This document shows positions 1 to 34,569 of a stretch of DNA of 34,569 nucleotides, piece by piece. The stretch's first letter is position 1; each line of letters opens with the position of its first letter. The notes under the pieces were generated by a model, which saw only the letters and a list, made by a program, of their open reading frames with translations, had not been told where the DNA came from and did no database searches. Origin of the DNA: Deltaproteobacteria bacterium. Lineage in GTDB: Bacteria > JAMCPX01. The stretch spans positions 1-34,569 of the forward strand of contig JAMCPX010000018.1 in the NCBI GenBank assembly GCA_023382265.1, written 5' to 3'. The position numbers and the translations under genes were made by a program.

Positions 1-65
1 ACCCCATAACCTGCCTCCTTTATCAAAGGCAGACTATAATATCCATCTCTGAAGCTGTATCTTTC

Positions 66-119
66 GGTTAGATTTTTACATGACAAGATGATACCCTCCA
101 TGGTTAGATTTTACATGAC
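66..119 (+). repeat. Two direct copies of an 18-19 bp motif
   Basis: The motif GGTTAGATTTTACATGAC occurs at 102-119 and, with one extra T, at 66-84, giving a 36-bp period. Repeated terminal motifs of this kind occur at the ends of IS21-family insertion sequences, and the complement of the first 14 bases (TGTAAAATCTAACC) starts with TG as those ends do. No transposase is inside the window, so the element itself, if any, lies to the left. The IS link is an inference from memory, not a match I could run. Confidence 0.4.
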
Positions 120-131
120 TCGATTCGATGA

Positions 132-159
132 TTGACTATTTTTTATATTTTAGTATGAT
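132..159 (+). promoter_or_regulatory. Putative sigma-70 promoter of the pan operon
   Basis: TTGACT at 132-137 and TATGAT at 154-159 are separated by 16 bases in an AT-rich stretch, close to the -35/-10 consensus. Transcription would start near 166 and produce a leader of about 87 nt before panB. The predicted leader includes the hairpin that ends at the panB start. Confidence 0.55.
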
Positions 160-193
160 ACGAATTGATCCGCTTGGATCCTTATTATATGGA

Positions 194-252
194 CCGAGAC
201 GGTAGAGTAGGAAAATGTAAAAAGCTCCAACCGTTTCGGCTGGAGCTTTTTT
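194..252 (+). promoter_or_regulatory. Terminator/SD-sequestering hairpin (candidate attenuator) at panB
   Basis: Bases 219-229 (five A, then GCTCCA) pair with 241-251 (TGGAGC, then T), with CCG 231-233 pairing CGG 237-239 around a TTT loop. A run of six T ends at 252 and the panB ATG is 253-255, so an intrinsic-terminator-like hairpin abuts the start codon. The only Shine-Dalgarno-like sequence, GGAG at 242-245, lies in the 3' arm. Upstream bases 194-203 (CCGAGACGGT) can pair with 230-239 (ACCGTTTCGG) over 10 bp with one G-U, an alternative that competes with the inner hairpin. The structure is seen; its regulatory role is inferred. It could instead be the terminator of an upstream gene. Confidence 0.6.
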
Positions 253-1059
253 ATGGATAGAAAAAAGATAACTATACAAAATTTGGCAAGCATGTATGAA
301 GCAGGCGATAAGATCAGCATGATCACGGCGTATGATTATCCATCAGCTGTTATTGCGGATGAAGCGGGTATTGATGTCATACTTGTAGGCGATTCTCTTG
401 GAATGGTCATCAACGGTTATAAAAACACACTCCCTGTTACTCTGGATGAAATCATATATCATACAAAGGCGGTTGTGCGTGCATGCAGGTACAGCTTCGT
501 TGTGGCTGATATGCCTTTCCTTTCTTATCAAACGGGCATTAGGGATGCCATCTTCAACGCAGGCAGACTTATAAAAGAAGGTGGCGCAGAAGCTGTTAAG
601 ATTGAAGGCGGGAACAATATACAAGGTACAATAAAGTCAATTGTGGATATTGATATACCTGTTATGGGCCACATAGGGCTTACACCCCAATCCATACATC
701 GTATGGGAGGTTATAAAGTGCAGGGCAGGGATGAAGTAAGCCGTAAATTACTTATTGAGGATGCCGTTGCAATTCAGGATGCAGGCGCATTTTCTGTTGT
801 TTTTGAAGGAATGCCGTCCGCACTTGCAAAAGAGATCACACCAAGGCTCCATATCCCTGCAATTGGTATCGGTGCAGGCATAGATGTGAATGGCCAGGTG
901 CTGGTATTTCACGATATACTCGGGTTAAGCAGCGGTAAACAACCAACTTTCGTAAAACAGTACGCAAACCTTAAAGAAATAGCCGTTGATGCAATAAAGA
1001 CGTATATAAAAGAAGTAAAGGATGGTGTGTTCCCAGGATTGGAAAACACTTACAAATAA
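253..1059 (+). CDS. panB: 3-methyl-2-oxobutanoate (ketopantoate) hydroxymethyltransferase
   Basis: PanB transfers a hydroxymethyl group from 5,10-methylene-tetrahydrofolate to alpha-ketoisovalerate, giving ketopantoate, the first committed step of pantothenate synthesis in the cytoplasm. The 268-residue protein is of normal family length. The start is fixed by the family N-terminus (KKITIQNL, then TAYDYPSA). Metal-binding residues correspond to D47 in VGDSLGM, D86 in ADMP and E118 in KIEGG; the catalytic glutamate is E185 in FEGMPS; HIGLTPQ follows at 140. It is the first gene of a pan-birA-coaX operon, three bases ahead of panC. Its translation start lies immediately after a terminator-like hairpin that contains its only SD-like sequence. 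Confidence 0.97.
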   Translation: MDRKKITIQNLASMYEAGDKISMITAYDYPSAVIADEAGIDVILVGDSLGMVINGYKNTLPVTLDEIIYHTKAVVRACRYSFVVADMPFLSYQTGIRDAIFNAGRLIKEGGAEAVKIEGGNNIQGTIKSIVDIDIPVMGHIGLTPQSIHRMGGYKVQGRDEVSRKLLIEDAVAIQDAGAFSVVFEGMPSALAKEITPRLHIPAIGIGAGIDVNGQVLVFHDILGLSSGKQPTFVKQYANLKEIAVDAIKTYIKEVKDGVFPGLENTYK

Positions 1060-1062
1060 TAT

Positions 1063-1914
1063 ATGCGAACCATAACACATGTAAAAGAAATGCAGAGGTT
1101 CTCAATTGACCAAAGGATGGAGGGTAAGAAGATCGTCCTTGTCCCTACAATGGGATATTTGCATGACGGGCATCTAAGCCTTCTTAAAAAGGGAAGGGCA
1201 ATGGGGGATATACTCGTTATGAGCCTCTTTGTAAATCCATTGCAGTTTGCCCTCGGGGAGGATCTTAATAGATATCCGAGAGATTTTAACAGAGATGAAA
1301 ATCTTGCCGAACAGGCCCAAACCGATGTAGTTTTTTGTCCATCCGGCAGCGAAATGTATACGGATGATTTTAAAACAGAAGTGGTAATTAAAGATCTATC
1401 GAATATCCTTTGCGGTAAAACAAGGCCGGGACATTTTAAAGGTGTTGCAACAGTTGTTTTGAAATTGTTCAACATAGTTATGCCTCATGTTGCTTTGTTC
1501 GGTGAAAAAGATTTTCAGCAGCTTGTTATCATAAAGCGTATGATAGAAGACCTCAATGTTTCTGTTGATATTATAGGAATGCCCATCGTCAGGGAGCCGG
1601 ATGGACTTGCAATGAGTTCGAGGAATGTTTATCTATCCGGGACAGAAAGAAAAAATGCGCTTTCTATATCAAGAGGGTTATACAAGTCACTTGATGCCTA
1701 TAAAGAAGGTATGAGGGACAAAGCACAGCTAATAAGTATTGTAAGAAAAGAAATAGCAGATGCGGGATTGAAAGAGGACTATATAGAGATAATTGATGAG
1801 AAGACACTTGAACCGGTCCCTGACGAACTGAATAGTGGAAGGATAGTCGCAGCTGTTTATGCAGGCAATACAAGGCTGATAGATAATATGAGTTTAAAAA
1901 ATGTAAATAGGTAA
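1063..1914 (+). CDS. panC: Pantothenate synthetase (pantoate-beta-alanine ligase)
   Basis: PanC joins pantoate and beta-alanine using ATP via a pantoyl-adenylate intermediate. The 283-residue protein has the expected length and motifs: PTMGYLHDGHLSL near residue 28 (nucleotidyltransferase HxGH-type signature), FVNPLQF, RYPRDF, LFGEKDFQQL, and the AMSSRN ATP-binding loop. The start lies three bases after the panB stop with no clear ribosome binding site, so it is probably translationally coupled to panB. The next gene supplies beta-alanine, so the three pan genes form a complete branch apart from ketopantoate reductase (panE or ilvC), which is not in this window. Confidence 0.97.
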   Translation: MRTITHVKEMQRFSIDQRMEGKKIVLVPTMGYLHDGHLSLLKKGRAMGDILVMSLFVNPLQFALGEDLNRYPRDFNRDENLAEQAQTDVVFCPSGSEMYTDDFKTEVVIKDLSNILCGKTRPGHFKGVATVVLKLFNIVMPHVALFGEKDFQQLVIIKRMIEDLNVSVDIIGMPIVREPDGLAMSSRNVYLSGTERKNALSISRGLYKSLDAYKEGMRDKAQLISIVRKEIADAGLKEDYIEIIDEKTLEPVPDELNSGRIVAAVYAGNTRLIDNMSLKNVNR

Positions 1915-1933
1915 AACGTAAATTGGAGGTAAA

Positions 1934-2317
1934 ATGGAAAGAACAATGTTAAAATCAAAAATCCACAGGGCTTTTGTTACAGAGGCTGATCTGAGTTATG
2001 AGGGCAGTATTACAATTGATGAAGAATTAATGGAACTTGCTGACTTAAAAGAGTACGAACTCGTAAAGATATGGGATGTAAGTAATGGTAACAGACTTGA
2101 GACTTACACGATAAAAGGTGAAAAGGGCACGGGGATCATCTGTATAAACGGTGCTGCAGCGCATCTTATACGAAAAGGAGATACGGTTATAATTGCGAGT
2201 TTTGTTAACATGCCAGAGTCAGACATACCTGCTGATTATGCCCCGAGGGTTCTTTATATGGAAGGAAGAAATATAATAAAATCTACAAAAAATATACCGG
2301 CGGTATCTGTTGCATAA
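1934..2317 (+). CDS. panD: Aspartate 1-decarboxylase
   Basis: PanD decarboxylates aspartate to beta-alanine for PanC. It is made as an inactive proenzyme that self-cleaves at a Gly-Ser bond to create a pyruvoyl group. Here the cleavage site is G24-S25 within YEGSITID, in the same position as in characterised enzymes, and the N-terminus (MLKSKIHRAFVTEADL) matches the family. K9, Y58-region residues and the NGAAA segment are present. The length, 127 residues, is normal. A good SD (GGAGG) lies seven bases before the ATG. It follows panC by 19 bp in the same operon. Confidence 0.96.
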   Translation: MERTMLKSKIHRAFVTEADLSYEGSITIDEELMELADLKEYELVKIWDVSNGNRLETYTIKGEKGTGIICINGAAAHLIRKGDTVIIASFVNMPESDIPADYAPRVLYMEGRNIIKSTKNIPAVSVA

Positions 2318-2328
2318 CCAAAACTGCA

Positions 2329-2345
2329 ATAAGGATTATCCTTAT
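2329..2345. promoter_or_regulatory. 17-bp perfect palindrome between panD and birA
   Basis: ATAAGGATTATCCTTAT is an 8-bp inverted repeat around one central T, in the 54-bp gap before birA. It looks like an operator for a dimeric regulator or a small RNA processing hairpin. The neighbouring BirA has no DNA-binding domain, so it is not likely to be the protein that binds it. The function is unknown. Confidence 0.35.
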
Positions 2346-2371
2346 CGGGAGCATAAGACAGCAAATTTCTT

Positions 2372-3181
2372 ATGAAGGAAGAGAACGGCTATGAACATTT
2401 AATAAAACAAGACCTTGGTTCACTTGGATTTTTGAGTGACGTTGTTTATCATGATTCAATAGATTCTACAAATAAAGAAGCGCTCAGACTTGCACAGCAA
2501 GGCAGCCTGGAATGGACTGTTGTAATCGCGGATCATCAAACGAGAGGACGCGGCAGACAGGGCAGGGTATGGTATTCCCCTTTCAATGTTAACATATACA
2601 CATCATTTATTTTGAGACCATGCTTACCGGTTGAACATCTGCCCGCCATAAGTTTGCTTGCGGGTATGGTTGTTGCAATGGTGATAGAATATTTCACAGG
2701 CATGAATGTTGAGGTAAAATGGCCCAATGATGTGCTTGTCCATAATAAGAAAATAAGCGGAATACTGCTCGAACTCGGTGTTGATAAAGAGAATGAAACC
2801 TTTGTTGTTGTTGGTATCGGAATAAATGTGAATTCGGATATTGCGTCCTATCCGGATGATGTAGCGGGTATTGCATTATCAATGAACTCCTTGACAGGCA
2901 TAACCTATAATAGAACAGAGATTTTAAAGTATCTTTACCGGATATTCAATAAGTGGTATCAGGTATATGTGAGGGATAACGGGTTTAAAGGGATAAAGGA
3001 TACATTTATGAGGAGATTCAAAATGGCTGATGAAATCGTGTACATAGTTGATGGTAAAGACAGAATGAGCGGCTTGATTAAAGACATAGATGATTACGGC
3101 GGATTAATGATAATGGACAAAAACAACAAAGTGAATACGATCAAAACCGGAGATGTGCATTTAATAAGAACTATCGTATAA
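2372..3181 (+). CDS. birA: Biotin--[acetyl-CoA-carboxylase] ligase, monofunctional
   Basis: This enzyme activates biotin with ATP and attaches it to the biotin carboxyl carrier protein. The 269-residue protein has the catalytic domain hallmarks: DSTNKEA at 31, the biotinyl-AMP loop RGRGRQGR at 58-65, KWPNDVLV from 116, KISGILLEL from 127, and VVGIGINV. The C-terminal small domain follows. The N-terminal helix-turn-helix of the bifunctional E. coli BirA is absent, so this is a ligase without repressor activity. A birA-coaX neighbourhood is common in bacteria. The SD before the ATG is weak. Confidence 0.94.
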   Translation: MKEENGYEHLIKQDLGSLGFLSDVVYHDSIDSTNKEALRLAQQGSLEWTVVIADHQTRGRGRQGRVWYSPFNVNIYTSFILRPCLPVEHLPAISLLAGMVVAMVIEYFTGMNVEVKWPNDVLVHNKKISGILLELGVDKENETFVVVGIGINVNSDIASYPDDVAGIALSMNSLTGITYNRTEILKYLYRIFNKWYQVYVRDNGFKGIKDTFMRRFKMADEIVYIVDGKDRMSGLIKDIDDYGGLMIMDKNNKVNTIKTGDVHLIRTIV

Positions 3182-3189
3182 ATAAAATT

Positions 3190-3969
3190 ATGCTGCTGAC
3201 CATAGATGTAGGGAATACAAATATTGTTTTCGGAGTATTCGACGGTGATAGGCTTATAACTCACTGGAGAGTTGTTACGGCTAAAGATAGGACATCCGAT
3301 GAGTACAGATTGTTAATCAAAGAGTTGTTTGCACTGGATGGCCTTGATGTATCTGTCATACATAGTGTTATCATTGCGAGCGTAGTTCCGCCCGTTATTA
3401 CTCCGCTTGAAAAGGCATGCATGGAGTTGTATGGACAAAAAACACTCGTTGTTACACCTGGTATTAAAACAGGAATAAGTATACAGTATGACAACCCAAA
3501 AGAAGTCGGAGCCGATAGAATAGCCAATGCTGTTGCCGGTTATTACAAATATAAAAAGGGCCTTATAGTAGTAGATTTTGGGACTGCAACTACCTTTGAT
3601 TGTGTAAGCAATGATGGTAAATATATAGGAGGTGTTATTGCACCAGGTATCGGTATTTCACTTGAAGCATTATTTACGCATGCCTCAAAACTCCCAAGGG
3701 TTGAAATCCTCAAACCTGCAAAGGTTATAGGATCTAATACAGTTCATAGTATGCAGTCGGGTATTTTTTATGGGTATGTGTCTCTTGTAGACGGACTTAT
3801 TAAGCTTATAACAAAGGATATGATGAACGATGGGCAGCCGGAGATTATAGCAACAGGAGGTCTTGCACCTCTCATTGCGAGTGAGTCACATTTTATCAAA
3901 GATGTTGATGAGTTCTTGACTTTAAAAGGGTTAAAGGTAATATATGAGAAGAATATTATAAAAAGATAA
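3190..3969 (+). CDS. coaX: Type III pantothenate kinase
   Basis: CoaX phosphorylates pantothenate, the first step from pantothenate to CoA, so it uses the product of the panBCD genes just upstream. The 259-residue protein begins with the ASKHA phosphate loop DVGNTN, has ASVVPP, GADRIAN, the second phosphate motif DFGTATTFD, and GGVIAPGI. The C-terminal ATGGLAPLIA is the adenosine-binding segment. It starts eight bases after birA with no clear SD, consistent with coupled translation. Type III kinases are not feedback-inhibited by CoA, which makes transcriptional or leader control of the operon more plausible. Confidence 0.96.
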   Translation: MLLTIDVGNTNIVFGVFDGDRLITHWRVVTAKDRTSDEYRLLIKELFALDGLDVSVIHSVIIASVVPPVITPLEKACMELYGQKTLVVTPGIKTGISIQYDNPKEVGADRIANAVAGYYKYKKGLIVVDFGTATTFDCVSNDGKYIGGVIAPGIGISLEALFTHASKLPRVEILKPAKVIGSNTVHSMQSGIFYGYVSLVDGLIKLITKDMMNDGQPEIIATGGLAPLIASESHFIKDVDEFLTLKGLKVIYEKNIIKR

Positions 3970-3981
3970 TCAAAGGGGTTT

Positions 3982-4464
3982 ATGGTTCCTTTAAATCCAG
4001 AAGAACTATTTGAACAGGCTTTAACCCTTATGAAAAAAGGGCAATATCCAAAAGCACTTGAAATACTGAAAAATCTTGTAGAGAATACGGATTCTTCTAT
4101 ATATGAAATCAAACCTGCTTATCTCTCTTATTATGGTTATCTTACAGGTATCGTGCATCATGATTATAAAAAGGCAATTTCCATGTGTAATGATGCAATA
4201 AGTAAAGAATTTTTCCATCCTGATTTTTATTTGAACCTTGGCAAACTATACCTTATTACGGGAAATAAATCTATGGCTATTAAAACCTTTTACAAAGGTT
4301 TAAAAATAGATAAAACACACGAAGCTCTTTTGGCTCTGATAAAAGAGCTTGGCGTAAGAAAAAAGCCCCTATTCACTTTCCTTCATAGAGAGAATCTTCT
4401 TAACAAGATTACAGGTAGAATTAGAAATCTTATACTAAAAAGTAGAGGGAGGACAAATGGCTGA
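3982..4464 (+). CDS. TPR-repeat protein
   Basis: A 160-residue soluble protein without signal peptide. Two to three TPR-like helical pairs are visible: residues ~5-40 (EELFEQALTLMKKGQYPKAL), ~60-75 and ~80-115 (FYLNLGKLYLITGNKSMAIK). The C-terminus is basic (RKKPLFTFLHRENLL, then RIRNLILKSRGR). The SD AAAGGGG precedes the ATG by six bases. Its end overlaps the next gene by eight bases, so it is in the same operon. A protein-protein interaction role is likely, but no partner can be named. Confidence 0.8.
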   Translation: MVPLNPEELFEQALTLMKKGQYPKALEILKNLVENTDSSIYEIKPAYLSYYGYLTGIVHHDYKKAISMCNDAISKEFFHPDFYLNLGKLYLITGNKSMAIKTFYKGLKIDKTHEALLALIKELGVRKKPLFTFLHRENLLNKITGRIRNLILKSRGRTNG

Positions 4465-6532
4465 TAATAAGGTGGAAACCAGAAATATCGCGATTGTCGG
4501 TTTTGGTGGAAGCGGTAAAACGCAGCTTGCCGATACTATACTTTTTAATGCCAGGGTTGTTCCAACTATAGGTAAGGTTATCGATAAAACATCTAATATG
4601 GTCCTTGAGGAAGAGGAATTTATGCATCTCACAACCATAACTTCTTCGGTTGCAACGATTGATATGAATGGTATGAGATTCAATATAATAGATACACCGA
4701 GTCAGGACGGCTTTATAGGGGATACAATAAACGCAATGATTGCTGCTGATGGTGTGATTTTTGTAATGAGTGCACAAACCGATATAAAAAGAGAGGGCGA
4801 AGTTTTATTAAAATATGCAAAACTATTTAATCTGCCTGTAATATTTTTTATGAATAAGATGGATGTGGAAAATGCAGACTTTGAAAATGCACTCGAAGAA
4901 TATGGTAATTATCTTGGCGTAAAGATAACACCTATTGCTGTTCCTATCGGTAACGGGAATACCTTCGAAGGCGTATTAGATCTGATTGACAAGAAGTCGT
5001 ACACATATACCAGAGATGGAGCGGGCAAGACTAAACAGATTACGGATAAACCTCAGGATAGTGATGCATACGAAAAGATGCTTATAGAAGCTGTAGCAGA
5101 GAGCGATGATAATCTGCTGGAAAAATATCTTAATGGTGTAAACATAACTCTCGAAGAAATGCGTATCTCAATGAGGCATGCTGTTTTAACAAGAAGCCTG
5201 TTTCCTGTAATTCCCGGTTCTTCATTACTTAACATGGGTATCAATAAACTGATAGAATTTTGTTCTATGTTATTGCCGTTTCACAATGAGCTAAACCAAA
5301 CGGTTGTAATTAAATCTTCGGATGGTTCAAAAACAGCAGAAGTTAAAAAGACAGAATCAGAAAAACCTGTGGTATACATTTTTAAAACATCCGTAGACCC
5401 GTTTGCCGGGAAATTAAGCTTCGGAAGGGTTTTGTCGGGCACAATTCATTCGGATACAACTCTTTATAATGCAGCAGGAGGAATTGAGGAAAAGGTCAGT
5501 CACTTATACACGCTGACCGGTAAAAAGAACAAACTTGTTGATTCAGCTCAAGCCGGAGATATTGTGGCGTTTTCAAAACTGTATGCAACAAAAACAGGCG
5601 ATACTCTTAAAGGTGTTAAGGATGATCTGTTCATACCTCATGCTTATGTTCCAAAAAAGTTAGCATCTTACTCTGTAAAGCCGAAGGGTAAAAGTGATGA
5701 AGACAAGATTGTACAGACGCTTAATAAAATTATAGAGGAAGATCCCTCATTGTCTTTACGCAGAGAATCACAGTTTAAAGAGCTGATCATAGAAGGGACA
5801 ACAAAAGAACAGATAGAAATAGCAATCCATAAGGCTAAGAGGAAGTACGGCGTGGAACTTGAGCTCGTATTACCTCAGATACCTTACAGAGAAACGATAA
5901 AAGTAAAAGCAGAGGCGCAGGGTAAATATAAAAAACAGTCGGGTGGAAGGGGACAGTACGGAGACGTGTGGTTAAGGCTTGAGCCATTACAGAGGGGTAA
6001 GGGGATAGAATTCGTTGATAGTGTGGTAGGTGGATCTGTACCAAGACAGTATATCCCCGCTGTTGAAAAGGGTTTAAGAGAGGCCGCACAAGATGGATTT
6101 CTTGCAGGATATCCCATGGTTGATTTGAAAGCAACCTTATATTACGGATCATATCATGTAGTTGACTCATCAGAAATGGCTTTCAAAATAGCTGCATCAC
6201 TTGCATTCAAAAAATGTATTGAGAATGCATCCCCTATCATATTAGAACCGGTTATGTTAATCGAAGTAAATGTACCCGAAGAGTTTACAGGTGAAGTTAT
6301 TGGTGAACTCAATGCAAAACGGGCAAAGATCCTCGGTATGGATACCACGGAAGACAAAAAACAGATAGTAAAGGCCCATGTACCTCTCGTAGAGGTCCAA
6401 TCTTACGGGACCGAGCTGAGAGCCATAACTAAAGGCATGGGAACATTTGATTTGCAGTTTTTAGGCTATATGGAAGTACCTACTCACTTGTTAGAGAAGC
6501 TTATAAATAATGATAAAGAGGTTAAGGTATAA
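4457..6532 (+). CDS. EF-G-like translational GTPase (EF-G2 type)
   Basis: A full-length 691-residue EF-G paralogue. The P-loop is GFGGSGKT (15-22) rather than the GHIDAGKTT of the canonical EF-G. The G3 motif reads DTPSQDGF (79-86) where canonical factors have DTPGHVDF, so both the invariant Gly and the catalytic His are replaced. G4 is intact (NKMD, 133-136). Domain II, III and IV (QSGGRGQYGDV, GGSVPRQYIPAVEKGLREA) and the C-terminal EF-G domain V follow. EF-G2 proteins are known paralogues that do not replace FusA. Replacement of His suggests slow or altered GTP hydrolysis. It overlaps the TPR gene and has an AGGGAGGA SD inside that gene. Confidence 0.88.
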   Translation: MADNKVETRNIAIVGFGGSGKTQLADTILFNARVVPTIGKVIDKTSNMVLEEEEFMHLTTITSSVATIDMNGMRFNIIDTPSQDGFIGDTINAMIAADGVIFVMSAQTDIKREGEVLLKYAKLFNLPVIFFMNKMDVENADFENALEEYGNYLGVKITPIAVPIGNGNTFEGVLDLIDKKSYTYTRDGAGKTKQITDKPQDSDAYEKMLIEAVAESDDNLLEKYLNGVNITLEEMRISMRHAVLTRSLFPVIPGSSLLNMGINKLIEFCSMLLPFHNELNQTVVIKSSDGSKTAEVKKTESEKPVVYIFKTSVDPFAGKLSFGRVLSGTIHSDTTLYNAAGGIEEKVSHLYTLTGKKNKLVDSAQAGDIVAFSKLYATKTGDTLKGVKDDLFIPHAYVPKKLASYSVKPKGKSDEDKIVQTLNKIIEEDPSLSLRRESQFKELIIEGTTKEQIEIAIHKAKRKYGVELELVLPQIPYRETIKVKAEAQGKYKKQSGGRGQYGDVWLRLEPLQRGKGIEFVDSVVGGSVPRQYIPAVEKGLREAAQDGFLAGYPMVDLKATLYYGSYHVVDSSEMAFKIAASLAFKKCIENASPIILEPVMLIEVNVPEEFTGEVIGELNAKRAKILGMDTTEDKKQIVKAHVPLVEVQSYGTELRAITKGMGTFDLQFLGYMEVPTHLLEKLINNDKEVKV

Positions 6533-6534
6533 TT

Positions 6535-7683
6535 ATGGATGAAAAGCATAAAAAAACGGCAAAAAAGACGATAGCGGATGAGCTTCTTGAAGATGATTTT
6601 TTTAAGCCGCCGTTAGAAGAAGTTGTCGAGGAACCTGTTCAGGAAAACAAGGAAAAACAAACGAAAGCAGAAGAAGAGAGCTTATTGTTTGATGAATTCC
6701 TTAAATCTCCTGAAGAGGCAATGAGCGATGTACACGGAATTACTACCTCTGCTAAGTATGCTGCTATAGATGAAACAGAAGTTAAAGCATATCAACCTCA
6801 ATCAGGGACTAAAAGTACCCAGCCATTTGCTGTGGCTACAGTTGAAAAAACTGGTTCAAGTATGGCTAAGATCGCCATCATAACATTAGGAATTGTCGTA
6901 CTGTTACTCAGCAGTGGAGTTATATATCTATATCTTAATAGCTCGGCAAATCAACATGTTCCAAGCCAGAATGAAGTAGAAGGTTCACAGAAAGTTGTTA
7001 TTAATCATCCGTCAATGAATGAGAATAAACAGCAGCAGGCAGCAGGGCAAACGAGCAATATAAATCCTCAACAGCAGGTTACCGGGCATCCAAGTAACAT
7101 TTCCGATAATAATATAAAAGAACCCCAGCCACAGCAGCCCAAACAGGCAGAAGTGGCTGAGAATGTTCCATCAACAGCACCTGCAACACCGCCTAATCCT
7201 TCTTTACAACAGTCAGCGCAAAATTTTGTGGTAATGCTTGATACGGTCAGATCTAAGGCAGATTTAGCTGTAATTAAACGTATAGCACATACCACAAATA
7301 CGGGGTTAAAGATTGGATCTACAGAAAACAAAACTGCAACAACGATATATGCGCTTTATGTAAAAACTCTTTATCCATCAGATGGTGAAGCAACGGCAGA
7401 CAATCTCAAACTTATGATGGCAGGCATACAGAATGCGGCTATAGTTAAGGCGGACGGCGGTTATAGAATATTTATCGGTAAATATCCTACAAGAGCAAAA
7501 GCATTGACGAATGCCAAGGGTATAAAAAATGCAGGGTTAAATGAACTGATTAAAGAAATAAGAAACATAACCGTAACATATAATATAAATGTAAAAGGTT
7601 TTAAATCTAATAAAGAGGCAAAAACATTTATTACAAGGGTTAGACGGTTTGCTTTAAGATCAACCATAAAAAAAGAACAATAA
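6535..7683 (+). CDS. Bitopic membrane protein with SPOR-like periplasmic domain
   Basis: A 382-residue protein with an acidic cytoplasmic N-terminal region (1-105, rich in Glu and Lys), one transmembrane helix at about 111-134 (IAIITLGIVVLLLSSGVIYL), a Gln/Pro/Asn-rich spacer to ~225, then a folded C-terminal region. That region contains GGYRIFIGKYPTRAKAL near 300-320, which resembles SPOR repeats that bind denuded peptidoglycan. The layout (N-in, single TM, linker, SPOR) is that of division or envelope proteins such as FtsN or DedD. It starts two bases after the EF-G2 stop. The SPOR assignment is by pattern only. Confidence 0.6.
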   Translation: MDEKHKKTAKKTIADELLEDDFFKPPLEEVVEEPVQENKEKQTKAEEESLLFDEFLKSPEEAMSDVHGITTSAKYAAIDETEVKAYQPQSGTKSTQPFAVATVEKTGSSMAKIAIITLGIVVLLLSSGVIYLYLNSSANQHVPSQNEVEGSQKVVINHPSMNENKQQQAAGQTSNINPQQQVTGHPSNISDNNIKEPQPQQPKQAEVAENVPSTAPATPPNPSLQQSAQNFVVMLDTVRSKADLAVIKRIAHTTNTGLKIGSTENKTATTIYALYVKTLYPSDGEATADNLKLMMAGIQNAAIVKADGGYRIFIGKYPTRAKALTNAKGIKNAGLNELIKEIRNITVTYNINVKGFKSNKEAKTFITRVRRFALRSTIKKEQ

Positions 7684-7684
7684 G

Positions 7685-8860
7685 ATGTTCGAAAACCTAT
7701 CCGAAAGCGCAAAACTATATTTAAAAGAGGGACTGTCTCCCAAACTTGTTAAGGGTGTTGTAAAAGGGCTTATCCCACTTGAACCAAAAGAACTGATCAT
7801 TGTTATAGCATACCATTATAAAAGAGGCGATGATCACATAAAAGAAGATGCCGTTAGTACGCTAAAATCAATACCGCAGAATGTTATAGAAGGGCTTATA
7901 GCCGAGAATGTGCCCGATTTTGTGCTTGGGTTTATTGCACATAATTACCCGTTAACACATCACGATCTATATCTGCTGGCAATAAATAAAAATTTATCCG
8001 ATGAACTGTTTATAGAACTCGCCAATAAAGATGACCCGAGTTTACTTGAACTCCTTGCCAAGAACCAGGTAAGGATTTTAAAGAACGATAACATACTTGA
8101 TGTGCTTATAAATAATCCACATCTTCCCAAGGTTTCAAGAGATCAACTGGTGGAGTTTTTTGCCGGACTTGCATACAGGGAACTCAAAAATAAAAATATC
8201 AAAATAGAACAGGAATCTTTTTTACCATCCGAAAAAAAAGAAGATCTGCCGTCACAGATCAATAAATCCGAGCTGCCTTCTTCTCTTGCAGGTTTACCGG
8301 AGGATATACGTGCCGGGTTACCCGCAGATTTTGGTTTACCTGCGGATCTAATAAGAAACCTCCCTACAGACTTTATGATGCATGAGTTACCATCCGACCT
8401 TATTACGGAACAGGATACAGAGCATCAGGAAGAAACAGCAACTGATGCTAAAAGTGTGACGCTCTATCAGAAAGTTCAACAGATGAATGTATCACAAAAA
8501 ATAAAGCTGGCGTTGCTCGGCAATAAAGAGGTGAGAAACATACTTATCAAGGATTCCAATAGAATCGTTGTAGAGAGTGTTATTAAAAGTCCCCGTATAA
8601 CGGATGGGGAAGTTATAAGTATTGTAAACTCACGAAGTATAAGTGAGGATGTTTTGAGGCTGATCTCGGGTAACAAAGAATGGTTAAAAAATTATAGAGT
8701 GAGACAGGCACTTGTTTCCAATCCAAAAACCCCGATCACTCTTGCACTTAAATTACTTGATACTTTAAACAAACAGGACTTAAAGAACTTAAGCAGCAGT
8801 AAAAATGTTTCATCCACTGTTGCAGTTACAGCAAAAAAACGATTAGGGGAGAATAAATAG
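7685..8860 (+). CDS. Helical-repeat (HEAT/DUF2336-like) protein next to MglA
   Basis: A 391-residue soluble protein with two alpha-helical repeat blocks. The first, 1-170, is rich in short Leu/Ile helices with turns such as NKNLSDEL and NPHLPKV. The second, ~255-391, has repeats of the type VIKSPRITDGEVISI, VSNPKTPITLALKLL and SSKNVSSTVAV. A linker at ~200-245 repeats LPxD/LPxDF units (LPEDIRAGLPADFGLPADL). Such proteins sit next to mglA in deltaproteobacteria, so a role with the GTPase is plausible but unproven. It starts one base after the previous stop and ends directly before the mglA ATG. Confidence 0.6.
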   Translation: MFENLSESAKLYLKEGLSPKLVKGVVKGLIPLEPKELIIVIAYHYKRGDDHIKEDAVSTLKSIPQNVIEGLIAENVPDFVLGFIAHNYPLTHHDLYLLAINKNLSDELFIELANKDDPSLLELLAKNQVRILKNDNILDVLINNPHLPKVSRDQLVEFFAGLAYRELKNKNIKIEQESFLPSEKKEDLPSQINKSELPSSLAGLPEDIRAGLPADFGLPADLIRNLPTDFMMHELPSDLITEQDTEHQEETATDAKSVTLYQKVQQMNVSQKIKLALLGNKEVRNILIKDSNRIVVESVIKSPRITDGEVISIVNSRSISEDVLRLISGNKEWLKNYRVRQALVSNPKTPITLALKLLDTLNKQDLKNLSSSKNVSSTVAVTAKKRLGENK

Positions 8861-9757
8861 ATGGCATTGCTGAACACTAATAAGAAAGAGATCAATGCAA
8901 AGATAGTTTATTACGGACCTGGTTTGTCAGGCAAGACCACCAACATTCAATATATTTATAAAAAGTTAAAACCGGAGCATAAGGGGAAACTTATGACGCT
9001 TGCCACACAAACGGATAGAACTTTGTTTTTTGATTTTTTACCCGTTGAGCTTGGTGAGATAAAGGGCTTAAAAATAAGATTTCAATTATACACAGTTCCC
9101 GGACAGGTTTTTTATAATGCAACAAGAAGATTGGTTCTTAAAAATGTTGATGGAATTGTATTTGTAGCTGCATCGGAAAAAGACAAGCTCTATGACAACA
9201 TAGAGAGTTTCAAGAATCTTGAAGAGAACATTCAGCATTATGGCAGATCATTGTCAAATATACCGTTTGTTATGCAATACAATAAAAGGGACTTACCTGG
9301 AATTCTTGCTGTCTCTGAGCTTCAGGATAAAATAAACAAATATAAATCGCCGTACTTTGAAGCTTCAGCAAATAATGGCACTGGTATTCTTCAAACTTTA
9401 ACAGCTATAACCAAACTTGTTATTCACCGATTGAAAACTCAAACGCCTGTAGAACAAGCAGGTAAGGTATCTACTTCGGAAACGAAAGAGATACGGATAG
9501 AGCAAGCAGGAGAAAGTGTGAATAATGCTACAGAATCTTTTAGAACAGAGGCACAACCTGAAAAGGAACAGGTGTTGAGTATGGATAATACGAAACAGGT
9601 AATGGAGCAAAGAACACAACCAAAAGCAAGAAAGACTCTAAACATCATTGAACTGGGAAAACCTGAAATTGTCGGGACTAACACGATAATAATTCCGGTT
9701 GTAGCGGCTGACGATAATAATAACCAGTACGAGCTTAAAATAACATTAAAGCTTTAA
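8861..9757 (+). CDS. mglA: MglA-family small GTPase with C-terminal extension
   Basis: MglA is a Ras-like GTPase controlling cell polarity and motility in myxobacteria and present in many other bacteria. Residues 1-191 match the family: Walker A GPGLSGKTTN at 19, TQTDRTLFFDFLP at 49 with the typical switch region, TVPGQ at 78-82, NKRDLP at 141, and ASANNGTG near 168. The usual family protein stops near residue 195; this one continues to 298, with a Gln/Glu/Thr-rich linker and a compact end (KPEIVGTNTIIIPV, then YELKITLKL) that looks like a small beta-strand domain. No mglB (Roadblock GAP) gene is adjacent. The SD GGGGAGAA precedes the ATG. Confidence 0.88.
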   Translation: MALLNTNKKEINAKIVYYGPGLSGKTTNIQYIYKKLKPEHKGKLMTLATQTDRTLFFDFLPVELGEIKGLKIRFQLYTVPGQVFYNATRRLVLKNVDGIVFVAASEKDKLYDNIESFKNLEENIQHYGRSLSNIPFVMQYNKRDLPGILAVSELQDKINKYKSPYFEASANNGTGILQTLTAITKLVIHRLKTQTPVEQAGKVSTSETKEIRIEQAGESVNNATESFRTEAQPEKEQVLSMDNTKQVMEQRTQPKARKTLNIIELGKPEIVGTNTIIIPVVAADDNNNQYELKITLKL

Positions 9758-9782
9758 TCGTGTGGACGTAGCCCAAACTTAA

Positions 9783-10226
9783 ATGAATGAACAGATTGTT
9801 ACAGTCAACAGGGCTGCTTCTCACAATTATGAGCTTTATGAACGGTACGAAGCAGGGATAGCCTTAAAAGGGTACGAGGTAAAATCAATCAGGCAGGGCT
9901 CTATTAATATAAGGGATGGTTATGTTATAATAAAAAATAACGAAGTATTCCTCGTAGGCGCTCATATTTCACCATACTCTCATTTAACGTCGGAAAGGTA
10001 TGATCCCTTAAGAACTCGCAAACTGCTGCTTAAAAGATCGGAGATTGATAAACTTACTGTTAAAGTAAAAGAAAAGGGCTTTACTTTAATCCCAACGCGT
10101 GTATATTTTAAGAAGAGAATAGCAAAACTTGAGTTTGCCGTTGCAAAGGGCAAAAAGCTCTTTGATAAAAGGGAGCAAATAAAAAAGAGAGAAGTGGAGA
10201 AGCAGATAAGACGCAGTTTCAAGTAG
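9783..10226 (+). CDS. smpB: SsrA-binding protein
   Basis: SmpB binds tmRNA and brings it to stalled ribosomes during trans-translation. The 147-residue protein has the family features: NRAASHNYEL, YEAGIALKGYEVKSIRQG, INIRDGYV, HISPYSH and the basic C-terminal tail (KREVEKQIRRSFK) that enters the mRNA channel. The ATG is placed 26 bp after mglA. Its TAG stop shares its last base with the first base of the tmRNA gene, a very tight smpB-ssrA arrangement. Confidence 0.97.
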   Translation: MNEQIVTVNRAASHNYELYERYEAGIALKGYEVKSIRQGSINIRDGYVIIKNNEVFLVGAHISPYSHLTSERYDPLRTRKLLLKRSEIDKLTVKVKEKGFTLIPTRVYFKKRIAKLEFAVAKGKKLFDKREQIKKREVEKQIRRSFK

Positions 10227-10571
10227 GGGGCGCACGGTTTCGACACGGCTAAGATAACCTCATGGTGCATGGCGAGGTCCCATCTACTCGTTAAAAGGAT
10301 GGAAAAAATAGTCGCAAACGACTACGCACTCGCTGCTTAATTAAAAGCAGCTGAGTTAAAACAGCTACCTTGCGTGTTGTTTTAACAATAAATTTTAAAG
10401 CAAGGCAATTTCAGGGTTTTATTCTATTTACCCTGAGATTGACCAATAAATAGAATAGCCGTTCAATTCTTGTCTGTGAGAAGAGAATGGCGAATGTTTC
10501 AATGCAGACTAAACATGTAGTGCCAGAGGTGAAAACGGTTGTGGACGCGGGTTCAACTCCCGCCGCCTCCA
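10226..10571 (+). ncRNA. ssrA: tmRNA (transfer-messenger RNA)
   Basis: The 5' end GGGGGCG (10226-10232) pairs with CGCCTCC (10564-10570), with A10571 as discriminator; CCA is not encoded. The start GGGGGCGCACGGTTTCGACA is typical of one-piece tmRNA, and the T arm CGGGTTCAACTCCCG is at the 3' end. The tag reading frame is GCA at 10314 to TAA at 10338-10340, giving ANDYALAA, so a tagged protein would end AANDYALAA. This is two residues shorter than the E. coli tag but keeps the YALAA degradation signal. It is about 346 nt long. Confidence 0.96.
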
Positions 10572-10902
10572 TTATTTATAAGGTTCTGATTTATAAGGCT
10601 GGTTGGTTACAAACCCGCATGAATAATGGATTCTGAGCCATTTTATCTATTAACAACCTTTCCATCTATTCCAGCGTTTATCAACTATTACAGCCAAAAA
10701 ACAGCCACACCTAAAATAGCTGTAAGTTATATATGGCTACGGATAGTTGATCTAAGGGTAACACCATGGGTTAGTTAGTGGAACCGATAGGAATTGGATC
10801 CCCGGAATATTATTAGCATCATTGCCATCAAGCTTATCAAAATAAGCAAAGGGGCAATTACATAATACTGGGATGGGAAATCGAAGATAATTATATGCCT
10901 AT

Positions 10903-11035
10903 GGAGACGGCACAGGAATAAAGAGTTAATTAAGATTTAATTAATAATTGTCAAGGGATGGCAATGGAAACAGGTAATTAGGACCTAATGAATAGCAGAG
11001 GATGGCAATGGATAATAGAGATTAATTAAGCTCTA
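10903..11035 (+). repeat. Three degenerate ~45-53 bp tandem units
   Basis: GGATGGCAATGG is at 10956-10967 and 11000-11011, and a looser form, GGAGACGGCACAGG, at 10903-10916. Each is followed by an AT-rich imperfect palindrome: GAGTTAATTAAGATTTAATT, ATTAGG-A-CCTAAT, and AGAG-ATTAATTAAG-CTCT. The unit spacing is about 53 and 44 bp. They lie roughly 540-640 bp upstream of the sigma-54 promoter. They could be activator-binding sites or a decayed repeat family; this cannot be decided from the sequence. Confidence 0.4.
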
Positions 11036-11541
11036 ACAATTTAACGATGCCGATATTGTAGGCAGCGTGATAGTGGAGATGATGATCTGAAGGCCTAATA
11101 AAATGGGCGAAATAGATATGATCTATGTAACTTATAAACTAACTTAAATTTGAGATATATGGAATTAAAGAATATCTCTACAGATTTTATTATAATATGT
11201 TTATAGTGAGAGATATATATAATTGTATGCCCTTGGAATGAGGCATTTGGATCATCGTGATGTTTAAGAAGATCCGCAATTAATTTCCCAGAAAAGTTCA
11301 AAAATAATTCCAGAATAAAGAAATATAGGGCTGAAATGTTATGGGAAAATTGAAATGGGGTGCCAAATGACATTGAAATATGCAGGCTATGGATAGTAAA
11401 AACACTATGTATCTTAGGTGAATCGCTGGTTTGAGCGAATGAACAAATTCCCATATTGCATTTTTCGGGTGAATATAAAACCCCAAAATCCTCCCCCCTG
11501 ACATGAAAGTTTTCTTTTAAAATAAATTTTGTACATAAAAG

Positions 11542-11558
11542 TTGGCATGATGTTTGCT
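11542..11558 (+). promoter_or_regulatory. Sigma-54 promoter before the multiheme cytochrome cluster
   Basis: TTGGCATG-ATGT-TTGCT matches the -24/-12 consensus YTGGCACG-N4-TTGCW with one substitution (C to T), with the obligatory GG-N10-GC spacing (GG 11544-11545, GC 11556-11557). It lies about 75 bp upstream of the first cytochrome start. The same GGCATG-N4-TTGCT arrangement recurs at 22949-22965. Sigma-54 promoters need an enhancer-binding activator; none is encoded in the window. Confidence 0.7.
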
Positions 11559-11632
11559 TTATTTTTAAAATAAGTGGTAATTTTGTTCATATTTATAATA
11601 TCACTTATATTACAGAAAGAAATCTATAGATA

Positions 11633-12706
11633 ATGATGGCACGATTATTTTTAATATTAATAATGGTAACAGCACTACCCGTATTAAGCCTCGCTAATAG
11701 AGGAAAAGACTGCACAACTTCAAAGTGTCATACAGGCATTTTATCAGGCTCTTTTAAACATCCCGCACTTGACAGCATGGGATGCATAGACTGTCATGCG
11801 CCAGCAAAAGGTAGTCATAAATTTACATTATCTGCCTCTGTTCCTGATCTATGCTATACATGTCATGATAAAAAGAATACAAAAAAAGATGTGCATCCAC
11901 CTGTTACGCAGGGCAAATGTGTGACATGTCATAATCCTCATTCTGAAAATAACAAATATTTATTGAGAACAAAAGGCATGATAAGAGGTCCGGTTTTCCT
12001 CCAGAAACAAGGCAACAAAGACATCTACATTGTTCAACCTATCAATAACATAGCAGGACTATGTTTATCATGTCATAAGGATATAATAAAAAAAACTTAT
12101 GTACATGATGCTGTAAAACTTGGCAGGTGTCTTACATGTCATCATGCCCATGAATCAGACCATGACCATCTTTTAAGAAAACCATCTCCTGTAAGCAACA
12201 CGTGTTTTATCTGTCATGAAGATGATCTAACAGGAAGAAAGGTCATACATCCTGCTGTTGCAGGTGGTGAATGCACAAACTGTCATAACCCACACGCCTC
12301 TGATAATCCTTATATGCTTGCTGCGAAAGGCAAAGAACTGTGCTATATGTGTCATGAACCAAAAGACAAAGATAAGGTTGTGCATCCTGCTTTAGAAAAA
12401 TATGGCTGTATAGCATGCCATGATCCACATGGTTCAAATAATGATTTTATGTTGAAGAAGCCTATAAATGAGCTGTGTGCAACATGTCATAAACAACAGA
12501 CCGATGGCTTTCATATCTTTACAACGCCTCAAAACAAGCCCCATCCTGTATCAGGTGTATATGATATGAAGGAACTGAAAGGCAAACCGCTTACCTGTGT
12601 AAGCTGTCATAATCCGCATTCATCTAATTACCCTTATATGTGGTATGCTGGCAAAACTAAACTTGATATGTGTAAAAGATGTCATGGCAAAGCATCAAAC
12701 TGGTAA
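11633..12706 (+). CDS. Multiheme c-type cytochrome, 12 CXXCH plus one CX4CH
   Basis: A 357-residue secreted protein with a signal peptide (about 1-21, ending SLA). It carries twelve CXXCH heme sites (for example CIDCH, CYTCH, CVTCH, CLSCH, CKRCH) in the doubled-CXXCH pattern where each pair is followed by NPH or DPH, and its first site is CTTSKCH, a CX4CH form. The CX4CH...CXXCH order is like that of Geobacter-type cytochrome repeats. Regularly spaced HP/PH histidines can supply sixth ligands. It is the first gene after the sigma-54 promoter and is 9 bp ahead of an NHL lipoprotein. A role in periplasmic or cell-surface electron transfer is inferred. Confidence 0.9.
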   Translation: MMARLFLILIMVTALPVLSLANRGKDCTTSKCHTGILSGSFKHPALDSMGCIDCHAPAKGSHKFTLSASVPDLCYTCHDKKNTKKDVHPPVTQGKCVTCHNPHSENNKYLLRTKGMIRGPVFLQKQGNKDIYIVQPINNIAGLCLSCHKDIIKKTYVHDAVKLGRCLTCHHAHESDHDHLLRKPSPVSNTCFICHEDDLTGRKVIHPAVAGGECTNCHNPHASDNPYMLAAKGKELCYMCHEPKDKDKVVHPALEKYGCIACHDPHGSNNDFMLKKPINELCATCHKQQTDGFHIFTTPQNKPHPVSGVYDMKELKGKPLTCVSCHNPHSSNYPYMWYAGKTKLDMCKRCHGKASNW

Positions 12707-12715
12707 AGGATTGTA

Positions 12716-13732
12716 ATGAAAAAAATTTTACTACTTTTATTTTTTATATTTACAGGTTGTGCTGGCGCAAAGATAAAGCCGGCAAAGATCGTATGGCCAC
12801 TGCCCCCCAATGAACCACATATAGAATATATTGAAGCACTTCATGGACGATACGATTTTCCTCAAAGTGCATGGCAGAGGTTTCTGAACTTTTTACTTGG
12901 TCCTAAACAAGAACCCTCACTCGTTCAGCCTATGGGGATTGCAATCAGTGATGATGCACAGCGTGTTTATGTAACAGATTATCAGCTTGGTGCTGTGTTT
13001 GTGTTTGATCTTAAAGAAAAAAAAGTAAGATATATCGGCATAGACCAAAGGTATCATCTTGTAAATCCGTTTGGTATAGTACTGGATAAAGATGAAAATG
13101 TCTATGTTACTGATTCTTCTTTAAAGCTTGTAAGGGTGTTTGATAAACATGGTAAGTTTATCAAAGATATAGGTGTTAATATGTTTCTTAGACCAACTGG
13201 TCTTGCAGTGAATTTAAAAAAGGATCTACTCTATGTAGCAGATACAGCATTCAATGAGGCAAATGGACATGATGTCAAAGTATTTACCTTCCTGGGGAAA
13301 TATGTAAAAACCATAGGTAAAAGAGGCACGGGTGATGGTGAGTTCAATTTTCCAACATACCTTGCTGTTAATGCTAATGGAGACCTGTATGTAAGCGATA
13401 CAATGAACTTTCGTATACAATGGTTCAGTACAAAAGGGAAGTTTCTTGGTAAATTTGGTGTTGAGGGTGATGCCCCGGGTACATTTGATAGGATAAAAGG
13501 CATTGCCTTTGACAATCGTGGGAATATCTACGTTGCTGATTCTGACTTCCATGCTATTCAGATGTTCACAAAGGACTGGAAACCATTAATGTATTTTGGC
13601 GGACCTGGCATAGGATCAGGACAACTTATTATACCAACAGCTATTGCCATTGATAAAAACAACCGTATCTATGTTGCTGATAGCTATAGCTACAGGGTTA
13701 ATGTGTATCAACTGATCAATAGGAATAACTAA
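12716..13732 (+). CDS. NHL-repeat beta-propeller lipoprotein
   Basis: A 338-residue lipoprotein. The signal peptide ends in the lipobox FTGC (C15), so it should be acylated and carried to the outer membrane. After an N-terminal segment with the motif KIVWPLPP, six NHL blades of about 40-50 residues run from ~70 to 335; each has a G[IL]A-x-D/N and a VYVTD/IYVADS strand. The propeller would act as a binding scaffold. A paralogue with the same N-terminal IVWP motif lies at 19676-20695. NHL proteins often accompany multiheme cytochromes in metal-reducing bacteria. The SD AAAGGA is well placed. Its 3' end is duplicated just downstream. Confidence 0.88.
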   Translation: MKKILLLLFFIFTGCAGAKIKPAKIVWPLPPNEPHIEYIEALHGRYDFPQSAWQRFLNFLLGPKQEPSLVQPMGIAISDDAQRVYVTDYQLGAVFVFDLKEKKVRYIGIDQRYHLVNPFGIVLDKDENVYVTDSSLKLVRVFDKHGKFIKDIGVNMFLRPTGLAVNLKKDLLYVADTAFNEANGHDVKVFTFLGKYVKTIGKRGTGDGEFNFPTYLAVNANGDLYVSDTMNFRIQWFSTKGKFLGKFGVEGDAPGTFDRIKGIAFDNRGNIYVADSDFHAIQMFTKDWKPLMYFGGPGIGSGQLIIPTAIAIDKNNRIYVADSYSYRVNVYQLINRNN

Positions 13733-13931
13733 TGATTTTCAATATACAATTGAGTGAAAACCCCCCAATTGGGGTGGTGTTTGAGTGAAAACACCCAACT
13801 TATACCAACAGCTATTGCCATTGATAAAAACAACCGTATCTATGTTGCTGATAGCTATAGCTACATGGTTAATGTGTGTCAACTGGTCAATGGGAATAAC
13901 TATTGATTTTCAGTATACAATTAAGTGAAAG
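13630..13931 (+). repeat. Direct duplication of the NHL gene 3' end
   Basis: Bases 13630-13760 (last blade, stop codon and following spacer) recur at 13801-13931 with an offset of 171 bp and about ten differences. The second copy still reads as a propeller fragment (IPTAIAIDKNNRIYVADS...) ending in TGA at 13904-13906, but has no start codon of its own. The unit GAGTGAAAAC followed by a C-rich CCAA end appears at about 13752 and 13782, with a third, weaker form at about 13924. CCCCAATTGGGG at 13763-13774 is a perfect palindrome between the copies. Confidence 0.85.
13801..13906 (+). pseudogene. Headless duplicate of the NHL lipoprotein C-terminus
   Basis: The frame from ATA (13803) to TGA (13904-13906) encodes the last blade of the upstream propeller with changes R to M, Y to C, I to V and R to G. 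The stop shifted from TAA after NN to TGA after NNY. Without a start, SD or signal peptide it is presumably not expressed as a protein. It fills much of the 299-bp gap before the tetraheme cytochrome gene. Confidence 0.75.
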
Positions 13932-13970
13932 CACTCAACAGACATGTGTGAGCCGTCTTCTTATTGCATT

Positions 13971-13984
13971 TTTGGTTAACCAAA
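13971..13984. promoter_or_regulatory. 14-bp perfect palindrome before the tetraheme gene
   Basis: TTTGGTTAACCAAA lies 48 bp before the ATG at 14032, in the position expected for an operator. Just downstream is TGGCATG-AATC-CTGTT (13986-14001), which resembles a sigma-54 site but has GT in place of the essential GC. The true promoter of the gene is uncertain. Confidence 0.4.
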
Positions 13985-14031
13985 CTGGCATGAATCCTGT
14001 TACAAGTAATGATAAAAAGGAGGTGAAAACA

Positions 14032-14772
14032 ATGAAAAAACTCAGTTTTGCAGTGTTAATGTTAGCCATAGCTGGGCTAACTGTAACAGCAAATGCGGCT
14101 ATTACTACAACCAAGCATAATCTTTCAGCCAGCTCTACAAATTACACAAGATCACAGGCAACAACAGCAGGTGGTACAAGTCAGATATGCGTGTTCTGTC
14201 ATACTCCGCACCATGCACTTGATCAAAGGTTTATATGGAACCATGCTGCGTCAAGCAATACAACATGGACATGGGGTACAGGGAGTGCAACAGGGACATC
14301 AGCTGGAACAGTGCTGCCAACAAATCCGGCAAACCTGCCATCATTCAAATGCATTTCGTGTCATGATGGTTCGGTTGCAATAGGACAGGTAAATGAGGTA
14401 TTTAACGAATCAACAGGTGTTGTAAATTCAAGCTACTCTATACCTATGCAGGGCGATGTGAACGCGGCATACCAGTTGACAAATTCAACCTATGAAGTTG
14501 GTGTTGGTGGAAACATGAATGGTAATCACCCCATTGGTATCCCGTATCCTGGACAGTCACCATACAATGGCATCAGCTCAGGTGCTGGTATAATTATTTC
14601 TCAATTCCAGGCAAGTCCTACAAATGTGGAGCTCTTCCAGGATCCCAACGGTGGTACAGGTAAGGGAGTTGAATGTGGAAGCTGCCATGCTGTTCACGGC
14701 TCAATAAATCCTATGTTATTAAGGGATGCAATAACAAGCAGTCAGCTCTGTCTCGATTGTCACATAAAATAA
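14032..14772 (+). CDS. Tetraheme c-type cytochrome, OmcE-like nanowire subunit candidate
   Basis: A 246-residue secreted protein. The ATG at 14032 is chosen over an upstream start because of the strong SD AAGGAGGTG and the clean signal peptide cleaved near residue 22-23 (TANA/AIT). It has four CXXCH motifs: CVFCH at 53, CISCH, CGSCH and CLDCH at the very C-terminus. Four histidines shared with its paralogue (20676-21407) could be the distal heme ligands: HNLS, TPH, NHPI and VHG. The mature chain is rich in Ser, Thr, Asn and Gly. Tetraheme proteins of this size and layout form OmcE filaments in Geobacter; equivalence here is inference. It is followed by its own terminator, fitting high expression of a structural protein. 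Confidence 0.85.
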   Translation: MKKLSFAVLMLAIAGLTVTANAAITTTKHNLSASSTNYTRSQATTAGGTSQICVFCHTPHHALDQRFIWNHAASSNTTWTWGTGSATGTSAGTVLPTNPANLPSFKCISCHDGSVAIGQVNEVFNESTGVVNSSYSIPMQGDVNAAYQLTNSTYEVGVGGNMNGNHPIGIPYPGQSPYNGISSGAGIIISQFQASPTNVELFQDPNGGTGKGVECGSCHAVHGSINPMLLRDAITSSQLCLDCHIK

Positions 14773-14787
14773 AACTGCTTTTTCATA

Positions 14788-14809
14788 GGGGCGTAAGCCC
14801 CCTTTTTTT
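14788..14809 (+). terminator. Rho-independent terminator after the tetraheme gene
   Basis: GGGGC (14788-14792) and GCCCC (14797-14801) form a stem with a GTAA loop, followed by C and seven T. It lies 16 bp after the cytochrome stop. It would separate a highly transcribed tetraheme message from the downstream outer-membrane genes, or act as a partial terminator within the cluster. Confidence 0.8.
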
Positions 14810-14946
14810 ATGATTAAATATAATATAAGGGTATAAATGTGAGAATGAGAAAAGAGTAAAAAACGTAATGGCTCAGTTAATTGGGAATAGCATTGAAAAA
14901 GCAAACTACCCGTAACCGAGGAATTACAAAAAAACGATATACTGCA

Positions 14947-16638
14947 ATGAAAGTGATGCAAAGATATATACTAATAATCGTATATCTATTGTTTTTACCA
15001 ATAAGTGTATATGCACACAAGTATTATATAGGAGGGCAGGCAAGTTTAAGGTATGAGGACTACCTTGCTGATTATAATAATACCTCTAGCTATACAAGAG
15101 GGTTTGGTGGTGTATTAGGACTTAACTTCGCAACTTATATATACGATCCAAGACTAGCTGTATTTTCTTCTGGCCTTAATATTGATGATATAGATTACAC
15201 AACAACTGGAGGAGGATTAAGAAGATATACAACAGGTTATGTATTAAACCTTACCTTCCTGCCGGATAGCTCTCCATTGCTCTTCTATATAAGAGACATA
15301 TATAATGAGCAGGACACAGGTATAGGTTACCTTCTCAGAATGCGGACCTTTTCTTACGGTCTAAACTGGGCTATTGCTGTAAACTCTCTTCCAAGATTAA
15401 ATATTATTCTTGATAAAACACGCAATGAAATATCCGGCATTCCTTACATATTCAAGCAGGACAGAACAACTTCTGTTGTATCGTTCTCACAGGCGAACAG
15501 GGATAATATATTAACAGGTCAATATCAGTATATTAGCCAGAATGATCTTATCACTAACAGCAATTATACTACAAAGGGGCTTAGTATTAATGATAATAAA
15601 ACCTTTAACAAGACATTACACCTTTATACAGGATTAAACACCTATAATTTTACATTTGCATATCCGTCACAAACAACAATTTCAACAGATCAACTCAATG
15701 TTTATACAAACCTTGTAAGCACCCCTGACTGGAGAATAACAACCAACTATTTTGCCAACTATAGTACGAATGCCTACAGTAAAGGCAGTTCTCAGGGCAC
15801 ACAGGCAGGCTACAACCTTTATTATCGTGCAACAAATACCATAAGTTTTTTAAACGGTATTTATGTAATAGATTCAAGAAGCTCCGGTGATGCAGGCACC
15901 AGCTCAATGGACACAGAATTTATGCAAGGAGGCATTACCTATTTAAAGCCATGGGATCACTACTATATGAATGCAGGGTATAATATTGGGGTTGCAATGA
16001 TACAGAATCCACCTGTTGGTCAGGGGCTGGCGCATACTCATTATTTTGACGGTGGTATAGGCACAAAAGATTTTAAATTCTTTAATGTGTACAATGACCT
16101 GAATTATATGATCACAAAATACACACAGGGTTCAGGTAATAATCTTGATGACTTCCGCTATCTTGCACAACTATATAGTGCTTATTTTAAACCTGCTTAT
16201 CTTCAATCCAATTTTACATATGAAAGGGTATTTCAAAGCGGTTTCTATAACCAGTACCCTTTCTACAATCGTATGCTTAATCTTATATTTTCTCTGCCTG
16301 TATCATACGTTGGTTTATTCTCGCTCACAGGAGGGATTCTCAACAATTCCACCCCTCAGGCATGGTACAGGAATCAATATGTTTCGACAACACTTGGCAT
16401 AACATCCATTCAGAATACCGCTGCAAATATAGTTTTTCAGTATGGATTTAATAGTGCATCATATTACCCATCATCTGAATATACGAGGTATGAGGTTTAT
16501 GTAACACACTTCTACCGCATGCTGTTTATCAATATAAAAGGATACTTGATTAACCAGCACATACCAGGTGCCAACAGCAATGTTCATGGATTGATCATTC
16601 AACTTGGAAGAAACTTCGGGGGTTATATTGGTGAATAA
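14947..16638 (+). CDS. Large outer-membrane beta-barrel protein (porin-like)
   Basis: A 563-residue protein starting at the first ATG, where a signal peptide is seen (MKVMQRY, a hydrophobic stretch, cleavage near VYAHK). An earlier TTG at 14881 would add 22 basic residues before it. The mature part has dense alternating Tyr/Thr/Asn/Ser strands with short turns (for example YQYISQNDLI and TNYFANYST), no transmembrane helices and no heme motif, as in TonB-independent porins of 20 or more strands. The C-terminus is GGYIGE rather than the usual terminal Phe. Beside cytochromes such a barrel may be the sheath of an electron conduit (as in MtrB-type complexes) or a secretion pore. No family was recognised by sequence. 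Confidence 0.7.
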   Translation: MKVMQRYILIIVYLLFLPISVYAHKYYIGGQASLRYEDYLADYNNTSSYTRGFGGVLGLNFATYIYDPRLAVFSSGLNIDDIDYTTTGGGLRRYTTGYVLNLTFLPDSSPLLFYIRDIYNEQDTGIGYLLRMRTFSYGLNWAIAVNSLPRLNIILDKTRNEISGIPYIFKQDRTTSVVSFSQANRDNILTGQYQYISQNDLITNSNYTTKGLSINDNKTFNKTLHLYTGLNTYNFTFAYPSQTTISTDQLNVYTNLVSTPDWRITTNYFANYSTNAYSKGSSQGTQAGYNLYYRATNTISFLNGIYVIDSRSSGDAGTSSMDTEFMQGGITYLKPWDHYYMNAGYNIGVAMIQNPPVGQGLAHTHYFDGGIGTKDFKFFNVYNDLNYMITKYTQGSGNNLDDFRYLAQLYSAYFKPAYLQSNFTYERVFQSGFYNQYPFYNRMLNLIFSLPVSYVGLFSLTGGILNNSTPQAWYRNQYVSTTLGITSIQNTAANIVFQYGFNSASYYPSSEYTRYEVYVTHFYRMLFINIKGYLINQHIPGANSNVHGLIIQLGRNFGGYIGE

Positions 16639-18793
16639 GTATTTAAAACCTCTATTACTAATTATGTTTTTTTGGTGCTTAATAATACCCATTGTTAAGT
16701 GGGGATGGGAGTATGAGTGGATAAAGATCACATTTTCTGCTTTATCTGCTTTTATATTTTTTGGACTTGTCTCTATAATCCATCAGAATAAAATGCCTAC
16801 AAAAATACCTGGTGTAATGCTGTTTACAGGGATAATAGGTATATGGATTGTTATTTCTATAATATCCTCAAAAGTACCTATAAAAGGGTTTGTTGAAATT
16901 ATAAAAGTACTTGGTCCATTTTTTATGTATCCTGCTTTGATTATCCTTGCACCGGATGACAACGATATGGACCTACTTACAATTGCTATTGCTATCGGGG
17001 TCATAATAAGTGCATCAATAGGTTTTGTTCAGCTTACAGGTGTATATGGCTATATTCCCACTGATCAGTATGGCAGGATAAATCCAATATCTACCTTTGG
17101 GCTATCAAATTTTGGTGCTGAGTACATTGTCAGTGTCTTACCTTTGCTTATAAGTCAATTTATTTTCAGGAAAAAACTGTGGAACAGCATTGTCATTGGT
17201 ATTGGGATAATAGGAGGCATACTGTATGTTATAATTTCACATTCAAGAGCTTCATGGATTGCTCTCATTATTTTAAGTCTTGTAAGCATTGGTATGTTTA
17301 TTTCTGTAAGAAGGAAAAGGCAATTCAAAATAAATCTGTCCCCTTTATACATAACAGGTATAATGGTTGCAGGTACTTTTTTGCTCTCCTTGATATTCAG
17401 TCAGACAAGCAGTCTGATCAAACATTTCACATCTATATTCAATGTATATTATCCCGATAACATCGTAAGATTGCTTACATGGAAATCAATACTTGTATAT
17501 CTTGCACCATCACATCCTGTTTTAGGCATTGGGTTTGGTGCATTTGATGCTGTATTCCCGTTATATGCTGATAAGACATTATCCCTGATGACATTTTCAA
17601 ATCATGTTACTATGAACTATGCACATAACGAATACCTCAACATACTGTCAGAAACAGGCATCCCTGGATTCCTGATGTTTATTGGTTTACTCATGTATAT
17701 ACTATACGAATTTGTATACAGTATATCAAAGGCTAAAGGAAAAGATATACCTGTTCTTATTGGCGGGTTCCTCGGATTTATCAACCTGCTTATTATTGGC
17801 TTATTTTCATTCCCTCTTAGAATGCCTGCAACAGCCGTTTTATTCTGGATGTATGCTGGCATTGGTAGTTTATACTCTCATAGCACATTTAATGTGAAGC
17901 CTTATGTATGGAAGATCAGCAACTATGTACTAGTAGTTTTGAGCTTTTTAGTATTCATTGCTGCTTTTCATATAACCCTTGCCCAAAGGGCATACCTCTT
18001 TGCTAATACCCTATTCAAACAGAACCATACCCAAAGCTCTGCAATGATGGGTGAGATTGAAGATAAACTTTCTTATGCCATTACCCAGGCACCTTTTAAT
18101 GAAAACTATTTTTTTGACAGGGCAATGATTAGAATTAACCGTGGTAACAGAATCGGTGCTTTAAAGGATCTGAAAGATACTATAAATCTATCCCCATACT
18201 ATCTTCAGGCGCGGCGATGGCTTGGCATACTTTATTCAGATAAGGGTGATTATAGCAATGCAATGAAACAATTTAACATGGCATACAAGCTTGCTTATTT
18301 TTCTCCTACTGTTCAGGCGATTATCATGAACGATCAGACAGTGGTACTTATAAGAAAAGGCAATTACACCGCAGCACTTAATACTGTTAAAAAGACCCGG
18401 CTTCTTGATCCATACAATTATACATTGTTTGAATTACAAGGAGAAGCAAGTGAACATCTTGGCTTATATGATCAGTCACTGCAGGCATATAAACATGCGT
18501 TAGAGTTAAATCCTGAACAGAGAGATACGGCTGTTAATCTTGCATCACTCTATATACAGTTAAAGAAATATGATAAGGCTTTATCTCTATTGAAGGCTGT
18601 TAAACAACCTGATGCGTATGTGTACTACAACCTCGCATGTACTTATGCAAGGATGGGCAATCAACGTGAAGCATGGAGAAACATATCTATTGCAATAAAG
18701 ATGAATAAAGCATTATATCCCAGTGCCTTAAATGATCCTGATCTCCGCGCCCTGCATATATTTTTAAAGAAACTGCCAGAGAGATTATTATGA
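16631..18793 (+). CDS. O-antigen ligase/oligosaccharyltransferase-like membrane protein with TPR domain
   Basis: A 720-residue protein starting at GTG 16631, overlapping the barrel gene by eight bases, with GGGGG as SD. About ten to twelve transmembrane helices fill residues 1-450. The Wzy_C (O-antigen ligase/polymerase) signatures are present: HSRASWIALIIL, GIGFGAFDAVFPLY and HNEYLNILSETGIPG. The C-terminal 270 residues are TPRs (ALKDLKDTINLSPYYLQARR, ALELNPEQRDTAVNLASL). PglL-type enzymes of this family transfer glycans to protein Ser/Thr, sometimes with TPRs for substrate choice. In this cluster it may glycosylate a secreted cytochrome; alternatively it modifies polysaccharide. Confidence 0.85.
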   Translation: MNKYLKPLLLIMFFWCLIIPIVKWGWEYEWIKITFSALSAFIFFGLVSIIHQNKMPTKIPGVMLFTGIIGIWIVISIISSKVPIKGFVEIIKVLGPFFMYPALIILAPDDNDMDLLTIAIAIGVIISASIGFVQLTGVYGYIPTDQYGRINPISTFGLSNFGAEYIVSVLPLLISQFIFRKKLWNSIVIGIGIIGGILYVIISHSRASWIALIILSLVSIGMFISVRRKRQFKINLSPLYITGIMVAGTFLLSLIFSQTSSLIKHFTSIFNVYYPDNIVRLLTWKSILVYLAPSHPVLGIGFGAFDAVFPLYADKTLSLMTFSNHVTMNYAHNEYLNILSETGIPGFLMFIGLLMYILYEFVYSISKAKGKDIPVLIGGFLGFINLLIIGLFSFPLRMPATAVLFWMYAGIGSLYSHSTFNVKPYVWKISNYVLVVLSFLVFIAAFHITLAQRAYLFANTLFKQNHTQSSAMMGEIEDKLSYAITQAPFNENYFFDRAMIRINRGNRIGALKDLKDTINLSPYYLQARRWLGILYSDKGDYSNAMKQFNMAYKLAYFSPTVQAIIMNDQTVVLIRKGNYTAALNTVKKTRLLDPYNYTLFELQGEASEHLGLYDQSLQAYKHALELNPEQRDTAVNLASLYIQLKKYDKALSLLKAVKQPDAYVYYNLACTYARMGNQREAWRNISIAIKMNKALYPSALNDPDLRALHIFLKKLPERLL

Positions 18794-19683
18794 TATTGCG
18801 GAATATTGCCTTAAATTTATGCATATCAATTGTGCTTATCCTTTGTATTGCCGGGGCAGTATTTTCAGCGCCGTACAAGAATGGATTATCGGGTATGTTT
18901 GATGTACCTGATACGACTACATTAGGCAGCGGCGCATTTCTGTACAACGTATGGGCAGAGTACTATAAACAGGATAGGACAGATAACTTTAATGTTTCAC
19001 CCGTTACTGTCTCATTTGGTATACTGGATAATCTGGAAGTTATGATTGGTGCTGTGCATTACAACAAGTATCAACTGCTTTATGAAAAAAACAGCATAGG
19101 TATGATTGTTGGCGCTAAATGGCGATATTTTCAAAACCCAGACCTCGCTACTTCTGTAATTGGCGACAACATTTCAGGACATCCTTCAGTAGATATACGA
19201 GAGGTTATTGAGAAACGCTTTAACAAGCTTAATCTCACCTTCAGTACCGGCTATCTGTCCGTGCTAAGAGCACTCATTTTAAGTGGTGGCATAATTTACA
19301 GGGCAGGAGAGCAATGGGATATACTCTTTGATACAGACAACTGGATCGTTAACAGCACTGTTTTCAAAAACAGATTTGAAGGCACAGCAGGTGCAAGGTA
19401 CTATTTTGCTAATAGATCAACTGTTTTATCAGGCGGCATTGGTGGTGGTATGTCTTATACAGGAAAGGATGAGATGCATATTATCTTAGGACTTAGTGTA
19501 TGCTCTTCCTCACAATCACTCAACAATGCTAAAATTGTTGAAGCAACCAAACCAACCTCTGAATCAGCCACACAACTCAATACGGTTAAACAGAAGACAT
19601 TTGAATCACCAGTACCTGAGTTTAAGATGCGCATGCCTATCCAACCTGTTCCCGATGAAAATACGGGTAAAAAAAATGATTAA
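18790..19683 (+). CDS. Outer-membrane beta-barrel protein, YjbH-like
   Basis: A 297-residue protein with signal peptide (1-26, cleavage near VFSA/PYK). The mature N-terminus GLSGMFDVPDTTTLG resembles the start of YjbH/exopolysaccharide-export barrels (G-x-x-G-x-x-[DE]-x-P-[DT]). Alternating strands run to about residue 240, for example VSPVTVSFGILDNLEVMIGA and FEGTAGARYYF, then a Thr/Lys/Pro-rich tail of about 55 residues. It overlaps the upstream gene by four bases (ATGA). It may work with the glycosyltransferase-like protein before it, for example in surface glycan export. The family call is tentative. Confidence 0.55.
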   Translation: MILRNIALNLCISIVLILCIAGAVFSAPYKNGLSGMFDVPDTTTLGSGAFLYNVWAEYYKQDRTDNFNVSPVTVSFGILDNLEVMIGAVHYNKYQLLYEKNSIGMIVGAKWRYFQNPDLATSVIGDNISGHPSVDIREVIEKRFNKLNLTFSTGYLSVLRALILSGGIIYRAGEQWDILFDTDNWIVNSTVFKNRFEGTAGARYYFANRSTVLSGGIGGGMSYTGKDEMHIILGLSVCSSSQSLNNAKIVEATKPTSESATQLNTVKQKTFESPVPEFKMRMPIQPVPDENTGKKND

Positions 19684-20695
19684 AAAGCGTTTTATTATAT
19701 CGCTTTTTTTATTCGTAGTTTTAACAGGATGTGCACACACGCCGCAATTCAAAACTGTAAATATTGTTTGGCCTGAAAACAACCCGCGCATATCATTTGT
19801 CCGCTCTGTATACTCTGCAAATGATCTAGGTATCAGGCCCGGATGGATTTCACGGATATTCAGTTTTATCACAGGTGCAAATAGCCAGTACAGTATCCGG
19901 TTTTCTCCTTTTGCGATTGCTGCTTACAAAGGAATTATAGGTGTTACAGATATACAGGCATCAGATGTGAGGCTTTTTGATAAGGATAATAACAGCTTTA
20001 CTATTATCAGTAAATGTGGCGCTTCATATTTTACCACACCAACAGGCATAGCAATAACAGAAAATAGAGTATATGTTGCGGATTCCTCTCAGAAAAGTGT
20101 ATTTATAATAAGCAGGAGCGGCAGGTGTCTGGAAAGCATTACCAATAGTTTATTTATCAGACCCACTTCTGTTGCCATTGCAGGAAATGGAGATATATAC
20201 ATAGTAGATACAGGTATGAACATGGTTTTTGTATACGATAATAGAGATAAATTTAAATTTTCTTTCGGCTCGCATGGCGATAGAGCAGGTGAGTTTAATT
20301 TTCCAACAGCCATCACAATAAAAAATAACACAGTATTTATCATAGACAGCCTTAACTTCAGGATCCAGATATTTTCACTTAACGGTAAATTTATATCATC
20401 CTTTGGCAGACAGGGAGATGGAAGCGGTGATTTTGCCAGACCCAAAGGCATAGCAGTGGATTCGGATGGCATTATTTATATAAGTGATGCATTGTTTGAT
20501 GTGGTTCAGATGTTTAGCGCTAAAGGGGATTATCTTATGACATTTGGAAGGCATGGAACAGATGGTGGAGAGTTATCAATGCCATCAGGCATAGTTGTTG
20601 AACACGGCCGCATTTATGTTGCAGATGAGTTAAACAACAGGATTGATATATTTAAAAGGATAGTTGATACGGAGAATGGAGCACCACATCAATAA
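19676..20695 (+). CDS. NHL-repeat beta-propeller lipoprotein, second copy
   Basis: A 339-residue lipoprotein, started at ATG 19676 because a perfect signal peptide and lipobox (VLTGC, C18) follow; the long upstream extension of this frame overlaps the previous gene and is not real. Six NHL blades follow (for example TPTGIAITENRVYVADSS and PKGIAVDSDGIIYISDA). It is a paralogue of the protein at 12716-13732, sharing the post-lipobox motif IVWP and blade order. Each NHL lipoprotein is followed by a tetraheme cytochrome in the cluster, suggesting that the two form a functional pair. The start overlaps the preceding gene by eight bases. Confidence 0.88.
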   Translation: MIKKRFIISLFLFVVLTGCAHTPQFKTVNIVWPENNPRISFVRSVYSANDLGIRPGWISRIFSFITGANSQYSIRFSPFAIAAYKGIIGVTDIQASDVRLFDKDNNSFTIISKCGASYFTTPTGIAITENRVYVADSSQKSVFIISRSGRCLESITNSLFIRPTSVAIAGNGDIYIVDTGMNMVFVYDNRDKFKFSFGSHGDRAGEFNFPTAITIKNNTVFIIDSLNFRIQIFSLNGKFISSFGRQGDGSGDFARPKGIAVDSDGIIYISDALFDVVQMFSAKGDYLMTFGRHGTDGGELSMPSGIVVEHGRIYVADELNNRIDIFKRIVDTENGAPHQ

Positions 20696-21407
20696 ACAAA
20701 GAGATACCTATGTTTCACTGTTTGTAAAGGGAGCGGCTGTAATTCTTTTACCTGCAATGTTATTACTGCTGAGCTGCAGTCTTGCGTATGCTGGAAGTGT
20801 TCTGAATACGCTGCATAATCTGTCTATATCAGGTCCCGGCCAGATAAAGTCCACAACAGAGAAACAGGTGTGTATATTCTGTCATACCCCACATGATGCT
20901 GAACCACATACGCCTCTTTGGAACAAAAAACTTAATACAGGTACAAATTACAACATATACTGGTCCAATAGCCTTGAATCAATGTCACCTGGTGGGAAAC
21001 CTGTAACACCCGATGGGGCTTCAAAGCTGTGTCTGAGCTGCCATGATGGTACTATAGCCATTGGTCAGGTCAGGAGCAGGAGATCACCAATCCCCATGCA
21101 GAACAACATAACGACAATGCCATCAACATCAAAGGGGTATCTTGGAACAAACCTTTCTGGCAGTCATCCCATATCCTTTGTTGTAACACAAAAGATAATT
21201 ACACAGAGCTATGTTACAGGTTCAAATCTTGCTAGCATGACAGAGATGAAAGATGATCCTGATGGAGTAAGGCTTGACCGCAATAATGAGGTTCAGTGTA
21301 TATCATGCCACAATCCGCACCAGGATGATAATTTTTCTGCCTCTGGCGTGCATTTTCTAAGAAAATCAAATATTACGCAGGTTTGTATAACCTGTCATAA
21401 AATGTAA
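20676..21407 (+). CDS. Tetraheme c-type cytochrome, paralogue of the 14032 gene
   Basis: A 243-residue secreted protein; ATG 20676 is inside the end of the NHL gene (20-bp overlap), with a TTG at 20664 as alternative. The signal peptide has a long n-region (to ~18) and ends near LAYA/GSV. It has CIFCH, CLSCH, CISCH and CITCH, the last at the C-terminus. Shared with the first tetraheme protein are [KL]HNLS, C[VI]FCHTPH, C[IL]SCHDG[ST][VI]AIGQV, PMQ, HPI and C[IG]SCHxxH, so heme order and probable distal histidines are conserved. Two variants may build two filaments, or one may be an adaptor at the base of the other. Confidence 0.85.
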   Translation: MEHHINKQRDTYVSLFVKGAAVILLPAMLLLLSCSLAYAGSVLNTLHNLSISGPGQIKSTTEKQVCIFCHTPHDAEPHTPLWNKKLNTGTNYNIYWSNSLESMSPGGKPVTPDGASKLCLSCHDGTIAIGQVRSRRSPIPMQNNITTMPSTSKGYLGTNLSGSHPISFVVTQKIITQSYVTGSNLASMTEMKDDPDGVRLDRNNEVQCISCHNPHQDDNFSASGVHFLRKSNITQVCITCHKM

Positions 21408-21418
21408 TAGATGTAACC

Positions 21419-22585
21419 ATGAAGAGAATATTTTTACTGATTATTGTTGGCTTGGTATCATATATTATATTACAGTATCAGGTGCATGCAGACGCTATAA
21501 ATACGATAAACCCACATCTCTCTCTGCCCAAAGGATGTGCAAGCTGTCACGCTGGTCATGGCGTTGCTGGAACGCCCATGCTTGTAAAAAACGGCTCAAG
21601 TCTGTGTTTTCAATGTCATGGCAGTGCACAGGAACAGAATAAGGCAAAGCTTTCAGGTATGCTCCTGCTGTTATCACCAATACCTGATGTTGCAGATGAC
21701 TTTCAAAAGCCATCACATCACCCTATTGATACAGTTGCATACATGACAGTTATGGAGCAAAAACACGGGCAGATAAATACTACAACGCGTCATGCTGAGT
21801 GTATTGACTGCCATAGTCCGCATCATCTAGAGTTAGGGGGTATCTCTCAAATAGGTCAGAGAAAGATGCTATGGCTTAACCACAGTATGCACTATGAGTA
21901 TGAACTTTGTTTTAAATGTCATGCAAACCAGTCCCTACCACCTTATGAAACAGACAAGGCAATAGAATTTAATCCGTCAAATGCATCATATCACCCTGTT
22001 GAGTCACCAGGGAAAAACTATCTTGTTCCAAGTCTGATCCCTCCATGGACAATATCAAGCTATGTAAACTGCACCGATTGCCATAGTGCTGATAATGCAA
22101 TAGGTGGCTCTTCGCCGCATGGCTCTATATATGCGCCGATACTCAACAAGAATTACTATAAACAGGACGGCAGGCCTGAAAGTGATTATGCGTATGCTTT
22201 ATGCTATCAGTGCCATAACAGGACAAGTATACTGAGTAACCAGAGCTTCTTGTATCACAGAGAACATATAGTGAATGCGAACACCTCTTGTTTTACATGT
22301 CATGATTCACATGGTTCTATTAATTATCCCTATCTTATAAGGTTTAACAAAGATCCAAGGTTTACTGTTGTGCTGCCAAACTCCGAGGGTAGACTTAATG
22401 TTGTATTTAAAACGCAAAACAATGTCGAATGTTTTTTAAGTTGCCACGGTGTGGATCATAATCCAACTCCAAATATGTTTACCTCAACAACAAGGTCTTC
22501 AATACCTTCTTTAAGTCCATTGAATTATAATCCCGGTATGCCGTCACCATACTTTAATCCATTTCCTGTGCCCTATCATAAATGA
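21419..22585 (+). CDS. Multiheme c-type cytochrome, 7 CXXCH plus one CX3CH
   Basis: A 388-residue secreted protein with signal peptide (about 1-24, ending VHA/DAI). Seven CXXCH sites: CASCH, CFQCH, CIDCH, CFKCH, CTDCH, CYQCH and CFTCH. An eighth site reads CFLSCH, a CX3CH spacing. Doubled pairs are followed by HGV, HGS or PHH histidines. The last 50 residues are Pro/Ser/Asn rich without heme. It starts 11 bp after the tetraheme gene in the same direction, and a 408-bp gap follows. It is likely a periplasmic or surface electron carrier acting with the tetraheme protein. Confidence 0.88.
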   Translation: MKRIFLLIIVGLVSYIILQYQVHADAINTINPHLSLPKGCASCHAGHGVAGTPMLVKNGSSLCFQCHGSAQEQNKAKLSGMLLLLSPIPDVADDFQKPSHHPIDTVAYMTVMEQKHGQINTTTRHAECIDCHSPHHLELGGISQIGQRKMLWLNHSMHYEYELCFKCHANQSLPPYETDKAIEFNPSNASYHPVESPGKNYLVPSLIPPWTISSYVNCTDCHSADNAIGGSSPHGSIYAPILNKNYYKQDGRPESDYAYALCYQCHNRTSILSNQSFLYHREHIVNANTSCFTCHDSHGSINYPYLIRFNKDPRFTVVLPNSEGRLNVVFKTQNNVECFLSCHGVDHNPTPNMFTSTTRSSIPSLSPLNYNPGMPSPYFNPFPVPYHK

Positions 22586-22993
22586 AGCGATCCCCCTCAG
22601 ATATAAGAATGGCAATGGCGCATAAAATGTGTTGTCTTATTAGCAAGTAGTGAAAAATAAAGAAGATATTATTTTTGTTAGTAGTAGTGAGTGCGGTGTT
22701 CAATTTGCCCCTTTATGCCAATACCCGGAATGTTTCTTTCACCCAGTGGGATAGTGACAAAATTATAAGACTTTAGGAAGGACAGAAGGCAATAAATCAA
22801 AGGATATATGAAGTGTTCAAAAGACTCAAGGGTAGCAGAAGTGTTAAAGCACATTGGATTATTATGATCTAAATGCTCTAAAGTTATAAACAATTCGACT
22901 TTATTTTTTGTGTTAAATCCATAAAAATGGATAACGGATAAGATTAATGTGGCATGTTTCTTGCTATATATTTTATGAGAAAGAGAGATAAAT
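22586..22993. other. 408-bp gap with second sigma-54 promoter
   Basis: No plausible gene on either strand. A minus-strand frame across it has no SD and overlaps the next gene's start. ATGGCAATGG occurs at 22609-22618, the same 10-mer found twice at 10958-11011 upstream of the first sigma-54 promoter. Shared short words AAAGGGGCAA (reverse strand near 22705) and CCCGGAAT are also found in the 10572-11632 region. The sigma-54 promoter lies at the 3' end of the gap. Confidence 0.5.
22949..22965 (+). promoter_or_regulatory. Sigma-54 promoter before the NHL/CTERM gene
   Basis: GTGGCATG-TTTC-TTGCT has the GG-N10-GC core (GG 22951-22952, GC 22963-22964) and the same GGCATG -24 box as the site at 11542. 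It lies 29 bp before the ATG at 22994, so the mRNA leader would be about 18-20 nt. It would drive the NHL/CTERM, radical SAM, 14-heme, resB and resC genes. Confidence 0.7.
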
Positions 22994-24397
22994 ATGTTTA
23001 AAAATATAGGTATTTGTATAATTGCCCTCTTGTTGACATACGCTACAATAGGGGCAAGTAATGCCAATGCATCCGTACCTGTGATCAATGGTATTAATGC
23101 GATTCCATCTGCATTATTCCCCGGTAGAACAAGTATAATAGATGTGAATGCAAGCTCAACTGATAATGGGATGCTTGTGTATACATATTCGTGTAATGCT
23201 GGTAGCTTTATTACCTGGATTGGTAGTCAGGCAAGATGGCTATCCCCAGTTGTTGGTGGGCATTATACTATCACAATTACTGTAAGCTCTACAAAAGGGG
23301 GCGAGGCATTTACCTATGTTTCATTGGAGGTTCAACCTGCCTTCTATTATAAAAGCCTTAATAATCTTGAGGAGCCTGTTTATCTGACAACTGATCGCAA
23401 TGGCAACCTTTATATATCCGAGCCTTATGCCAGAAGGCTTACAGCATTTAACAGCAGGGACAAAATCCTTTTCAGCGGTTCAACAACCATCAAAAATGGT
23501 CCACTTACTGTTATGAATAATATGATTTACGTTGCTTCAAAGACAGACGGCAGTATAAATGCCTATTCCACAGTTGATGGTGGTTTTGTATCAACAATAT
23601 GTAAGAAAAATACTTTTAATAATCCCTCAGGTATTGCAGGTAATGATTCTGCAAGAATCCTTTATGTTTCTGATGGCTCTAATATTCATATTATAGATAC
23701 TGTCTGTAATAGATTGGGTGATATTGCCTATATCAGCAACGGTATGCCTGTTGGTATGAACTTTGATAATGTTGATGGTGTACTATCCATAGCTGATCCG
23801 CTCAGTGCAAACGTAACCATAATAAATACCCTAAACAATAGCTCTGTTCAGGTCGGTCAGTATGGAGTAAATGGCTCCATAGGATGGTCTGGATTTAACC
23901 CCGGCTTTGATAATGGAACAAGCCTTATAAGACCTTTAAGCGTTGCAAAGGATGCCTTTAACAGATACTACGTTGCTGATGGTTATCAGAATTCGGTATT
24001 TGTTTATACAGATCAGAACATGTTTGTAGGCTCAATAGGGTATTATGGTACTGACCCTGGCGCATTCAAAAATCCAACAAGCCTTGCTATTGATAGAACC
24101 AACGGGTTTCTATATGTTGCTGATCCTTTTAATAACCGCGTTGAGGTATTCAACATTGATAAAAAACCATTGCCCCCAACCAGTTCAACAACCATCGTAA
24201 ACCCGCCAACAACCATTGTAAACCCGCCAACAACAGTCACAAGCAATGCTGTGGCAATTTCAAAAAGTACAGGCTGTGCATGTAATTTGTCTGGCAGTGG
24301 ATCAGGTAGCGTATCAATAATGGATGGGATGGATGGATATACTGAGCTGGTTATGCTTGGATTGTTTATGTTGTTGATCAGGAGAAAGCATGCGTAA
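22994..24397 (+). CDS. Secreted Ig-like + NHL-propeller protein with MYXO-CTERM-like tail
   Basis: A 467-residue protein: signal peptide (1-27), an Ig/PKD-like beta domain (~30-112, ending YTITITVSSTKGG), NHL blades to ~390 (for example PVYLTTDRNGNLYISEP and PTSLAIDRTNGFLYVADP), then a Thr/Pro linker with an exact-like repeat TTIVNPP. The last 40 residues read GCAC, a Gly/Ser stretch, a hydrophobic helix (ELVMLGLFMLLI) and RRKHA. A Cys pair, transmembrane helix and basic end is the layout of MYXO-CTERM surface-sorting signals; the fit is by pattern. It has no lipobox, unlike the other two NHL proteins, so it may reach the surface by a different route. Confidence 0.8.
   Translation: MFKNIGICIIALLLTYATIGASNANASVPVINGINAIPSALFPGRTSIIDVNASSTDNGMLVYTYSCNAGSFITWIGSQARWLSPVVGGHYTITITVSSTKGGEAFTYVSLEVQPAFYYKSLNNLEEPVYLTTDRNGNLYISEPYARRLTAFNSRDKILFSGSTTIKNGPLTVMNNMIYVASKTDGSINAYSTVDGGFVSTICKKNTFNNPSGIAGNDSARILYVSDGSNIHIIDTVCNRLGDIAYISNGMPVGMNFDNVDGVLSIADPLSANVTIINTLNNSSVQVGQYGVNGSIGWSGFNPGFDNGTSLIRPLSVAKDAFNRYYVADGYQNSVFVYTDQNMFVGSIGYYGTDPGAFKNPTSLAIDRTNGFLYVADPFNNRVEVFNIDKKPLPPTSSTTIVNPPTTIVNPPTTVTSNAVAISKSTGCACNLSGSGSGSVSIMDGMDGYTELVMLGLFMLLIRRKHA
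24188..24229 (+). repeat. Two 21-bp tandem repeats in the Thr/Pro linker
   Basis: Two copies of a 21-bp unit (24188-24208 and 24209-24229, differing by one C/T) encode two TTIVNPP-type units in the linker of the NHL/CTERM protein. A partial third copy (ACAAC) follows. This is the usual slippage-prone linker repeat. Confidence 0.85.
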
Positions 24398-25844
24398 CCG
24401 CATAAAAAAGGTACTGCTTGTTACGCCACCTTATCACTCAGGTGTCGTGGAATCTGCAGGCGTATGGCTACCGCTTGGTTTTGTCTATATTGCTGGTGCT
24501 CTGAGAGAAAAGGGTTATGAAACCGAGATCTATGATGCAATGAGCCTGTTTCATACCCATGAGGACATAATCAGAAAAATAAAGACAGACAAACCCGATG
24601 TGGTTGCAACAACTGCAATAACAGCATCCTTGCCAGATGCAGTTGAGATTTTAAATCATGCAAAAATGATAGATGAACATATTATAACGGTGATTGGTAA
24701 TGTACACCCAACATTTATGTTCAACGAACTGCTCAATAACCACGGTTCTATTGATTATATTATTAGAGGAGAGGGGGAAGTTACCTTTGCGGAACTCCTT
24801 GATGCCATCAATGCATACGGAAATATAGGGCATGTAAGGGGTATTGCATTCAAAACAGATGACTGTATACATATAACACCTGACCGTCAGCTTCTAATGG
24901 ATCTTGATGCCTTATCACCTGCGTGGGACCTGGTTAACTGGAGGGACTATCGCTATTTTCCTGAGGATAATGCTACACTCGGCATAGTGAGCTCTTCCAG
25001 AGGATGCATTCATCAGTGCAGTTTCTGCTCACAGCAGCTTTTTTGGGAAAAAAAATGGAGACAGAGATCAGCACTATCATTCGTAAATGAACTTGAGATG
25101 CTCTCAGAGCAATATGGTGTAAGCGTTGTCATGCTTTCTGATGAATATCCTACAGCAAACAGACAGCGTTGGCTTGATATACTCAATCTTATTATCCTCA
25201 GAGGCTTGAAGATCAAGCTCCTTCTTGAAACAAGGGTTGATGACATTGTCAGAGATCAGGATATAATAGACCTTTATGTGAAGGCAGGGGTGTCGCATAT
25301 ATATGTTGGCGTAGAATCAGGTAGTAGTACATCCCTTGAGCTGTTCAAGAAAGATATAAAAACAGAACAAAGCAAAAGGGCAATTGATATAATCAACAAA
25401 GCGGGCATTGTATCAGAAACAAGCCTTGTACTTGGCATGCCCTACGAAACCTCTGACACAATAAAACAGGCACTTGATACCGCTGTTTATTATAACCCTG
25501 ACATGGCTTTTTTTCTCGCAATAGCACCATGGCCCTACAGCGATATATATCCTCAGCTTAGGCATCACATAGCTGTACATGACTACAGAAAGTATAATCT
25601 CGTAGAGCCGGTTGTTAAGCCTGATGCAATGGAGCTCAGTGAGCTTGAAGATGATCTTATACAGGCAACAAAGGAATTTTATATGTATAAGATGAGGCAG
25701 TTGAAATCTATGCCCGCAAATAAGAGAAAATTTATGGTCAAACTGATGACGATACTTATGAAGAATTCATACATAGGCACAAAGCTGAGGGGAATGATCA
25801 AAGAGGATAAACAGATAATGTATATGATGCACAGAGGGGATTAA
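24390..25844 (+). CDS. B12-binding domain radical SAM protein
   Basis: A 484-residue enzyme. Residues 1-170 form a Rossmann-type cobalamin-binding domain with VLLVTPPY, PLGFVYIAGALREKG, GNVHPTF and the IIRGEGE turn; the DxHxxG cobalt ligand motif is not present, as in many members. The radical SAM domain follows with CIHQCSFC (C206, C210, C213) binding the 4Fe-4S cluster, then VVMLSDE and YVGVESGS. Such enzymes methylate or rearrange unactivated carbons. It overlaps the NHL/CTERM gene by eight bases with a good SD (AGGAG), and the 14-heme cytochrome starts five bases after it. Its substrate here is unknown; a cytochrome or its heme is possible. Confidence 0.9.
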   Translation: MRNRIKKVLLVTPPYHSGVVESAGVWLPLGFVYIAGALREKGYETEIYDAMSLFHTHEDIIRKIKTDKPDVVATTAITASLPDAVEILNHAKMIDEHIITVIGNVHPTFMFNELLNNHGSIDYIIRGEGEVTFAELLDAINAYGNIGHVRGIAFKTDDCIHITPDRQLLMDLDALSPAWDLVNWRDYRYFPEDNATLGIVSSSRGCIHQCSFCSQQLFWEKKWRQRSALSFVNELEMLSEQYGVSVVMLSDEYPTANRQRWLDILNLIILRGLKIKLLLETRVDDIVRDQDIIDLYVKAGVSHIYVGVESGSSTSLELFKKDIKTEQSKRAIDIINKAGIVSETSLVLGMPYETSDTIKQALDTAVYYNPDMAFFLAIAPWPYSDIYPQLRHHIAVHDYRKYNLVEPVVKPDAMELSELEDDLIQATKEFYMYKMRQLKSMPANKRKFMVKLMTILMKNSYIGTKLRGMIKEDKQIMYMMHRGD

Positions 25845-25848
25845 ACTT

Positions 25849-28632
25849 ATGAGTAGATTGACGCAACTTATCATTATCCTTTTTATAGTGATACTACCGC
25901 TTGCTGCTTATGCAACAGATCCACCTCATAATATGTCTTATGGTATATCCTGCTTGTCAAATCCTCAGAACAATATTACAGGCTGCCATGTTGCTCATAA
26001 TGCAGGAACAGCAGGCTTTCTTTTGACAAATACCGCGGCTACCATAGACAACCTATGTCAGAGCTGTCACAATGGAACCATAGCTGAGTTTGTTAAGGGA
26101 CATTCCTCAACTACAACGACAACCAAATATGGGACATGGAGTAAGGCATGCACGGATTGTCATAGTCCCCACCAGCAGTATCAATGGCGCTCTTATGGTT
26201 CACAGGCTTATATCTTCACCGGTACTGTTTCATCTTTATCATCAACCCAGCTTACAGATACAAGCGTCAATTGGGCTATAAATCAATGGCTGGGCAGTAT
26301 CCTTGTTCCTAATACAACCACTATAACAAACAGCATATATCCTGACACAAACAACCCTGCTATCTTTATGATAACAGGCAACAATGCGAATACACTTACG
26401 GTAAAGATTGTTTCAGGTAGTGCAGGGCTTAATGCATCGACAAGTGTTGGTGCAAACTACAGCATCTTTTACGGCAGACTTATGAGGTCACGGATGTATA
26501 CAGCAGGATGGAATAATATATACTTTTATAATAACGCAGGGATGCATTCATTTGCAGATGGCACAACATTTACAACATCAGGTGGTATAAACTACTACAC
26601 ATCAAATATATGCGAGACATGCCATACACAAACGAACCATCACAGATATACATCAGGCGCCACATTTACCCTTGCGTGTTCTGGTCAGTCGCATCACAAT
26701 GGACAGAACTGTATGGCATGTCATCCACACAGCAATGGGTTTGAGTTTACAGAAAGCCACGGTTCTCAGGATTGCATCCAGTGTCATTCATCTGTATTTA
26801 ATCCCATGAACACAACAACGGATTTTCATCACTACATGAACAACACACAGCCAGTCTATCCAGTGCTTTCTATACCGGCCACACTAGAAGGAACAACAGA
26901 TATAAACCGCAGATGTCTTATGTGTCATGCTGATCACGATGTGTTTAGCCCTGATGTGAATACATCAACAGGCGGCAGGGCTTATAACTTAAGGGCAGCT
27001 ATCTCGTTATCTCCAACACCAACATCAACTAATACATTTACAAACACAGATTTCATAAACAGTACATCAACACCGGGTATCTGCCTATCCTGTCATATGA
27101 CACTTCAGACAAAGAGCTACCTGCAATCTGACAATACAACAACCACGCCTTACATTCCTCTGTCAGATACACTCACAAATCAGGTTTCTGCATACAATGC
27201 TTCAGCACACAACTATCGAGTATCCTCGCTTTTCACGTCTTCAACAGAAACAGGATGCAATTATAACAATACATTTAATGCGAACTGTACAAAGTGTCAT
27301 AATGACACGATGTATCCAAAAAGCTCTCAGGGTGCGCAAATAACAACATATCCACAGGTATTTGGCATTCATGATTCAAGCATTTCATCCATAGTTGCTC
27401 CGCTTGTGTTGTGGCTATTTCCATATCTTCAATCAGGTCTGCCATTCTCACCACTTAATGAAAAATTTTGTTATCAGTGCCACGGTGCGAGCAATCCGAA
27501 TGCACCAAATAAGGATTACTACAATGTAGCTACGATGAGTGGGGTATCAACATCCATAGACAGTGCATTCAACAAGCCATACCAGCATCCAATAACCACA
27601 ACAAGCTATCTGCATAAGCCTTATGGAGAAGGGCTGTTATTCAACGATGGAACGCTTAGTGGTGCAAACAGGCATGTGGCATGCACGGATTGCCATAACC
27701 CACATACAGCAACGCCATCCATCCCTCTGTATGGTGCAAGCGGCGTAACAGTCACAAATCCACAGCAGGATTTTATTGATCTCGTATCCTCCAATTACAC
27801 GTACGCACCCAATGCATCTGTTACGCTGGCTCAATCTGGCGGGACGACAAACACAAACCTTGATTACAAACTGTGTTTCAAGTGTCATTCTAATTGGGCC
27901 TACGGGCTTGCAACAAACGCGCCTAATCCAACTCCATCTGCATCATGGCAGCAGACAAATATGGCACAAGAGTTTAATGTGAATAACTGGTCTTATCATT
28001 ATGTAGAAGGTGATCAGACAGCATCCGTATTACCTGCATCAGGTACGGGATGTAATTCATACGGACCAAATATAGGCAATGTTACACCAAGGGCAAGCAC
28101 AGCTTATGGCAATTTTAACACAACATACATTGGTGTGATGGATTCAACACTCGCAGGGCTTACTAATACCCAGATCCGAACAGCAAAGCTTAGATGCAGT
28201 AGCTGTCATGGGACAGACAATGCATCAAGTTCAGTGCCGGAAGGACCACACGGCTCTATAAACCCATTTATACTCAAAATACCTGCTGGCAGTCCTTATA
28301 ACGCATGGGATAGTACAGTGAAATACGCTACGGACTCTGGAAGAATATGGTGTTTTAACTGTCATGACCCTAATTTTACAAATAGTGGATTTAGTAGTTT
28401 TGGTCAGAATCTACACACAAATCCCCATAATAACAGAGCCTGCCAGGCATGTCATGTTGCCATTCCGCATGGATGGAAGAGATACAGGTTGCTCAGATTT
28501 GATGATTGTGATCCTGCGCCTTACATGAGTATACCCAATTATGGATTTCATTCAGGGGTTACCTGGGCAACCAGTGGCAACTGGAGAGAAGGGAATTGTC
28601 ATAATACGGGCGCGGTTGACAGTTGTGGTTAA
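25849..28632 (+). CDS. Large multiheme c-type cytochrome, 14 CXXCH plus CX10CH
   Basis: A 927-residue secreted protein with signal peptide (1-22, ending AYA/TDP). Fourteen CXXCH motifs are spread along the chain (CQSCH, CTDCH, CETCH, CMACH, CIQCH and nine more, the last CQACH near 880). The first heme-like site is C-x10-CH (start C35, GCHVAHN), a non-canonical spacing. The C-terminal end has NWREGNCHN with no partner Cys nearby. Long Ser/Thr/Asn-rich stretches separate heme groups, for example between motifs 2 and 3 (about 150 residues). It is followed directly by the heme-attachment genes resB and resC. It may be an outer-membrane or extracellular cytochrome. Confidence 0.88.
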   Translation: MSRLTQLIIILFIVILPLAAYATDPPHNMSYGISCLSNPQNNITGCHVAHNAGTAGFLLTNTAATIDNLCQSCHNGTIAEFVKGHSSTTTTTKYGTWSKACTDCHSPHQQYQWRSYGSQAYIFTGTVSSLSSTQLTDTSVNWAINQWLGSILVPNTTTITNSIYPDTNNPAIFMITGNNANTLTVKIVSGSAGLNASTSVGANYSIFYGRLMRSRMYTAGWNNIYFYNNAGMHSFADGTTFTTSGGINYYTSNICETCHTQTNHHRYTSGATFTLACSGQSHHNGQNCMACHPHSNGFEFTESHGSQDCIQCHSSVFNPMNTTTDFHHYMNNTQPVYPVLSIPATLEGTTDINRRCLMCHADHDVFSPDVNTSTGGRAYNLRAAISLSPTPTSTNTFTNTDFINSTSTPGICLSCHMTLQTKSYLQSDNTTTTPYIPLSDTLTNQVSAYNASAHNYRVSSLFTSSTETGCNYNNTFNANCTKCHNDTMYPKSSQGAQITTYPQVFGIHDSSISSIVAPLVLWLFPYLQSGLPFSPLNEKFCYQCHGASNPNAPNKDYYNVATMSGVSTSIDSAFNKPYQHPITTTSYLHKPYGEGLLFNDGTLSGANRHVACTDCHNPHTATPSIPLYGASGVTVTNPQQDFIDLVSSNYTYAPNASVTLAQSGGTTNTNLDYKLCFKCHSNWAYGLATNAPNPTPSASWQQTNMAQEFNVNNWSYHYVEGDQTASVLPASGTGCNSYGPNIGNVTPRASTAYGNFNTTYIGVMDSTLAGLTNTQIRTAKLRCSSCHGTDNASSSVPEGPHGSINPFILKIPAGSPYNAWDSTVKYATDSGRIWCFNCHDPNFTNSGFSSFGQNLHTNPHNNRACQACHVAIPHGWKRYRLLRFDDCDPAPYMSIPNYGFHSGVTWATSGNWREGNCHNTGAVDSCG

Positions 28633-30002
28633 ATCCGGTGTTTAAATGGATAGATAATAAAATAAAAACTCTGTTAACTGTTCTAAGATCACGAAGCCTT
28701 GCTACAGTCTTTATCCTCTTAATAGCTATTTCTCTTATCCTATCCACATTAATCCCCCAGTGGAACTGGGAAGAGAGTAGCGAGTATTTTTACCTCCATA
28801 CAACATACCCATGGGTTATGAAGGAACTCACAAGACTTATAGCTCTTATTGGACTCGAGCATGTTTACACAACATTGTGGTTTCTCAGTATTGTGCTGAT
28901 TTTTTCTTTAAATATAGCTTTAAACTCTTATGAGCGGATAAATATTATAATAAAGCAGTTTAAAGATCATAAACCAATGTCACCAGATGAGATAGCAAGG
29001 CTTAAAATTCATAAGATTATCCCTACGAATAAAAACACAAAGGAGCTAAAAGAAAAGATTAAACATACATTGAAACATAAGGGCTACAGGATAAAAGCTT
29101 ATGACAATGGATTGATAGCGTCAAAACATACTGTGGGTCTTTTAGGCGTTCCTCTCCTGCATCTGTCTATGCTCGTTATCTTGATAGGTGTACTTATAAC
29201 AAATCTTACAGGTTTTAAAGGACATATTGAGCTATCAGAGGGACAAGTTTTTCCCACAGGAGAGCCAAAATTCTTAGGTCCTTCGTATGGCTCTCTCCAT
29301 TTAAATCCTCAATTTGATTTTCAGATTAGATTAAAAAGCTTCAACGTAACATACTGGAACAAAGCGCATCCAAGGCTTTATAAGAGCATCGTAGAGGTTT
29401 ATAAAAACGGAACGCTTCTGTTTTCTAAGGATGTTGAGATGAATAAGCCACTCAAACTGGAAGGATTTAACTTTTATCAAACAAAGTATTATGGCTACTC
29501 TGCCTATTTTGGGCTTGTGGACACGGCTACAGGTTATGAAACAGCAGGGTATGTAAACTTTCCCTATAAAGAGAACGCTATAGGTGCACTCACACAGCAA
29601 TTTACTATCCCCGTACTTGGCTATCTGAGTATATTGAGCGTGAATGTATCCAATCCTGATAGGTTATCCATTGAGATCCTGGAAGGCGGTAAAAACCTTC
29701 ATTACAACAATATTAAAAAGGGGGATGTGATTTCGCTTGGAGACTTTGAATTGGTTTTTCATAATATGGTAAAGTGGACAGGCTTTTACGTCTCCAGGGA
29801 TTACGGTGTATCTGTTGTATTTACGGGATTCTTCTTACTCGTGCTTTCCATCCTTGGTTTTGTATTTATTATGCCCAAAAGGCTCTGGCTTGCTTATGAA
29901 AATGAAAAGCTCTTTATTGGTGCAAAGGTTTATAGTAGACTTACCACAGAGCATACCTATAAACAGGACATGGAAAATATTAAAAGAGAGTGTGAATTAT
30001 GA
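28623..30002 (+). CDS. resB: ResB/Ccs1 cytochrome c biogenesis protein
   Basis: ResB, with ResC, forms the System II machinery that moves heme to the outside and attaches it to CXXCH cysteines. The 459-residue protein has N-terminal membrane helices (about 24-45 and 80-100), a third near LLGVPLLHLSMLVILIGV (~175-193), a large periplasmic domain (GFKGHIELSEGQVFPTG) and a final helix near 400-420. The TTG start at 28623 overlaps the 14-heme cytochrome stop by ten bases; a GTG at 28638 is an alternative. It overlaps resC by four bases. Confidence 0.9.
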   Translation: MWLNPVFKWIDNKIKTLLTVLRSRSLATVFILLIAISLILSTLIPQWNWEESSEYFYLHTTYPWVMKELTRLIALIGLEHVYTTLWFLSIVLIFSLNIALNSYERINIIIKQFKDHKPMSPDEIARLKIHKIIPTNKNTKELKEKIKHTLKHKGYRIKAYDNGLIASKHTVGLLGVPLLHLSMLVILIGVLITNLTGFKGHIELSEGQVFPTGEPKFLGPSYGSLHLNPQFDFQIRLKSFNVTYWNKAHPRLYKSIVEVYKNGTLLFSKDVEMNKPLKLEGFNFYQTKYYGYSAYFGLVDTATGYETAGYVNFPYKENAIGALTQQFTIPVLGYLSILSVNVSNPDRLSIEILEGGKNLHYNNIKKGDVISLGDFELVFHNMVKWTGFYVSRDYGVSVVFTGFFLLVLSILGFVFIMPKRLWLAYENEKLFIGAKVYSRLTTEHTYKQDMENIKRECEL

Positions 30003-30817
30003 AAGAAGAAATCATCCTTTACTGGATTGCGGTAAGCCTGTACGGGTTTGGCAGTATCTTTGCTATCATCGGATTTGTGTTCAAAAAAGAAAGGTTTACC
30101 ACTATTGCACTTATTTTATGCGCTCTAGGACTTGTTCCTCACGGTGCATCAATACTTATAAGATGGATACGGATTGGACACGGCCCCTACATAAACATGT
30201 ATGAGGTTATAAGCTCCAATACGTGGGTGGCGATGTTGTTTTATCTTCTTGTACAAAAAAAACTGAGCTTGTTAAAACAAGCTTCATTTGTCGTACTCCC
30301 TGTGATCTTCCTTGCCTGTGGCTTTGGTTTAATGGCATCTGCAAGAGATATACCACTTCCACCCTCGCTGAGAAGTTACTGGCTCGTCCTTCATGTGCTG
30401 TTTGCAAAGCTTACTGTTGGCTCCTTTCTTATAGCATTTGCAAGTGCTGTGCTTTATCTCTATAAGAACGATGCTAAACATAAGCCGTTGCTGCCTAACC
30501 AGTCTTTAGAGAAACTTGATATTGCTATCTACAGGTTTAATGCACTGGGCTTCGCTTTCTGTATTATAATGATAATAGCAGGCTCTATATGGGCAAACAA
30601 TGCATGGGGCAGATATTGGGGATTTGATCCTGTAGAAACATGGTCACTCGTCGTATGGCTTGCATATGGGTTATTCTTGCATCTCAGGCTTAACAGAAAC
30701 TGGGTGGGCAGAAGATCCGCAATATTAACAATCACCCTATTTCTCTTATCAATAGGTGCTTTCTTTTTTATTCCATACCTCTTTAAAACTATTCATTCAG
30801 AGTACCTTGTGAGATAA
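29999..30817 (+). CDS. resC: ResC/CcsA cytochrome c biogenesis protein
   Basis: The partner of ResB in System II; it binds heme through a tryptophan-rich WWD domain on the periplasmic side. The 272-residue protein has about eight membrane helices and the hallmark AWGRYWGFDPVETWSL, then WLAYGLFLHLRL, preceded by NMYEVISSNTW and SYWLVLHVLFAKL. Histidines flanking the WWD segment are the expected heme ligands. Co-location with five multiheme cytochromes suggests assembly of these proteins. ATG overlaps the resB stop (ATGA). It is the last gene of the cluster. Confidence 0.94.
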   Translation: MKEEIILYWIAVSLYGFGSIFAIIGFVFKKERFTTIALILCALGLVPHGASILIRWIRIGHGPYINMYEVISSNTWVAMLFYLLVQKKLSLLKQASFVVLPVIFLACGFGLMASARDIPLPPSLRSYWLVLHVLFAKLTVGSFLIAFASAVLYLYKNDAKHKPLLPNQSLEKLDIAIYRFNALGFAFCIIMIIAGSIWANNAWGRYWGFDPVETWSLVVWLAYGLFLHLRLNRNWVGRRSAILTITLFLLSIGAFFFIPYLFKTIHSEYLVR

Positions 30818-30911
30818 GTTAGAACTGTTTTTCAAATGGATAAAACAACATCTGAGGATCAATGCCTTTTATGGTTCATGTCATGGCCATGCGGGCCGGT
30901 GGTGATATAAT

Positions 30912-31190
30912 TCAATGTATAGCATAGAGATTATTATCATGAGAACCAACATAGATCGTTCCATTTGCACCTACTGCAGGGGATGAGTAGATAAAGCTAC
31001 CTGTTGGATATGACCATTTGTGCATGCCTGTGTCGATGTATGTATTAACAGTGCTTAATCCGGTATTACGTATATTCCCTCTAAATTTCGGCCATGGTGG
31101 ATTACCTTTTAGCCCGCTGTTCTTGTTGCTCCCGCAGCCGGGTTCACTGAGTATTATGAATACCAAGGAGAAAATTAAATATCGTTTCAT
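30912..31190 (-). CDS. Short PQQ-propeller-like lipoprotein, probably truncated
   Basis: A 92-residue protein with signal peptide and a Cys after SEPG, a weak lipobox. The mature part begins as outer-membrane PQQ-like propellers do (PWPKFRGNIRNTGLST) and has one repeat, SSPAVGANGTIYVGSHDNNLYAIH, after which the frame stops at NLYAIH where relatives continue with DG-x-x-W and many more repeats. The minus-strand start is set by the SD GAGGAGAG and a very good promoter. It may be a gene cut by a deletion, since nothing similar continues downstream. Confidence 0.7.
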   Translation of the reverse strand: MKRYLIFSLVFIILSEPGCGSNKNSGLKGNPPWPKFRGNIRNTGLSTVNTYIDTGMHKWSYPTGSFIYSSPAVGANGTIYVGSHDNNLYAIH

Positions 31191-31212
31191 TTCACTCTCC
31201 TCAATAAAACGG

Positions 31213-31241
31213 ATTATAGCTTTACAGAGGATAATCGTCAA
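31213..31241 (-). promoter_or_regulatory. Sigma-70 promoter of the short PQQ-like gene
   Basis: On the minus strand TTGACG (31241-31236) and TATAAT (31218-31213) are 17 bp apart, a near-perfect consensus. Transcription would start near 31206, 16 bp before the ATG at 31190. Confidence 0.7.
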
Positions 31242-31332
31242 TGGGATTAAAAGCCCGCATTGGTTCCTTGCCCTTGCAAGGCTTTTCGTTTATTCTGTTA
31301 ATAATCCCAAAGAATAAAAGGAGGACTTAAAA

Positions 31333-32016
31333 ATGACAAAGTTGTTTAAACGGAGCATCCTGATCTTCATCACTACATTCATCCTTACATTCGCGATGTT
31401 TTTCTTCAGAGTTTCCATGAGTCATGCCGGATACGATGTCGCAACGGCAAACAACAACCACACGGGCTTTTATCTTGGTGCAGGTACCGGCTTCGACATA
31501 CCCGCAGGACCGGACGAGGACGGGTACGGTTTAGGAATCGGCTGGACACTCAAACTCGGGTATCAGTTCATAAGGTACCTTGCAATCGAGGGCGGCTATC
31601 ATCAGTCATTGGGCAGTTTTAATCAACAGAACAATACACCGTCCGGCACACAGTCATGGCAAGGGCTGTGGACCTTTATAGAAATCCCGTTCATTGAACT
31701 AAAGCCTATTATACCGTTGAGCCTGAGAAACAACCTGTATTTTATCCTGGGAATTGCTAACGCCGGTTTTGAGTTGGCAACATCCAATTTACCTTCCAAT
31801 GTTACAATATCCTCTTTCGGCACAGGATACGATTTCGGGATGGGGTTTGAAGGCTATATAACGAACCATATCTCCCTCGGCGGCGAGTTGATATATCATA
31901 ACTTTACAAATAATAAGTTTAACGCAAGCGGCGGGCTCAATGGAAGTGCTACAACACCTTACAATCTGAACATGAGCTTTACGTCTTTAAACTTCTCGTT
32001 CCTGTATCATTTTTGA
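31333..32016 (+). CDS. OmpA/OmpW-like outer-membrane beta-barrel protein
   Basis: A 227-residue protein with a long signal peptide (to ~33, SHAG). Alternating strands such as GFYLGAGTGF, YGLGIGWTLKLGYQF, YLAIEGGYHQS and NLYFILGIANAGF form a typical small eight-stranded barrel, ending in SFLYHF with C-terminal Phe, the BAM recognition signal. The SD AAAGGAGG is strong. It is a single gene, ending before a shared terminator. Its function is unknown; it may be a small porin or adhesion scaffold. Its base composition is more GC-rich than that of the cytochrome cluster. Confidence 0.82.
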   Translation: MTKLFKRSILIFITTFILTFAMFFFRVSMSHAGYDVATANNNHTGFYLGAGTGFDIPAGPDEDGYGLGIGWTLKLGYQFIRYLAIEGGYHQSLGSFNQQNNTPSGTQSWQGLWTFIEIPFIELKPIIPLSLRNNLYFILGIANAGFELATSNLPSNVTISSFGTGYDFGMGFEGYITNHISLGGELIYHNFTNNKFNASGGLNGSATTPYNLNMSFTSLNFSFLYHF

Positions 32017-32048
32017 TCGGGATCCCATTGTCCTATCTATAAAATAAA

Positions 32049-32070
32049 GGGGCACGCTGAAGCGTGCCCC
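32049..32070. terminator. Bidirectional terminator between convergent genes
   Basis: A 9-bp perfect stem (GGGGCACGC and GCGTGCCCC) with a TGAA loop. On the minus strand it is followed by TTTATTTTAT, a good T-run for the 32104-32775 gene; the plus-strand side has only TTGTCGATT. It serves the two convergent genes on either side. Confidence 0.85.
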
Positions 32071-32103
32071 TTGTCGATTCGTCTTTTCGATGTCTTTATG
32101 AAG

Positions 32104-32775
32104 CTATCGTCCTTCTGACCTTCCCCTGGATTTTTCTTCGCGTCTTTGCTGGCCATGGGATTGTCTTTCCTCAGGGCGCTGGTATCTCTGCCCCCGGGAC
32201 TGTCCAGGGTGTTCCCGTATCCACTGCTGGTGTCTTATAACCTCAGGTCTTCTCTGGTACTCCTGCTGCCTTTGGTATCTTATATACCGCCTTTGCTGTA
32301 TAGCTCTGGGATGATAGTCCCGCACACCCCATTTCCTTTGCCGTTCCCAATACCTGTCGTTGTGCCAGCCTCTCCAGTTGCGTTGCAGTTCCCGGTCGGG
32401 AATACGTTCATAGTTCCACGGGTGTCCCTGCCAATCTCGGTCCCTGTAGTATTCTCTCCATCGCGGGTCTACGTCGTAGTAGAAACGCGGTACACGGTTG
32501 AAATAAATCCAGCCGCGGTTATAATATCGTGATCGATACCATCCGCCTTCCCACGGACGCCACCACCATCCGTTCCAGAAGAATAAATCTACCCCTACAT
32601 TCGGCACAACGTACACATCATTCGTATCCGGCAGTACTACTACATCCGGCGGCGCCCCGAATACGACCGGCGGCGGCAGAGAGATTCCGATACTGATATC
32701 CACCCCTGCCATTGCCGGAACAGGAACGGACATTACCGGTATCAAAAGTATGAGCCCTAAGAGTAACTTTTTCAT
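32104..32775 (-). CDS. Secreted Trp/Arg/Gln-rich protein of unknown function
   Basis: A 223-residue protein with signal peptide (1-23, AMA/GVD). The first 60 mature residues are hydrophobic and Pro/Val-rich (SLPPPVVFGAPPDVVVLP). From ~68 a Trp/Arg/Tyr-rich segment begins (WNGWWWRPWEGGWY, RWREYYRDRDW), passing into an Arg/Gln low-complexity tail (RRYIRYQRQQEYQRR, EEKSRGRSEGR). Similar small secreted proteins of unknown role occur in many environmental Gram-negatives. The SD AAAGGAGG and a TTGATT-N17-TATAGA promoter precede it. Confidence 0.75.
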   Translation of the reverse strand: MKKLLLGLILLIPVMSVPVPAMAGVDISIGISLPPPVVFGAPPDVVVLPDTNDVYVVPNVGVDLFFWNGWWWRPWEGGWYRSRYYNRGWIYFNRVPRFYYDVDPRWREYYRDRDWQGHPWNYERIPDRELQRNWRGWHNDRYWERQRKWGVRDYHPRAIQQRRYIRYQRQQEYQRRPEVIRHQQWIREHPGQSRGQRYQRPEERQSHGQQRREEKSRGRSEGR

Positions 32776-33105
32776 TTTGGTTCCTCCTTTGTCAGGTATG
32801 TTTCCTTATCTATACCATGCGATCCCGAATCAATCAATACAGCCTTTGTGCGATGTGTTTGAACCCCTTCTTTTCGTAAAAGAGATTCTCTGTTCCAATA
32901 TGGCTATCGCGCAAAGTACATCAGATTGCGTTTTAGCGCACAAAACTTCTGATGGTATCGTGATTGCCCGCAAGAATGAATGTCAGCAGGTTTTTCTCCA
33001 GCTAAAACAGAAGTCTTATATGAATGCCGGCCATGATTTCCCAGTGAAGTCCCCGCAATTTCTTTAGACCCAGTTCCTGCGGCCGTTGTCCAAAATTGCC
33101 TTTCT
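32776..33105. other. 330-bp gap between two minus-strand genes
   Basis: The left part (32776-32840) is the SD and promoter of the Trp/Arg-rich gene. From 32841 to 33105 I see no gene, terminator or repeat; the open frames on both strands have no SD and no recognisable motif. Confidence 0.5.
32809..32837 (-). promoter_or_regulatory. Putative sigma-70 promoter of the Trp/Arg-rich gene
   Basis: On the minus strand TTGATT (32837-32832) and TATAGA (32814-32809) are separated by 17 bases. Transcription would start near 32802, about 27 bp before the ATG at 32775. Confidence 0.5.
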
Positions 33106-34047
33106 CTACGGCCACTGAGGGCCGGAGTAGGGAAAGTACTGGGGGCCTTTTGCAGCACGGGCAAGTTTCGTTACCGTATCGTCGCCGTAGTTTGCGACCC
33201 ATACATTACCCGCGCTGTCTATTGCTATTGCACAGGGCTCTGTCCCCGCAGCATATGTCCTTATGATTTTGCCGGTGGAGTTTAGCTCGGTAACACGGTT
33301 ACTATATTGGTTCGTTACCCAGACATTGCCTGCATTATCTATGGCAACACCGTTAGGAGATGTTCCTGCGCTAAAGGTTCCCAGGAGTGTTCCCATCGAG
33401 TTGAGTTTTGTAACGGTGTTTGCACCATTATTGGCAACCCAGACATTCCCGGATCGGTCTATTGCTATGCCTATAGGATTTGACCCGACGGGATAGGTTC
33501 TCGTCCGTACACCGCCCGGGTTTAGTTTCGTAACGCTGGCGCTATCATTATTAACAACCCAGACATTCCCGGCTCTGTCTATCGCTATGTTCCAGGGCAT
33601 TGTTCCGACGGTATAGGTTTCCACGGTTATTCCGGCAGATGAAAGTCTTGATACCGTAGAATCGAAATAATTAGAAACCCAGACATTCCCGGAGCTGTCG
33701 ATCGCTATGCCTTTCGGCTCTGTTCCGACCGTATAGGCTTTTATGATTTTGCCGCTGGAGTCGAGTTCCGAAACGATGCTGTCGCCGTTATTGACAACCC
33801 AGACATTCCCGGAGCTGTCTATAGCTATGCCGTAAGGATATGTCCCGACAGGATAGGTTCCCATCCGGCCGCCGTTTGAGTTTAGTTCAGTAATATCCGC
33901 GCTGCCCTTATTAACAACCCAAACATTTCTGGCGCCATCTATCGCAATTGCCGCGGGCTGTGTTCCGGTATGGATGATCCCGCATCCCGCTGAAAAAATA
34001 ATTACAATCGATGAAAAAGTTAAAAGTATTTTGATAGTTACTTTCAT
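33106..34047 (-). CDS. Vgb/YVTN-like seven-repeat beta-propeller lipoprotein
   Basis: A 313-residue protein with a signal peptide and lipobox-like SAGC at about 19-22. Seven near-identical 40-residue repeats follow, each with GTxPxGIAIDxxGNVWVxN and a V[TS]xL strand, matching a seven-bladed propeller of the virginiamycin B lyase/YVTN type. The repeat is visible as a 120-bp period in the DNA. The chain ends PQYFPYSGPQWP, a short tail motif. No catalytic residue of Vgb lyase can be confirmed, so a binding scaffold is more likely. The SD AAAGGGGG precedes the ATG. Confidence 0.85.
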   Translation of the reverse strand: MKVTIKILLTFSSIVIIFSAGCGIIHTGTQPAAIAIDGARNVWVVNKGSADITELNSNGGRMGTYPVGTYPYGIAIDSSGNVWVVNNGDSIVSELDSSGKIIKAYTVGTEPKGIAIDSSGNVWVSNYFDSTVSRLSSAGITVETYTVGTMPWNIAIDRAGNVWVVNNDSASVTKLNPGGVRTRTYPVGSNPIGIAIDRSGNVWVANNGANTVTKLNSMGTLLGTFSAGTSPNGVAIDNAGNVWVTNQYSNRVTELNSTGKIIRTYAAGTEPCAIAIDSAGNVWVANYGDDTVTKLARAAKGPQYFPYSGPQWP

Positions 34048-34112
34048 AATCCCCCTTTTAATCTATTCTTGAAAATGTCTTTTCTATTGTTTCGATCCAA
34101 AATCCCTTTCTT

Positions 34113-34180
34113 TTAAGGACACTGCGGGCCGGAGGCGTCACCGCTCAATTCTGTGATTCCGTTATTCCATTCATTGTCCA
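34113..34180 (-). pseudogene. Remnant of a propeller gene 3' end
   Basis: On the minus strand the frame reads NEWNNGITELS, then GDASGPQCP and a stop, resembling the C-terminal end of the neighbouring propeller (TKLARAA...SGPQWP). The DNA GG[AC]CACTG[CA]GGGCCGGAG is shared by the two ends (34118-34136 and 33109-33127 on the plus strand). Only about 20 residues are kept, so this is a relic of a deleted or duplicated copy. Confidence 0.5.
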
Positions 34181-34318
34181 TACAGATGGTAGCTTTACAG
34201 AAAATATCCGTCAAGCGGAAAAAACAGGATGCTGTATCCGCACCCGATATTTTTCTGTTTTTCAAACGCGTATTTTGGTGTATGGTGAAGAACAATGATT
34301 CTTATCCAAGGGGTACAT

Positions 34319-34569
34319 ATGAAAAAAGCGCTTCTCGGGCTGGTTGCTTTCAGTATGGTGTTTGCCGGTGTTCGGGGGTATGCTGATGGACATAGGTTTA
34401 ACCGCCGGTTTGACCCTGTTGTTTTGCAGGGGACAACGATCTCCCCGTTTCTCGGTCGGAATATAGAGAATTTCAGGTTGTATAAGGTGGTCCGGGAAAA
34501 AGGAAAGCATGGGCTTGTGCGGGAGTCCTTACAATCGACACCTTTCCAGCCGATACCGTTTCAGATAGA
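34319..34569 (+). CDS. Secreted protein, cut by the right end of the window
   Basis: The ATG at 34319 has a good SD (AAGGGG, six bases before) and opens a frame that stays open to the end, 83 residues. The first ~22 residues are a signal peptide (MKKALLGLVAFSMVFAGVRGYA). The rest (DGHRFNRRFDPVVLQG, then ENFRLYKVVREKGKHGL) has no recognised domain. The function cannot be judged from this part. Confidence 0.65.
   Translation, partial: MKKALLGLVAFSMVFAGVRGYADGHRFNRRFDPVVLQGTTISPFLGRNIENFRLYKVVREKGKHGLVRESLQSTPFQPIPFQI

Follow-up and report, generated by a model that had tools for sequence, protein, structure and literature searches.

Gene content of the locus

The window analysed here covers bases 1 to 34,569 of contig C18 and belongs to a MAG of 2.63 Mb (73 contigs, 95.8% complete, contamination 0.68%). 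Between positions 11633 and 30817 it carries 14 open reading frames (ORFs), all on the plus strand and with an operon-like spacing in which most adjacent genes abut or overlap (Table 1). Start sites were refined by considering ribosome-binding sites and signal sequences; the starts listed for OmcE1 (ribosome-binding site before MKKLSF), OMP1, NHL2 and OmcE2 are the likely true ones, that of NHL2 being supported by a lipoprotein signal, MIKKRFIISLFLFVVLTGC. Five of the genes encode multiheme cytochromes, with 12, 4, 4, 7 and 14 CXXCH motifs, and our recount gave the same sum of 41 as a preliminary description of this DNA. Non-canonical heme sites include a CX4CH motif in the 12-heme protein (residue 27) and a CX3CH motif in the 7-heme protein (residue 338). 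Pfam matches above the cut-off were obtained for three NHL proteins, a Wzy_C protein with a TPR domain, a B12-binding radical SAM enzyme (Radical_SAM), ResB and ResC (Cytochrom_C_asm), and all these assignments, including the System II pair, had been anticipated in the preliminary description, together with the 14 plus-strand genes.

Table 1. Features of the cluster (positions refer to the window).
Feature	Positions	Strand	Basis
MHC12, 12 CXXCH + 1 CX4CH, probable periplasmic electron carrier	11633..12706	+	location predicted
NHL1, NHL-repeat lipoprotein (UetH/I-like)	12716..13732	+	Pfam NHL 105.6 bits; lipobox read from sequence
Direct repeat of 131 bp, copy 1 (NHL1 3' end)	13629..13759	.	sequence repeat
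Direct repeat of 131 bp, copy 2, also at C40 edge; duplication scar	13800..13930	.	sequence repeat
OmcE1, OmcE/UetA-type tetraheme cytochrome, candidate filament subunit	14032..14772	+	7TFS E 3.6e-22; outside UetJ clade
OMP1, UetC-position outer-membrane protein, probable porin	14947..16638	+	hhalign 97.5%, E 7e-12
O-antigen-ligase-like (Wzy_C) membrane protein with TPR domain	16604..18793	+	Wzy_C 62.8 bits, cut-off 31.7
OMP2, exported protein without family match; barrel unsupported	18790..19683	+	Pfam/NCBIfam, strand and profile tests
NHL2, NHL-repeat lipoprotein	19676..20695	+	Pfam NHL
OmcE2, tetraheme N-terminal part of split UetJ	20676..21407	+	tree and domain fusion
MHC7, heptaheme C-terminal part of split UetJ, own signal sequence	21419..22585	+	domain fusion
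NHL3, diverged NHL protein, C-terminal hydrophobic helix and RRK	22994..24397	+	Pfam; tail read from sequence
BchE-like cobalamin-dependent radical SAM enzyme	24390..25844	+	profile scores, tree, predicted fold
MHC14, large exported 14-heme cytochrome of the radical SAM/ResBC module	25849..28632	+	CXXCH count
ResB (Ccs1), System II cytochrome c assembly	28623..30002	+	Pfam 179 bits
ResC (CcsA/CcsB), System II heme export and attachment	29999..30817	+	Pfam Cytochrom_C_asm

The two outer-membrane barrels previously proposed fared differently. OMP1 matched the profile built from the proteins in the UetC position of other clusters (see below) and is probably the UetC-position outer-membrane protein, a porin, as judged from this remote profile homology; its AlphaFold model was unusable (pLDDT 25, depth 4), and an amphipathic-strand test was not significant for OMP1 but positive for OMP3, used as a control. 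OMP2 yielded no family match, no match to the UetC-position profile and no amphipathic-strand excess, and the last two results give no support for it as a porin relative. The Wzy_C domain, which scores above the cut-off, is characteristic of O-antigen ligases and O-oligosaccharyltransferases, and the Wzy_C-TPR protein may glycosylate a surface part.

Relationship to the Uet pathway and the OmcE filament

The Uet pathway consists of a tetraheme cytochrome (UetA), a PPIase (UetB), a porin (UetC), triheme cytochromes (UetDEG), NHL proteins (UetH/I) and an undecaheme cytochrome (UetJ) (PMC10734462), and the Uet cluster of Ca. Tenderia has a TPR gene among its triheme genes (PMC5371394). Like the Uet loci of Ca. 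Tenderia electrophaga and Gallionella, the window brings together in one cluster a UetA-like tetraheme protein, a probable UetC-position porin, NHL proteins of the UetH/I type and UetJ-like undecaheme domains. It differs from them in that UetJ is split here into two exported proteins, encoded by two genes (4 + 7 hemes) rather than as one chain, and in that neither a PPIase (UetB) nor triheme cytochromes (UetDEG) were found in the cluster by Pfam searches and CXXCH counts. The window also adds 12- and 14-heme cytochromes, a third NHL protein, the Wzy_C-TPR protein, ResBC and a BchE-like radical SAM enzyme. Among the loci compared, L080 follows the published Uet order with the PPIase in place, a UetB-like PPIase was seen in L055 and L080, and the relatives of MHC12 in other Uet-type clusters have 5, 13 or 21 hemes. 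The front half of the cluster is a Uet-type (undecaheme) porin-cytochrome pathway, and the cluster is a rearranged relative of the known Uet/OmcE type of surface electron-transfer cluster. The extracellular electron-transfer (EET) cluster itself is thus of a known type, and what is new here is the association between the BchE-like enzyme and ResBC.

Both tetraheme proteins matched the OmcE filament of Geobacter sulfurreducens (7TFS; E 5.3e-28 for OmcE2), as well as the 9YUQ cytochrome, and both have kept four CXXCH motifs and four further histidine residues. OmcE1 is homologous to OmcE over its full length, with the bis-His ligand set, and to the tetraheme gene product of Uet-type loci, and its site is predicted to be extracellular. 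In a tree of 80 sequences, it lay outside the UetJ clade, with stand-alone OmcE/UetA-type proteins, but was not resolved as the nearest kin of OmcE. OmcE2 was placed inside the undecaheme UetJ-like clade (support 100/98), near other split forms from Nitrospirae (L055) and Krumholzibacteria (L059). Furthermore, of the 56 ten- to twelve-heme ORFs in the loci, those listed are, with one exception, single chains that join an OmcE2-like N-terminal part to an MHC7-like C-terminal part. The position of OmcE2 in the tree and this domain fusion therefore identify OmcE2 and MHC7 as the halves of a split undecaheme UetJ (4 + 7 = 11 hemes), and rule out OmcE2 as a second nanowire subunit. The preliminary description had considered both tetraheme proteins to be nanowire-like; its OmcE-like protein is indeed present, as OmcE1, which from its sequence is the sole OmcE/UetA-type candidate filament subunit in the cluster, whereas OmcE2 belongs to UetJ.

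The wires known from OmcE and OmcS contain one heme that is ligated by a histidine from the next subunit (PMC12954529). OmcE1 might alternatively be a monomeric carrier, soluble or membrane-attached, and the cluster a short porin-cytochrome conduit. Its identity to OmcE is low (about 30%) and its branch long, polymerisation cannot be read from a sequence, and what cytochrome filaments do physiologically is a matter of dispute (PMC11077965). OmcE1 is nevertheless homologous over its full length to a pair of solved cytochromes, of which one is an established filament, and keeps the four CXXCH motifs and four further histidines. This argues for a filament subunit, and we would give the monomeric carrier slightly less than an even chance. 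A similar degree of caution applies to the direction of electron flow. An inward flow of the kind proposed for Uet, in which minerals, metals or partner cells would supply the electrons, would be in keeping with the nearest named pathway being that of cathode- and iron-oxidisers, Ca. Tenderia and Gallionella (PMC10734462, PMC5371394), but OmcE belongs to a metal reducer and the radical SAM/ResBC unit also occurs in lineages in which the Uet genes are absent or remote; uptake is a realistic possibility, towards which we do not quite lean.

Conservation of the cluster and its second copy

Within the same family, only one of eight relatives has OmcE-like genes, ‘Deltaproteobacteria bacterium FK_Sedi_A_Bin.102’ (G005; locus L040); it carries all 14 genes in the same order, with dN/dS values relative to the window of 0.08–0.25 for every gene. 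The cluster is therefore no chance assembly. A scan of species genomes with an OmcE profile identified 128 relatives, 80 of which were kept, from Gamma-, Beta- and Alphaproteobacteria, Planctomycetota, Verrucomicrobia, Acidobacteriota, KSB1, Calditrichaeota, Aminicenantes, Krumholzibacteria, Nitrospirae, Myxococcales, Bacillota and Ignavibacteria. The core kit was found under at least 13 phylum-level labels, with the recurrent order tetraheme OmcE-like protein, NHL protein, large outer-membrane-type protein, NHL protein and 11-heme protein. In another family, G360 has nearly the order of the window, with a 21-heme MHC12-like protein, NHL, OmcE, porin, NHL, OmcE2, MHC7 and NHL, followed by a 5-heme protein, an MHC14-like protein, a lipoprotein, ResC and the radical SAM enzyme, and G268 has a modified arrangement, in which a fused protein with 10 hemes is accompanied by ResB, ResC, a lipoprotein, the radical SAM enzyme and two further OmcE-like genes. 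The synteny check proposed in the preliminary description thus found loci with all (14/14 in L040) or most (G360 and G268) of these genes together, and the reading of the locus as an EET-type module that other genomes keep together is supported, as are one OmcE homologue and the System II pair, but not the role of both tetraheme proteins as nanowire subunits. That description also missed the match to Uet, the kinship to BchE and the second copy described below. In the order around G315, most of the OmcE-like genes are remote from the radical SAM/ResBC unit, and the electron-transfer and assembly parts of the cluster (modules A and B, see below) are therefore separable.

The region from 13.63 to 30.82 kb is present again on contig C40 (L009), in inverted orientation, with 93.6–96.8% identity and its main ORFs open. 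MHC12 and NHL1 are absent from C40, except for the 131-bp repeat: each copy has at its left edge a duplicate of this piece of the NHL1 3' end, a duplication scar. Synonymous divergence between the copies is 0.09–0.21 for most genes but 0.013–0.022 for the radical SAM enzyme, ResB and ResC, a patchy pattern that looks like gene conversion. The C40 copy could be an assembly artefact or a strain variant rather than a locus that coexists with the first one in a single cell, given that the genome is a 73-contig MAG and that C40 terminates within the repeat. However, the flanks of the two copies diverge right after ResC (tRNA-Arg, TPR lipoprotein, RodZ-like), which makes a second locus likelier, and the common scar, the gene-conversion-like divergence and the low contamination point in the same direction; we therefore regard an artefact or strain variant as unlikely. 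A tmRNA lies upstream of the cluster and a tRNA-Arg beside the C40 copy; neither an integrase nor an att repeat was found that would identify the locus as a genomic island.

A relative of BchE linked to cytochrome c assembly

The radical SAM enzyme matched the NCBIfam profile of BchE, the anaerobic chlorophyll cyclase (TIGR02026), over its full length with 403.8 bits, the next family (HpnR) scoring 170. As this value is below the BchE cut-off of 481, the enzyme is not BchE; the true BchE proteins of G067 and G208 scored more than 810 bits (about 820). The next-best paralogue in the same genome scored 234 bits with this profile, and the enzyme was accordingly ruled out as an ordinary paralogue of the genome's many B12-dependent radical SAM proteins (403 versus at most 234 bits). 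A part in a chlorophyll pathway was also ruled out, because BchH was not detected in the genome at E 1e-5. In a tree of 49 sequences, BchE and the BchE-like proteins were united with strong support (100/98), apart from the other sampled B12-dependent radical SAM proteins, and the enzyme of the window fell into a clade of 19 sequences (100/100). With the B12 domain and the CX3CX2C motif, it shares with BchE 34 positions that are missing in other proteins of this type. The predicted structure (pLDDT 81) has the B12-dependent radical SAM fold, and the solved structures closest to it are those of a diol dehydratase and of methylases acting on peptides or natural products. Phylogenetically, the enzyme is sister to BchE, a kinship that leaves its substrate unfixed, and it differs from BchE in adjoining ResBC and cytochrome genes.

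ResB and ResC/CcsB form a complete and adjacent System II pair (ResC scored 180 bits against CcsB, cut-off 188). They differ from an ordinary System II in being one of four Cytochrom_C_asm loci of the genome and in being physically tied to the radical SAM gene. In loci chosen on the basis of the BchE-like protein alone, a ResC gene was present within 6 kb of 21 of the 29 BchE-like genes. The proportion rises to 21/23 without two distant clades (L185–L188), whose six genes have no ResC nearby, but this split was drawn after the neighbourhoods had been seen, and 21/29 is the fair figure. Unbiased clustering of the neighbours in 26 loci gave ResC (20), ResB (17) and multiheme cytochromes (10) as the commonest families, and L172 has the same order of radical SAM enzyme, large cytochrome, ResB and ResC. 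No description of this link was found in the literature searched, the coverage of which was partial.

We infer from this linkage that the enzyme modifies a tetrapyrrole or a cytochrome, in partnership with a dedicated heme lyase. It might instead spare heme and act on a peptide, a lipid, a quinone or an apocytochrome side chain, its adjacency to ResBC reflecting co-regulation in anaerobic respiration. Its score below the BchE cut-off, its nearest structures and the activity of other B12-dependent radical SAM relatives on peptides and lipids would suit this alternative, but the enzyme groups with BchE, away from all the other sampled proteins, with which it does not share the 34 positions, and the linkage is specific to heme attachment genes, across many families. 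We consider this alternative doubtful. A more specific proposal is that a widespread, so far undescribed BchE-like family makes a modified heme (in which a porphyrin side chain is, for example, hydroxylated, keto or ring-closed), which a dedicated ResBC pair would export and join to giant multiheme cytochromes, thereby tuning surface electron conduits. This is rather unlikely as it stands; if true, the modified heme would represent a heme c variant unlike any type known.

Overall, the cluster is best read as two modules joined, a Uet-type EET pathway and a dedicated assembly unit with a BchE-like enzyme, with a probability of about 0.6. In module A (11633–22585), MHC12 would shuttle electrons through the periplasm to MHC7, and the OMP1 porin would hold a cytochrome across the outer membrane, the split UetJ (OmcE2 and MHC7) being the likeliest candidate. 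On the outside, OmcE2 would form the base at which OmcE1 docks or polymerises, with OmcE1 as a tetraheme carrier, possibly an OmcE-like wire on the OmcE-like half of UetJ, and the NHL lipoproteins would hold or fold the complex. In module B (24390–30817), ResBC would export heme and attach it to MHC14 and other cytochromes, and the BchE-like enzyme would work ahead of ResBC or together with it, the porphyrin being its most probable target.

OmcE-type tetraheme proteins, UetC-position porins, NHL proteins and undecaheme cytochromes thus form one conserved kit across these phylum-level labels. This kit bears on the route of OmcE-like wires through the outer membrane, as it sets beside them a specific porin-cytochrome partner, which has an OmcE-like domain of its own and might serve as the base of the wire. 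The part likely to surprise specialists is the link between the BchE-like enzyme and ResBC: a chlorophyll-type radical SAM enzyme is recurrently linked with cytochrome c assembly, in genomes that seem to be non-phototrophic.

Flanks of the cluster copies

In the window, the tmRNA gene lies directly 3' of SmpB and the cluster begins about 1 kb further on, and a tRNA-Arg gene adjoins the end of the second copy, on contig C40 of the same genome. The copies could have been inserted at these tRNA-type sites (the tmRNA gene before the window copy, tRNA-Arg at the C40 copy); a search for such elements, however, turned up neither an integrase nor an att repeat. The two contigs also share a 51-bp repeat (94%), located upstream of panB in the window and between ResC and tRNA-Arg in C40. 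In G005, a relative keeping all 14 genes in order, putative transposase-like and IstA/IstB-like ORFs lie immediately 3' of the cluster and, judged from their sequences, would fit with mobility.

Locations of the features discussed (window coordinates unless prefixed by a locus)
Feature	Position	Strand
51-bp repeat, window	62-112	
51-bp repeat, C40	L009:2021-2071	
tmRNA gene, tag ANDYALAA	10226-10574	+
NHL3	22994-24397	+
Virginiamycin B lyase-like (Vgb) propeller, not part of operon	33106-34047	-
Transposase-like and IstA/IstB-like ORFs, G005	L034:10888-13834	
Small conserved lipoprotein	L132:8559-9137	
Small conserved lipoprotein	L133:12970-13515	
Small conserved lipoprotein	L134:9349-9834	

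NHL3 tail and Wzy_C protein

The diverged NHL protein NHL3 ends in a hydrophobic helix followed by RRK, a tail resembling a C-terminal sorting signal. The Wzy_C protein of the cluster weakly matched an exosortase-associated O-glycosylation ligase.

Companions and distant relatives of the BchE-like gene

In three families, a small conserved lipoprotein, with no counterpart within the window, accompanies ResC and the BchE-like radical SAM gene. More distant BchE-like genes occur in pairs, spaced about 3-4 kb apart, at L186, L187 and L188 (order around G315), with no ResC nearby; these pairs appear to constitute further uncharacterised classes.

Follow-up and report, generated by a model that had tools for sequence, protein, structure and literature searches.

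Two OmcE-like tetraheme cytochromes of one gene cluster: a candidate nanowire subunit and a member of a sister family normally fused to a larger cytochrome

The tetraheme cytochrome OmcE of Geobacter sulfurreducens (PDB 7TFS) has been reported as a stand-alone filament. For a second nanowire cytochrome, OmcS, Shen et al. 2025 reportedly described an assembly cluster, GSU2500-GSU2493. Passages of PMC12977616 place the OmcS gene beside genes proposed for its maturation or secretion, and the core cluster outlined in a portion of PMC5539420 comprises a six-bladed beta-propeller, 16- and 26-heme cytochromes and a PPIase. As to OmcE itself, inter-subunit ligation of heme 2 is described in an extract of PMC12203936, and a section of PMC12307469 already reports a wide distribution for its homologues. 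Barrels and multiheme cytochromes occur together in the porin-cytochrome conduits (MtrAB, OmbB-OmaB-OmcB, OetABI and novel PCCs), including novel clusters of Verrucomicrobia with an 8-heme periplasmic cytochrome (PMC5615132, in part). In those portions of the conduit literature that we covered, no fusion between an OmcE-type module and a larger cytochrome is described, nor did a non-exhaustive search of partial texts return a description of an OmcE-fused adapter, so that an earlier one may exist.

The window studied here (the whole stretch of DNA analysed, 34,569 nucleotides of a draft genome; all features below are on the + strand) resembles these systems in part. With the conduits it shares, at the gene level, a predicted barrel and multiheme cytochromes; with the OmcS assembly cluster it shares a nanowire gene placed beside putative maturation or secretion genes, a likeness at the level of gene content; the filament protein is a different one. 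A PPIase, as in the core cluster of the PMC5539420 portion, was also present in one relative of the locus (L028). Unlike the stand-alone OmcE, the window encodes both an A-type and a B-type homologue (names defined in this analysis) beside a 7-CXXCH partner, a barrel and NHL genes. We read this locus, with a probability of about one half, as encoding an OmcE-type nanowire together with cell-envelope parts, the A-type protein building the filament and the B-type protein forming an end piece with its partner.

The A-type protein, OmcE1 (14032-14772), has 246 residues including a signal peptide and was assigned from its translation, the PDB search (7TFS, 9YUQ) and the trees; its start was placed at ATG 14032, a longer ORF with a TTG start running from 13903. 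The B-type protein, OmcE2 (20676-21407, 243 residues), was assigned in the same way (PDB match 7TFS), and its ATG at 20676 lies inside the end of the preceding gene. Both proteins carry four CXXCH in the same order. The translation of OmcE1 contains, in order, HNLS, CVFCHTPH, CISCHDGSVAIGQV, HPI, CGSCHAVH and CLDCH followed by two residues, and that of OmcE2 contains HNLS, CIFCHTPH, CLSCHDGTIAIGQV, HPI, CISCHNPH and CITCH, again followed by two residues. All the shared motifs quoted in the original prediction, including a last CXXCH close to the C-terminus, were thus found in the translations. Its count of exactly four aligned extra histidines was also right: each mature protein has six histidines outside CXXCH, of which four align between the two. 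The proteins are 29% identical (E 1e-21), and their similarity persisted when CXXCH was masked (Z 9.4, 500 shuffles), so the heme motifs alone do not account for this likeness.

When OmcE1 and OmcE2 were searched against all PDB chains, each had two significant matches, OmcE 7TFS and 9YUQ. The match to 7TFS covered the full length of both proteins (E 5.6e-22 for OmcE1 and 5.2e-28 for OmcE2); 9YUQ, a "putative multiheme cytochrome c" with 16 identical chains, came second for both (E 2.1e-16 for OmcE1). With every CXXCH masked but held in position, 500 shuffles gave Z values of 9.5 (OmcE1) and 12.3 (OmcE2) to 7TFS, and of 8.0 and 6.1 to 9YUQ. This test and the lack of other significant PDB matches led us to reject a generic CXXCH similarity, which the original prediction had named as the outcome that would speak against it. 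Membership of the OmcS family was likewise rejected, the PDB search giving E 1.7 between OmcE2 and OmcS (6EF8) and no match for OmcE1; NrfB did no better than E of about 2. We also discarded the idea that 9YUQ represents a larger machine including NHL or barrel proteins, as it had no match among the other window proteins tested.

The four candidate distal histidines aligned with those of 7TFS and were found in 9YUQ as well. They were present in 62, 62, 65 and 65 of 65 A-type modules and in all 81 B-type modules. Sequence comparison leaves the part of the original interpretation that invoked OmcE homology beyond CXXCH standing, and firmly supports OmcE1 and OmcE2 as homologues of OmcE. By analogy with that filament, the HNLS histidine fits the role of an N-terminal distal ligand and would be the one passed between subunits. 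In OmcE1 the candidate is His29 (codon 14116-14118), picked out by alignment and conservation, its position being invariant in A2; in OmcE2 it is His47 (codon 20814-20816), aligned and conserved in 81/81 B modules, a candidate ligand for a neighbouring filament subunit.

The other part of the original interpretation, in which the two proteins were equivalent filament paralogues, was not supported by the phylogenetic analysis. We scanned public genomes and confirmed 565 relatives, keeping 80 loci of Planctomycetes, Verrucomicrobia, Nitrospirae, Acidobacteria, Bacteroidetes, Proteobacteria and others, a set skewed towards the family of OmcE2 because OmcE2 stood first in the scan query. OmcE2 belonged to a sister family, B, whose members in most of these 80 loci make up the N-terminus of a cytochrome with 11 CXXCH. 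The fused N-terminal modules, the split B genes and OmcE2 formed a clade with an SH-aLRT of 94. In a more careful tree of 57 rows, based on about 215 columns and including long A branches, the B clade was recovered with UFBoot 96 and SH-aLRT 84, one fused row falling outside; an AU test did not reject the unity of the full B group including this stray row (p 0.23). OmcE2 grouped with the other split modules (98/99 in the careful tree), and 7TFS, 9YUQ and OmcE1, the last on a long branch, all lay outside the B clade. These trees reject a recent duplication, specific to the window, into two equivalent paralogues. As far as sequences can tell, B is an old sister family of OmcE whose members are as a rule joined to a larger cytochrome.

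In the 11-CXXCH proteins, hemes 1-4 correspond to the OmcE module and the remainder matches MHC388 (21419-22585), a cytochrome with seven CXXCH and one CX3CH that synteny and alignment identify as the C-terminal part of the proteins fused elsewhere; counting this CX3CH site, the complete chain may bind 12 hemes. One fused relative is a protein of Geomonas paludis, a cultured bearer of the cassette (L041:10028-11674). The two parts are separate genes in a few lineages, that of the window included, where MHC388 begins about 12 bp downstream of OmcE2. All 69 fused proteins examined have a histidine in the linker between hemes 4 and 5, in 64 of them exactly 10 residues after CXXCH4, and it was invariant in the 51 fused sequences that were aligned. 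Its context is like that of OmcE's own N-terminal HNLS distal-histidine site: the motif [ST]xHx[LFTVIM][ST] occurred in 32/69 linkers (shuffled mean 1.7, maximum 7) and before heme 1 in 131/149 OmcE modules, a full HxLS-like motif being present in under half of the fused linkers. Heme 5 of the fused proteins is bound by CXXCHxxHxA in 62/69 cases, as at heme 1; CXXCHxxH is also found at their heme 7 and is a widespread pattern among multiheme cytochromes. Among ten split 7-CXXCH proteins, nine have a histidine shortly ahead of the first heme, the tenth sequence being incomplete. In MHC388 this is His33 (codon 21515-21517, in NPHLS just before the first heme), which by its conservation is the counterpart of the linker histidine. 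OmcE2 is thus followed by an MHC388-like gene with a histidine before its first heme, as expected of a B-type module.

The fusion bears on whether OmcE1 and OmcE2 could both be filament subunits, either in alternative nanowires of their own or together in a mixed polymer. Both proteins retain all four distal histidines and stop two residues past heme 4, and OmcE2 even scores closer to 7TFS than OmcE1 does. However, most members of OmcE2's clade are the N-terminal part of a larger cytochrome, a fusion that would block free head-to-tail polymerisation unless the C-terminal part were accommodated, and the gene for the partner part lies immediately behind OmcE2 itself. We consider either arrangement unlikely; the prevalence of 11-CXXCH N-termini in this clade argues instead for OmcE2 as a cap or adapter module, with OmcE1 as the proposed filament subunit by analogy with OmcE.

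The gene order around these modules recurred: an OmcE-like tetraheme gene, an NHL gene, often a 5-heme gene, a barrel-sized gene, an NHL gene and the 11-CXXCH protein. An NHL gene was directly upstream of B in 76 of 83 loci, and upstream of this NHL gene, 54 loci had a heme-free gene of at least 400 residues. Of these 54 barrel-sized genes, 47 formed one sequence family and 42 ended in an aromatic residue, as is typical of outer-membrane barrels; three tested against known families gave no match above threshold. In the window, the gene directly upstream of OmcE2 encodes NHL2 (19676-20695), a propeller-type NHL protein with a lipoprotein-like signal, and NHL1 (12716-13732), an NHL propeller with a similar signal, is paired with OmcE1. 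The A-type genes had an NHL gene directly downstream in 43/62 cases and only upstream in 7/62, the latter being the pattern of the window. The predicted outer-membrane beta-barrel-like protein of the window (14947-16638), a candidate porin by its position, had no significant match in Pfam, NCBIfam or the PDB, was not recognised as any known PCC porin family and showed no detectable sequence similarity to the main barrel family of the relatives.

OmcE-like genes were detected in 22 of the 386 genomes sampled. B was present in 18, as called from ORF length and profile scores, and 17 of these 18 had another OmcE-like hit, partial in two cases. Four genomes had A only and one had B only, a genome 84% complete in which no A gene was seen. 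Shared operons may be the sole reason for this co-occurrence. In several genomes a single B was accompanied by at least two A-type genes, and this unequal number speaks against the view that neither protein polymerises. On that view both would act as tetraheme shuttles in the periplasm or at the surface, or else be built as subunits into a compact porin-cytochrome complex. The nearby barrel candidate, MtrA-like cytochrome and large cytochromes do recall porin-cytochrome conduits, and filaments have never been seen for most OmcE homologues, but the strong homology to the OmcE filament, including a histidine suited to inter-subunit ligation, makes such an arrangement improbable in our view.

In the nanowire and end-piece reading, OmcE1 would polymerise head to tail as OmcE does, and the adjoining subunit would supply the distal histidine of one heme per subunit, which in OmcE is heme 2. 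For heme 2 of OmcE2 this ligand would be the N-terminal histidine of MHC388; in most relatives it would be the linker histidine within the fused chain itself. His47 of OmcE2 would in turn ligate the terminal OmcE1. By these two donations the pair would end the wire, and MHC388, OmcE2 and successive OmcE1 subunits would form one continuous heme wire, joined to a porin/cytochrome conduit at the outer membrane. The barrel might form the outer-membrane passage with MHC357 (11633-12706), a 12-CXXCH cytochrome that is a candidate trans-outer-membrane or periplasmic protein from its sub-threshold similarity to the DmsE/MtrA-type decaheme family (129.5 bits, below the cutoff of 192.2), and the NHL propeller lipoproteins could serve in assembly or surface attachment. 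The sequences are compatible with an end piece at the base or at the tip, and we favour the base because B is linked to envelope genes. Alternatively, the B module and MHC388 might cap the filament at its outer tip and act there as a terminal reductase or oxidase. This would suit the sequence polarity equally well, as well as the secreted, heme-rich nature of MHC388-type proteins, but it is the least probable of the alternatives, as B is consistently linked to NHL and barrel genes, which indirectly points to the envelope side.

Tentatively, OmcE nanowires of many phyla may be joined to the cell through a dedicated OmcE-like adapter whose partner, split off in the window, copies the N-terminal histidine of the filament; by virtue of this copy the wire would continue into the outer-membrane conduit by the same ligand exchange. 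B and its partner are a conserved candidate for the end piece that can be recognised from sequence, and they come with a specific ligand-exchange prediction, which is directly testable. In surveys that count OmcE homologues as nanowires, B-type modules may be mislabelled.

Further genes accompany these in the window. Between the barrel gene and NHL2 lie a lineage-specific Wzy_C membrane protein (O-antigen ligase/O-glycosyltransferase-like) with a TPR tail (16604-18793) and a predicted beta-rich secreted or outer-membrane protein without family matches (18790-19683). Downstream of MHC388 are NHL3, a secreted NHL propeller with a C-terminal sorting-like tail (22994-24397), a B12-binding radical SAM protein that is BchE-like below the cutoff (24390-25844), the 14-CXXCH cytochrome MHC927 (25849-28632), and the cytochrome c maturation proteins ResB (28623-30002) and CcsB/ResC-type (29999-30817). 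With MHC357, MHC927, ResB and CcsB in the cluster, cytochrome maturation is encoded there too.

Approximately 17 kb of the cluster of OmcE, NHL and cytochrome genes was present twice in the genome, at positions 13695–30824 of the window and at positions 2080–19347 of a locus (L015) on another contig, C40, with a DNA identity of 93.6–96.8% between the two copies. The flanks past the ccsB-like cytochrome c maturation gene (29999–30817) differed between them, and MHC357, a 12-CXXCH cytochrome (11633–12706), was single-copy in this genome. The C40 copy corresponds either to a real duplication or to a strain variant within the assembly.

The two units of a direct repeat of 131 bases (13629–13759 and 13800–13930, 94.7% identical) were located at the 3' end of the NHL propeller gene NHL1 (12716–13732) and ahead of the A-type tetraheme gene OmcE1 (14032–14772), and contig C40 also terminated at this repeat site. 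The start of the window (62–136) and the border of the C40 copy (L015, 1995–2071) share a short repeated element that contains units similar to TTAGATTTTTACATGAC and resembles a mobile-element terminus.

Among the genomes compared, the relatives of this genome skipped from the same family to nothing closer than the same domain, and it may thus come from a poorly sampled phylum. The cluster was found in only one of the eight sampled family members, which belongs to a different genus (about 92% protein identity for the B-type tetraheme OmcE2, 20676–21407).

Inside the cluster lies a membrane protein with Wzy_C and TPR domains (16604–18793), whose gene was restricted, among the loci examined, to this lineage (the window, C40 and the genome G005). 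Since glycosylation has been reported for OmcE filaments, this protein might be a candidate filament glycosyltransferase. A B12-binding radical SAM protein (24390–25844) was BchE-like, with a score of 403.8 bits, under the 481.35-bit cutoff, and its gene remained beside the cytochromes in C40 and G005 too.

At a locus of another genome (L106 in G244), the gene 3' of the B-type gene, resembling MHC388 (21419–22585; seven CXXCH and one CX3CH), appeared to be split in two, possibly through a frameshift or an assembly error. Finally, a secreted protein (33106–34047) exhibited internal propeller-type repeats, the repetition being also visible at the DNA level.
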